A stretch of 64,000 nucleotides of DNA from Sarcocystis neurona (taxonomy: Eukaryota; Apicomplexa; Conoidasida; Eucoccidiorida; Sarcocystidae). Positions 1-64,000 of the stretch are shown here, piece by piece. The notes under the pieces are model-generated. The model made no database searches, had not been told where the DNA came from, and was given only the letters and a program-made list of their open reading frames with translations. The number at the start of each line of letters is the position of its first letter. The first letter of the stretch is position 1. The DNA is taken from positions 2,287,369 through 2,351,368 of the forward strand of contig KL647307.1 of assembly GCA_000727475.1 (NCBI GenBank), given 5' to 3'. The position numbers were made by a program, and so were the translations under genes.

Positions 1-3000
1 CGACCGTAGGGCCCTCGAGTGTCAACTGTTACCGAGTACCGCTGCTCTCTTACCTTGAGTGATTTGCTAACACTCATGAACATGGACGAGGTAGGAAAGG
101 AGCAGGGAACATGAGTTTGACGACACGTTCGTAGGGGGCACGTGCTGAAGTCCCATCGTCCGATTCAAGAAGTCGGTGAGCTTGCGCACACTCGCTGCCA
201 CATGACTTCTTCCTACGAAGGGACCTCTGTATTTCTCAAGCGTACACAGCGTCTTTGCATCGGTGTGGATATACATTGGAGGATGCCTGCTGTGCTGTTA
301 ATAAAGTGTAACCTCGGTGCAAGAGTAGCACGTCTTGCAAGCCGGCTGCAGCGGGCTTGGCGGTGGGAAAAAAGTACAGGGAATGTAGACTGATACAGCG
401 TAAACGTCAACTTCTGCCGCTGACGCAGGAGATCTTGATGCAGTGAAGCGTGTTCGGAAGTTGTAGCATAGTGAAGGGCAGAGCAACTGCGCTATGTGCG
501 TGGCTTCCCCTGTGACTGATGAATTCTTTGCGACTGTTTAGCTATGGGCGATCCGGAAGGCAACAGCACGTTTACGCAAGTCAGAGAGAGCTGTCACACG
601 ATCATCTTCGTATGCGCGGGAACGCTTGCCGATTTGAGACACAATCTATAGTGTGCAGAAGTTTGAGTAAGGTGATCCGTGAGATGTCTCCTGTCGAATT
701 CTAGGGGCTAACGCGCCGGAGTATTGCTCGATCGTCGCTTTATGATGCGGAGATACATTCTGAATCACTGCTTCTTGGATGGAGCTGACGTGTGGGAAGG
801 CGTCTTATGATTTGGGCATTCCGGACGCGGATAAAGGACGCAGAGTGTAGACGTGGACAGGCCGGCGCATCGCCGTCTACAGGTGGCTGCATAGATACTT
901 GCAGTGATACACACAGGTGCAAGGCCGACGGCGTAGTACGGCGTAGTACTCATTGTTTAGTGAGTCCCTCTTTTCTGTCGGATTAGATAGCTGATATTCC
1001 CCTTTTTGGTTTGTTCGATTCTCGACGTGATACAAGCGCGCGTACAAGCTTCACTGAAGGGCAGTGCACGCTCCCCCGGTATCCTTGAGTACGAGAGCCC
1101 TTGGGGCTATATCTTGGCTGATCCCGTGCAGTTGCACCTGCTTATACATCATTTTTGGCAAACTGCTAACGCCTAGAAGGTATGTAAAGAAGCAGGATTC
1201 ATTCGGGATACTCGCTGACCGTAGAGTGAACTCAGTTCGGTCCCCTGTGTTCTTTGAGTCTGCATCACGCGTAGCTACACGCTTGTTTCTATTCCTTCTG
1301 TCTAACTGGCAGATTTGTGGAAAGTGAGGTTTCCTACTTTCCTGGTGAGCGGCTCTACCTTAAGCTTTCCTGTCCTACTAGCGAGTTGAGGAAGAGGTGG
1401 TGCAAAAGGTCGGTCGCTGCAGGTTACGGGCGGATGCGCCTTCCTAGGGATGTGTGTACAATAATGAAATGATCGAGACCTTGCTGTAGTAGTACGTGAG
1501 TACACTTCAAGTTAGTTGAGGTATCAAGGATAGGTCCTACAGTGACGTATGTGTTTCTGGAGAAACATTTGCATGCGTGCACAGTGGGGGCAGCAGTCCA
1601 TTTAGTTAGGGGACAGGTACTGCATTGACTTACACGTTTCAAGAAGCGTTTGCGTGTGAGCTGTGCACCGTGTCGACAACGGTCCCTCTGGGGCAGTCAC
1701 GGTTGGGACTGCAGCACTACAATACAAAAAAGCACTGCCCCGGAGTGCTTGTATCAGTTTTGTGTGTGATACGTTGGTAGTAACGCACAGATGTGTGGTG
1801 TCAGGTCCTCGCGTATAGGTGTGCATACAGTTGTTCGAGCTACACACTTGTCTACGTGCAGGTTGTCTTCCTGGGGTGTGCACACAGTGTAGCACTGGAC
1901 ACATATTCATCCCTGGCTGTTCTCTTCTGTGCACGTAAAGTGGGGCGCAAAATCTTTTCATCAGTCAACGCGTCCCCCAACGATGTGTTCCACTGGGGGT
2001 GGCTTAACTGCAGCTGCTCAACGCCTTGACTGTGTGTCGGTTTCTCCATGTATAATCTGCACAGGAATCTGTGTTTGACTAGTGTATATGCGCATCTATA
2101 GAAAACGTACTTGCACCAACATTGCGTGCTCGTCCAGCTTTTTCCTCGTATCCTTGTGAATGTGCGCACAGCGCGGTTCGACTACTCTAAAGTGTCTCGC
2201 AGACCAGGCTACGTGAAAGCAACTACATTGCACGTACTTCTCCACACATATGCAGCATTCCTAACGTTCACTGCATCGCTATAGTGAATACCACGTTTCC
2301 GGTGTAAATGCGCGAGGCCTTAGTGGATTCCAGACCCGGACGGTGTGGCTTCGACTTCAGACCGTGTCAAAAAAAGTGTGCTTCCCGGTGCACGCACGGC
2401 TCGAATCACATCAGCCATCATGAGGAAACGGTGCGTACCAGTGCGTTCGCAAGCATGATTCGGCGGTCTATACGCAGCAGCCTTCTGAATAAAAAAAGTC
2501 ACTACAGAAGATAGGCATTCGCAATCTATACTCTCATCTATCACTTTCACTGTCCATCCGTCGGAGGTCCGCGCCACCCTTTTGGTTGCTCCCCGCCTAC
2601 AGCTCGCTGTAGCAGTGAGGCTCACGGCTTCAACGCCGCGCCCAGAAGCGCGCAGGCAGGGAACCCTAGTCAAACACCCCTCCACAGTCGTCAACGAGAC
2701 ACCTACGTCTATTGCGGCAGACAGAGGGAATGATAAACAGAAGATCCTTTAACTTGTGAACGACAATTTCCCAATCTATTCAAGCCCAACAAGACACGCA
2801 GAGAAGCCAGTTTCCCTTGTTCTTGGTCCCTTCTGTATGCGTTCTTCCTCCGCTAAGTGCCAGGCGCGGCCACACAAAACATCCGCCACCGGCGTTTTCA
2901 GAGGCCGACTTCAATACTTCCACAGGTACCGGAAATTTCGCCTTCGCGGCAGCCTCAGGGGCTCAAGCGTCGTCGATTACATCGATGTTGTCCATCCGCG

Positions 3001-4869
3001 TGAATTATACAGCCACCATTTCCACCCGGTGCCGCGGTGTCAAGGGGGTATATCTTGTTGGATTGCAGCAGTCGACCTTAAGGCATGGGACAGCGAGGCC
3101 ACCGTGCATCACATACACACACACACACACACACACACGACGAGGGAACTCTGCGGTGGATTCCAGTTGCGCCCTGCTTGCGCTGCCATACACAACTGGC
3201 CAGCGCGTGTGAGCAGCCATCTACGGCGCAGGGATTGACCTCCGGCGGTGTCGGCGGGGTCTTCACCTATACGGTGTATTTTCCCTTATCTGTTGTGTAT
3301 GTATGTAGCATATGCATGCGTCTGAGACAGTAACCCATGTGAATTATTCGTCAAGTGGCACAAACGCGTTGCTGCAGAAGCTTGTACGTGCGTTCCGGGA
3401 CTTGCCTCCATGTGAGCATGGGCCACGGTTGCCTGGCGACGTTATATGCGTACACGAAGACGCGGCTGCACGTTTGTTCCCAAGGGGATGCACGTGTTCT
3501 GTTTATTTTGCTCGTAGGTGCAACAGACCATCATGCGTCCAACTGATGCGCTTACATGTATGTACTCGCACCTGAACTTGCATGTGTGCCTGCATGTGTT
3601 CGAGCGTACTTTTCAAAGGTAGTGGGTAGTTCTGTTAACCATTAAGCGACCACGAGCGTTCGTAGGCACAGCGACGCCCAGCAGAGCGTGCAATGCGCGG
3701 CCTGTAGCTTGAGGAGCAGACACTTCGAAGTCGCATCAGGAGCTTTAAACGGTCCAGAGCGACAAGGCTAAAACAGGGTAGAAAACTGCGGTGTGGTAGT
3801 TAGATGTCTTGGCTCTGCTGAGTACCTGCAAGAATGGGGTTATGCCTGTTGATAGAATCGACCGCAGCAAGTGCAGCAGCTCCGTGACACTGGAATTTCC
3901 GTGTCTTTGATTCTGTCTGAAAACGTTGCTCTTCCCTGTTGCCGGCAGTGTACTCGTGTTCACTCGTTGACCGAGGCGCCGTACCCACCTTTCTTGCCAT
4001 GTGCACTGCGCGAGCGCTTCCTCCGCTGCGACCTCCTGCCTCAGCGTGCGGAGGCAACGCCAGCATCAGAAGCGCTTTTGCGAGGTGTATAGCAGCTCTA
4101 GACCTGCTGCCCGGGGGTGTAACAGCGTCACAGCAGCAAGCAGCAGGAGAATGAAACAAGCAAGCCTTCCAGCGAACTGTGGTAAAACAATACACACCAA
4201 GGGCGTCGTGAAGTCCTGCGACGCTTCACAAGCAGCAGCGTTACTCCCAAAACCAGCTGCGCCTGCGCCGTCACCCGTGTACACCAGGCATGTGCTTCAG
4301 CACCGCCACAGCAGCAGGAGCCTTCTCAGCAGCTGCAGCATCAGGATCAACCGTAGCAGGAGCAGCAGCACCACCAGCCTCGGCATCGGTTACAGGAACT
4401 TCGCGCGGAGTCCCCAGCTTGAGGAGCAGTGCGAGGAGGCGCAACGGGCGGCAGCTTGTGAAAAAGCCTGCCGCTCTTGTCACGTTTTGAAGAGAGCTTC
4501 ATACATTTAAAGGCTGACGGAGGTGCAGAGTAGAAACAACAACCACAGCAGGAGCAAGCGTCACCGGACCCCGCAGTGAAATTCGAGGGAACGAGCAGCT
4601 TGGCTGCAACCATAGCAGCGACTTCTTCTTTTGCAAAAGACAGATGACAAGGAGGGCGCAATAAGCGTCGGTGTGTGTCTGTACGTGCCGTCTCTCGGTG
4701 GGGTGCCTGAGGAGATCGGTATCGCGTGTGATCTGCACGTCATTTCATCGCAGCAGCCGCGTTCCCTGCGTTGACGAATGTGTGTATAAGCCGGTCGACG
4801 CCTAGACCAAGGCACAGAGGCGGCATCTGCTGCATGCAACTCTGCTGAAAATCACGTATAATTTCTGTT
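1..4869. other. Repeat-poor upstream region, no supported gene
   Basis: No open frame here is long or carries a recognisable domain. The longest are 100-170 codons, overlap on both strands and look random. Base composition is mixed, with few triplet repeats until about 4120, where CAG/GCA runs begin. The only simple repeat that stands out before 4100 is an AC microsatellite at 3115-3138. The stretch must hold the ACC promoter and 5' untranslated region, and perhaps a leader exon, but no signal in it can be pinned down by eye. An open frame at 4001-4510 is Ser/Arg/Ala-rich and could in principle be an upstream exon; there is no proof. Confidence 0.5.
3115..3138. repeat. (AC)n microsatellite
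   Basis: Twelve uninterrupted AC dinucleotides inside otherwise non-repetitive upstream sequence. It creates the Thr-His runs seen in overlapping small open frames, which are therefore not evidence for genes. Confidence 0.9.
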
Positions 4870-5382
4870 ATGGGGAAAGTTCCAACTACCATCTCCACCG
4901 GCGCACTCATGCTCCCGCGCAAGACCGCCGACTGCAGTAGACGTGTGACACAGGCAACAGCAGCAGCAGGTCCTGATGAGGACCCACCGGCAGCGTCCGT
5001 TCCTGCGGCAGCCGAAACGGCAGCCTGTCGGACGGGAGGACAAGAACCGGCACTCAATGAATTTTCCCCCCTGTCTAGTGCAACGACAGCAGAAGCTGCA
5101 GCTGCGTCTTCCTGTCCAGGCGAACCGGCAGCAGCAGTGCCGTTTCTACATGCTTCCTTGCAGAATTGGGACAAGGAAAGTTACGCTATGGAAGACTCTC
5201 AAGGTTCCAGCACGGGGGAGGCCGAAAGCGAGAGAGCGGAGATTGCGACCTGCCCAGAGGAAGAAGAGGAAGATGAGCCAGGGTCCGCTGAAGATGTGTT
5301 GAGCGCTTTTGTTGCGAACCATGGCGGACTGCACCTCTTGCGAAGAATCCTCGTAGCAAATAACGGAAATGCTGCTGTACGG
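4870..5382 (+). CDS. ACC: ACC exon 1: N-terminal leader and start of biotin carboxylase
   Basis: 171 codons. The ATG at 4870 is the first after an in-frame TGA at 4846-4848 and has G at +4, which is why it was chosen; an upstream exon spliced into this one is still possible. Residues 1-150 are Ala/Pro/Glu-rich with an acidic EEEEEDEP stretch and show no convincing signal peptide. The last 20 codons ([16 protein letters not shown]) are the canonical start of the biotin carboxylase N-terminal subdomain. The donor is GTGAGC after the Arg codon, phase 0, and joins directly to [10 protein letters not shown] of exon 2, matching the usual AVKCIRSIRRWAY of the family. Confidence 0.85.
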
Positions 5383-8300
5383 GTGAGCGCAGGCTCTCTT
5401 TGCCTCGGCAACTTTGTGCTCGACATTCTTGTCTTGTGCTTGAGAAAAAGGGCGGGACGCGCCGGGACAGCAGTGCCTCTTTTGCTTCACGACGTGAGAG
5501 ACAGCCGGTGCCGCTGCGTCTCTGGGCTTTTTTCGTTTTACACGAGGAGAAGCAGCACCGCTGACCTTAACGAGGCGTAGAGGCAGTCGCTGCGCCTCTC
5601 TTATGTCGATAGTAAAGAACGCGACAAAATCTGCTGCTGCTGCTCTCTTACGATTGTCTACTCGATAAAGGCAGAAGACAGGAGAGGTCCCTCTGCTTGT
5701 CGATCGAAGATATATACGCAGTCGACGAGCGCTGCACTGCACTATCTGGTGAAAACATTGCTTGCAGCTGTTCCACAGAAGTCAACTGCTCCTGCTGCAG
5801 GCTGCATGGCCTGGTCCGTGCGGTCGTGGGTCACATGCCTCCTGACATGACGGGGGGAGAGTAGACGAACGCTGCACCTGCTGCCCTGCGGGGTCCGCTG
5901 TGTTGTCCAGGCGATGCAAGACATGTAGCTGTCAAGCGCCACGCATACGTTGGACGAGGTGCAGCTGGGGCAGTCTTCGTGCAGAGCAGCGGAGAGCAGC
6001 AGTGCCGTAGGATCTTTGCACCGCACTGCAGTGAACTTCCTTCTCTGTGTGCCTGGGCTAACACACACGTACACAGGAAGACTACGTAGGTGTGAACCAA
6101 CTTCTGTGCAACTGCCTTCTTGTGTTGTACGTCTGACAACCGTAGCCGGCATGTGACACGAGCAGCGGTCCCAAGGGTCCGCACTTTTTGGTGCAAGAGG
6201 GCTCTCGTGACCCTTAAGCTGCTCCTCCTGCTACTAGCGGGACACGCGCTGGGCAGCCGGCGGCCGTGACTGACTTATCGCAGATGCCGCGGGTATGTGC
6301 GATGTCCGGCCAGACGCTCCGTAAAGCGTGACAATCCCCCGGCAGGTGGTGAAATACTGCTGCAGGCTGGCCACAGACGGCGCGTACTCGCACGTACACA
6401 CATACACACACACAAACCGAGCGATTCATGGCTATAAAGACGTCGCTTAATATGTACCGTTATCTGTCATGAATGGTTAGCTGCACGCGTCCACGCACGT
6501 GCGTCTGCACACGTATTTGCGTCGCTATCTTCCGCGCATTTCCAGCATTGCTGCTCCTGGCACGCGTGTATTCGTCCGCAACTCCGTACATGCTTGTATG
6601 TTTCCCCCAGCACGTGTGTAAGAGTTCTGCTGTTGACAGCAGTCGCTTGTGCATCCTCCCATACACGCAGCCGCGACAATGCTGTCCGCAGGCGCATGGG
6701 GCAGGAAACATCGCCTTTGAGCGCAGCGCCTCGCCTGCTTTCTTCTGTTGGATCTGCGAGTCTTCGGCGATTATTCCCCTCCGGCGTATCAATTTGGGGT
6801 ACCTTGTACGCATGCCCGCATTGCACGCTTTGTGGCATAGTCTTCGAGCTCCCTCTCACTCTGTAGGATAGACGTGGGTGCCGTCCGAGAAGGCTTTCTT
6901 TTCAAATAGGCACTCGAAAGTCTTCCTCTTCTCCCCGCACATTTGTATAAAATATCGGAAGTGCTCCTAGTGCGTAGGTATGTGGTGCCGTTGACCGCAT
7001 CAACGCTGGTGCACTTGTAGATACAGGACGTGGAGGCTGTCCGCCGACCGGCGTCGAACAGCCGTGGTTGCTTGCCACCTGCATTGCACATCGCAATGGC
7101 GGGGTTGCCTGCTTAATTTTTCGCACAGGTGGCTGTGCGCATGCAGGCAAGTGCCTCGGCCATATTTTTAGTCTCTGTTGCACGTGGCAGTACGCGCCAG
7201 GCGAGCTGGACAGCCTCCTGGGGTCGTCGAGCTCGCGATTCCTCTCTCTGCAAAGACTGCTCCTGCCGCTCTGTGGCTGTTGTGACTGCTTCTGACGCAG
7301 GTGGATGCAGCTGCTGTAAATCCGACTGATGCTCCTGTAGCTCTGATGCTGCTGCTCCTGCTGCGGTAACGCCTGCTGCTGCTGGTGCTGCTGCAGTGCC
7401 TCGGGTTACTGCTGCTGCGAGTGTGCCCTCTGTCGCTGCTGCGGGAGGATGCCTTCGCTTCCTGCCGCTGCCGCAGAAAGGCGTGCTCCGCTGCTGCAAG
7501 TCGTGTTGCTGCCGAGCTGCTGGGGCTTCTCCCACGCCGTCTCTCTTCCCTATAAAGTGCTGTGGCTAGTGACACTGCGTCATCTCGTGTGGCTTTGCTT
7601 GCAGTGCATCCGCAGCATGCGGCACTGGGCGTACGAAGCCCTGGGTGATAGCAAAGCCCTGGAGTTCGTCGTTCTCGCGACCCCAGATGACATTGACGCC
7701 AACGCGGAATTTATAGCGGAAGCAGATTTCTACGTGGAGGTGCCACCGGGCCCAAATTCAAATAACTACGCAAATCTCCACTTGATTGTACAGGTAGGGT
7801 ACCCCCTGCCCACAAAGAGTGCAGGTCGGGGAACCAGCAGCTCTCGTTCGACATATATATGTATACATATAAATATGTCTCTGTACGCACGGATGTGTGC
7901 GCGTGGACGAAGCGTCTGCGTCGTGTGTGTATGTGTCAGCTGCCTGTTAACGAATTTTTGCCTCGTCGAGTACAAGCAGCACAACGCCGTGCCTGCGAAC
8001 ATCCATCTGCACAGAGATGTGTGCCAACGAATTACACGCTCGCACGCAAACCTGCATATCTCTCTCGCTATGTATACATTGTTTGTGGGCTTATTTTCTT
8101 TCGTGCTGTCCCGCTTTCTCTGGAGAAACACGCATTCTTGGGGATGTGTGCGTGTCCCCGTGTGGCAGGCGTTAATATTGTCTGTTTGTGTGAAGTTTAT
8201 GTTGGGAGAGTCGACCGCTGCTGCAGAAGTCGATTTCTTGGCCGCTACTACCGTCATCTTCGAATCTGCGCTTGTGAGGGAAGACGCAAGAGTCGATCTG

Positions 8301-11300
8301 CCGCTGCCTACGTGAGTGTGTCGGAACGCCAAAGGGTAGGTAACGTTGGCCCACACAAATGTGTAGCGGACACTATATATCTGTCTCTCTTCCTGTCCCT
8401 CTTCCTACGCTAAGGCCATACGTATCTGTACACGTGTCTCGCCTCTCTGGAGAGAGACACGGACATACAGAGAGAGATATTTTGCAGCAAGACTCCTCAG
8501 GGTGGCGGACTGTGTATGTGTAGTCGCCAAGTGCAAATATATATTTAACTCCGTCTCCACGGTGCCTCTGCGCCTTGCAAGCTGCGGAAGTTTCACGAGG
8601 AAGTGGTCTTCTGCGGGAACAAAGGAGACAAAAAGGCTGGACCTGACGGCCGAAGCCGGTACGCAGCCGGTGCGTGCCCATCCCTGTTCGTCTTCGTGGA
8701 GTCGTGTCTCCCCAGGGGACTGCACGAGCAAATTTGTATTTCTCCTTTGTCTTCACCGCTGGCATCTGCCCCACACGTGCATCGCTGGCCTGCTCGTGGG
8801 GTGGTGTGGCGTACCGCGTGCTGCTGGTCTTGTGCGTGAAGGAGGAGAAGCGTCCGAGCAGTTTACATGCGTGTGGTCCGGCAGAGAAATCCGGTCTGCC
8901 GTCTACGACGCGTGTGTGTATCTCCTGCCGCTGGTGCCGCTAGACGTCGAACAGCCGCTGCGCTGCTGCTTGTCCGCGCGGGACTGCGCGGTCCAGAGCT
9001 TTTTCCTGCTGTTGCTTGTCCTCGTGCGTATCGCTGATGCGCTGCTGCAGGTCGTCACGAAAAAACGTCTGCTGCTGTCGCGCCATCTGCATTATCCTGC
9101 TGCTGGTCACCGCCAACAGGCGGTGTCGCCTCACACTTGCCTCCCCTGTGCTGCCTGCTGCTCTTTGTCTTTGCTGCATCTGATGCAGCGTGGGCGGTGT
9201 ATGGCGCGGTTTCTGATGCCCTTTGCAAGTGATGTTGCTGGACGCTTGCACCCTACTGTCTTGCTGCTGCGACTCTTGCTGTCTTGCGGCTGCGGCTCTT
9301 CCTGTCTTGTTGCTGCGACTCTCGCTGTCTTGTTGCTGCGACTCTTGCTCTCTTGCTGCTGCTGCTGCTGTTGTCCTGCTGCTGCACCTGCTGTTGTCCT
9401 GGTGTTGTGCCTTGCTGCTGGTGCTAGTGCGGCTGCTGTTGCGTTGCTGCACTTTCGTCGAAGCTGCAGCTTCGGCGCGTTGTCGCCGCGCGTCCTGCGG
9501 CTCCTCGTGGCCGTGTCTCTCCTATCCTGCTGTAACGCCTCCGACCGCGTCTTCCTCTCCTTCTTGTTCATCCGCACATTCTCTTTCTTCCTCTCTTTCA
9601 TCTTCTCAGTTTCTTGCTTGTTTCTCTTTATCATCTTCTGTCTCCTGTTCTTCGTCTTCTTCCTCTTTTATGCTTCTGCTCCAGCTGGTCCTTTCGCTTT
9701 CCTGTCTCGTCTCCTCCTGCGTCTCCTTCCCCCCCGTGTCCTCACGCGCTCGACTTCCTCTTTTCTCCTTCTCCTCTTCCTCTTCGCATGCGTCTGGACG
9801 CAGACGGCGGAGACGTACGAGTGCGACGCAGTGTGGCCGGGGTGGGGTCACGCGTCAGAGAACCACCGCCTGCCTGCGCTGTTGCAGTCTCTGAAGAGAA
9901 AAGTTGTATGGATCGGCCCATCGCCGCAAGCGATGCTTGCCCTAGGCGACAAAATAGGATCTTCTATTATTGCTCAGTCTGTCAACGTCCCCTGCGTCCC
10001 CTGGTCAGGTAGGCATCACTGCCAGGAACGCGGCCGGATAGATTTCTTGCCTTGCCGCAGCAGCTGCTGCTCCTGCTGCTCTTCTCCTGCTGCTGGTGCT
10101 GTTGCTGCTCTCTGAGACCGCGCTGTCTTCGGCCTATCTACTTAAGCAGGCAGCGGGGGGGCGGATGCTTTTCACCGCTGAAGAGTCTATGTTTCTCCTG
10201 AGGCAGCTCCCTTGCAACAGAGCAGCCCACTCCGTTCCAGCAACGCGGGAAGCACTCGTTTTCCGTTCTTCCACCTCCTCCTCCCTACGTCTCCTCTCGC
10301 TGGTAGTCGTCGCGGTGCAGAAGTCCTCGTCCCTCGCCTCTCGACTTCTGCGGGCCCGTCGACCTCTCGGTTACCTCCCGTAACATAGCATACACACAAA
10401 AAGAGCTGTGACTGTGTCGCTGCTGTCGCTGTCTCTGCTGCTCGTACTCCGACTGCTGCGGACGGCAACGTCGTCAGTTGGCGTCGCCGTCAACCGCAGG
10501 GCTCCCCTTCCTTCCGACATATGTCGCAGCTGTTTTCGCCGGTGCGGCGCGACGCAGACGGCCCTCGCGTCGTTCCACAGACACATGCACACACGTACGC
10601 ATATCGATATCTTCGCAAACCCACGCTCACAGGCAGTTCCCACCCCACGCGGGCCCTCGCTACCTCCACGTCTTGCGTGAATGGTCCTCTAAAAACGGGA
10701 CGCAGATACGTGTACATCGACTAGTCTGCCTGCGCACATGCCTACACCTGCTTGCTACATAGAAAACCCCCATACGCTTATCTATAAATATAAATAATGT
10801 TGTACATCACAGGGAGCTGAAACACGAGGATGTCCTTCGCCGACCTTCTAAGCACGCCGGAGGCAATGGGTCTTGCATCCATCCCAACGCCGCTGTTAGT
10901 TCGCAGGACGACTTCTTTTTATGGGGCCGCGTTCTGGTGTCTAGACACCCGAAAATGCAGGCCTTTCAGTCCCACCACGTGCGGCACGAAAGCAATATAA
11001 ACGGAGACGTCCGGCTATTTCTCTCTCCCCTGTAGCGCCTTCCATCTCCTTGGTCGACACGCTGAATAACGAAGGGAGCTCTGCAGATACATCCCCTGCA
11101 ACGCAGGAACATACCGACGCGCATTCGTGTGCTGAAGAGAGAGAGCGAAAAAGACAGACAGACAGGTGGAAATGTATGATGTGTAAACGCCTGTTCACAC
11201 ATTCACAGTCCTATGCACACACGTTTGAGCGAGAAAGAGAAGAGGTGAGCACGCACCTCTCTCTATATATTTATATATGTGGGTATGGTAGACTTCTAGA

Positions 11301-13678
11301 TCTACCTATTATATATATACATATATGTGTTACCGTCGTCGTAAGTTGAGTCTGTTCGACCTGCGGAACACTGCACGTCCACGCAACACAGGCAGTCTGC
11401 TGGTCCAGTCGAAGCGAAGTCTCTGAGTAGGCGCACCAGGGTCTTCTTTCTCTGAATATCTGTTACACCGCAGCTATGAAGTCTTCCACCAGCGAGTTGC
11501 TCGACTTTGACGTCGTGCTACAGCTGCTGACAAGCGTCGGAAACGTCGTCTCTCTCTCTGTGTCTCTTCTCTCTCTGTCTCTCACTTTCTGGCACTATCC
11601 ACGTCTCCTGTTCTCCCGCAGGCATGGACGTGACGGTAGATTTGGCTACTATCGATCCCACGAAGGGACTGTCGCAGCAGACCCTGAGACGTGCATGCGT
11701 CCAGTCCGCAAAGGATGTAAGTCGCTTCGCTGCTGCCTTTCCTTGGCGCTGCCGCCGCGCTGTTGTGGAAAGGACACTTCGGTCTGCAGCAGCGACTCTG
11801 TTGCTGCCACTGGTGCGCCAAAAATCTGCCGCCGGTGCTGCTACTGCTGCGTTTTGCTGCAGATGCTTTTGCCACTCCCTTCTGCTGCCTTTTGCTGTCG
11901 GTGCTTGTGCTGCTCCCTTCTGCTGCCGGTGCCTCTATTGCAGCCGGTGCTGCTACTGCCCTTTTTCCCTGCCGGTGCTTGGATTGCTACCTTTTGCCGC
12001 CGGTGCTGGTACTGCTGCCTTTTTTGCTGCGGGTGCTGCTGCTGCTGCTTCTTGCTCCCGGTGCTACTGGTGCGGTATTTTGCTGCGGCCGCTGCACTGG
12101 CGTGCAGGTGCTGGACTGCTGCAGTCGCATCGGGTACCCGGTGATGATTAAAGCGAGCGAAGGAGGAGGGGGGAAAGGCATACGACGGGTGTCTTGCGCA
12201 GCAGAAGTTCCCGACGCGTACAGACAGGTCGTTAACGAAGTGAAGGGCTCTCCGGTTTTTGTGATGCACATGGTCACCAACTGCAGGTACAGTCGAAGAA
12301 AAATCTATCTTCTGACGTTTCACTCTACGCAGACACGTCTGTGGGCGTGTGCAGAAGATAGAGGTGAGGGCCTCAGGAAATCTCGGACCGGCCACTCTTG
12401 ACAGGACCTGCGAATGCGGACATATCAGAAGACCCTAGACAACACGCAATATACATATAAAGATACATATATTGATAAACATAAAATATATGCATCTAAG
12501 TACGTAAAGGTGAAAGTGTCCTCCAACAATTCATGTAGAACGTTTATATATATATATGTGTGGACGTATATATATAGAAGAAGCAATATACATTTAAATC
12601 CATATATATATATATATGTAGACACTTGTAAGTATATGTGTGTAACGGCGCTCTTCAACAATGTGTATTAAACGTTTATATGTATGCATGTGTATATATA
12701 TATGTATGGACATGTATATATAGGCAAAGCAATACACATATAACTACACGTATATGTACGTGTTGTTGTGAGGATGTATAGATGACGGTGTTTTTCAACA
12801 ATTCATACGTATGCATATATGTATATGGATGTATGCATAGGGGCTTTCGAAACCTTATGTTGTATATTACATGTATGGAGGTATGCTTTTTTGCGTCGAA
12901 GTGGCTGACCAGAGCCCCCGTAACGTGTATATATGTAGGGACACCTTTTTACATAGGCAGCTTGAGAACACCTGGCTGGTCCTCCACGTGTGTGGATATA
13001 CGCTTGTGCAAGGGAATATCTAGAAGCTTTGCAGTCTGCTCATACGGCGAGCAACCGGCAAAGAGGCGCGTCAAAACGCGGCTGTCACGTTTGTGTGTAG
13101 CTGGCCATTCAGCAGAGAAAAGGCCGGCAGACAGCGGAGGCGGGGAAGTAGGCGAACTTGCTGTGTGAGACCCTCGCATTGTGAATCTTCCCGACGTACG
13201 TGTAAGGAAGAAATGTCCTGCGTCTATTGGGGCCCGTGGTGAGGAGACGTTTCTTCGGTCGTCCTCGGCGTTCTTCCGCAGATGGAGACCCTCCTGCCGT
13301 CTCCTTCGACGTATTTGTCTTTCGCTGCGGAGACACGCGCGTCTCTGTCTCGTCTCTCGTTTCGCTCCCGTCTCCCTTCTGTGTTCTTCTGCGTCTTCCG
13401 GAACTCTCCTTTACCAGTTTTCTCATTTTCGTCCGCTTCCTCTCCTTCCGTCTTTCTCCACATTTTCCTCTTGGACCGTCTTACCCGCCTTCGCTTGGTG
13501 TCCCCTCCCTTCCGTCTATCTCTCGGTATCTCACATGTGCGAGGGAAGTCAACGCAGCAGGCACACTCGCAGACCCCCCCGATGTGGAGGTATTCGTCCG
13601 GAGATATCTGCCACACCAACAGCTACACCCCCCCAGATGTGTGCTTCCCGCTCTCTGTCTCTCCACCTCTACACACAG

Positions 13679-13713
<35 letters not shown>

Positions 13714-16700
13714 AGATAGATCGCGGTGGGGTCTACGAGGTGTGCCCTACGCGACGAAGGCGTCTCTTAGCGGAAGCGGAGCCACAGGCCGGCAAAAACT
13801 TCGTGTCGCTACTCTCCTTTTCTCGCCCTTGTCTGCGTCTTCCTCGGTCTTTCTTCTGTCGTACCTCCTTGGACAGTCACATATATATCTGTCTGCGGGC
13901 GTGGGTGTGTGAGTATAGAAACACTTGCAGGGTCCTTTGACACGTTGCACAGCTCGGTCGAAGTGTCTCTCTGCGTCCTTTTCTCACTGTTTGCTGATGA
14001 GAAAATATTGTCTCTCTGTGTCCACATATATGCAAGTTTTGATACACGTACGGGAAGAAGGACCACCCCCCAAGACGCATACACATGCGGCGGTACAGGC
14101 CCGTGCGCGTGCAGGTGTGTTAGCTCGTGCTGTGGTCTATATCTGCTGTCTACGCCTCTACCTCTTTGGGTAGCTAGCTGAAAAATATATATGTATATAT
14201 ATACACGTGTACGCACATTCTCGGATACGCACCCTTACTATGTACATACACACATTTGGTGATTCTCTACCTACGTCTACATATATCTCCCCACATATGT
14301 GTGCATGTAAATATGTGTGTTTTTGAATGGAGTGAGAGCCAGGACTGCAGATCGGCGGGCGGAGTTTCTGGTGTACGTACACTCGATGGGAGGGGACTTG
14401 GGCGCTCTTGGACACGCACACACACCGACTACGTATCTCCACACATGTGTATGACTCTCTGCCTACGTCTACATATATTTCCCCATATATATATGTATAT
14501 TTGTTAATTTCGGATGCAAAGCGGGGGCCGGGACTGCGGATTGCCCGGCGGATGCTCTGCGGTATGTGCAGTGGGAGGGAGGGGAGTCGGGCCTCGGGAA
14601 CGGAGAGGAATTCCTGCAAATAAAATCACAGAGTTCTTCGTGTCTCCTTCCGGTGTCTCCTTCCAGTGTCTTCTTTTGGCATCTCTCTTTTGAGCGTTTC
14701 TGTGCAACCCTGCGGCGTATACAGACACCTGGAGGTGCAGCTGCTGGCAGACCGATACGGCCGGTGCGTATCTCTGGGCAGCAGAGACTGCAGTATTCAG
14801 AGACGCTGCCAGAAGATTATCGAAGAAGGGCCTGTCGTGGCTGCTCCTGCTGCTGTCGTTCGAAGGATGGAAGAGGCTGCTTGCCGCATGGCTGCTGCTG
14901 TGAGTCGCGTCGTTCCCTGTCCCTGCGCAGGAGAGCGCCACGGCAGCAGGACGCCCCCAACTTCCGCATGGGTCCATATCAAGGCCTGCGTCTGCATCTG
15001 GCCGACTGGCCAGGCGCCCACGAAAGTGACCCTCACATACAAATAAATATTTATACATACACACACGTGTATACGTATGTATACACATATATAAACACAT
15101 GTATATACGTGTGGATGTGTATAGAGGCGGACAAGTATGTGGGCCAGCGGGTACGTAGATGCAGCTCGGATGCGTCAACGATCGCTGTACGTGTATACCT
15201 TGTAAATCTACGCAGGTGTAGGAACGCAGGTGCAGCTGGGTCCACCTGTACATATACGTAAACACATATATAGGGGGGCCTGTGAACTTGTCGATATACG
15301 TAGACACGTGGATATTTGCGTATGCAGCTGGAAAGGGTTCCACCTATGTTTCTGCGTGTATATACGTAGAGATAGATACGTACGTTTATAAGTATCTCTA
15401 TGTAGATGTGTGTATATCTGGACAGGCGTAGACAGGTGCCGCTGGCTCTCGGTACTTATGCGTATACAGACCTAGGTAGATATGTACGTTTTCATGGATA
15501 TATACACATATACATATATATACATATGCATGCTCCGGTCTGGATAAGCTCTACGTATGTCTACGTGTATAGGTATATATATCTATGTATAGATCTCCTG
15601 CAACTGCTGATAGCCTCTATACGTATTTATGCCTATACTCGTATACCTATGGACACATATATACGTTCACCGATATATATATATATATATATATCTGGCG
15701 TTGCGGATGGAGATGGTGGTGGCCTTACGTATGTATATACATACGTGGGGTATATATTTTCGCATATATATCATATATATATATGTATATATATGGATAC
15801 GCGTCTGCAGGTGTCTGTGGCTTTCTGTATGTACGCGTCCACACATATAGAGGACAGGTGTACCTGTAGGGAGATGTATATAGCGCGATGTGCGAATATA
15901 CATGAATATATACACATAAGAAGGAAAGTCTACGTACATATGTACAGGCATGGCTGGCTCTGTGGAGTGCGCCTATACGTGTGTATGTGTGTGTGAATAG
16001 GCGTCTGTGTTTATGGCGGGGGGTACGTGCGTATATACCGCTGCGACACCAGTGTGTGGGTGGCTTCCGCATGTAGGTGGGCTACGAAAACGCAGGAACG
16101 TGCGAGTTTCTCTACGACCCGTCCACCGACGAGTTCTTCTTTCTTGAAGTGAACGCTAGACTGCAGGTGGAACACGTAGTGACCGAGTGTGTGGGGGACT
16201 TCAATCTGCCGGCTGCGCAGCTCCAGGCAAGTTTTGTTCGCAGAGAGACGCCGCGTCGTGAAAAAGACAGGCAGAGGGAGGCGTTTCGGCCAGAGAGACG
16301 CGGGCACGCGACAGCTGCGGGGGGGGGGGGGGTGGAGACGCCTTTGCAAAGAGAGGGCTGCTGCAGCGCAGACGAGACTCACAGGAGACGTGGAGACTGC
16401 AAAAGAGGCTCTTACACGCAGACGTGAGAGGGCACGGGGCTCGGCTCAGAAGTCGACTTTTTCTTGAGCAGCAGAAGCAGCAAGGGCGCGGCTCACCAGC
16501 AACAGCAGCAGCCGTCAAGACAGGAAGGGCGGGAAGGGAGGCTATGCAGGTGGTGTTGACAACGTAGGGAGAAGACGCAGACACGTGGAAGAAATACAGC
16601 GCCAGCGACAGGCGTCGGAGCCGCACTGCAGGCGCCGGAGGGGGAGAGCCATATATACAGACACGCATGCGTAGGAGACGAGACAGAGTGTGTGAGACGC

Positions 16701-19700
16701 CGGCTTTTTTGCAGCAATAGATGGCGTCGGAGCACCGGGAACGTGACAACTTGCTGTGCTGTGCGGCCCTCAGTAGAACTTCCTAACAGCAGTTGTCGTA
16801 GCCGCACATAATTTGCCAACTCAAGAGTTTGCTAGGAGAGGCTGAGCCAGCCATTTGCTTCTCGGCATGAATAGAAAAGGCCTGCTGGCTGTCAGCAGAG
16901 GACGCTTGCGACGAAAGTTTCACACACTGCAGCTTCCACGTCACACGTGGAAACGCAGCTGGTGAATCAGAGGACCTTGATGCAGCAGCAGCAGCAGTCC
17001 GCGGCAGCAGCATTGCAGCAGCAGCAGCAGTCCGCGGCAGCAGCATTGCAGCAGCAGCAGTCCGCGGCAGCAGCACTGCAGCAGCAACGAGCAGAAGCTA
17101 CACGAGAGAGAGAGAAAGATATGCGGGGTAGAGCTGCTGCAGCACGTACATCTTAGCAGCAGTAGTGGGCCGCAAGTAGCAGTTCCTTCGCAGATAAAAA
17201 TGACTTTTGCTGTGCCGCGAGAGAGCGACTCATGGCGGGGCCGTACCATCCACAGAAAGTCAAAAGGACCTAGTCGCTAGAAGATTTAAAAAGGGGATAG
17301 TTGCGGCAGAGGGAGAACCCGCTCGAGAGCTCTTCTGAGGCGGCCAAGAGCTTCTGTCTCTCAGTTTGTGCCCCTGCGGCAGTTCTTGACGGGTGTTGCG
17401 AGCTGCTGCTGCTCAGGAAGAACAAAAGGGGTGGGATCAAGAAGAGGGGGAAAGGAAGATAGCGAAGTGTAGCAGATCTTCCGCATCTATCACGAGACTG
17501 TCTACATGCGAGACGATATTCTTCCGCAGGTCCTGAGGCACGCAGGCGACTCTGGACGATTTTTGTGTATCTTGCTTTCCTGCTGCCTTGCCGGGGGAAC
17601 TATCAAGTAGGGAAGGGTCTGCACAGAGATGGGTCCTTCCTTCGTCTTCCGTCGCGCTGTCTACCCATGCACACACCTATATATGTGTGTTGTGTATATA
17701 TACACACATACACATACACCTGTGTTGTGTATATATCAGTCTCTCTACACGTGTGGGCGTGGAACACAGCCTGCTCTTCTGCTCCGTCTTGTCTTCGCAC
17801 TTTTACCGGGAGAGAGTCGGCCTACAGCTGCTGGCCGCCTGTGTGAAGGAGCCTGCTGCTGCTGCGCGGGCCCATGTGTCAGAGTGTGACCTGCAGACAC
17901 GCCCACCACATTCACCTGGGCAGTGGAAGATGGCCTTTGTAGATTTGGATCAACGAGACGGAAAGGCCAAAAGTTGCTGCTGCCCCGAAGCTGTCTCCGG
18001 GGGCACCGCCGTCTCTCTCTCTATCTGTGCGTGTCCATATATATATATATATATGTACGAGCTGATCTTTGAACAGCTGGGGCAGATGATGTCGTGGCCC
18101 GCGCTGCTGTAGACGTTGCAGAGCAGTGGGCTTGTACGGCTGATGAACAACTTCTCCGCTTGTCCGTGCGACGCGCAGCGCCCAGAGAACCGCAGCAGCA
18201 GCAGCTGCTGTCGATGCGCCCGCGTCACGTGGAAAAAGGCGAGCATCTCTGCGCCTCTGTGTGCGGGGCAAGAGGGACACCTGCTCCTCTGTTGATCTTG
18301 CTGCTACTCCCGTATCCCCTTGCTGCTGCTGATATTGCACTTCACTCATGCTGCTGATATGGCGTTGCACTGCTGCTGCTGATGCTGCCTTGCATTTGGC
18401 TGCTGCTCCTGCTGCTGGTGGGACTACTTTGCCTTTTGCTGCTGCTGCTACTGGAAGACTGCCTTGCAGTCTGCTGCTGCTGATGTCGCACTGCGGTGCC
18501 CTGCTGTTGCGGAGACTGCACTGCGCACCGCCTTGCTATTGCTGCTGCTGGTACTGCGCTGCGCTCTGGTGATTGCGCTGTTATGGCCCTTTCGGCTTAT
18601 ATTCGGAGAGCAGGTGGCGATGGGTATGCGTCTTGACGATATCCCCGACATACGTGCGTATATCGACGGGAAGCGGGTCAACCAGCCCCCGCAGAAACAT
18701 ATCGTAGCTGCTCGTATAACTGCCGAACATGCAGAGGAGGTCAGTCTCTTCTGAAAAGAAATGTCACTCATATCTCTCCCACCCCCTCGGTGCAACCCTC
18801 GCCAAGAAAACCAGCCGTACCACGTGTATAGATAGATACGTATCTATCTGTACCTGTATGTGTATACGCGTGTGCCCACATATATATATATGAATGTATG
18901 TAGAAGTGTATACACGTATGTATACGGATGTATATATGAATGTGTATCTTTACGTATGCACGTATATGTATGTGAATGCATATATGTATATATATATGTA
19001 TGAATGTAAATGTGTGTACACGTATGTATGCGTATGTATAGACATATATACATGTATATGTATCGATATATATGTATGTGTGTGCATGCGTGTGTACGTG
19101 TGTTTGTGTACGTATATATGTGAGTGTGTCTAGTATATGTCCATGTATATGTCTGTACCTATGTATATGTCTAATGTATATATATATATATATATGTGAG
19201 TATGTCCAGTATATGTCTATGTATATGTCTGTGTCTATATGTATATGTCTAATGTTTATATCCATGTCTATGTCTATGTATATGTCTGTATATGTACGTA
19301 CGCGTATATATGTCTACGTATATGTCTGCACACATATGTATATGTCTGTATACGCGTATGCATGTATATATGGATCTGTGTATATGTATATGCATAAGTA
19401 CGTGTATACATGTATATATATATATATATATGTATGTGTTCGTCTATGTATATGTGTGTACATGTCTTGTATGTATGTACACGTACGTCTACGTGTATTT
19501 GTGTGTATATATGCCTATGTATGGCTGTGTGTGTGTACGTGTATGTTAAAGTATATATATATATATATGTGTTTGTAGGCGTATGCGTGTATCTGTATGC
19601 ATGCGTCCCATGTGTGTGAGCGTGGTAGCCACCACCGGGTATCTGTTTTCGCTGAGAGCTGCAGTGGACGGTGGGGTGCATATCATGTCTTCCTCTTCTT

Positions 19701-22700
19701 GTATTCTACTGCGAAACGTCCTCTTTCTATTTCTGTAGCACTCCCAACACGCATATCTCCCTATATCTCTTTCCAGCCACATACATATATAAATATATAT
19801 ATGTATTCTCGTGGGGACGAGCATACCTCTTTTTGCTGTCTCGTACTCTCTTTCTGTCTCCGTGTCTTTCCCTCGCATGCCGTTGACGCGGCCACTGCGT
19901 CCATCGGCCGCCTCTGCGCGTGTATGCGTGAAGATACGGCTGCTGCTGCGTAGTACCTCCTCTTCGGAGACACTGCCGTGGCTGCAGCACTGCTGCTGGG
20001 CTGCTGTTGTTCCACAGAGTCACCTGCTCTGCTGCGACCCTCTGCTCTGCTGCTGCTGCGACACAGTGCTGCTGTTGCTGCCGCCTCCCTGCTGCTATCC
20101 TCTGCTCTGCTGCTGCTGCGACACAGTGCTGCTGTTGCTGCCGCCTCACTTCTCCCCTCGCTGCTGCTGGAACTGCTTCGTAGAAACTGCTGCTGCATAT
20201 GCTACTGCAACAACTGCTGCTGCAAGTGCTCCTGCGTCAACTGCTCCACAAACTGCTGCAATTGCTGCTGCGAAGGCCCCTGCAACTGCTGATGCGAAGG
20301 CCCCTGCAACTGCTGCTGCATGTTTGTTTCCGCTTTTTTGTCGCCGCAGTCCTTCAGGCCGACCGTCGGACTGGTGCATGAGCTCACGTTCCGGCCCTCC
20401 CGCTTCGTGTGGGGGTACTTTTCTATTGGCAGCAAGGTACGGCTCTTCTGTTTTCTGCTTCTTTCAGAAGGGCGAGCTGTTCTCGTCTGCATCTTCTTCT
20501 TCCTCGTCTTCCAGTAAGGGGAGGTCGCCGTTATATGTGTCTCCTCCTACTAGCAAGGCCCGGCTGTTTCGATTTTTTCCTTCATTTCGGTGCTTTCCTT
20601 GGTCTTCTTCGGTGTCCGTTTCTTCTTGGACCTTCCCATCTTTGTCTTCTTCGGCTTCTTCTCTTTGGGGGTTTGTCTCTCCATGTATTTTCCCTTCTCT
20701 TCTGGGCCTGGGCGTCTTCTATTCTTCTGCTCGGCGCCCGCACTGCCTGCCGGACAAAACAGCAGCAGAAAGCGCCCACTTTAAACGACGCAGCGAAACA
20801 CGTGCGTCCTCTTCTCCTCTTCTTTCCTGACGTCCTCGACGCTGGAAAAGGAAGACACGCACTCGTATATATATACGTATGTGTCTACGTGTATATGTAT
20901 ATGTATATACAGATATTTTACCACATATACACACTTGGGTATGTACATGCATGGGTTTATTCATATATACTTGTCAACGCAGGTATATTCGTATATGTGT
21001 CGGGAAAAGAAAGTGAAGGATCACTTATATTGTCTCTGCATGCACATATATATATGAGGACACATACAAGCACTTATGTATTCACGTATATACATTCGTA
21101 CATACATATAAATGTATGTGTATATGTGCGTGCCGTGGGTATGCGTCCATAGAAATATACTGCTGGATAAGTGTATGTGTGTGGGCGTTATATGTACCAG
21201 TGGACTGTACTTCTGTATCGCCCGTGTCGGTGCTGCTTCTGCTGCTTCTGGCTTGGTTGCTACAGGGAAATATTCACGCCTTCAACGACGCGCAGTTCGG
21301 CCACCTTTTTGCTCAAGGAAAGGTAACCGCTCGTCCTGCCAAGAGCTGAAGAGACGAGACGGCAGCAGCAGAGACGAGACGGCAGCAGCAGAGACGAGAC
21401 GACGGCAAGAGAAGAGAGTGAAGCTGCTGCAAAAGCGGCAGGAGCAAAAGAGGAGACAGCAGCAGCAGCAGCAGATGAGGAGAAGGCAGCGGTAGCAACA
21501 AGAGAAAAGCAAGCAACAGCGGATGAGAAAACAGCACCAGCAGAGACAAGAGAAGGGAGAGAGCAGCAGCAGCCGATGAGGAGAAGACAGCGTCAGCAGC
21601 AAGAGAACAGTGAGCAGCAACAGCAGCGGATGAGGAAAAAGCAGCACCGGCCTCGACAAGAGATGAGCGAGCAGCAGCAGCAGACGAGAAAGCCGTAGCA
21701 GCATCAGCAGCAGCAAGAGAAGAGAGAGCAGCAGATGAAGACGAGAGCAGGCAGGGCGGGAGCAGCGGTCGAGGCGAAAGAAGATCCTCGAGGAGGCAGA
21801 ACTGCGGTGGAAGTAGCTGCAGTAGCAGCCGTGGCGGGTCGCGCAGAACCGGCTGATTTCTGCAGCAGCAGCAGTGTGGGCGAAGCAGCAGCAAGAGGAT
21901 AGGCCTTGTGGGGTGACTTCAGCAGCAGGAGTTGTAGCAGGACGCACATAGCAACAGCAGCAGCAGCAGCGAAATTGAGAAGACGCAGTCCTGCAGCAGA
22001 AACAGAAGGAGTAGCAGCAGCACAGGAAACCGCGCAGCACCTTGCAGCGGGAAATCCACATATATATATATATATATATTAAGGCAAGGCAGCTGAGAGA
22101 GAAAGAGAGAAAGGAAATGGATAGATATATGCAGAGAGAGAGCGAGAGAAATTTCAGTCGAAGGGGCTGCAGCGGCAATGGCTGAAAAGCGGCAGCAGCA
22201 GCAAATTGTCGGGCGACGCGGCGAAGCAGCAGCAGTGGAAGGGCAATGCGGCAAGACAGGCTGCACCGTTGCAGTATGAACCGGCCTACTGCAGCTACCG
22301 CAGCGAAGCCCGGCATCACCAGCAGCAGCGGCAACTAGCGAACTGCATGGGAAGCAGCAGCAGAAGCAGCAACTAACGAACTGCAGTAGCTACTTGCTGC
22401 AGGTGAGAAGCAGCAGCAGCAGAGCAGCAAGAAGAGGTGCAGCGGAGGAGGAAGAGGCAGCGACGGCAGTGAAGGAAAAGACTACTGCTCTCGGCGCAGG
22501 AGACGTTGGTGTGAGGTAGTGCTGCACTCGAAGTGAACTGCTGCGTCAACTGCAGCAGCAGACGCTGCTACAGCGGCAGGAGGAGGGGCCTCGACAGTTG
22601 CTGCAGCAGAAGCGGCTGATCGCGTGTATGCAGCACCGGCGCGTCGGGCTTCCTAGCTGTAGAAAATGAGCAACGCTTCAAATGAAGTGCGAGCAGCAGC

Positions 22701-25700
22701 TGCGGCAGCAGCAGCGGCAGGCGCAGCAGGCGCAACCGCAGCAGCAGGTGCAACAGCAGCAGCAGGTGCAACAGCAGCAGCAGGCGCAACAGCAGAAGCA
22801 GGTGCACCAGCAGAAGCAGGTGCGGCAGCAGCAGGTGCAGCAGCAGCAGTAGCGAGAGAGAGTGTCGCAGCAGAAGTGTGGCGCAGCAGCAGGAACGTGG
22901 CAAGGGCAGCGGCGCGAAGCTGCTGCAGCAGGACAGAGAGGCCATGCAGAAGCAAGAGATGCAACAAAGACAGAAGCAGGAGCGGCAGCAGAGGCAATGA
23001 ATATATATATATATATATGTATTCAGCACCGGTAGACACACACGTGCAGCGGCGAAGCCAGCAGTTGATTCTCTTGCGCACACGTATATATACGTATGAA
23101 TTCTCACGCGGCATGTAGAGGCACGCGCATGCATCAATGTATACATGTGCAAGTTTTATATTAAGGGCTTTATGCATGGTGTCTACGCGTGGCGAGAGAA
23201 CAGAAGAGAAAACGAGGGGTAGACAGATGGGAAGGGAGACACGGAAGGAGACGAAACAAATTGAGAAATCGAAACGAAGACGGAGACGGAGGGAAAATGC
23301 GGGGAAGGCAGTTCTCCATCAAATGTGGTGGCTGCGTGAAGAGCGCAGTGGTGGTGTACGGTGGGGCCTTCTTGACGTTGCCCTCTCTTCTGAAAGTGGC
23401 ACTCGTGCGTCTCTATCTATACACGTATATCTCTTCGCAGATAGAAAGTCCTCATTCATCTATATATATACATGTGTACATATATATGTATGCATGCATG
23501 CGTATCTGTGTGTCTATCTATTCGTATATATACTCATACGTATTCTCTGTATCTCTCTACTATCTATCTCTACAGCTTATATCTACTACATGAATCTACC
23601 TATACGTCTACCTACTATCTATATCTACCTACACACGGATATATATTTACTTAGCATATCTACTATCTTCATCTACTCATATGTATATATATGTATCTGC
23701 TGCATCTCTCTACCCGTATATATACATATATATCTCCGTTATCTGTATCAATAGTGTCTCTCTCTACATATATATATATATATATCCTCATCTATACCTA
23801 TAGTAACTATCTCTCCCTATGTGTATGTATCTATTATCCATATTACGCGTATTTACTAGCTTTGTATACATATATATATATATGTATATATAACGACCAT
23901 CTATATCTGCTATATACGTCTACCTATATATATATATATGTATAGCTACTGTAAATCCCAACCTATGTATACATCTACATACATGTATCGATTATCTATA
24001 TCTACACCATCTATCTATCTATCTATCTCTCTCTATATATATATCTCTTATCTATTAGTACTGTGTATATTTACTACCTGAATCTGCTATCTATATCAGC
24101 TACCTATATTCACACTGTATATATATATATATATTGTATCTATTTCAATATCCAGTCTTTCTCCACCTCTGTTTCTATATGTCCTATATCTATATTTAAT
24201 AATATAGACATATAATATCTCTCTATATAATATCTCTCTATATAATACCTCTCTATATAATATCTCTCTATATAATATCTCTCTATATAATATCTCTCTA
24301 TATAATATCTCTCTATATAATACCTCTCTATATAATATCTCTCTATATAATATCTCTCTATATAATACCTCTCTATATAATATCTCTCTATAATATCTCT
24401 CTATATAATATCCCTATATAATTTATATAATATCTATATATAATATCTATATATAATATCTATATCTATATACAACAATCTACACCTATATATAATATCT
24501 ATATCTACTATCTTTTTATCTGCTATCTAGATATAACGTCTCTATCTGCTATTTCTATATCTATTCTCTATGCCTATATCTATCTCTCTTTCTCTCCATA
24601 TATATACGCATACATCGACTACCTATATCCATACCACCTAATTCTACCTGTATATACCTGTATCTACTAAATATACATACAATCTCTATCTACTCTCTAG
24701 ACCTATATTTATACCTGCAACTACATCTACACATATATATGTATCTACTTATATCTATGGATACCTGTATCTGTCTCTATGCATATACGTGTATATATAT
24801 ATATATTTATGCATATCTGTATCTCCCTATATCTACGTACAAGTATATTTGCGCTGTATGTATGAAACACCTTTCCATCTTCCCCGTATATCTACTATCT
24901 CTATAAATATATATATGTATAGATTACTTTCTGTGCGTATACCTACGTCTGCAGCAGCTGTATCTTCCCCCACATGTACTATCCATCTATATTTTAATCT
25001 CTGTGTTTTTATATCTAAATTATATACACACAGGAGTCTGTCTCTGCCTTATTTGCTACGAACCTGCTGCTGTCTCTCGCCGTCTACGTCTGTGTGTATT
25101 TCTCTGAATTTCTTCTCTCGCCGTCTCCGTCTCCGTCTCCCTGTCTGCTTGTGTACATCTTCCTACTACTTCTGCTTCTTTATATATCTGTGCGTACCTC
25201 TCCACTGCACGTCTTCACTACCCACCTAGTCGTCTCTCCCTGCCTTCTCATATGGATATATATGTGCGTCTACGTCTGTAGGCAAGGTGTGCTTCACTTC
25301 ACATATCCCAGCTTGATACCAATATACACACATATATATATATATATATATATACCTCTTCATGTCTCTGTGTATATCTCTACATGTCTGTGTGTATCTC
25401 CTCTGTCTCTCTGCCTTTCTGTGTGTCTCTGGAGGTGGTGGACGTGTATCTTTCCACTTCATATATTTCTGCGTCGGAGTATACCTCTTGAGTGCGTGTC
25501 TCCGCAGCCCGTGTAGCTGCTGTCTTCGTGTAGGCTGCCCTGCAGCCTGTTCGCGGGGGCAGCAGCGAGGCCGACCCTCCCTTGCTGCGCTGTGCTGCAC
25601 CTCCCTTGCAGGACCGTCGAGAAGCTATCAAACACCTGGTCCTCTCGCTGAAAGACATGACCATTCGCGGGGAGCTCCGCACCAACGTCGAAGCGCTAAT

Positions 25701-28700
25701 TCAAATTCTCGAGCACCCCGATTTCCTGTAAAACTTCCTGTAAAACTTCCTCTCCCCCCCCCTTCTCTTCGCCTTTCTCTGTCTCTATATGTGTGTGTGT
25801 GTATTCTCGCGTTTCTCTTGCTTTTCCTCTCCGCGTCTGCTGAGGGGTGCCTCCATTTTCTTTTCCTCTTCCGCGCGTCTCTCCGTCTTATTGGACTCCA
25901 AAGGGACTCTCTCCACGTCTCGCTCTCTGCCAATCCAACCTTCTGTCAGTCTGTGGCTGTAACTTCCTTTCTTCTCCTGCCTCTTCATCTTCTTCATCTT
26001 CTTCTTCCTCTGCCCCTTCATCTTCTTCGTCGTCTGCCCCTTCATCTTCTTCGTCGTCTGCCCCTTCATCTTCTTCGTCGTCTTCTTCATCTTCTTCTCC
26101 TTCGGCACCCTCTTATTCATCATCTTCTTGTTCCTCCTTCTCTTCTTCTTCGTCCTCTTCCTGTTCCTCTTCTTGTCCTTCCCCTTCATCTTCTTCCTCG
26201 TCTTCCCCTTCACCTTCCCCTTTTTCTTCTTCGTCTAACAGATGTACGTGTCTACTGAGGAATAGAGGGAGAACGGTCCGAGGCTGCAGAAATATTCCCC
26301 TTCATCTTCTTCCTCATCATCTTCGTCTTCCCCTTCATCTTCTTCGTCTTCCCCTTCATGGGCTTCCACTTTTTCCTTATTTATCTCTTTTTGTGCACAT
26401 TTCTACGTCTTTGTGTCCTGCTGTCGCTTCTCTTCGTCTCTCGCTGGATTCACCACCGAGTGTCTCATTTTCAGTTCGTTGCTTCGGAGTTTTGCCCGCC
26501 TTCCTCTGCGTCTGTCCGTCTCCTCACGCGCGTTTCTCCATCCATTCACCGTCTGCTCGCTCTACGCTCTTCCTCGCTGTCTCCGTCTCTTCGGCTCTCC
26601 CGAGTGTGTCTCGCAGCAGACGCGTTTTTCCGGCGTGTGCGTCCGTGTCGCTGGTCTCTCCCTGCGTCTCTCCAGAATTACTATCTTCACAAATATATGT
26701 GTCTGTTTGCGTGTGTGCGCCTATCTTGGCCCCCGGTGGCGGGGAGCGAGGGGTCCTTTTCGAAAGTCAAAAAGAGGAGAAGAAGACACGGCCACGGCTG
26801 CTGCTGTGTGAAGGAGAGGGGAACGTTTCGTCTCTTTTGTGTGTGTCGGGGTTGCTGCTGCTGCGCGTGCCGTTGCAGGGCCAACAACACGCACACGACG
26901 TGGCTGGAGCAGAAGGTGAACTTCTCTTCGAATGGAGACGGGGTCTCTTCTGCGCTGCTGCTCGGCGTGCTCCTCGCCGCAGTCTTCGAGTCCTACACCC
27001 ACTTCCGCAAGTCCGAGGCAGAGTTCATCAAAAAAGTGAGTCCCCAGCCCCATTTCCGGCGTCCATCTCTTCTTGTGTTTTCTTCTCGAGGTAAACGATC
27101 ATTCCTGCTCCGGAGACAACCGCATGCGCTGGCTTCGCTCAGGCGTGGCTCTGCTGCAGCCCTGCTGCCCGTCTGCCCTCGCAGGGGGTCTGGGGTGCTC
27201 CTCCTGCAAGCAGCACACCCTCCGGTGTACGTACACCAGTTCGTGTCCCGTGTCTCGTCTCCGCTGTTGTGACTTCCCCAGCAGCTCTCTCTCACGCGGT
27301 GTACATACACCGATTTGTGTCCCGTGTCTCGTCTCCGCTGTTGTGTCATTCCCAGAAGCTCTCTCTCACGCGGTGTACATACACCGATTTGTGTCCCATG
27401 TCTTGCGTGCGCTGTTCTGCCTTCACCTGCGTCCCCCTTACGCGGTGTACATACACCGAGGCTGCGGCTTGTGAAGCAGGGCCTCCTGGCCCTCTCTTCT
27501 CTCGTGGCGCAGCGTGCGGCCGTCTCGTGCTGCAAGGGGGCAAAGCTCTCCTCTCTGCCGCTTGTTGATCTTCCGAGGATCAATAAAGATACATAGTTAT
27601 GTCTTCTTTTTCTGTGCTGTGAAAAGAGAGAGACGCAGACACCTTGTGCGCGCATGCGTAGATATTGTAGTGTACATATATATGCTTGTGGCCGTTCCTC
27701 TCTTCAGTCTGAGATGAGCACCACCAAATACATCTCTGTCTATAGACATATGTGTGTACGAATACTAGTATATACTCCTGTTTATGAATGTGTGTATATA
27801 TATATATATGTATACATGTATATATGTATATATGTATACATATATATATGTATATATGTATATATGTATATATGTATATATGTATGTCTGTATATATATA
27901 TATATACATATATGTATAGGTGATATTTTTTCCTGTTGTTTCTGTGTTACAGATAGACACTTGGAGGTAATGCATTTCTCTGTGTGCAGTAGAAGTGGGT
28001 GGGGGTGGTGCCCGGCGATGTGTGCGACGCGCGTGAGAAGCGGTTTCAACGCGTGGCATTGCAGGGACGCGTGATGAGTGTGTGGCTGGGGGGGGGGGGT
28101 GCTGCTGTGACGCTGGTGCGCCCGTGTGAGAGGCGAGTTGCTGCTGCTGTGACTGTTTGCCGGCCGGCAGGTGGAGCAGGGGCAGCTCCCACCGTCGTTG
28201 GCGGTCGCCTACGAGAGTGTCCTGGTCCACCGGGGAAGGAAGTTTACCCTGCCGTGCAGCTACGCGGGACCCCACACCGTCTGCGTGAAGCTTGACCGCA
28301 GCAGCACGTCCGTACACATCCGACGCATCACGTCTGCTGCTGCGGGCGGCGCCGCAGGAGGAGGAGGAGGCTCGGCCGCAGCGGGAGGCGGAGGCGCCGG
28401 CGGAGGAGGCGGGGGCGGTGGCAGAGGCGGCGGCGGAGGCGGAGACGGAGGAGCGGGAGGAGGCGGAGCGGGCGAAGGCGCAGCCGACAGCGAATACGCA
28501 GATGGCGGCTTCCTCGTGAAAGGTGGCTTCGACGGGAAAAGTCGAAAGGTCTACTTTAAACGAGATTCTACCGGCCTGCGCGTTAGTGTTTGTGGCACGA
28601 CTTTCACATTCTCAAAAGAAGCAGACCCCACCCAGGTAACCACTTCCGGCGCGCCACATTCGTCGAATTCTCTCCTGCTGCTCTTCGCTGCTGCTACTGC

Positions 28701-31700
28701 TCTTCGCTGCTGCTGTTCATCGCTGCTGCTGTTCTTCGCTGCTGCTGTTCTTCGCTGCTGCTGTTCTTGGCTGCTGCTGCTGCTGCTCTTTGCTGCTGTT
28801 TTTCGTTGCTGCTGCTGCCTTTTGCTGCTGCTGTTCCTCGCCGCTGCTGCTCTTCGCTGCTGCTGCAGCTGCTGCTTCTCTTCCTTCTCTGTGCTGCTGC
28901 TCTTCACTGCAGCTGGTGGTGATTCTCCTCCTCCCATTTTGTGCTGCTGCTGTTCTCTGCTGCTCATGCTGCCCTTCCTCCTCCTCCCCCTCTCTGCTGC
29001 TGCTGTTCTCTGCTGCTGCTGCTGATGATTTTTCACCTCCTTTTCTGTGCTGCTGCGGTTCTCTGCTACTGCTGCTGCCCCTCGTCCTTTTCCCCCTCTG
29101 CTGCTGCCGTTTCTTGCTGCTGCTGTTCTCTGCTGCTGCTGCTCTTCGCTGCTGCTGCTCTTCGCTGCTGTTGCTGCTGCGTTTTCTCTCTCTTTTTGCC
29201 TTTCTTTACTTTTTTCCCGCCGCCTTCTCCTTCGTTCACTGCCTCTCATTCATCTACTTTTATTCCTCCTGAATCCCCCTTCGCTTCCGTGTTCCCCTGG
29301 CGTCGCCGGCCGTTGCCGTGGCCTCATTTCTCTCTCACGTTCGTGAATCTCCTTCCTCATTTCCTCCTTCTCCTCCTCTCTGCTGCTGCCGTTGCTGCTG
29401 CTCTCCGCTGTTGCTGTCCGCTGCGGACACTGGACTCTGCTGCTGCTGCTTTCTGCTGCTGCTGCTGCTGGACTCTGCTGTTGCTGCCGGGCTGTGCTGC
29501 TGCTGCTTTCTGCTGCTGCTGCTGGACCCTGCCGGAGTCTGTGGGCGGCGCTTTTTCTTCTTTTTGCTGCTGCTGCTGCTGCTCTGTGGACTTGGTGCTG
29601 CCGTCGTTGTCTGCGGTCCTGCTACTGCTTGTGGCCGGGAACTGGCAGGTTCGGCCTGCGGTTAGCGGAAAGTTGGTGCGATGGCTCGTCGCCAACGGGC
29701 AGCACGTGGTGAAGGGGCAGTCGTACGCAGAAATCGAAATTATGAAGATGTATATGCAACTACACATGGAAGAAGGCGGAAAACTGATGCACGCGATGGT
29801 AGGCCCACCACAACCCCACCTCTCTTTTCAGGAAGACCCACCACAACCCCACCTCTCTTTTCAGGAAGACTTCGTGTATATATGTATGTCCGTTAAAGTT
29901 CCCCTTTCTCACTCTCTCTCTCTGTCTATGTCTGTCTTTGTCTATATACTTCTTCACGCATATGCGCATGCATAGAAGTAAGCTGCACATAAGTACATAT
30001 GTTCATATTTCTATGCGTATATTCACACTCCAACATATACACCTTGACTCTCTCTGTGTCTCTCTCCATATATATACATATGTATCTGTATACGTGTAGG
30101 TGTATATGTATATGTATATGTCTCTGTTCGTTCTACATATATGTCCATCTATGTATTTATACAGGCCTAGGGTCACACTCTCACATATACGTTTAATCTT
30201 TTCCTTTCTATTTCTCTGTCTCTCTTCTCCATATATGTATTGACATATATATATCTCTGTGTTCCCTACATATACATATATATATATATATATATAGATA
30301 TTCCTCTCTTTCTGTATCTCTCTCTCTATACGTGTATATCTCTCTCTCACATATATATGTGTGTATGCGTGTGCCTTTGTTATCTTCTCTGTCTCCTCCT
30401 CTATCTCTCTCTATCTCTCTTCTACATATATATATATATATGTGTATATATGTATATGTGTATATATGTGTATATATGCGTATATGTGTGTATATGTGTG
30501 CGTCTCTGTTATTTGTATGTGTGTCTCCCTCTGTCTTTTTGTGTCTCCTTCTTCCCCACTCTCGCTGTCTCTATCACTCTCGCTGTCCACGTGTGTGTCT
30601 CTACCCCTCTCTCTATCTCATACATATATATATGTATATGTATATATATATGTATATATACATATGTCTCTGTTTCTTCTGTCTATCTGTCTCTATGTGT
30701 TCCTATATCTCTCCCTCCACGTACATATGTATGGATATGTATGTCTGTGTGTGTCTATATTTCTTCTATGTATCTCTAACTCTCTCTCTATCTCATACGT
30801 ACATATATATATATGTATATATGTATATGTATATATGTATATGTATATATGTATTTGTATATGTATATATATATGTGTATATATGTATATATATGTCTCT
30901 GTTTCTTATATCTAGCTGTCTCTGTATGTACTTCTATCTCTCTCTCTACTTACATATGTATGGGTATATATGTCTGTGTGTGTCTTTATTTCCTCTATCT
31001 CTCTCTACCCCTCTCTCTATCTCATACATATATATATGTATGTATGTGTGTATGTATATATGTATGTGTCTCTGTTTCTTCTGTATGGCTGTCTCTGTTT
31101 TGTGTTCCTCTATCATGCGTATATGTGTAGGGCGCCTATTTATCTCTCTGTCTCTTTTATCCGCTTGTATATATATGCATGTACATATGTGCCGCCTTCA
31201 TATTTTGTAGATGTATACCTCATATGTGTGCGTGTCTGTGTCTGTCTTTCTCTTATCCATGCGCCTGTGCACCCTCTCGCCGACAAAAACGGGTCTCCTT
31301 TTTCATTTTCTCTCCCTTTTCTTTCTTCTTCTTCTTTTCGACTTTCCTTTCCTCCCCCATCTCCTCCTATCGAATACGACGCCATGCAGACCATCGCCCC
31401 TGGTCGCGGCTGCTGGAAAAATGCCTCTGTGTGTGTAGCTCATCGTGGGAGGTGTGCGTGTGTATGTGTGCGGGGTGCCTGCATGCGCTGCACCTGTGCT
31501 TCCCTATGAAGAGGCGTACTATAAATATCTTCACACATAAAATACTTCCAAGTACTTGAGGGGGGTCGTATATATCCTCTTCACACACACCCATAAATAA
31601 GCGTATATGCACGTGTAAATAATCTCCATACGTGTAACACACATATGTCCGTCTTTGCGTCTCCATCCACATACATATACATATGTACATATATGCACAT

Positions 31701-34700
31701 ATATATATATATATATATAGACATCCACATACATCCACATACATCTACATACATCCACACATATGCATTTACATATGTGTATGTTTTCATCGAGTTGCTG
31801 CCCGTCTGTCTTTCCCATGTCTTTCGCCTTACCGGGATGGAGACGCCGTGTCAATGTGAAGAAGTCATTATATGTCCGCAGACGTATATCAAGCAGACGA
31901 AAAGAAATAGGAAGAGAGACGGAGACACAGAGACAGGAGAAAATCTTCCGGAGACACAGCGATATATATGTATAGACACGCGTATGCTCATGCAAATGTG
32001 CGTGGACCCGTATATCTACGTTTACCTCTCTCTATATACCGATGTCATATATATGCACATCACAGACGCATGCATATATATATAAACGGATTTATGTACA
32101 CACACACACATACATATTGATAGATAAACAAATATAGAGGTGTATATGTATATGACTCCTCTAGTAAGTTACTGCGCCTATAAGACGGGATTACTGCAAA
32201 GCCGCACCCACGCCGCTGCTCGTCCACTTCATCTCTTCCATACAAGTCTTTCTGCTCTCTACATATACACACGTATATATATCTACTTATAACTATACAT
32301 ATATATATATATATATATATAGGTGGCTGAACCCTACCCATCGCTGCTTGTCCACTCCATCTCTTCCATGCATAGCGTTGTGCAACTCTACGTCCCCATG
32401 CGTATATATGTCTACATATAAATATATATATATATATAGTTGTTTGTTTGCATATACACACAAATACATATATGTATATCTGTATATATTTACATATACA
32501 CATATATATGTATACATACGAAAGCGTGTATATATATACACACATACATATATATGTGTGTACGTATAAATATATATATATATGAATACATCGACGTGTA
32601 CACGCACATCTGCGTATACATGGTCAGAACTACATATGTACAAACATATGTGTATATACGTGGATAAATTTCCAAATGTTTTTGATGAATAGCTCGTGGA
32701 AGACGGCGTCTACCTACGGCGCCGTTCCACACGGAAGCACCCTTTTGCCTGCGGTGAGAAGAAGCCGCGCGCTGCTACGCGTGTCCACGAATACGAATGA
32801 CAGAGACGGGAAGAGAAGGGGTATACGGACCCACCTTTTAACGAAAAACGACTTTTCTTTTTCCGTCGTTCGTTCTCCGTGTCTTCCTCCTCGCCGGTTG
32901 TCTGGTCTCCTTCATTGCCACAACAGAGGGCGCAGGGGCGTAGCAGCAGTGAGAGGACGCGTTCAAGCGAAGCAGGAACAGCAGCAATAGCAGCAGCTGC
33001 TGCAGCCGTCGCTCCAACATATCTTCGTCTTCTTCTCCCTTTTCGTTTTGCGCGTGCTCTCCCCCTCTGTGTCTCCCTCTGTGTCTCGCCGTCTCCTCCT
33101 GTGTCCTTTGTGTCTTTCTGTCTCCGTCCCTCTCTCGCTGTCTCTGCGTCTCTCAGCAGCACCGGCTGCTGGTTGACGATGTGTCTCTTGGTCGCTTGAG
33201 GTCCTCTGCTGCTGCTGCTGTTGGCAGTCGGAAGGAGCCGTGTTTCAAGCGGGAGATCTGCTGGCAACGCTCGAACTTCCTCCCGGCGTCGTCGTGTCTA
33301 AGGCAGTTCCCTACGACGGCCCCTTCCCTGTTCCTGCAGCAGATGCTTCTTCCTTTGCTGCTGCTGCTTCTCCTGCACCTCCTGCTGCTGTGCGTGGTTC
33401 TGCCGCGAGTGGTTCTGCTGCGAGTGGTTCTGCTGCGAGTGGTTCTGCTGGGCGCGTCCGAGGAGGAGACGCAGAGCAGCAGCCGCAGCAGAGAAGCGCG
33501 CAGGGCACGCCGCCGCCGCGAGAGCAGCAGCAGCAGGAGGAGGAGAGAAGCCTTTGGGAGAAGAAACGCAGAGCTCTGCGGCAGCTGCAGCAGCGTGAGG
33601 CGAGGGAACGACGCCAACGGCTGGTCAACCCACTGGCCATTTACCGCGCATGCAAAGAGCAGCTGCTGAACGTCCTTGACGGCTACCAGCTGCGCGAAGA
33701 AGATGAAGACGCCGTCGTGAAGAAGTTCTTCGAGTCTCTTCTCAACCCGATGCTCCCCGCTTGCGAAGTAAAGGAAGTGCTCGCCGCCCTCGGTATGTGT
33801 CCGCCCTCCCGACAAGAGGGAAAGTCAGGAGAAAGCGGGAAAAAAAAACAAGCAGCAGCGCTCCTCTGCCGTCCAACACAAGAAAGGAGACTGCTCGCTC
33901 TCTGTCTCGTCTCACGCCCTCTGCCGCCTTGAACTCACACACAAAAATACACACATAAATATATATATATGTGTATTCGTCGATGTCCCTCTATATACAT
34001 CTACGCTTACATGTTTATATACATGTATGTGTGTGTGTCCATGAATCTCCCCCTCTCTCTATAGATACGTATATCTACATATGAATATTTGAGTCGATAT
34101 ACAACTTCGTCTACATATACGTATATCCTCGTGTGCCCCTGTATACATATATCTACTGTTGTTTGAATATATATATGCATATTCCTGGATGTCCCTCTAT
34201 GTACATCCACGCTTATATATTTATATATGTGTATATATATGTGTATATTCGTGGATATCCGTTCCTCTCTATATGCCCAGGTATTCGACTCAACATGTAA
34301 ATTTGTTAACACGTACATATATATATGCAGATGTGTTAGTATGTATGTATTACTATATAGGCACATATAAGGAAGTCGTGTTGAAGCGTTCATGTGGGCA
34401 TGCAGACGTCCACGCTAATAAAGGCATCTGGTTTGCCTCTGTAGACTGTTCATTATATCTACAGACCCGCATATATTTATGTAGAGATTGATATGTACAC
34501 ATACACGTATATACATATAGATGACATATATATATATGTGTATATATATGTGTGTATATATATGGGCGCACTTGTAGTTTACCTTAATATGTTCGTAGAG
34601 TTTGAAGGAACGAGTGTACGGCATTCGAGTCTGCATATATATATATATATATACGTGTACGTTATGCGCCTACCTATATGTGTATATATATATATATATA

Positions 34701-37700
34701 AGTGTAGGCAGCCGAAATATGTACGTCTACATATCCGTGCATGCATTGGTACGTGTTTGTATACATGCATATATATATGTATACACGTGTAGACAGCCCA
34801 GATATGTACGTCTACATACGCATATATGCACGCTTACATGTTTATATATATACACGTATATATATCTATATGTATACGCACGTGTAGGCAGCCCAAATGT
34901 GTACGTCTACACATCCATATATGCATATATACATGTTTGTACATATATATATATATACATACACACATATATACGTATGGGCAGCCCAAGAAGGCCTGAG
35001 TCGTTGTGGAAGTGCCTTTTCCGGTGAACGTTATTAACCCCCGCTTCGGTCGTGGCCGTAGTAACCCGCCTTTGGCCCCTCCTGTGTGTTTTTCTCTATA
35101 TTCACTTCATTTATTGACTTTCTCTGTCTGTGTCTCTTCCCAGCATTCTCCTCCTCTTCTTCTGCTTCCTGTGGATGTCTCTGTAGTGCGTCTGTTGAAG
35201 TATGCGGCGAAGATTTGCTGACGACTTTGCAAAGAGACAAAACAGCCAAGCCCCGTCTATTTCTTCGGCTGAAGCAGCAACTCTCTGAGCAGCAATTGCT
35301 GGCATCTGCGCATGGCAACCGTCTGCTTCTACACCGTAGTGCCGGAGGGAGACGCGCCCCGCTTTGCTCTTGCAGCTGTTCCGCGTAGCTAGCTGTCTCG
35401 ACCGTCACCTGATGCATGCTCCCCGCGCGTAGCTAGTTCCACAAGAAGGGTCCTTCCCTCTGATTCAGCTAGCCGTTCACAACGCGTCGCTCTTCTCGGC
35501 TGCGGCCTCGCTAGCCATAACAAGAAAAGTCTCTCAAAATTCCTTTCCTCCCCACGCAGAGAATCTCTCGGCAGTCCGCAGCTGCTAGGTGCCGTTGCTG
35601 CTGCTGCTGCTGCCTTTTCTCTTTCACTGCGCTGCTGTTTCCCCGCCGCCGCACCTGCGCGCGAGCGCCCCCGGAGTGTGAAACTGCAGCTGCTGCGGCT
35701 CGCTCTTCTCCTTCTTTTTCTTCTGCTGCTTCATCTGTCCCTGCCGCAATTGTCCTCCTGCTGCTGCTGCTGCTTTGTCTGCTACGTGCTGCTCTCTTTT
35801 TCTGGAGCCTCACCTGTGCTGCTGCTCCAGGCGCGTGCCGCGATAGACGCGTCGAGACCTGCTGCTGCTGCAGCAGCCAACCGGCCGGTGCCTCGTCTCT
35901 ATAGGCCGCTTGCTCCCCTGGCAATGTCCGGCTCCCCCACACACTACTGCTGCTGCTCTGTTCGCGTAGCTGCTGCGGTAGACTGCTTCTGCTGCTCTGC
36001 TGCTGCGGATCGCGTGTGTGGGACTGCCCGCTGCTGTCTTACCGACCGATTGCTGCTGGTGCTGCCTCTGCTGCTTTGTATTCGTCTTCTCGACAACTTA
36101 TCTGCCCCAAGCGTCAGTGTATGCTGCGCCAATATGTTTGAGAAAAACTAAAGGTTCTCCGTGGCCTCTAGTGATGCAACGATAGCAAAAAGTGGCCTCC
36201 GCAGCACAGCGAATCTCGGTGTATGTACACCGCGACCACCACGTCCAGACGCCCCGTCTTCCACTCGCATGCGCACGCTGAGACAAGGTTCACATTCCCG
36301 CAGCCGTTTCGTTCCTAATTTGTCCTTACAAGCCTGTCAACCTATCCGTCTTCCTAGCTTTTCTTTTCGAGCCCTCCTCTATTTCTTTCGACATATATAT
36401 ATATATATATCTATGGTTAGGCGAGCTACCGGGAAGCTGCCCTGTTGCACTGCACTAGTGACAGATTCTGCGTGCTGCTGCATCTATTCTTGCTGCTGCT
36501 GCGTTTGAGCTGGTGGAGAGCAGAAAGGGCCCTGCTGTCCTCCTTGCCGCTTCTGTTGCTGCTCGCTGGTTGCTGCGGCTGCGGCGTGGTGTCGCCTCAG
36601 CGCATCTGCTGCTGCGTGTACTTACCTTGGATATCCGACATGCCGCTGCTGCTGTTGCTGCTGCTGTTGCTGCAGATTCTCAGCTTCCTGAGGCGCTTAA
36701 TGGGCAGCTGCAAACGCTGCTGGTGGAGACGGAAGCACGAGTTGCTGCTGCTGTTGGTCTCGTGGAAGAGGAGGTGCAGCAGCAGCAGCAGAAGCTGCAG
36801 CAGCGCAGAACAGCAGCTGCGTCGTCGACGTCGCGCAAAGTGTCTGCGGCAGCAGCAGCAACAACAGATGCAGGGCAGCGGCGGCGCTTCTCGACTGGCA
36901 CTGCCGCTTTGAGCGGTCCAGGAGCCGCAGCGGGAGGAGGAGGAGGAGCAACAGCAGCAGCAGCAGACCTGATGGCCCTGGGCAGCGCAGAGGCGCAGAA
37001 TACGACGAAGGGAAAGAAGAAGCAGGATGCTGCAGGTACGTTCGCGCAGCAGCAAGTTGTACGTGACCGTCTCACAGACTCAACCGGCCAGCTGACGTAT
37101 CAAGAATTTCTTTTCTCTGTGGAACTCCCCCAGAGTTCTTCTCTCCACGTCTTCGTGCAACAGACAAGTTCGGCTTGCTGCTGCCACTCGTGGGAGCAAG
37201 GTAAACAAGTTTGCCACGTGCCGCTGTTTCTTCTGCTGCGGCAGTTTCCTTGCTGGTGCAGTTTGAGAGGTGGAGGTGGTGGTGCTGCTGCTCGTTTGTT
37301 CACGTATGGACGACCTGCCGCTGTCAGCGCTGTTGGTGCTCGAAGCGTTGCTGCTCCCTGAGACGCTCTTGCTGCAGGACGTTTGCTGAGACAGACCGCG
37401 GCTTCTGCAAGCAGTGCTGCTGCGGCGTGTGATGCCCAAGAGGTGCCCAAGCTGCTGCTGCCGCCCTGCATGTCTTGCCGTCGTGTTCACCGCTGCATAC
37501 GGCTCCTCAACGGGTAGTTAGAACCGTGGCTGCCTCTGCTGCATGTGCTGCTGCTGCATGTGCTGCTGCTGCGTGTGCTGCTGCCGCATGTGCTGCTGCT
37601 GCAGGTGCTGCTGCTGCAGGTGCTGCTGCTGCAGGTGAGAAGCCGCATCAGACCGTTGCCAGGGAGACGACAGTCAGCAACGTGGGAGGAAGGGGCGTCT

Positions 37701-40700
37701 TCGCTGCTGTTGCTGCTGAGAGCTCGGCCGTTGCTGCTGCTGCTCTTCCTCCTACTTCACGCGCTACACCACATTGTCCCGTCTCTGCTGGGGCCGACGC
37801 TTGCTCGGCTTCGGTTTCTTCTCTTCGAAAGCCTGGGAGTGTCGCCGCTGCTTCTGCGTCGGATTTTCTCCGTCCGCCATCGCTGCTGCTCTATCACTCG
37901 CCGTTCGCGCTCGAGTTGCCCGTGCGGGAGTGCGTCGCTGCGGTCGAGGCGCAGCTGGCTCGACAGGCAAACGGAGGCAGCAGCAGCGCCGGCACTGCTG
38001 CGGCAGGAGGAGGAAGCAGCAACAGTGGCCTTGCAACGACCACAGAGGAGTACGTCGGTATATGTGTGACGAGGGCCCAGCTGCAGCCGCTACTGGCTTG
38101 CCTTTTCAAATACGAGCGGGGATTGATCATTGCTGCTGCTGCCGAGGTGGCTGCGCTGCTCGAGCGCTACCTGGAGGTGAGCAGCAGGAGCAACATCAGC
38201 AGCACCAACAGCAGCAACAGCAGCAGCAACAGCAACAGCAACACCAGCAGCACCAACAGCAACAGAAGCAACAGCAACAGCAACCGCAGCAGCCACAGCA
38301 GCAACAGCAGCAGCAGGGGCAGCTCCGGCGCGAGAGAACGACGACAGAAGCAGCAGTCGGAGAACCGCAAGCGTCACACGTGGAGCAGCAGCAGCAGCAA
38401 CAGCAGCCCGCAGAGGGCCGCTTTGTCAGAAGAGGAACACCGCAACACGCGTCCGGCATCTGCAGCATTAGCAGCAACACAGCGAAGAGCGACGGCAGCA
38501 GCTGGAGTGGCCGCCGGCCTCTTAGCAGCAGCAACAGCAGCATGTCCTACAGGCAGTGCCCTAGAAGAAAGAAGAACTTTTCCAGCACCAGAGCTTGCGA
38601 CGACTTTACAGGAATAGGGACACACAGAGACACTTTTTTCTTCCATGCTTCTCCCTCTGTGTCTCCCTCTCCCTGTCGCGTCTCGCTTTCTGTCTCTCCG
38701 CGTCCTGCAGTACGAGTGCATGCATATATCTGCATGCTGCACTCCACTCTGTCTCTCCTTAGATATATTTCACAGACCTTCCTGTCTCCGTCTCTCCTTC
38801 TAACAGCGCTCTACGTCTCCGCATGCACCTCTTCTGTTCAACGGCTCGAAGGGAAGTCAGCTGCGCTCCTGGCGCTGCCCCGGGTCGACGAGAAGGGAGG
38901 AAAAGAGAGGAGCTGCTACAGCAGCAGCACACCCTCGGACGAACAGATCTCTGCATGCGTCTGGCTCTCCCTGTGGCGGCATTACAGCTACACTACTTCC
39001 ACAAAACAACCACGGCATTTCTATCTCTGTCTCTCTGTCCTTGTCTCCCTATATATATATATATATATGGATATGCCTCTCTTCGGAGCAGTTGCATACG
39101 CCTGTGTTTTTGCTTCCCTTTATTGCCTAGCCTTGAAGTAGCTACAGCGTTTGTCTGCCTGTCCCTCTCTGTGAGTCTCCCTATATGTGTGTATGCCTCT
39201 GTATATGAATAGTCACATATGCCTGTATTCTCTTTTCTACTTGCCGTCTCCGTCATTTTCGCCCTCAACACGTGTATGTGTGTGTGTCTCTCTTCGTTTC
39301 TGCTGCGTGTCTCCGTCTCTCTGTCTCGTCGCGTCTCCCTGTCCCCTTCTCTCTCGCAGTGTGGGGTCCTTCTCTTTTCTGGCCGCCACGTGTCTCCTGG
39401 TGTTCGTCGCAGCAATCCCCCCTCGGTCTGTCTCTCTTTTGCTGCTCTCTTCTCTCTTCTTCTGGCCGTGCGCGCTTCGGTGGGTCTTCCGTTTTCGCGC
39501 GGTCCGCGCACACGCCTCCTTGCGGCTCTCCTTCTCGGCCACCGTGGGCGCGGGTGTCTTCGCTGTCACACGTAGTAGACAGACTTAGGCGACTTGCTGC
39601 TGCTGGTGCTGCTGCTGCGTGTTCGGGCAAAAAACAGGTGGAAGAGTTGTTCGAAGAAAGCAGAGAAACCGTCGCCAAGGTGCTCTCCATGAAGAGGACG
39701 CAGGTCGACACCCAGACCCTCGCGCTGCTGCAGCGCAGTCACCAGGCGCTGCCCCACAAAAATCGTCTCCTCTCGAAAGTCCTGCATTTCATTCAAACGT
39801 CTCCTGGTATGTCTATTCTTCTTCTTCTTCGCCTCTTCTCTATTTCGCTCTCTTTTCTTCTTCTCGTCGCCCAGGGCCTGCGCAGGTGGCACGTCTCTAT
39901 GTACATATGTCTGCATGCGTGTGTGTGTTTCTGCGGGAGGGGTAGCGCATCTGTCTCTTCCGTTCTTACAAAATCTGTAAATCTTAAATATATTCATCAC
40001 GTACATTCAGCCTCTGCATATATCTACACAATGCTTAGTTCCTATATATATACATATATATTTGGTGGCAGTCTTACATGTATGCAGACAGCGTGCTGAC
40101 CTTACATACATGTACACACTGTGCTGCGGTCTTATATATATATATATATATACGTACCCTGTGTTGATCACATATATACATGTATACATATGTTGCGATC
40201 ATATATATACAAAGTGTGTTCAATGTATACATATATGTGTGTATGTGTGTGTACGCATTGTTGACGTCTTAAATACATGTACCTGCTGTGGGTTGACGTC
40301 TTGCCGATATACACTCTGTTGAGGTTTTATATATATACATATATATACGTACATACGTATATATGTGTACGTATATATACGTACATACATATATATGTGT
40401 ACGTATATATACGTACTTACATATATGCGTACATCCATATATACGTATATGTATATATATGTACATAACGACATACATGCATTCATACATACGTACACAT
40501 ATGTATCTACGTATATATACATATGCATGCTACTTTGAGGTCACACATGTGTCTATACGGTGTTTATGGCAATGCATGCAAACTGACGTACCTCCGAATA
40601 CGCATGGATTTATACCCGTAGATGCCCATATACGAATACAATCAAACACCAGCATACATATATGTGTGTAGCTACCCGTCCCTGCAGAGGTATGTATGCA

Positions 40701-43700
40701 TGCATGCATATTCGTGGGCACAGAGAAACTTCTGGAAACGTGTCTTGGCGAAGAGAAGGGCCAGGGTGCGAGGAATTTGTGATAGTGTGGCGCTGCCGTT
40801 GTACGCAGACGTACGCATGCATGAGAGGGACAGGCGAGGTGCTTCGAAGCAGCAATGTTAATTTTTGTCTAAGTTTCGCAAGGCAGAGAGAAAGTTTTCT
40901 GCATTAGTATGCCTGTTCCTCTATCGAGATACCCAGCAGAACTTCTCTTCTGCAGGGGCACACCAACTCTGTAGGTGATTCCCTCCCCGTCCCACTTGCT
41001 GCACGTTTGCTGCTGGTGCTTCTTCGGTTGCTGCTGCTGCTGCTGTTTCTGCGTGCGCTGCTCTCTCGCTTCCTTCTGCTGATCTCTTTGTTCGTGCTGC
41101 TGCCGGCCTTCTTCGTCGTTGGCTGCTGTGTTGCTTTCCTCGTTGTCCTCGTCTTCCTGCTGCTGTTGCTCTTCCTCGTCTTCGTCTCCTCTTCCTATCT
41201 CTGCTGCTCCTGCTGCTTCCTCCGTCGTTTGTTTCGTGTTTCTGCTGCTGCTGCAGCTCTCTTATTCTCCTTCGTCCTGCTGCAGCTGTCGGTCTTTCCT
41301 TACTTGTTTCTTGCTTTTGCCTCCCACTTCCCTCCCTGCTTTGCAGTGTGGCGGTCGCCTCAGTTTTTTCAGCGGTACATGCGTTCGTACGGCCACTTCG
41401 CGCAGTCCCTCCCTCGTCTTCACGACTGCCTCCAGCGGCTGTCGACTCTCGGCGGGGGCAGCCAGGAATACGCAGCCGTTTCTTTGCCGGCGAGGCAGTT
41501 AATATTGATGAGGAGACAGAAGCCCCTTCCTGAGCTGCTTCGGCAGGTGCTGCGTCGCGTCGCGGACTACGTCTCGCCAGCTACCTTGCACTGCAGTTTC
41601 CTTGCTGCTGGCCTCAGTACACTTCCGCCGCCTTCTGCGGCGCTCGCTGCTTCTTGCTGTTGTGTGCTGCCGCCTGCTGCTGCTACGCCGGGCGTGGGCG
41701 CCTGCCGCCCCGTTTCTCCCGTTGCTGCGGGAGACCCGGTCGACGCGAACGCCTGCCTCTCTTCCTCCTCCTCCATCAGCAGGAGCAGCTGCTGCAGCGG
41801 CACAGGGGCCCCAGGGACCTGCTGCCATTCTAGAGCCGGACGCGTCTGCCTCAGTGGAGTCACTCCCTGCTGCAGCATCGCAGGAGGAGGGGCAGCCGCA
41901 GCCGCCGCCTGCTGCAGCCTCTCCTCTTCCTTCTCCTCTGCGGGCTGTTGCTGCTGTTGCTGCTGCGAGAACGGCTGCTGCAGCGCCGCCGCAGAGGCTC
42001 ACGGCGGTTCACACAGACTCGTCTTTGCTCAGAAAACTTTCTCCGCTGCTGCTGCTGGTTTTGCTCAAGCGTCTCACGCTGCTGCGCTGCAATTGCTGCC
42101 GTCCTCTGCCGCGCCCTCTGCCGTCAGCAGCAGTTGCGGCAGGGCCACAGAGAAAGCCACCAGGACGGCAGAGGGCAACTCATCTCTTCCGCGGCTGCCG
42201 CTGTGTTGCTGCCCTTCGAAAGGGCTTGCCGCCTGCTGCGGCACAGCTCTGGCTGTTGCTGCTGCTGCCCTTCCCGCTCCCGCTGCTGCTGTTGCTGGAG
42301 GAGAAGAAGTACAAGAAGACGAAGCAGCGCCGTGCCGCTGCGCTGCGGCTGCTGCAGACGACCGCTGCTGCGGCTGCTGGCGCCTCAGTGCTTCACATGG
42401 AGGAGAAGAGCAGCAGCAGCAGCCACGAACGGAAAGCTCTGCTAAGGGACGTGGGGCAGGCGTGCCTCTGCTGCCTGCGACACCGCGTAGCGGAGCCTCG
42501 TGCACGGCGCTGCAGGAGCTCCACCGCACGCGTCAGCCTCTCAGCAGCAGCAGCAGCAACGTCGTGTGGGGTGGTCACCGGCGAGGCGCAGGCGCTGCAG
42601 CAACGCCTTCAGCAGCCGCAGCCGCTTTCGCCGGGAGGGGCGGAGGCCCGTCGTTTCCTCCTTTCGCCTTCGCGCCGTCTCCCTCTTCCCCGTCTCCGTC
42701 TCCGGCGTTGGTTGGGGGAGCGGCAGGAGCGCAGGCCACGCCGAGCTGCAGCGGCCGCGCGGCGTCGAGCAGCCGCAGCTGCGCGGACGACGTGCTGCAG
42801 CAGCAGCTTCTCGGCGGACTCCTCGAGGAGCTGCTCCACGACTACTTGGGGTGTACAGACACCGCGCTGATGTGTCTCTTCCTTCATCCGAACAATAACG
42901 TCAAGCGTCTTGCCATGCAGGTCTACGTCAGGTATAGCTCCCCGAGGATGCTGCTGCTGCTGCAGTAACGACGACCACCTACGGCCGTCGCGCAGCAGCA
43001 CCGGCTGCGGCGCCGCTTCCTGTTCTATCTCCCAGCCGTCTCTCTGTCTCTGTCTCTCTAGATCGTCGCAGCATACTCCTGGTTTACACCGATGTGCTCG
43101 TCTTCGGTGCAACGCATGCAATCTCCCACACGAAATTGGGCCCGCCACACAAGTTCACATGTCTACACACATACAGAGGTAAATACTCGTGTACCTGAAA
43201 ATTTATATATATACATAGAGAGAGAGAGCTACCTATACATGCACACATATACATATATGTATGGCAGGCGCTTCGCATTCACGTGTACACGTACATATAT
43301 ACATATATGTATGGAAGGCGCTAAGTATTCGCGTATATATATACATATGTATATAAAAAAATTTATATGTATATGTGGAAACCGCTACGTACTCGTGTGT
43401 ACATATATATATATATATATATGCGGAAGGCGCTACGTACGCGTGTGTTTCTACATCTATATGTGCGTGTGTATACATATGTATACATATATATATATAT
43501 ACATATGTATGTGTGGAAAGCCCTGTGTTTCGTCGAGACTGTCTCTGCGGAGAGTAGTTTCACGTAGAACTTTTTAAAGGAGGCCGGTTTGGCCGCTTGG
43601 GCAGGTGTGGGCAGCGCAGCTTTGCAGATGTTTCTACGCAGTACGAGAATCTCCTGGCGGGGTGCCTGGGGAGTGCGAGCTCTTCTTCTGGGCTTCAAAG

Positions 43701-46700
43701 AAGGGCCTCTTGAAAGTGTGTCGTGAGGAGGGCAGAATGCGACGGGGCACAGAGGAAGAGGTCTCCCTAGGCAGAGGAGAACTTGCTGCGGAGGGTGTCT
43801 TGGTGTGTTTCGGTGGGGCATGCACACGTCTCTGTCTCGCTTAGTCAGACACACACGTTGGCAGATTGAGCGGTGGACGCGGAGACGTAGAGGTGCACTT
43901 TTTCCCCGCGCCGAGCAGTAGGCAACACACTTCAACTTGGCCGAAGAAACGCCAGGTGCTGCTGTTCTCTCTCTTGCGGATGCGCCGGGGAGCTGCCTCG
44001 CTCTGTCGAACCGCCGCGGCGCGCTGGCATTGCCGCGCACGGCTGCTGCTCTCTGCTGCGCTGCTGCTCTCTGCTGCGCTGCTGCTCTTTGCTGCGCTGC
44101 TGCTCTTTGCTGCGCTGCTGCTCTCTGCTGCGCCGCTGCTCTGTTGTTGCACTGCTGCTCTGTTATTTCGCTGCTGCTCTGTTATTTCGCCGCTGCTCTC
44201 TGCTGTGGCTCTGCTGCCGCGGTGATGCTCTCTGTTGCGATGCTGCTCTGCCGCTGCCCTGCTGCTCTACTGCTGCTCTGCTGCTGCGCTGCGACTCTGC
44301 TGCTGCGGTGCTGCTGTACTGCTGCGGAGTGTAACTTCTGCAAATTGTAGCGCTGTTGTTGCTCCGACGTTTTGCTGCTGCTGCTGCAGAAGGCTGCTGC
44401 AGCGTGAGCTGGCTGCTGCCATGGCGACGTGCTGGCCCTGCCCCGCAGCGCTCCCCGTCCTGAGACGTATGTGGCTGTAGGAGTTATCCTGCCTCGCCTG
44501 TGTCTGCTGCTTCACTGCTGCAGCCACGCGGCACCGGGCTGCTGCCGCTCCGGGTCTGCTGCTGCCACTCCCTGCTGTTGCATAGCTGCTGCTGCTGCTG
44601 CCTTTGTGAGGTGGCTGCTGACTTCACGTGGACGAGTGGCTGCTGCCGTTAAGAAGAATCCTGCGGCTGGTTACTGGCCGCTGCGTCTCCCTGTGGGGCT
44701 GCATGGGTACTTGTACGTCGTTGCCATTTCTGTGCAGAGATGCTGCTGCTGTTGTGCGAGAAGCGCGGTGTGCTGCTCGTTCAAATTGCTACCGCTGGTT
44801 TGTATATGCTTGTTTTCTTTTCTACTGGCAGTTGCCTGATGGGTGGGCAGTCGCCTGCGGTTCACTGCTGCCACGGCACCGGCTAGCATCCGAGCCAGGC
44901 GCAGCGTCTGCAGAGGAGGTGGTGCTGCTGCTGGGATGGGTGTTGCTGCTGCTGCTCGTGCTCCGCAGCCGGTGGTGTCGGCGGGCTGCTGCTGATGAGA
45001 ACCTTCTATCTCTGCTGCTGCAGCCGCTGTGGCGCCGCCGGCACACATGTACATGTTTCTCTTTGTTTCCCATTTTGAGAGAGAGCCCGTTACTTGCTGC
45101 AGCTGGTCATCTTAGCTGCTGCTGCATCTGCGGTGTTGCTGCTGCTGCTGTGTGGTGTGTCAGTCGTCACTACGGGCGCCACGGGCTCCACGGCGTGCGG
45201 ATTCACGCGGTCGGAGACGTGTGGGCCTCGCCGTCTTCGGTGGACGAAGAGGCGCACCCACCAGCAGCAGACGCTGCAACAGCAGCAGCAGCCACAGAAA
45301 CTGCGGCAGGCGGCAGATCGTCGGCAGCGTACATCACGCCCGGTGTCGCAGCAGCAGCAGCAACCGGAGGCGGCGTCAGCAACTCTCTGCTTTTCTCTGG
45401 CGCGTGGCCTGCAGGCGTCGTCGCTGCAGGGGCCGGCGTAGCAGCAGCAGAGAGAAGCATACCAGCAAGCTGCTGCTGGCCCTACACTCCCCCTGAGGCT
45501 GCTGCTGTTGCTGCAGGAGCAGCAGAGGAAACTGAGCGGCCAGGCCAAAGTCCCATATCAGCTCGGCAGTGCCGGGCCAACCTTTGCTCCGGTGTACGAC
45601 CCGTGCGAGACGAAGCTGCTGCAGCTGCTTCAACGACTGCGAAGGCGACTGCGGCTGTTTTAGCAGGAGACAGTGGAGCTGGCGTGGTCAACAGCCAGGA
45701 GCTGCTGCAGCAGCAGCAGCGTCTGCTGCAGGCAGCAGCAGCAGAGCAGCAGCACGGCATTACGACTCACCACCGCCAGCGCTGCATCCCTCTCCTTGGT
45801 GTCTGGACCCACCACGCGGTTCTCACGCACGAATTTTTAGTCGGCACGCTAGACCAAATTAATATAAACTCTCCTTCAGCTTCCTGCTGGTCGCAGTCTT
45901 CTTCCGTCTCTCAGCCGTCGTCTTTATCTTCGTTGCCCGTTCCCCCTGCTCCCTCCTCCACCTCCTCTTCCTCCGTCCTGAGCAGCAGTGGGTCACGAGG
46001 CACCGCTGCTGTTGCTGTTTCGAATTCTCGGCTCCTGGACCCCTCTGTGGAGGTTGACGCAGCAGCAAGAAGGCGAACAGCAGCAACCCTCAGCAGCAGC
46101 AGCAACAGAGCGGCGCCACCAGGAGGCGCGTCTGCTGCTGCTCCTTCTCCTCCTCCTACCGCCTCGAGCAACTCGACAGAGCAACTGCAGCAGCCGGGAG
46201 GGTATGCGCAGCACCCGACGCAACAGCAGCAGGAGCGGGAGGATTGTCGTCCGCTTGAGACAAGGAGGCAGCAGGAGCACCAGACGCTTCATGTGGAGGC
46301 TGCTGCTGGACACAAATCAGGAGAGAAAGGAGCCGCGCAGCAGCAGCAGCGACCAGTCTCTCCTGGTGCGTCCACAGGCTCCGGCGGGAGCTGGAGCGAA
46401 GGCTGCAGCAGCAGCAGAAGCAGCTTCTTGCGTCCGCAGCAGGAACCCCACACGCAGCAGCAACAGCAGCACTCTCGTCTTCACAACAGCGTTGCGTCTT
46501 CCATCAGCAGCAACGGCAGCAGCTTGCCCACACAGCAGTCTTCCCCCAGCAGCTGCTGCAACTCTGTTGATACAACGACGCCGGCTGCAGCGACGAATCC
46601 TGACCTCCTCCAAGCCCCCCGCCTGCTTGCTGCTGCTGACGAAGAAATTGCCCCAGCAGCCACAGGGAGGCTGTCTGTAGCAGCTGCTGCTCCGGCGAAT

Positions 46701-49315
46701 GCATGTAGCTCTCACCAGCAGAGCTTCTCCTTGGGGCATATGCTCCCGCCGCCCTCTCTCTACGGGGATGCTGCGGCAGCTGATGGGGCGGCCGCAGCAG
46801 GGGAGGGCGACGAGATCAGGAGAGACGGCGCCGACAGAAGCAGCCGAGGCGTCAGCAGGACGACGACAGCATCTACCAAGCACAGCGTCTCGGGAGAGGC
46901 GAAGCTACTACTCGCTGAACCGTCGACAGCAGCAGCAGCGGGAGAACAGGCAGAAGCAGCGGCAGTTGCTGAGGCAGCTCTCGCAGGTGGAAATGCTTCG
47001 AAGCAGCACAGCTCCACAGACGCTGCTGCAGACGGCGGTCCAAAGACGGGCCAAGCAGCACCAGAAAATGACGACGGAGAAGAAGAAGAAAAACACGAGG
47101 AAATACCGGGCTCTCCTCTCCCCATGAGTCAGAGCCTTGGCGCCGCACCGCAGCCGTCCCTGGTAGCGAACAGCAGTGCTGCCGCTGCTTCCTTTGGGTG
47201 CGCTACGCCAGCAGCAGCAGGGGCACTTGCCAGGCCAGGCGGCGGTCCTCCTTCGTTTTCTGCAACAAGAACAGCAGAGTCCTCTCTCGCGAGGGGAGCA
47301 GGTGTGTCAGCAGCAGAGACGGCTGGGTGGGGGAGGACTGACGCGGCGGCGACGAAGAAGCAGCAGCAGAGGAACGAAGGCAACACATACGAGGAGGCGA
47401 TGTTGCTGCAGCAGCAGCAGGTAGCATTCCAGCAGCAGCAGCAGGCAGCGTCCCAGCAGCAGCAGCAGGCAGCGTCCCAGCAGCAGAAGCAGGTAGCCTT
47501 GCAGCAGCAGCAGCAGGTAGCGTACCAGCGGCAGCAGCAGATAGTGTTGCAGCAGCAGCAACAGCAACTGGAGCAGCGGGTGAGGAGCAGCGGCGAGCGC
47601 GGCGGGGAGGAATGGAGAGCAGAAATGCGGGCGCCGCAGTTGGTGGGAACGGCAGCAGCTGCAGGTCCCCCTGCAAAGGCGGAGTCGACAAGCGCAGCAG
47701 GAGCAGCCGAAAGCGGGGAGGTAAGGCAGGGGAAAGGGTGGGAAGCGCTGCGAGGCGGCAGCAAGCTCTTGCACCTGCTGACCTGCTTTGCCGAAGAGAA
47801 CGGCGACTACGACGACGAAGGAGTCCTGGCGCGGTCGCAGCAGAGCGTCGCCGCGGTGTTTGACGGCTTCAGTGCTTTCGAAGAGACATTTCTTGACAGT
47901 TTGCTCGGTGAGTCGGCCTGCAAGCATGCGCAGAAGCTTTTCTGTATGGCGGACGGGAGGGATGTAGGATGGAAGACGGGCAAAGAAGCGGGCAGCAGAG
48001 GAGCCCGAAACTCTCCCCACACCCAGAAAAGACGGGAAGGGGTCTTCCCTGGCCGCGACACCACCTCCTTCCCACACGAGCAGCAGCACCAGCAGCAGCA
48101 ACATAGAGAGAACGACTTCCCACGTGCGTTTTTATGTGAGGAACACCGCACACGCATGCAAGCCGCTGTGTGTATATACGTTCAGCCACGCGCTTTCCTG
48201 TAGAACTCTTTATTTCCCGTGGAGCGCAGAGAGAGCCACTTCGTCAAAGGAGGGGAGGAGGAGAAATGTTCTAGGCGAAGATAGATCGAGAGGAGAGCAG
48301 CAGCAGCAGCAGCAATTTCCTCTGCGCAGAGTCCGTCGTATATGAGCAGATAGACTGCCGCGCCCACACACGTCGGCACAGCAGAGGGTGAGAAGGTGCG
48401 GGAGCTCCAGCAGCAGGGGGGGAGGGGGCTGCAGCAGCAGGGAGGGGACTACCGCAGCAGCAGGGAAGGGGACGAAGCAGCAAAGAAGGGGGTAGGGCAG
48501 CAGGGAGGAGGCTACACGAGCAGGGAAGAGGTTATAGCAGCAAAGAGGAGGTTACAGCAGCAGCGTAGAGGCTACAGCAGCAGGGAAAAGGCTACAGCAG
48601 CAGGGAAGAGGCTACAGCAGCAGGGAAGGGGGTAGAGCAGGAGGGACGAGGTTAAAGCAGCAGGGACGACGTTAAAGCAGCAGGGACGACGTTAAAGCAG
48701 CAGGGAAGGGGATAAAGCAGCAGGGAAGGGGATGAAGCAGCAGGGAAGAGGCCACGACAGCAGGAGAGGGGGACTGCAGCAACAACAGCAGCAGTCTAGC
48801 GTCTGGGTTCAGAAGGTGCCCGTCCCAGTACATTCGCTCCTGCTGGGGAAGTTTTGAAGTGACCCGGGGAAGCTGGGCGCAGATATCTCTGCGTTGTGTC
48901 TTACTCACGCACAACTTCACTTGGCATCCACGTCAATGCCTTCCAGCTACACCGGCGTCTAGCTTCTTATTATTCTTCTCTGATGCTTTTTTGCCGTTTA
49001 TATATATACATGTACACACATAGAGAGAGCGGATACAGTGTATATATATATATGTAGGTGCATGAGAATATATATATATATATATATGCTTGTTCTCCCC
49101 ATATATATATATATATATATACATACATACACGCATATTATCTTCTGTGGTGCTTCCTGTTTCCCCCTAATATATATATATATATGTACACATGATGATA
49201 CAGACAGAGAGAGAGAGCGGAAACAGTGTCTATATATATATATATGTAGGTGCATGAATATATATATATATATGTATATGTCTTCCAACTACATTTGCGC
49301 GTGTATCCTTGTTCT

Positions 49316-49353
<38 letters not shown>

Positions 49354-52300
49354 GTATGTATATATGTATACAAATATAGGCGTATATAGGTACACGTGTG
49401 CGAGAGTTTCTGTGAAATGCCTGACGGTCTTTGTTTGCCGTTGAAGGTGCGAGTGCTGGACAACAATTGCAGCAGAAAGTATCTCCGCCTCGCCCCTGTT
49501 AAAGACTTCCTTTCGTCGTCCCCTCCCTGACCCGATGAAAGCAAGCCCAAGCGGTTTTCTTGCGCTGAGCTCTTCCCTGCTGCTGCACCCACCCACGCGC
49601 CCCTCCTGCCGCTGCTGCTCTCTCTCTCCTTGCGTGTAACACCTCAACACTGCCAGCTGCTGCTGCTGCCTGCCCTCGCGGCCGCTGCTGCTGCCTGCCC
49701 TCGCTGCTTCTGCTGCTACCTGCTCTCGCTGCTGCTGCTGCTACCTGCTCTCGCTGCTGCTGCTACCTGCTCTCGCTGCTGCTGCTGCTACCTGCTCTCG
49801 CTGCTGCTGCTACCTGCCCTCGCTGCTGCTGCTGCTGGCTGCCCTCCCTGCAGCTGCGTCTTGACCAGCGAGTCTCTCTTTGTCGCTGCTGCAGCGTCGG
49901 CGTGCTTCTCCGTGGGCGTTCGGGTTTCCTCCTTTCAAGTCTTCTTCTTCGAACCGCCCCTGCTGCGTCTAGCTCCTGCCGCTGCCTCTAAAAGAACTGC
50001 CTCTTCTGCTGTTTCCTAGGCATGCTGCTGCGTTCTGCCGTCGTTGCTGTTGCACAGCCTCTGTGCCTCCTGCTGCTGCTCCTGCTTTTGCTGCTGCGTA
50101 CGCCCATGCTACTGCTGCTGGCGCTCCTCATCTTGCCCCTGCTGCTGCTGCTGTTGCTGCTGCTGTTGCTGCTGCTGCATCTCGCGCCCTTGCGGAGCAT
50201 CCTCTTTCTGCTGCCTCCTCCTGCTGCTCTTGCTGCTGCTGCTGCCTCTCCTTTTTCTTCGTCCCGGGCTGGTGGCTGCTGCTGTCGGGGTTGCTATTGT
50301 TGCTGATGCCGCCTGCTGCAGTGCATGCGGTTGCTGCAAAAAGGTCACGCTGTTCCCCGCTGTCTTCAAGATCAGCCGTCGTCGCGATGTGCGCAGCAGC
50401 TGCTGGTGCTCCTGTCGGGCATTTTCACCTGCGGTTCTGTTGCTGCTGCTGCTGCCGTCACCCGGGGAAGTTTCTGTGACTGTCTTGCTGCTGCATCATG
50501 TGCCGCTGCCGCTGCTGCTGCTGTGCTGTTGACGTTTTTTGCTGCAGAGCTCCAGCACCTCAGCACGGTGATGCCGCCTCCTCCCCCCACGGTCGACGGC
50601 AAGCTGCTGCAGCTGTTCATAATAGATCTGCGACCAGCCGCAGGGGACGGAGGCGTACGCCACTTTCTGCTGCGGCAACCCGCATTCCACCTTTGCTGCT
50701 GTTCTGGCTTGCTACTGCTGCTGCCGCTTCCTGCTGCTACTGCTGCTTGCTGCTGCTACTGCTGCTTGCTAATGATGCTGCTACTTGCCACTGCTGCTGC
50801 TGTTTGCTTCTGCTGCTGCTGCTGGTGTTTGCTGCTGCTGCTCCTGGTGTTCCTAATCCTGCTGCTGCTGCTCCTGCTGTTGCAGCCGCTGCGCTTTCTC
50901 CCTCAGTGTTGCCGCTGCAGACGTGCGAGCTGATGCTGAGAACTGCGCTGATGTATTTCTGCTGCTGCTTCTCTTCTTCTCGCTTGAATTCTCTACTTGA
51001 AAAGTCTTTCTTTTTTCAGGGACAGCAATGCGTGGTGTCTTCGACTCTTCGACAGTCGCCCAACAAATCTGCCTCACGCTTCGCTCTCTGTATCTCTCCT
51101 CTGTATTTCCTCAGCTTGCCGCGCTGCTTGCCGCCTCCTCGGTGCTGCCGTCTGTTTCTAGAATGCCGCTTGACGTTGCTTCTGCGCGCCCTTGCCCTCT
51201 CCCGCGGCAGTAGCTGCAGCGCGGCCCACGGAAGAAGTTGCTTCCCTCGGGTTGCCAACGAAATTCTCCTGCCGCGGCTCGTTACACAGATGCCTTCGCC
51301 TGCTGCTGCTGCCGTCGCTCTTCCTCGTGCTGCTGCTGCTGTCGCTGCTATCACTCTGCGTCCTGCTGCTGTCGCTCATCTCGCTGCTGCTTGTGTGTCG
51401 CTCTCCCTGCTGCTGTCCCTTTTTCACTTCCTGCTGCTGTTGCTGTCTCTGCCTTGCCTGCCCTAGCCACGGCGTTGCTGCATTTGCTGCTGCTGCGCCT
51501 GCTGCTCCGTGTCCCCTGGTTGGGTGCTGAGGCCGTTGCTGCTGCCGCGAGTCCCCCCGGGACGCACCTCTGGCCTACACTTGCTGCTGCTGCTGTCGCC
51601 GTTCGGCACGCGTCGGCAACCGAAGAACAGCTGCATGCTGCTTCCCGCTGCTACTGCTGCTGCGTCATCGGTCCGCAGTGCGGTCTCGCCCAGCAGCCGG
51701 AGTGCCGGTTCTGCTGCTGCTGTCAAAAGTGCTTTGGCAAGAGACACGTCCTCGCCGCTGTGCTGCTGCTGCGGCTCCAGCTGCGGCTGCTGATGCTCCT
51801 GGGGCTGTTACTGCTGCTGCTGCGAGTGCTCCTGATGCTGCTGCCCTGACTGCTGCTGCTGGTGTAGCTGCTGCTGCTGTGACTGCTGCTGCTGCTGGTG
51901 TGCGCGCCCCCTTGCCGCAAGTCCTGCTGCAGGGCGCTGCTGCTTTGCGGCGCCTTCTCTGTGTTCCCATGCAGGGCTCCAGCGGATCCGACGCGGCATG
52001 CGCGGCGACTGTGGGGCGGCTGCTGAACGAGGCAGCAGGAATATTGAGCGCCTGCCGCATTTCTCTGGTAGTCGTCGTCCTGCTCTCTGGCAGACTACCC
52101 ACGCCGACACAGGAGCCACTTGCTGCTGCTGCTGCGGCGCTGCAACAGCAGCAGAAACTTCGGCGGCAGCAGCCTGGCGTAGCGTACACGCGCTGCTGCT
52201 GTCGACGTGACGGAGGGACTCTGCGCCTTGCCGGCTCCTGCGGCAAGGACCTGCTCCTCCCATCAGAAGCATCACTCGTACCTGCTGCTGCCGTCTGTAC

Positions 52301-55300
52301 AGGCGCCTCTGGTGCCGCTGCTGCTGCACCTTGTTGGTGCGGGGCGGCCCCTGACGCTGCTCCTGCGGCTTTTTCTTCTTTCCGCGGCGCCCACGGCTGC
52401 AGCTGCTCGGCCCTACAACGCCAGCCGGCAGCTGGACAACCACTGCGTCCCGCTGCTGCCCCACTCCCTGCGTCTGCCACTGCTGAAGACGCTGCCGTGG
52501 CTGCTTTCCCCGGGGCCAGCGAGGGTGCCTGCTCTCCTGTTGCAACGCCTGGCCACGCGCATGCAGTTCAAGAATCTGCAGCTGCAGCAGACACGGCAGA
52601 GGCTCAAGACGGCCCGCAGCAGAACTGCTGCTGCACCTCCAAGCAGTGCTGCTGTCGCTGCGCAGACTCCGCCATGTCGCTATCTCCCGCTGCCACCGGT
52701 GGCATGCCACAGACTGCGGCAGAGACGCCCGCACAGACCTGCTGTCACCGCGTCACGTGCAGCGCCAGTGGTTGCTGCTGCTGCTGTTGTGGTGAGAGTT
52801 CGTTTGCGCCTTGCTCTCCTGCCGTATGTTTGTCTCTGGGGTGTTCTTCCTGTGCTGCTGCACCTCCGTCGTCTCTCTCGCTGCTGCTGCGATATTCTTC
52901 TCCGTACCCGCATGACTTTGACGCAGCAGGCCTAGACGCACCTCGCTTTTTCTACTTCCGAAGTTTGAACAAACCTCCGTCGCCGAGGGGTGCCCTCCCA
53001 GAAGCTGCTCCTTCTGCCGCTTCTGTAGGGGTGCCGTCACCGCCGTCTTCGCCGGGTGTGCCGCCTCCTGCCGCGGGAGGAGGAGGAGGAACAGCGACAG
53101 CGGCAGCGGAGACTCCTTGCGCGTCTGCTGCTGCTGCCGCATGCGAGACTGCCGGCGGTAGTGCGAGAGATCAGCTGTCATTGCGAGGCAGCAGCAGCAG
53201 CAGAAGACGGTGTTCCGCAGGCGGCTGCTGTGCTGCGGGGGCAGGTAGTGCCAGCCGCGTCCTTGCTGCTGCCCTGCAGCCGCACGCAAGTGGGGCGGGC
53301 TGCAGCACCAGCGGACTGGCGGTGGTGGCTGGTGCAGCAGCTTCTGGCAGGGGGCCGGACGGGACTGCGGCCCCGCGTGGCAGCAGACCGTCGGCAGCAG
53401 CAGCTGCAGGCAGCAGCAGCAGCTTCGCGAGCAGCAGTATCGAGCAACGCGGCTTCCCCAGCAGAAGCAGCAGTCTCACAGAACTTTCCTCCCTTTGCTG
53501 CTGCACTCCGCCTGCTTGTTTTGGGTTTGTTGAAGAACAGCTGCTTAGACACGTGCCGGTCGGGCAGCTCGGCTTGCTCGAGCTGCAGCGCTTCCTTCCT
53601 CATTTTAAAGTGGCCTTCATCCCAACTTCTCTTCCCCAAGTCCACGTCTACAAAGCCCGGCCGCGCCACACCGCCACCGGCGCTGCCGCGCTTCCGGCGA
53701 TAACTGCTGCCCGCGCCCCACCAGCAGCCGGAGCAACAGAGGTTGGCTCCAAAGAAGGAGGAGGAAGAGGCAGAGAAGAAACAGCAGCAGCATCGCGAGC
53801 TTCGGCGGTGCAGCAGGGGAAGACAGACCGCAGCAGCAGCCGCAGCAGTCAGCAGCAACAAGGCCGCAGCAGACGCAGCGCTGCTGCGCAGGCCGGTGCG
53901 GCAGCGGGGAGTCGGTTTTTCGTCCGCGTGCTGCTGTCGATCGTCCTGGGGCAGCAGCAGCTGCAGCGGCAGCACGCGGATGATAGCGACGGCGACTTCT
54001 CCGCAGCGGAAGAAGAAGACGAACAGCCGAGCGGGGCGGGAGGGGAAGGATGGACTTCTGCTTGGCACGTGTACTCCTCCTCCTCTGCTCCTTCTTCTTC
54101 GCCGTGTGCCTCGCGTCGAGACGAGAAAAGAGCAGCAGCAGCGGCAGCAAGAGCGGGCAGTCGCAAGGCCAGCAGCATGCAGACGTTGCTAGAGAGAATT
54201 GTCTCGGAGCAGGAGCGGCAGTTTGTCAGCGCGTTGAACGTTCTTGAGGCAGTCTGCAGAGCTGGCGATGCCGACGTGATGGCCGGCAACCATCTGCTGC
54301 TGAGCGTCTCTATCCTCTTCGTCGCGGGCGGCTGCGGCTCTCCTGGCGCCGCGGGAATTCTTGGCGAACCTCCTGCTGCGACGGCTGCTGCTGCAGCAGC
54401 TGGCGAAGACACCGATGCCTACGCGGCCGCAAGTTCCGCCTCACGCTCGTCCGCTTGCGACGCTGCAGCTGTTGCCGGTTCTGCTGCCCGCAGGAGCAGC
54501 AGCTGCAGACGCCAGAGCTGCTCCCCTAGTGGAGGAGGCAGAGCCACGCGACGGGGAGAGGGGGAGCAGCGCAGCAGCGATAACGCAGCAGCAGCAGCAG
54601 CTGCTGCCCTCGGCCCTGCTGCAGCTGCCGCCGCCTCTTCCTACCGCGGGAGGGGCCTGTCCTCTCGTGCGACTGCTGCTGCTGCTTCTTCAGGCTGCCT
54701 TCTCTCTGTCTCCGTGGCCTCGCTAGAAGCCGCGGCACGGAACCTGCTGAGCCAGTACGAGCGGCGTCTCGCCAAAATGAACGTGAAGACTACTGAGCTT
54801 CGCTACGTACAAAGAAGTCTCAAAGGTTCGTCCGACTGCTTTTCTTGCCGTTCTTCTCATCTCGTGCATATGTCTGTCTCTCTGTCATCTACCCACCCCA
54901 CGAAAAAAAAATTCGCTACTTGTGTATATATCTCTGAACACGTTCGGCGACAGCGACCTACGTGGCAAATCTCAGCGGTCTGTCCTTCTGTACATACGAC
55001 CAACGTGTGGGGAGACGCAAGAGAAGAAGGCGACCTGCCCCTGCTGCCGCTGCTGCTGCAAGGACTCCCCAAGACGCCAGAAAGCAGCTGCTGCTCCGCT
55101 AGGAAGACGCTGCGGCTACCTTTGGTTGCCGTGTTGTCAACCTGCTGCAGCTGCTTCCTGCCGCTGCTGCAGCTTCTTCTCGGATGTGTCCCCTCCCGCG
55201 GCATCTCCCTCGTTTCCTCCCTCTGCGCCTCCAGCTGCTGCTTTTCTCTCTGCGTGTGCGAGCGGGAGGGGAGTCGCGAGAGAAGAAGAGACACTGCAGG

Positions 55301-57770
55301 AGAAACCGCAGACAGAGGACCTCAAAGAAACGGAGAAGCACGAGAAGGAGCAGCTGCCTGCCTGTTTTGCTGCGCCGAACACCATCTGTGCTCCTCGCGC
55401 GCACTCAAGCGGTGGTGTGCTGCTGCTGCTGCTGCTTCCTCGTCCTTCTCGTGCTGCGGTGTTGCTTCTTCTCTACGCTGCAGAGCAGCTCTTGCCGAGC
55501 GGCCACGCGCATTCTCTACCCATTGCCTATCTCTCTACACCTACAAACGTTCATATATACATATATATTATTGCATATATGTATATGTATGTGTTGCCGT
55601 GGTCTGGCCAAGGTACGCGTCTATGTGACTACCTGTCTGCCAGGGCCAGTGTTGGTGGGCAGGCGTGTAGATCCTACTACCTAAATATTTGCAGAGTCTT
55701 ATTACTTGCCGAATATCTGTCTCTATGCGTCTCTACGATTCAAAGTCAGTTCCACATCTCCGCAGCTACTACATATATATATATATATATATATACGTGC
55801 ACTTGTGTGTATATATATATATATATAGTNNNNNNNNNNNNNNNNNNNNNNNNNNNNNNNNNNNNNNNNNNNNNNNNNNNNNNNNNNNNNNNNNNNNNNN
55901 NNNNNNNNNNNNNNNNNNNNNNNNNNNNNNNNNNNNNNNNNNNNNNNNNNNNNNNNNNNNNNNNNNNNNNNNNNNNNNNNNNNNNNNNNNNNNNNNNNNN
56001 NNNNNNNNNNNNNNNNNNNNNNNNNNNNNNNNNNNNNNNNNNNNNNNNNNNNNNNNNNNNNNNNNNNNNNNNNNNNNNNNNNNNNNNNNNNNNNNNNNNN
56101 NNNNNNNNNNNNNNNNNNNNNNNNNNNNNNNNNNNNNNNNNNNNNNNNNNNNNNNNNNNNNNNNNNNNNNNNNNNNNNNNNNNNNNNNNNNNNNNNNNNN
56201 NNNNNNNNNNNNNNNNNNNNNNNNNNNNNNNNNNNNNNNNNNNNNNNNNNNNNNNNNNNNNNNNNNNNNNNNNNNNNNNNNNNNNNNNNNNNNNNNNNNN
56301 NNNNNNNNNNNNNNNNNNNNNNNNNNNNNNNNNNNNNNNNNNNNNNNNNNNNNNNNNNNNNNNNNNNNNNNNNNNNNNNNNNNNNGTTACCTACACTCTC
56401 CGCAGCTACTACATATATATATATATATATATATATACGTGCACTTGTGTGTATATATATATATATATATAGGTACATCCGCAGGACGTAGTACAGTCTA
56501 GAATCTGACCTCTGTACACATATCCTTACATATTATCAAACATTTACACCAATGCAGTTGGCGGTGCTGCACTACGTACGTAGGACTATCCGTGGACTTC
56601 TCGTCTGTACATATACATATATTTGTGTACGTGTGTGGCTATATACACATCAGTTCATATATTTAAACGAAGGAGATGGCTACTTGTCAGGCATTTCTGC
56701 TGGCGTTGCCGCTACTGGCGGTAGTGCTGCTGCTACTGTTTCTCCGGCTGCAGTTGGTGCTGCTGCTGCTCTTCTTGCTGCTGTCGCCGTTGCTCTTGAG
56801 CTGCTGTTGTTGCGTTTGCTGCTATAACCTGCTGCGCCTGCTGCTACACTCCTGCTGCTCTTCCGGCTCTTGTTGCGTTTGCTGCTACACTCCTGCTGCT
56901 CTTCCGGCTCTTGCTGCGTTGGCTGCTAACTCCTGCTGCGCTGGCTGCTACACTCCTGCTGCTCTTCGTGCGGCTGTTGCGGGTGGCAACTTCCGCTGCT
57001 GGCGCGGGGCGTGCAGGGCGGTCGGAGGGGCGGTGCGCGCTGCCGCTGCGGTTCGTCGCGGATAACCCGACGGGGCAGGCACTGCGCCTGCGGAAGTTTG
57101 TGGAAGTGACGAACCCGACGACTGGCCAGCTAATCTTCTCCTCCATCGACAGCAGAGGCGTGCTCTGCTCTTCCTCTTCTTCTTCTGCCTCGTCTTGCTT
57201 CGCGTCGTCGGCTCCGCCGTCCACGTCTTCCTGCAGCAGCGGCGAAGGCTCTGGGGTGGGTGGCTTTCCTTTCAACAGCAGCAGCAGCAGAGGAACAGCA
57301 ACTACGACAGTCGCTGCAACGACGGAACCGAGCGAAGACAAAAAGTGTGGGGCCACGGCAGGAGGGACCGTCTTCGCTGCTTCTTCTTCGTTTTCTTCGT
57401 CTTCTTCGATGTCTGCAAAACCTTCCGACGCCGCGGATTTAGACGGGCGACCGGTGCTGCTGCCGCATCCGCTGCCGACGGCGCTGGACGTGCGTCGGGC
57501 CCGCGCCTTCAACGTGTCGACGGTCTTCATCTACGACTTCCCGGTGGGGTTTCCTTTCTTGCTCGCGCTGCTGCTGCTGCTTGCCTCTCGAAGGAAGAGA
57601 CAGCAGCAAAAGAAACTCTAGAGAAAGCGGCACAGGTAGACTAGAAAAGGGTGCATCTCAACAGAGTCCTCGTGGGGTCTATACACGGGACAGCAGCCAC
57701 GCAGCGGAGGGAAAGCAATCTCGCTGGGTGGGCCACGTGTACCCACCTCCTCCCTGCCATACACATATAC

Positions 57771-57803
<33 letters not shown>

Positions 57804-60800
57804 TATGTATGGATACGTATGTGTTAAGGAGAGCGCCAGAGTGAGAGACGCCAAGTCCCTGCTTCAGACTGAAGAGAGGACAACGGAGGTACTTGGGGGG
57901 AGGGGTGGTTTTCACTCGGACGTTCTTCAGCGAGCTGCAGCAGCTTCCACACAGCTGCTGAATAAATTTTCGTATGTCACGGTGTTCTGTCTGCATGCGC
58001 GACCCGCCACACTGTAGAGCGCTCTGCTTCTCGGTTACCCGGGTACCATCCACATACACACATGTATATTAAATTTTCCTACTCGTATACATATATATGT
58101 ATGTTTGCATGCATATGTATGCATATATTGGGGGATTCACTATTGCAGTACATTATAGATACGTACACATATCACTGCGTAGATGCACACCTACCCACAC
58201 TTTTATATATATGTATGTTGGGGAACAAGGACTTGAGTTGATCATATATATGTATGTGGATATGTGTAGACGCATGCATGTTTAGGTACGGCGGGTGGAG
58301 AAGGTTGATGACATCTTGCTGCAGCAGCAACGTCTTTCTGAGCAGCCCTGCAGATCGTCGCGCTGCGATTGAGCTGCTGCCGCTGGTGCAGGGGACTGCT
58401 GCTGCTCTCGCGTGTGCACCTCCTGCTGCTGCTGTTGCAAAGCCTGCCGGTGCTGCGGCTGTTGTTATCAACTTTGCCGCTGCTGCTGCTGTTGCTGCTT
58501 CGTGGCACGCCGTTGCTGCTGGGAGACGCCGTGAGGCGGCTGCTGCTGCTGCCACGTGTGTGGGGTTGCTGCTGCGGGCTGCTGGGTGTTGTCTCCGCAC
58601 AGGATTTGTTTGAAGAGGCGGTTCGGAAGCAGTGGAAGCGTTGTCCCAAATATATTCTCCCAGCGTCTCCCGAGCAGCACGTACGTCTCGTTTTTGCTGC
58701 GGTGTGCGCTGCCTTCCACAATGGACGAGGAGACGGAGACGGCAGAAGCAGGCCAGCGACAGCGAGCCGGTGGAGACGAGACGGCAACAGCAGCGGCGTG
58801 TCTAGCAAGCGCCCCTGCAGCACGTCTCCCCACGCCGCTGTCGCCCGGTTTCTTCGCACTTTCAAAGGGGGACAATTTCTTGAAGAAGACTTCACGCGTA
58901 CCTCTCTGCATGCGTCCCTGCAAACACACACATATACCCACCTACTATCATATATATATATATATATATATATAGATGTAAAAAGAGGAAGAGGCAGAGA
59001 GAGACAGCTGAGCGGTACGTCGTGGGTCAACCAGACATGTAGAGATTTATGCGCGGCACAAAAAACGTGGGACTAGCGAAGTGATGGTCAAAGCGCGGCT
59101 AGCTATGACTACTTAGCAGCACATACGAAGCGCAGTATGTCACTTGCACCTGTCACTGCCAACTTCGGATAGTAGAGGTTTTTCGCTCGAAAAACCTCGC
59201 ATGCAGCCCTCGCGGCTTATTCTGAGCGACATATATATATATATTACGTATAAGCCGACTCATATATATATATATATATGTATATGTATATATGTGGAGA
59301 AAGAGTGAAAGAGGGAGGCAGAAGAGGAGAGGAAGAGAAGAGAATTTGGAGTTTCTCAACGAGAAGTGGACCGCAGTTCTGCTGCTGCGTCCGCCTCGCT
59401 GTCTGCTTCGCTACAAGGGGTCCTGCTGCTGGTGTCGCTTCCCCTGCTGCTGGTGTCGCTTCCCCTGCTGCTGGTGTTGCTTCCCCTGCTGCTGCTGTTG
59501 CTTCCCCTGCTGCTGCTGTTGCTTCCCTTGCTGCTGCTGTTGCTTCCCCTGCTGCTGGTGTTGCTTCCCCTGCTGCCGGTGTTGCTTCCCTTGCTGCTGG
59601 TGTTGCTTCCCCTGTTGCTGCGTCTCTTGCTCTTGCTGCTGCTGCTGCTTCTTTTCCTGTCGCTGGGGCTGCTGCTCCTTCCCAGCTGTTGTTGCCGCTT
59701 CTTTGTCTCTTGCTGCTGCAGCTGCTTCTTCAGCTGCTGGTGGTGAAGTCTTGAGTTTTGCTGCTGCTGCGGCTGCTGCTTTTGCAGGCAGCAGGGCGAC
59801 CAGTCTTCGACGGGAGACAAGACCGCTGCGCCACAGCAAATACGTTTCTGCCGGAGCGGGTGCGTCTACTTCTTTGCTGCTGATGCTGCTCACGCATCTC
59901 ATTCACCCCAGACCCTGCCCTGCTGCCGCTGCTGCTGCTGCGACGCCTGCTGCTGCTGCTGCGACGCCTGCTGCTGCTGCTGCGACGCCTGCTGCTGCTG
60001 CTGCGACGCCTGCTGCTGCTGCTGCGACGCCTGCTGCTGCTGGTGCTCCTCCTCCTCCTCTTCGAGCTCGTTCTCCTCCTGCATTTTCTGCCGCGGCTGC
60101 TCCTGCTGTATGTTGCTGCTGCGGCCTCGCTGCTGCTGCCGTGTCTTGCTGCTGTTGCCGCTGTCTTGCTGCTGGTGCTGCTGTTGCGCTGCTTCTGTTG
60201 CCCTGCGGGTCGTGCTGTCGTTCTTGCTGCTGCGCCGTCTCTCTTCTCTCCGCGCGTACCCTTCGCTGTTTCTTTTCTTCTCTTCTTCTCATTCTTTCTT
60301 GTTTTCGTCTTCTCCGTTTCATCTCTTCGTCGCCTTCTCTTCCTCTTCTTCGAGTTGTCCCCCCGGTTGCCTCTCTGTCGCTGCTGCTCCATCTCTCTCC
60401 TGCTGCCGTTTCTGCTGCTGCGCGTCTCTCCTTCTTCTGCTTCTTCCACCTGCCCGAGAGAAACGCGGTCCATCTGCTGCTGTTCTTCTCTTCTCCTCCT
60501 CTCCTTCCCCCCCCCTTCGCTCCGTACTTCCTGCGTCTACCGGATTTCCTCGTATTAAAAGGCTTCTTCGCCTTTTCGTCCCTTTGTTCTTCTTCTTTCA
60601 CCTTCTTCTCTCTCTTCCTACTGCAGGTATTCGAGGCGACAGAACTGCGGCTGAATAGTCGCGGAGAGCTAGAGGAAGTTCACCGGGAAGCCGGTCTAAA
60701 CGAGTGTGGCATGGTGGCCTGGCGAGTGACGATGTATACCCCCGAATTCCCGAAGGGCAGGCGCATTATCCTCATCGGTGAGGCCAAAGTTCTGTCCTTT

Positions 60801-61312
60801 CCTTTTCCTTCGCCTTTCTCTCGGCCCTTCCCTGCTTTCCCTTCTTTATCCCTGCCTCTGCTCTTCGTCCCGCTTCCTGCTTCCTAACCACTCTTCTTCT
60901 TGCTGGTCCTGCCCCTCTCCCTGCTGCTGCTGCTCCTCTCCCTGCTGCTGCTGCTCCTCTGCCGGCTACTGCTGCTCCTCTGCCGGCTACTGCTGTTGCT
61001 CCTCTCCCTGATGCTGCTGCTCCTCCGCCGGCTACTGCTGTTGCTCCTCTCCTGCTGCTGCTCCTCTCCCTGATGCTGCTGTTGCTCCTTTCCTGCTGCT
61101 ACTGCTAATCCTCTGCGTCCTGCTGTTGCTGCTTCTCATCTACTTCCTGCTGCTGCATCTGTTCTTCTTCTCCCTGCTGCTGCTTCTCCTCTCGCTCGTT
61201 GCTTCCTCTCAATTCAACTGCAAACACATTTGTAGGTATGCGTATGTGTATATGCGTGTGTACATATATATATGTATGTATGGGTATACATATGTATAAG
61301 TATATATCTGCA

Positions 61313-61344
<32 letters not shown>

Positions 61345-61976
61345 GATATATGCATATATTTAGACATACGTGTACATATATATATGTATGTCTACATATA
61401 TGTGTATACATATATACATCTATATGTGTGTACGCATATGTATATGTGCATATGTGCGTCTCTCTCTTCCTCTCTTCTCTCTCTCTCCCTATATATATAT
61501 ATATATATGTATATACACATATATATCGGCATATATATATATGTGTGTCTAAAGATATATATATATATATGTATATGTGTGTAGGTATATGTACATGTAT
61601 ATATCTGCATCTCTCTCCGTCTCTCTCTATATATACATGTATACACACATATATTTTGACATGTGCATATATACATATATATATATTTATATGTGTGTGC
61701 ATATATGTATATGTATGCATCTCTCTCTTTCCCCTCTCTATCTCTCTAGATATATGTGTATGTATATCTGTACGTGTAAATATATATATATATGTATATG
61801 TATGTCTAAATATATGTATGTATGTGTTTGTACATGTGTATTTCTGATTTCTCTCTTTTTTGGCGGATATGGTTTAATGAATGAACACAGGAAACGACGT
61901 CACTTTTCAAATGGGGACGTTCGGCGTGACGGAAGATTTACTCTTCCAACGGGCGTCAGAAATCGCTCGGAAGGAG
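4870..61976 (+). CDS. ACC: Acetyl-CoA carboxylase, multidomain eukaryotic type (26 exons seen, 3' end outside window)
   Basis: Biotin- and ATP-dependent carboxylation of acetyl-CoA to malonyl-CoA, the committed step of fatty-acid synthesis or elongation. The joined exons give 4,143 residues in one frame. Order: leader (about 1-150); biotin carboxylase starting at [14 protein letters not shown] (about 158-171), with the ATP-grasp loop [10 protein letters not shown] and the motif [14 protein letters not shown]-to-BCCP linker; biotin carrier domain with biotinyl Lys about 871 in [12 protein letters not shown] central domain (about 1000-4060); and the start of the carboxyltransferase ([11 protein letters not shown]). 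Usual ACCs are 2,200-2,500 residues, so this is about twice normal size, through Ala/Gln/Ser/Gly-rich insertions in the central domain. Family identity is certain from several independent motifs in the right order; exact ends of the repeat-rich exons are less sure. The apicoplast or cytosolic paralogue is not decided. Confidence 0.95.
5383..7604 (+). other. ACC intron 1
   Basis: GTGAGC...GCAG. The first half is mixed sequence with a CA-rich stretch near 6395-6417. From about 7240 to 7500 it becomes CTG/GCT-rich, leaving long read-through frames on both strands. The acceptor is preceded by a pyrimidine-rich stretch (GGCTTTGCTTGCAG). No gene or RNA is recognisable inside. Confidence 0.8.
7605..7793 (+). 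CDS. ACC: ACC exon 2: biotin carboxylase N-terminal subdomain
   Basis: 63 codons, phase 0 at both ends. It encodes [15 protein letters not shown], then [20 protein letters not shown] and [14 protein letters not shown]. These match the conserved ACC/biotin carboxylase segment (VMATPEDLKANAEYIRMAD and NNNNYANVDLIV in other eukaryotes). No low-complexity insertion is present, so this catalytic segment is under normal constraint. Confidence 0.95.
7794..9803 (+). other. ACC intron 2
   Basis: GTAGGG...GCAG. It contains short TATATA stretches (about 7850-7880 and 8535), a CTG-rich block at about 9230-9450 with repeated TTGCTGCGACTCTTGCTGTC-like units, and a CT-rich tract at about 9540-9780. A long plus-strand open frame (8502-10115) is intron read-through joined to exon 3 and is not a separate protein. 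Confidence 0.8.
9804..10008 (+). CDS. ACC: ACC exon 3: biotin carboxylase, [12 protein letters not shown] segment
   Basis: 205 nt, enters in phase 0 and leaves in phase 1. It encodes [20 protein letters not shown], then [18 protein letters not shown], and ends VPCVPWSG. This is the strongly conserved loop before the ATP-grasp domain ([26 protein letters not shown] in other ACCs). Acceptor CTGGACGCAG, donor GTAGGC. Confidence 0.95.
10009..11621 (+). other. ACC intron 3
   Basis: GTAGGC...CGCAG. It has a CTG-rich start (10060-10110), mixed sequence in the middle, short TATATATT blocks at about 11258-11325, and a CT-rich approach to the acceptor (TCTCCTGTTCTCCCGCAG). No domain is recognisable. 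Confidence 0.75.
11622..11716 (+). CDS. ACC: ACC exon 4: biotin carboxylase spacer before ATP-grasp
   Basis: 95 nt, phase 1 to phase 0. It completes the Gly of PWSG and encodes [20 protein letters not shown] and [11 protein letters not shown], the position of the variable segment that leads to ACVxDVEEGLEVA in other ACCs. The donor GTAAGT is the strongest of the gene. The exon is supported by frame, splice sites and position more than by strong similarity. Confidence 0.85.
11717..12107 (+). other. ACC intron 4
   Basis: A short intron of 391 bp, GTAAGT...GTGCAG, made almost wholly of CTG/GCT-rich sequence with repeated TGCTGCCGGTGCT-like units. It is nearly free of stops on the plus strand, so it appears as coding in several frames at once. 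That is a composition effect. Confidence 0.85.
12108..12286 (+). CDS. ACC: ACC exon 5: ATP-grasp glycine loop
   Basis: 179 nt, phase 0 to phase 2. It encodes [20 protein letters not shown] (ATP-binding Lys and Gly-rich loop) and continues to [18 protein letters not shown]. This is the diagnostic ATP-grasp segment of biotin carboxylases ([19 protein letters not shown] in most ACCs). The final AG pairs with the A that opens exon 6 to make the Arg of RHLEVQ. Confidence 0.97.
12287..14724 (+). other. ACC intron 5
   Basis: GTACAG...TACAG. TATATA and TATATG stretches lie at about 12440-12900, with an (AT)14 run at 13682-13709. CT-rich sequence lies between 13260 and 13540, and more TATATG around 14180-14500. 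Small Tyr/Ile/Cys/Thr-rich frames here come from the TATATG repeats. Confidence 0.8.
13682..13709. repeat. (AT)14 microsatellite
   Basis: Uninterrupted AT dinucleotides within ACC intron 5. One of many such runs in the introns and one of the longest that is perfect. Confidence 0.9.
14725..14899 (+). CDS. ACC: ACC exon 6: RHLEVQ segment of biotin carboxylase
   Basis: 175 nt, phase 2 to phase 0. It encodes [20 protein letters not shown], then [17 protein letters not shown] and [17 protein letters not shown] and [15 protein letters not shown] are hallmarks of ACC biotin carboxylase, lining the bicarbonate and ATP site. Position x is usually Asn or His and is Cys here. The donor GTGAGT lies in an Ala run; reading on past it would leave the family alignment. 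Confidence 0.95.
14900..16076 (+). other. ACC intron 6
   Basis: GTGAGT...TGTAG. A short coding-like start is followed by dense TATATG, CGTATA and ACATAT low complexity from about 15030 to 15950, including an uninterrupted TA run near 15675-15695. No gene is recognisable. Confidence 0.8.
16077..16226 (+). CDS. ACC: ACC exon 7: biotin carboxylase catalytic loop
   Basis: 50 codons, phase 0 at both ends. It encodes [35 protein letters not shown] and FNLPAAQLQ. Metal- and ATP-binding Glu, Asn, Arg, Gln and Glu of the E-x-N-x-R-x-Q-x-E core are intact. Two prolines that are almost invariant in the family (NPRLQ and EHP) are Ala and Val here. The donor is GC rather than GT (CAG|GCAAGT), with a perfect consensus otherwise. 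The acceptor is a TAG. Confidence 0.95.
16227..18613 (+). other. ACC intron 7 (GC-AG type)
   Basis: GCAAGT...GAGCAG. It contains a run of about 13 G near 16319-16332, a CAG-rich tandem block at 16979-17092, TATATA near 17690-17730 and 18035-18055, and CTG-rich sequence at 18290-18560. No gene is recognisable. Confidence 0.85.
16979..17092. repeat. CAG-rich tandem repeat, 33/30-bp unit
   Basis: Three copies of a unit made of TCCGCGGCAGCAGCATTG followed by a CAG run start at 16998, 17031 and 17061, so periods are 33 and 30. The change is in the number of CAG triplets. It lies in intron 7. Confidence 0.85.
18614..18739 (+). CDS. ACC: ACC exon 8: end of biotin carboxylase ATP-grasp region
   Basis: 42 codons, phase 0 at both ends. 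It encodes [20 protein letters not shown] and [14 protein letters not shown]. It continues LPAAQLQ of exon 7 (IAMGIPL..I.DIR in other ACCs) and includes the conserved Arg of ARITAE that contacts the carboxylated intermediate in bacterial biotin carboxylase. Acceptor GAGCAG, donor GTCAGT. Confidence 0.94.
18820..19600. repeat. TATGTATATG low-complexity block
   Basis: About 780 bp of alternating purine-pyrimidine sequence (TATATG, TGTATA, TACGTA) with hardly any unique sequence. Similar blocks recur in nearly every large intron, for example at 15030-15950, 27780-27930, 30210-31060, 32280-32660, 34000-34980, 40320-40520, 43200-43510 and 61230-61840. Confidence 0.85.
20041..20147. repeat. 60-bp tandem duplication, CTG-rich
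   Basis: The 47 bases from 20041 recur exactly at 20101, a period of 60. It holds TGCTGCTGCGACACAGTGCT. It lies in intron 8 just before the exon 9 acceptor. Confidence 0.9.
20350..20436 (+). CDS. ACC: ACC exon 9: biotin carboxylase C-terminal subdomain
   Basis: 29 codons, phase 0. It encodes [20 protein letters not shown], then WGYFSIGSK, matching GFKPSSGxVxELNFRSSxNVWGYFSV of other ACCs. Acceptor TCGCCGCAG and donor GTACGG. The Trp-Gly-Tyr-Phe-Ser core is specific to eukaryotic ACCs. Confidence 0.95.
20437..21265 (+). other. ACC intron 9
   Basis: GTACGG...CTACAG. CT-rich at 20460-20700 and TATATG-rich at 20860-21130. Nothing gene-like. Confidence 0.85.
21266..21322 (+). CDS. ACC: ACC exon 10: short biotin carboxylase exon
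   Basis: Only 19 codons, phase 0. It encodes [19 protein letters not shown], matching GxIHEFADSQFGHIFAxGE of the family. Acceptor TTGCTACAG, donor GTAACC. It is one of the smallest exons and is followed by the largest intron. Confidence 0.94.
22738..22855. repeat. 18-bp CAG-type minisatellite
   Basis: About six degenerate copies of GCAGGTGCAACAGCAGCA in intron 10, each a multiple of three long, so read-through gives Ala/Gly/Thr runs. Confidence 0.8.
24211..24403. repeat. 15-bp tandem array
   Basis: Twelve full head-to-tail copies of TATAATATCTCTCTA from 24211 to 24390, then a 13-bp copy and degenerate derivatives to about 24470. Copies 3, 8 and 11 carry the same T-to-C change (TATAATACC). 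The shared variant suggests spread of blocks by unequal exchange or slippage. It lies in intron 10. Confidence 0.95.
25612..25727 (+). CDS. ACC: ACC exon 11: biotin carboxylase C-terminal helix region
   Basis: 116 nt, phase 0 to phase 2. It encodes [20 protein letters not shown] and [18 protein letters not shown], matching [34 protein letters not shown]. Donor CT|GTAAAA. A second copy of the donor lies 12 nt downstream but would include an in-frame TAA, so the first is used in the model. Confidence 0.95.
25728..26878 (+). other. ACC intron 11
   Basis: GTAAAA...TTGCAG. It is mostly CT-rich. TTCATCTTCTTCGTCG units at 25988-26090 form a 24-bp repeat, and related CTTCATCTTC units recur to about 26370. 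Read-through gives long Ser runs. No gene is recognisable. Confidence 0.85.
25988..26090. repeat. 24-bp CT-rich minisatellite
   Basis: Tandem units at 26017, 26041 and 26065, each starting TTCATCTTCTTCGTCGTC and ending TGCCCC in complete copies. It lies in intron 11; the plus-strand reading is poly-Ser with Ala-Pro spacers. Confidence 0.85.
26879..27035 (+). CDS. ACC: ACC exon 12: BC-BCCP linker (NxxTTWLE)
   Basis: 157 nt, phase 2 to phase 0. It encodes [20 protein letters not shown], then [20 protein letters not shown] and EAEFIKK. This matches the conserved Asn-x-x-Thr-x-Trp-Leu-Asp (NxITTGWLD) that follows the biotin carboxylase domain. Donor GTGAGT. Confidence 0.93.
27036..28170 (+). other. 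ACC intron 12
   Basis: GTGAGT...GGCAG. It holds the 74-bp tandem palindrome array (27224-27457), a TATATG block at 27780-27930 and a G-run near 28088-28099. Nothing gene-like. Confidence 0.85.
27224..27457. repeat. 74-bp tandem repeat carrying a 14-bp near-palindrome
   Basis: Four copies of GGTGTACRTACACC at 27224, 27298, 27372 and 27444, so spacings are 74, 74 and 72. The first, GGTGTACGTACACC, is a perfect palindrome; the others have a 6-bp stem around CA. The spacer (CGTGTCCCGTGTCTCGTCTC and following) is well kept in the first two copies and drifts in the third. An isolated copy in reverse orientation is at 36218-36231. Confidence 0.93.
28171..28635 (+). CDS. ACC: ACC exon 13: BC-CT interaction (BT) region with poly-Gly insertion
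   Basis: 155 codons, phase 0. It encodes [20 protein letters not shown], then a stretch of about 50 residues that is mostly Gly and Ala (28335-28490), then [20 protein letters not shown] and FSKEADPTQ. The flanks match LEKGQVL..., SDGGLLV..GGKSHTIYWKEE and ENDPTQL of other ACCs. The Gly-rich insertion replaces the usual loop before SDGG and is the first large insertion in the protein. Confidence 0.93.
28636..29648 (+). other. ACC intron 13
   Basis: GTAACC...TGGCAG. It is almost entirely CTG/GCT-rich (GCTGCTGTTCTTC-like units) and free of stops on the plus strand for hundreds of bases, so exons 13 and 14 look continuous in other frames. That is not supported by homology. Confidence 0.85.
29649..29798 (+). 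CDS. ACC: ACC exon 14: biotin carboxyl carrier domain
   Basis: 50 codons, phase 0. It encodes [40 protein letters not shown] and GGKLMHAM. The biotinylated Lys is in the MKM motif, codon 29745-29747, about residue 871. This matches [34 protein letters not shown]. Donor GTAGGC. Confidence 0.97.
29799..33227 (+). other. ACC intron 14
   Basis: GTAGGC...TGGCAG. It begins with a 33-bp direct duplication (29804-29869). TATATG and CTCTCT blocks cover about 29900-31200, with more TATATG at 31670-31770 and 32280-32660, then CT-rich and GCA-rich sequence to the acceptor. No gene is seen in 3.4 kb. Confidence 0.85.
29804..29869. repeat. 33-bp exact tandem duplication
   Basis: Bases 29804-29836 are repeated exactly at 29837-29869, five bases after the donor of exon 14. 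Each copy starts CCCACCACAACCCC and ends TCTTTTCAGGAAGA, an acceptor-like sequence. Reading through from exon 14 gives the peptide repeat [11 protein letters not shown] twice. Confidence 0.95.
33228..33792 (+). CDS. ACC: ACC exon 15: end of BCCP and start of central domain
   Basis: 565 nt, phase 0 to phase 1. It encodes [18 protein letters not shown] and [10 protein letters not shown], matching G..V.AGDILATLELDDPS and PF.G.LP of the family. Then comes a Ser/Ala/Gly/Gln insertion with [19 protein letters not shown] (about 33400-33450), and then [20 protein letters not shown] and [18 protein letters not shown], the conserved central-domain helices. Donor GTATGT. Confidence 0.93.
33793..36675 (+). 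other. ACC intron 15
   Basis: GTATGT...GCTGCAG. TATATG-rich at about 33950-34980, mixed sequence 35000-35500, CTG-rich 35590-36130, a lone GGTGTATGTACACC palindrome at 36218, TATATA near 36393, and CTG-rich up to the acceptor. No gene is recognisable. Confidence 0.8.
36218..36231 (-). repeat. Isolated copy of the 14-bp near-palindrome
   Basis: GGTGTATGTACACC is the exact reverse complement of the element in the 74-bp array of intron 12. It is given as minus strand relative to that array. The surrounding sequence does not match the 74-bp unit over any long stretch. Confidence 0.75.
36676..37035 (+). CDS. ACC: ACC exon 16: central domain, repeat-rich
   Basis: 360 nt, phase 1 in and phase 1 out. 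It starts [20 protein letters not shown], which continues AAL of exon 15 in the manner of SRLPxKLExxIxxLL in other ACCs, then runs into a Gln/Ala/Gly-rich insertion ([30 protein letters not shown]) and ends [10 protein letters not shown]. The acceptor is GTTGCTGCAG. Only the first 25 codons are supported by similarity; the rest by frame and junction phase. Confidence 0.8.
37036..37634 (+). other. ACC intron 16
   Basis: GTACGT...CTGCTGCAG, 599 bp. It ends in a 15-bp repeat array (37537-37634) whose units include the acceptor itself, so three equivalent acceptors lie 15 bp apart. Confidence 0.75.
37537..37634. repeat. 15-bp TGCTGCTGCTGCAGG-type array spanning the exon 17 acceptor
   Basis: About six to seven copies of a 15-bp unit. 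The last three each contain TGCTGCTGCTGCAG followed by GT or GA context, giving CAG acceptors ending at 37604, 37619 and 37634. All three keep the same reading frame. The last one was used for the exon model. Confidence 0.88.
37635..38176 (+). CDS. ACC: ACC exon 17: central domain
   Basis: 542 nt, phase 1 to phase 0. It encodes [20 protein letters not shown], then Ala/Ser-rich sequence, [20 protein letters not shown] and [13 protein letters not shown]. The last segment is the conserved end (xLxxYLxVExxF) of this central-domain helix and joins to VEELFEE of exon 18. The start could be 15 or 30 nt earlier because of the tandem acceptors. Donor GTGAGC. Confidence 0.82.
38177..39637 (+). other. 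ACC intron 17
   Basis: GTGAGC...AAACAG. It opens with 150 bp of AACAGCAGC-type repeat (38180-38330) that stays open in the exon 17 frame as Ser/Asn runs. Later parts are CT-rich (38640-38820 and 39240-39580), with a TATATA run at 39049-39067. No gene is recognisable. Confidence 0.8.
39638..39806 (+). CDS. ACC: ACC exon 18: central domain
   Basis: 169 nt, phase 0 to phase 1. It encodes [20 protein letters not shown], then [20 protein letters not shown] and [10 protein letters not shown]. This matches the family pattern VExxFxxxxxxxVLxxLR...VxxxVLSHxxxxxKNxLLxxLL. It is one of the few repeat-free central-domain exons. Acceptor AAAAAACAG is unusually purine-rich; donor GTATGT. Confidence 0.92.
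39807..41346 (+). other. ACC intron 18
   Basis: GTATGT...TTTGCAG. TATATG-rich at 39990-40540 with many ACGTATATATACGT palindromes, mixed at 40550-40980, CTG- and CT-rich at 41000-41340. No gene is recognisable. Confidence 0.8.
41347..42931 (+). CDS. ACC: ACC exon 19: central domain with a 380-residue low-complexity insertion
   Basis: 1,585 nt, phase 1 to phase 2. It starts [20 protein letters not shown] and continues to about LRRVADYV, then gives about 380 residues of Ala/Ser/Cys/Gln/Gly-rich sequence, then [20 protein letters not shown] and [14 protein letters not shown]. The end matches the ACC pattern LxxFFxHPxxxVRxxALEVYVRR. The interior has no family similarity; an unseen intron in the Cys/Ser-rich part (about 41600-42750) cannot be excluded, but the frame is open throughout. 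Confidence 0.8.
42932..45163 (+). other. ACC intron 19
   Basis: GTATAG...GTGTCAG. TATATG at 43200-43510, mixed at 43560-43960, and CTG-rich 18-bp repeats at 44042-44140 with further CTG-rich sequence to 45160. A long plus-strand open frame begins at 44628 and runs into exon 20, but the part before 45164 has no ACC similarity. Confidence 0.75.
44042..44140. repeat. 18-bp CTG-type minisatellite
   Basis: About five copies of TGCTGCTCTCTGCTGCGC, with CTCTTT variants in the middle copies. It lies in intron 19. Confidence 0.88.
45164..47907 (+). CDS. ACC: ACC exon 20: central domain, 900 residues mostly low complexity
   Basis: 2,744 nt, phase 2 to phase 1. It starts [20 protein letters not shown], continuing VYV of exon 19 (VYVRRAYRAY in others). 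The interior is Ala/Ser/Gln/Thr-rich with homopolymer runs, including a block of CAG repeats (47410-47575) read as [16 protein letters not shown]. Near-unique islands include [20 protein letters not shown] (about 45795-45865). It ends [20 protein letters not shown], matching GVMVAFxxLxxFxxxFxxVL of the family. Donor GTGAGT. Both ends are supported; the middle could hide introns. Confidence 0.82.
47410..47575 (+). repeat. CAG-repeat block encoding poly-Gln in exon 20
   Basis: Repeats of CAGCAGCAGCAG separated by short GTAGC, GCAGCGTCC and GTAGCCTTG spacers, about 21-24 bp per unit. It is read in the Gln frame as QQQQQ blocks separated by VA, AAS or VAL. The repeat is in coding frame and every unit is a multiple of three. 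Confidence 0.9.
47908..50547 (+). other. ACC intron 20
   Basis: GTGAGT...GCTGCAG. It contains a 20-bp purine-rich minisatellite (about 48410-48770), TATATG blocks at 49000-49380, and dense CTG-rich sequence from 49640 to 50540. No gene is recognisable. Confidence 0.82.
48410..48770. repeat. 20-bp purine-rich minisatellite
   Basis: About 18 degenerate head-to-tail copies. The clearest, from 48641 to 48740, follow CAGGGACGACGTTAAAGCAG or CAGGGAAGGGGATAAAGCAG. The period of 20 is not a multiple of three, unlike most arrays in this gene, which fits its being purely intronic. Confidence 0.9.
50548..50654 (+). CDS. ACC: ACC exon 21: short central-domain exon
   Basis: 107 nt, phase 1 to phase 0. 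It completes DSLLE from exon 20 and encodes [20 protein letters not shown] and [11 protein letters not shown]. The hydrophobic LLQLFIIDL strand sits where other ACCs have xxNILNIAIxD. The donor GTACGC is chosen because it keeps frame with exon 22; the alternative is read-through into CTG repeats. Confidence 0.72.
50655..51974 (+). other. ACC intron 21
   Basis: GTACGC...CATGCAG. It is almost all CTG/GCT-rich, with Cys/Leu/Ala read-through frames on the plus strand. The repeat-derived frame opening at 51678 runs into exon 22, but its first 300 nt have no family similarity. Confidence 0.7.
51975..54825 (+). CDS. ACC: ACC exon 22: largest central-domain exon
   Basis: 2,851 nt, phase 0 to phase 1. 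Conserved islands in family order: [20 protein letters not shown] (about 52020-52085), [14 protein letters not shown] (52930-52980, the FPRYFTFRS element), [20 protein letters not shown] then [10 protein letters not shown] (53525-53668, the YRHxEPALAFQLEL...HVYxA element), RFFVRVLL (53911-53940), [20 protein letters not shown] (54180-54240) and [20 protein letters not shown] (54745-54810). Between them lie Ala/Ser/Gln/Cys-rich insertions. Introns could hide in 52090-52920, where CTG/TGC runs give poly-Cys; a GTGAGA at 52792 is one possible donor. Donor of the exon GTTCGT. Confidence 0.78.
54826..57016 (+). other. ACC intron 22, contains the assembly gap
   Basis: GTTCGT...GTGCAG. Mixed and CTG-rich sequence to 55500, TATATA around the gap, the N run 55830-56385, then CTG-rich repeats with TGCTGCTACACTCCTGCTGC units (56820-56960). 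Sequence flanking the gap is duplicated. Confidence 0.7.
55830..56385. other. Assembly gap (556 N)
   Basis: An uninterrupted run of N. Both edges carry the same 65-75 bp segment (CTCCGCAGCTACTACATATA, a TA run, then TACGTGCACTTGTGTG and another TA run), at about 55757-55828 on the left and 56396-56471 on the right. Confidence 1.
57017..57543 (+). CDS. ACC: ACC exon 23: end of central domain
   Basis: 527 nt, phase 1 to phase 0. It encodes [39 protein letters not shown], a Ser-rich insertion of about 90 residues, then [20 protein letters not shown] and VFIYDFP. This matches LRxxxxNxSGYVVKxExYxEV and TPYPxxxxLQxKRxxAxxxGTTYVYDFPELF. The donor GTGGGG after the Pro of YDFP joins exactly to DLFEEAV of exon 24. 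Acceptor GTGCAG at 57016 is the best in phase; the next AG at 57026 would also keep frame with a different phase only if exon 22 ended elsewhere. Confidence 0.9.
57544..58602 (+). other. ACC intron 23
   Basis: GTGGGG...GCACAG. A brief CTG-rich start, TATATA at 57770-57810, mixed at 57820-58060, TATATG at 58080-58260, and CTG-rich at 58320-58560. No gene is recognisable. Confidence 0.85.
58603..58680 (+). CDS. ACC: ACC exon 24: short exon after YDFP
   Basis: 26 codons, phase 0. It encodes [20 protein letters not shown] and SPEQH. Joined to exon 23 it gives [15 protein letters not shown], matching YDFPELFRxALxxxW of other ACCs. Acceptor TCCGCACAG, donor GTACGT. Confidence 0.92.
59175..59198. 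other. Perfect 11-bp inverted repeat (hairpin)
   Basis: GAGGTTTTTCG, two bases (CT), then CGAAAAACCTC, the exact reverse complement. It lies in one of the few non-repetitive stretches of intron 24. There is no known match by eye and no evidence of a separate transcript. Confidence 0.85.
59421..59625. repeat. 21-bp CTG-type minisatellite
   Basis: Nine to ten copies at a strict 21-bp period, each with CTTCCC followed by CTGCTGCTG and a GTGTTG or CTGTTG ending. CTTCCC recurs at 59438, 59459, 59480, 59501 and so on. It stays open in several plus- and minus-strand frames, so coding potential is an artefact of the period. Confidence 0.93.
59928..60045. repeat. 21-bp CTG-CGACGCC minisatellite
   Basis: Five copies with CGACGCC at 59941, 59962, 59983, 60004 and 60025, separated by runs of CTG. 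A second, independent 21-bp array in the same intron. Confidence 0.93.
60627..60777 (+). CDS. ACC: ACC exon 25: junction of central and carboxyltransferase domains
   Basis: 151 nt, phase 0 to phase 1. It encodes [20 protein letters not shown], then [20 protein letters not shown] and [11 protein letters not shown]. This matches ELVLDxxGxLxEVxRPPGxNDIGMVAWxMTLKTPEYPxGRxIIVIANDIT of the family, the entry to the carboxyltransferase N-subdomain. Donor GTGAGG. Confidence 0.97.
60778..61890 (+). other. ACC intron 25
   Basis: GTGAGG...ACACAG. CTCTCCCTGCTGCTGCTGCTC repeats at about 60910-61190, then a TATATG block at 61230-61840. Nothing gene-like. Confidence 0.87.
61891..61976 (+). CDS. ACC: ACC exon 26: start of carboxyltransferase domain (last exon in window)
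   Basis: 86 nt, phase 1 to phase 0. It encodes [20 protein letters not shown] and RASEIARKE, matching ANDITFKIGSFGPxEDxLFxKASELARxxG of other ACCs. The next expected segment (IPRIYISANSGARIG) is not in the remaining 2 kb, so the gene continues beyond 64000. Donor GAG|GTAGGA. Confidence 0.95.
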
Positions 61977-64000
61977 GTAGGAGGCAGCAGCAACAGCAGC
62001 AACAGTAGCAACAGCAACAGCAACAGCAACACCAGCAGCAACACCAGCAGCAGCAACGCCAACAGCAGCAACAGCAATAGCGGCAGCAACAGCTGTAGCA
62101 GCAGCAATAGCAGCAGCAACAGCCGTAGCAGCAGCAATAGCAGCAGCAACAGCCGCAGCAGCAGCAACAGCTGTAGCAGCAATAATACCAGCAGCAACAG
62201 CTGTAGCAGCAGCAACAGCAGCGACAACAGCAACAGCGACAACAGCAACAGCGACAACAGCAACAGCGACAACAGCAACAGCAGCAGCAGCAACAGCAGC
62301 AGCAGCAACAGCAGCAACAGCAGCAGCAGCAACACCAGCAGCAGCAACAGCAGCAACACCAGCAGCAGCAACAGCAGCAGCAACAGCAGCAGCAGCAAGA
62401 GCAAGAGCAACAGCAGCAGCAACAGCAACGGGCAAGAGCAACGGCAGTAGCAACAGCAACAGGAACGCCAACAAAGAAAAAGAGGAAAATGCTGTGCGAG
62501 TGACAGCAACAGCAGCGAAGGCAAAAAGATAGAAATTCGGCGGCGTTCAAGACGGGGTACGTGAGGTTGGTGCATTTACCAACGCGTCTGCAGCTGTTGT
62601 CGATACAATATGCCCTCAAATACGTAAAATCAGACAGGACACTACAAAGAGGCAGTAAACATTTATACGTATATACCATTGCACATATGTAGGTATGTAT
62701 GTATGTATATATATATATATATATATGTTTCTCTCTCCCTCTGTCTCTCTCTCTACATATATATATATATATATATATACAAATGTACACGTGCACATTT
62801 ATATGCACATCTTTGTGTGTATATATATATATCTATATGTGGATTTGACTGCGTAGATGTCCGCATATGTGTGCACTTGTATGTCTATGTTTGTCCATAT
62901 ATATGTGTATACGTGCATATAGGTGTGTATACGTCTGCTTTTACGTGTGTGTCTTTGTATTCGTATGTATATATATATGCGTCTACGTGCGTATACGTGT
63001 GATTTTGATTATATGTGTACATATATTTATATATACTTATATGTGTAGGTATATGTATGCCTTTACATGTATACATATATATATATATATATGTGTAGCG
63101 GTCACTGTATATGTGTGTGTATATGTGTGTATGCATATGAATCAATATTCACATATATGAATATATAAATGTTATACACACACACATACATATATAGACA
63201 TATACAGACATATGTGTACATACATATGTTCGTAGGGGTCGCTATATAGACGTATACACATATGTGGAGTATTCAGTGGGTGAGGCTAGACCCATACAAG
63301 ACAAGACATACCTGATTTTCTCTTCCTTTTCTTTCTCTCCGTGTCTATCTTTCTCTATATGTGTGGCTTTCTATGGAACGACCGTCGCGGTCGCCGTAGG
63401 TAAATCCACACGCAGGACGTATTCGTGTGTCTCTCCCTGTCCACATGCTGCCACTTTCTCTGCGTGTATTTATATATGTGGGCCTCGTTGGATGTCCACC
63501 TGTATGCGTCTACCTATCTGCTTTGCTGTCTCCGTGTCTACATCCGCATCTCTCTGTGTCCCCCTTTCCTTATATATATAAGTGTCCACGTATATAGAAA
63601 CGGTGTATTTAGGCAAGCAGAATCTCCGTCTGTCTAAGAACAGACTGATCCCTTCTTCAGTGTCGACCCGTCTACTTCTGTCTCTCTCCCTATCTATATA
63701 CACATTGCATACATAGGTGTGTATCAGGTTTATATAGATTCTTCTCTCCCTATATCGGTCTCTACGTCTAGACACAGATATATTTGTTTGGCCGTTTCTA
63801 CTACGCACGTCTGTTCGATTGCTGTATGTATGTGTGTGTATGTCTTTGTCTCCCTCTTTCTCACGCTACATGCCTATATGTCTGTCTTTGGTATCTCTGC
63901 CTTGGCACACCTTTGTGCATGTTGTTCGCTCTTTTACTGCCAGTCCTTTTCCCTCCTCGCTTCGCCAATTTCCCTGCTGCTGCAACAAGCGTGTACACGT
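61977..64000 (+). other. ACC intron 26 (partial)
   Basis: It starts GTAGGA and immediately enters a CAG/AAC repeat (61984-62450). TATATG blocks follow at 62690-62830 and 62960-63250, then CT-rich sequence to the window end. The exon coding the carboxyltransferase SANSGARIG motif is not found, so the intron is longer than 2 kb. Confidence 0.8.
61984..62450. repeat. CAGCAA/AACAGC repeat tract
   Basis: About 465 bp of CAG, CAA, AAC and AGC triplets directly after the exon 26 donor. The exon 26 frame stays open through it as Ser/Asn ([14 protein letters not shown] and so on). An inner section at 62220-62280 repeats AACAGCGAC every 15 bp. The minus strand is open for about 300 codons as Cys, Leu or Ala runs, none of them a real protein. 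Confidence 0.95.

What the first reader, a model, noticed from the sequence alone, without database searches (positions are those of the whole stretch)
4870..61976. An acetyl-CoA carboxylase about twice the usual size, spread over more than 57 kb
Seen: 26 exons join in one frame to 4,143 codons, and the carboxyltransferase domain has only just begun. Known: eukaryotic ACCs are usually 2,200-2,500 residues. Inferred: the full protein would be roughly 4,700-4,900 residues if the remaining CT domain is of normal length. About 22% of the gene span is exon. I know of no ACC this long, but cannot check.
Basis: partly seen in the sequence, partly recalled or inferred. Interest (0 to 1): 0.75.

Follow-up and report, generated by a model that had tools for sequence, protein, structure and literature searches.

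The report
Oversized acetyl-CoA carboxylase in a coccidian
This looks like the gene for the cytosol-type acetyl-CoA carboxylase (the enzyme that makes the building block for fatty acids) of a Toxoplasma-related parasite, grown to about twice the usual size by simple repeats inserted at ten places outside the catalytic domains, a larger case of something its relatives already show.

Summary
The joined protein matches biotin carboxylase, BT, biotinyl and ACC_central families. It is an ACC2-type enzyme of a coccidian, probably sarcocystid: 84.7% identical to Neospora over 596 biotin-carboxylase residues; an ACC1-type gene lies elsewhere in the genome. Carboxyltransferase exons continue beyond the window to extended position 81,007; the last 175 Neospora residues were not found, and an 8,230-base gap follows. 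Estimated length: about 4,800 residues. Ten repeat-rich segments total 2,464 residues here, 980 in Neospora, 166 in a yeast protein. They look translated: 0 stops in 2,463 in-frame codons against 51 in 4,904 off frame, and CTG-type runs mostly read alanine. So it is real and very long, but coccidian ACC2s already reach about 3,400 residues (T. gondii 365 kDa, PMC9947163). No RNA or protein evidence was available. Interest: moderate.

The parts
4870..5382 (+). exon 1: variable N-terminus and start of biotin carboxylase
   Evidence: the open frame begins at 4849, just after a stop; true start not proven
7605..7793 (+). exon 2: biotin carboxylase N domain
9804..10008 (+). exon 3: biotin carboxylase N domain
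11622..11716 (+). exon 4: biotin carboxylase
12108..12286 (+). exon 5: ATP-grasp part of biotin carboxylase (GGGGKGIR loop)
14725..14899 (+). exon 6: ATP-grasp part
16077..16226 (+). exon 7: ATP-grasp part ([10 protein letters not shown]); followed by a GC-AG intron
18614..18739 (+). exon 8: biotin carboxylase
20350..20436 (+). exon 9: biotin carboxylase C domain
21266..21322 (+). exon 10: biotin carboxylase C domain
25612..25727 (+). exon 11: biotin carboxylase C domain
26879..27035 (+). exon 12: BT domain
28171..28635 (+). exon 13: BT domain with an in-frame Gly-rich insert at 28333-28509
29649..29798 (+). exon 14: biotinyl domain with EIMKM motif (lysine residue 871)
33228..33792 (+). exon 15: end of biotinyl domain, insert 33321-33623, start of central region
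36676..37035 (+). exon 16: central region, insert 36723-37034
37635..38176 (+). exon 17: central region, insert 37637-37906; acceptor uncertain (several in phase)
39638..39806 (+). exon 18: ACC_central
41347..42931 (+). exon 19: ACC_central with insert 41586-42839 (418 codons)
45164..47907 (+). exon 20: ACC_central with inserts 45234-45776 and 45864-47720 (181 and 619 codons)
50548..50654 (+). exon 21: ACC_central, matches the Neospora [11 protein letters not shown] segment; weak donor
51975..54825 (+). exon 22: ACC_central with inserts 52062-53525, 53667-54188, 54321-54737
57017..57543 (+). exon 23: end of central region, insert 57166-57435
58603..58680 (+). exon 24: between central region and carboxyltransferase
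60627..60777 (+). exon 25: contains the start of the carboxyltransferase domain
61891..61976 (+). exon 26: carboxyltransferase domain; next exon lies at extended position 65307, beyond the window

Best explanation
The locus is the gene for the single-chain, cytosol-type acetyl-CoA carboxylase (ACC2) of a sarcocystid coccidian, probably of the genus Sarcocystis. The enzyme should work as other eukaryotic ACCs do (family knowledge): biotin carboxylase loads CO2 onto the biotinylated lysine of the EIMKM motif, and the carboxyltransferase moves it to acetyl-CoA to give malonyl-CoA. Shown here: catalytic and biotinyl domains conserved and collinear with coccidian ACC2s. Also shown: ten segments with about 1,480 more residues in all than in Neospora. 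At each of the ten sites the three apicomplexan ACC2s compared are also longer than a yeast and a fish ACC. One site is in BT and nine are in or next to the central scaffold region. Inferred: the segments grew by slippage of CAG/CTG-type repeats that also fill the introns; they are translated and kept in frame; they hang out as disordered loops that the scaffold tolerates; they have no required function.
For: 26 exons, 4,143 codons, no stop. Pfam on the joined protein: Biotin_carb_N, CPSase_L_D2, Biotin_carb_C, ACCA_BT, Biotin_lipoyl, and ACC_central in 3 stretches, all above cut-off. Best two listed hits Cystoisospora suis ACC2 and Neospora NCLIV_061720. Biotin carboxylase 84-85% identical to these and to a partial T. 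gondii ACC2, but 46% to Besnoitia ACC1. A separate ACC1-type gene at G000:C4:4,063,975-4,093,663. Segment totals 2,464 (window), 1,128 (C. suis), 980 (Neospora), 611 (Cryptosporidium), 200 (fish), 166 (yeast) at the same ten sites (sums). Stops inside the inserts: 0 of 2,463 in-frame codons against 51 of 4,904 in the two other frames; 25.6 expected, chance 7e-12 if codons are independent. CTG-type runs of 9 nt or more read Ala 22, Cys 6, Leu 2 in the inserts, against 71/55/73 in introns in an arbitrary frame (Fisher p = 1e-4). Exons 19, 20 and 22 carry conserved islands on both sides of the repeats in one frame. Taxon: 20 SAG/SRS matches, none for the Eimeria antigen family, genome 123 Mb against 128 Mb for S. 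neurona (PMC5354109).
Against: No RNA or protein evidence. Splice sites were chosen with a generic consensus, partly by eye, and openness of the frame was itself one of my criteria, so the stop test is less independent than its figure suggests. CAG-type runs show no clear phase preference (Gln 20, Ala 15, Ser 9 in inserts; 25, 15, 16 in introns). In-frame splice pairs with good scores exist in exon 20 (longest would remove 312 aa) and exon 22 (206 aa), so optional introns cannot be excluded there. The 3' end of the gene was not found. ACC_central in the own-genome six-frame search rang once, at the ACC1 locus and not here; it does match here once exons are joined. Tandem-repeat periods did not separate exons from introns convincingly. 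Long segments also occur at some of these sites outside ACC2s: 210 and 150 residues at two sites of P0011, an unnamed metagenome protein, and 82 at one site of Besnoitia ACC1. The species is inferred; the negative for the Eimeria family rang in no control genome either.
Confidence: 0.85

Rival explanations
1. The repeat-rich parts of exons 20 and 22 contain introns that this model reads through, so the protein is nearer 3,400-3,700 residues like other coccidian ACC2s.
For: In-frame splice pairs with good scores exist: exon 20 up to 936 nt, exon 22 up to 618 nt. Neospora and Cystoisospora have 168 and 203 residues where exon 20 has 619.
Against: No stop in 2,463 in-frame insert codons against 51 of 4,904 off frame; CTG-type runs favour the alanine phase. 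The 418-codon insert of exon 19 holds no donor scoring 1 or more, whereas 23 of 25 GT donors of the model do. Removing both longest good candidates (518 residues) still leaves about 4,290 in all; several introns within one segment were not modelled.
Confidence: 0.12
2. The locus is a decayed or unused copy (pseudogene).
For: Very long repeat tracts and long introns.
Against: 26 exons with an open frame; biotin-carboxylase and biotinyl islands 83-85% identical to Neospora and the carboxyltransferase start 72%; biotin motif intact; 7 of 10 downstream stretches 75-96% identical to Neospora, the other three 51-63%.
Confidence: 0.03
3. It is the apicoplast-type ACC1.
For: T. gondii has both an apicoplast ACC1 and a cytosolic ACC2 (PMC9947163).
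Against: 46% identity to Besnoitia ACC1 against 84-85% to ACC2s; a separate ACC1-type gene is on contig C4. No tree was built.
Confidence: 0.01

Closest known systems
Neospora caninum NCLIV_061720 (ACC2 type, 3,385 aa, P0002)
   Same: Eleven collinear islands, 47-85% identical; same ten segment sites.
   Different: Segment total 980 residues against 2,464.
Cystoisospora suis ACC2 (3,465 aa, partial, P0001)
   Same: Same islands, 49-84% identical.
   Different: Segment total 1,128 residues.
Toxoplasma gondii ACC2 (365 kDa, cytosol; PMC9947163, passage seen)
   Same: Biotin carboxylase 84.7% identical to the partial record P0121.
   Different: Smaller; the partial record (1,418 aa) was not used for the segment table.
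Human and yeast ACC (PDB 6g2d, 5csk)
   Same: Neospora ACC2 matches both by sequence; domain order as recalled.
   Different: A yeast and a fish ACC have 166 and 200 residues in the ten segments.
[quoted passage not shown]
   Same: CAG repeats read as Ala, Gln, Ser runs, reported not to lie within functional domains.
   Different: Described for Eimeria (30% of E. falciformis proteins, 57% of E. tenella genes); this genome looks sarcocystid.

Membership tests
Eukaryotic multidomain (homomeric) ACC | Biotin carboxylase domain | tested here: met
   PF00289, PF02786, PF02785 above cut-off
Eukaryotic multidomain (homomeric) ACC | Biotinyl domain with MKM lysine | tested here: met
   PF00364 at 844-903; EIMKM aligned to relatives
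Eukaryotic multidomain (homomeric) ACC | ACC_central region | tested here: met
   PF08326, 156.9 bits, 3 stretches; single exons did not ring
Eukaryotic multidomain (homomeric) ACC | Carboxyltransferase domain in the same chain | tested here: met
   Begins in exons 25-26; matches to Neospora up to residue 3210 of 3385 lie in order downstream on the same contig (tblastn); PF01039 was not listed for the window part alone
Eukaryotic multidomain (homomeric) ACC | Biotinylated, active enzyme | not testable with these tools
   Needs protein
Coccidian ACC2 (cytosolic) subfamily | Closer to ACC2 than to ACC1 | tested here: met
   84-85% against 46% in biotin carboxylase; ACC1-type gene found separately; no tree was built
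Coccidian ACC2 (cytosolic) subfamily | Cytosolic location | not testable with these tools
   Inferred from T. gondii (PMC9947163)
Genus Sarcocystis (host organism) | SRS/SAG antigens, genome near 114-128 Mb | tested here: inconclusive
   20 PF04092 matches, 0 PF11054 matches (PF11054 rang in no control genome either); 122,989,501 bases; rRNA search not answered

The most novel reading that the evidence does not exclude
This is among the longest ACCs, and the ten segments are a natural insertion-tolerance map of the ACC scaffold that has been filled step by step in apicomplexan ACC2s; the disordered segments may have gained a role of their own (spacing, assembly or regulation of the enzyme) instead of being passive.
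Probability: 0.12. Interest if true: 0.55.

Novelty: new member of a known kind. Interest (0 to 1): 0.33.

Why it matters
It shows how far a multidomain enzyme can be stretched without touching its catalytic domains: 2,464 residues in ten segments, against 166 and 200 in a yeast and a fish protein. The sites are also longer in the three other apicomplexan ACC2s compared than in those two, so they mark tolerant positions of the ACC chain. It also warns that such genes may be missed or broken by annotation: none of the 120 hits listed in each of the three protein searches bears a Sarcocystis or Eimeria name.

Tried and rejected
Eimeria as the source: my first guess from the CAG repeats. Dropped after the surface-antigen families pointed to a sarcocystid and the genome proved to be 123 Mb.

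Exon 21 as one block from 51868: replaced by 50548-50654 plus 51975-54825 after alignment. Searches used the 25-exon model. The stop count was repeated with 26 exons: 0 of 2,463 again, and 51 of 4,904 instead of 4,905. The alignment behind the segment table was not repeated; the island and gap limits in the window protein are unchanged.

Repeat period as a test of coding: 10 of 13 exon arrays and 47 of 116 intron arrays have periods divisible by three, but among GC-rich arrays it is 9 of 12 against 32 of 51. Not used. CAG-type run phases were also not informative.

Relatives in virus and prokaryote contigs: pattern matches but no relative confirmed. Other genes in the window: the longest ORFs of the minus strand and those upstream of 4870 were looked at only by eye and not scanned.

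Literature: PMC9947163, PMC10707475, PMC8785600, PMC4287421, PMC6381282, PMC5354109, PMC12132954 and PMC5484099 were seen as passages only. PMC10707475 names an E. tenella acetyl-CoA carboxylase (ETH_00009260); its type and length are not in the passages seen. The S. neurona genome paper is not held. The listings of searches for Eimeria or Toxoplasma ACC (in one search, 20 of 60 papers listed) and for low-complexity insertions in Sarcocystis (8 of 68 listed) showed no title on the length of this ACC2. The domain order of human ACC, used at first to choose ORFs, was recalled.

Full report
What was checked. I located conserved ACC segments in the plus-strand translation, enumerated donor and acceptor pairs with matching phase and joined the best. 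Alignment to Neospora and Cystoisospora ACC2 supported the exon 20 acceptor and showed that one small exon had been missed. It lies at 50548-50654, and exon 22 then starts at a strong acceptor at 51975. The final model has 26 exons, 12,429 nt, 4,143 codons, no stop, and covers 21.8% of 4870-61976.

What it is. The joined protein matches Biotin_carb_N, CPSase_L_D2, Biotin_carb_C, ACCA_BT, Biotin_lipoyl and, in three stretches, ACC_central, all above the curated cut-offs. Of 497 proteins with E <= 0.001 among 1,988 scored candidates (120 listed), the best two are Cystoisospora suis ACC2 and a Neospora protein. Biotin carboxylase identity is 84.7% to Neospora and Toxoplasma ACC2, 84.2% to Cystoisospora, 54% to Cryptosporidium and 46% to Besnoitia ACC1. 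A second, ACC1-type gene lies on contig C4 of the same genome, matching Besnoitia ACC1 from residue 308 to 2,548 in 15 tblastn segments. The window gene is therefore the ACC2-type member.

Beyond the window. The window is G000:C20:2287369-2351368. In the next 38.5 kb Neospora residues 2722-3210 are matched in order by ten stretches up to extended position 81,007: seven at 75-96% identity and three at 51-63%. The last 175 residues were not found; an 8,230-base run of N lies at 83,381-91,610. Not all exon ends downstream were resolved. Adding the Neospora tail of 663 residues gives about 4,800.

Where the extra length is. Between eleven conserved islands lie ten segments. Their totals are 2,464 residues in the window, 1,128 in C. 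suis, 980 in Neospora, 611 in Cryptosporidium, 244 in Dictyostelium, 200 in a fish and 166 in a yeast protein (sums, one alignment of ten proteins made with the 25-exon model). Long segments are not confined to ACC2s: an unnamed metagenome protein (P0011) has 210 and 150 residues at two sites and Besnoitia ACC1 has 82 at one. Island lengths are within five residues of Neospora's except the last, which is shorter here (141 against 169). By a simple entropy measure 64% of the inserts and 7% of the islands are low complexity. The 596-residue biotin carboxylase island aligns to Neospora without a gap, and no large insert was seen in the carboxyltransferase stretches.

Are the inserts coding? In the inserts the used frame has 0 stops in 2,463 codons and the other two have 21 and 30 in 2,452 each; 25.6 would be expected, chance 7e-12 if codons are independent. 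The figure is generous, because an open frame was also a criterion in building the model. Perfect CTG-type runs of at least 9 nt read Ala 22, Cys 6, Leu 2 in the inserts, against Ala 71, Cys 55, Leu 73 in introns in an arbitrary frame (Fisher p = 1e-4). CAG-type runs show no clear difference (Gln 20, Ala 15, Ser 9 against 25, 15, 16). Islands on both sides of the repeats in exons 19, 20 and 22 share one frame. At donor score >= 2 and acceptor score >= 0 (18 of 25 GT donors and 23 of 25 acceptors of the model pass), no in-frame hidden intron of 60 nt or more is possible in exon 19, and the longest would remove 312 residues in exon 20 and 206 in exon 22. Even then the protein would be about 4,290 residues. 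With very loose thresholds the longest single candidates remove up to 92, 571, 404 and 147 residues from four segments, leaving about 3,590; several introns within one segment were not modelled. These are arguments from sequence; no transcript was seen.

Which organism. CAG repeats suggested Eimeria, but the genome has 20 matches to the SAG/SRS family and none to the Eimeria antigen family, a negative that no control genome backs. That SRS proteins mark sarcocystids is recalled, with support from PMC5354109 (passages). At 122,989,501 bases in 74 contigs the genome resembles S. neurona (128 Mb, PMC5354109) and S. calchasi (113.89 Mb in 75 contigs, PMC12132954). Sarcocystis is likely, not proven.

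What is known. T. gondii ACC2 is given as a 365 kDa cytosolic protein (PMC9947163, passage). Homopolymeric repeats from CAG in coding sequence, reported not to lie within functional domains, are described for Eimeria (PMC4287421, passages). So the kind of expansion is known and the coccidian ACC2 was already long; this gene is a further step. I found no paper on this gene in the searches named, but the library holds only openly licensed papers and the listings were partial.

How it likely works. As other eukaryotic ACCs: carboxylation of the EIMKM biotin and transfer to acetyl-CoA to give malonyl-CoA (family knowledge). The inserts are most simply slippage products tolerated in loops of the central scaffold (inference); nothing tested here gives them a function.

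Noticed in passing
G000:C4:15764-22528 (minus strand), outside the window: Five SAG/SRS domain matches fall in one open frame listed as 7,628 aa long, which suggests a giant multi-domain surface protein.
   Followed up: no
16227-18613: Intron 7 starts with GCAAGT, a GC-AG intron; the other introns of the model are GT-AG.
   Followed up: partly
29804-29870: Two perfect 33-base copies in intron 14, each with an acceptor-like TCTTTTCAG.
   Followed up: no
G000:C4:4063975-4093663, outside the window: ACC1-type gene of the same organism; its central part also shows stretches with weak or no match, perhaps inserts.
   Followed up: partly
55830-56385: A 556-base assembly gap inside intron 22, with similar-looking sequence on both sides (by eye), so a local assembly problem is possible.
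   Followed up: no
introns throughout 5383-61890: Introns are long (391 to 4,289 bases in the 25-exon list) and rich in CTG-type arrays and AT-rich microsatellites.
   Followed up: partly
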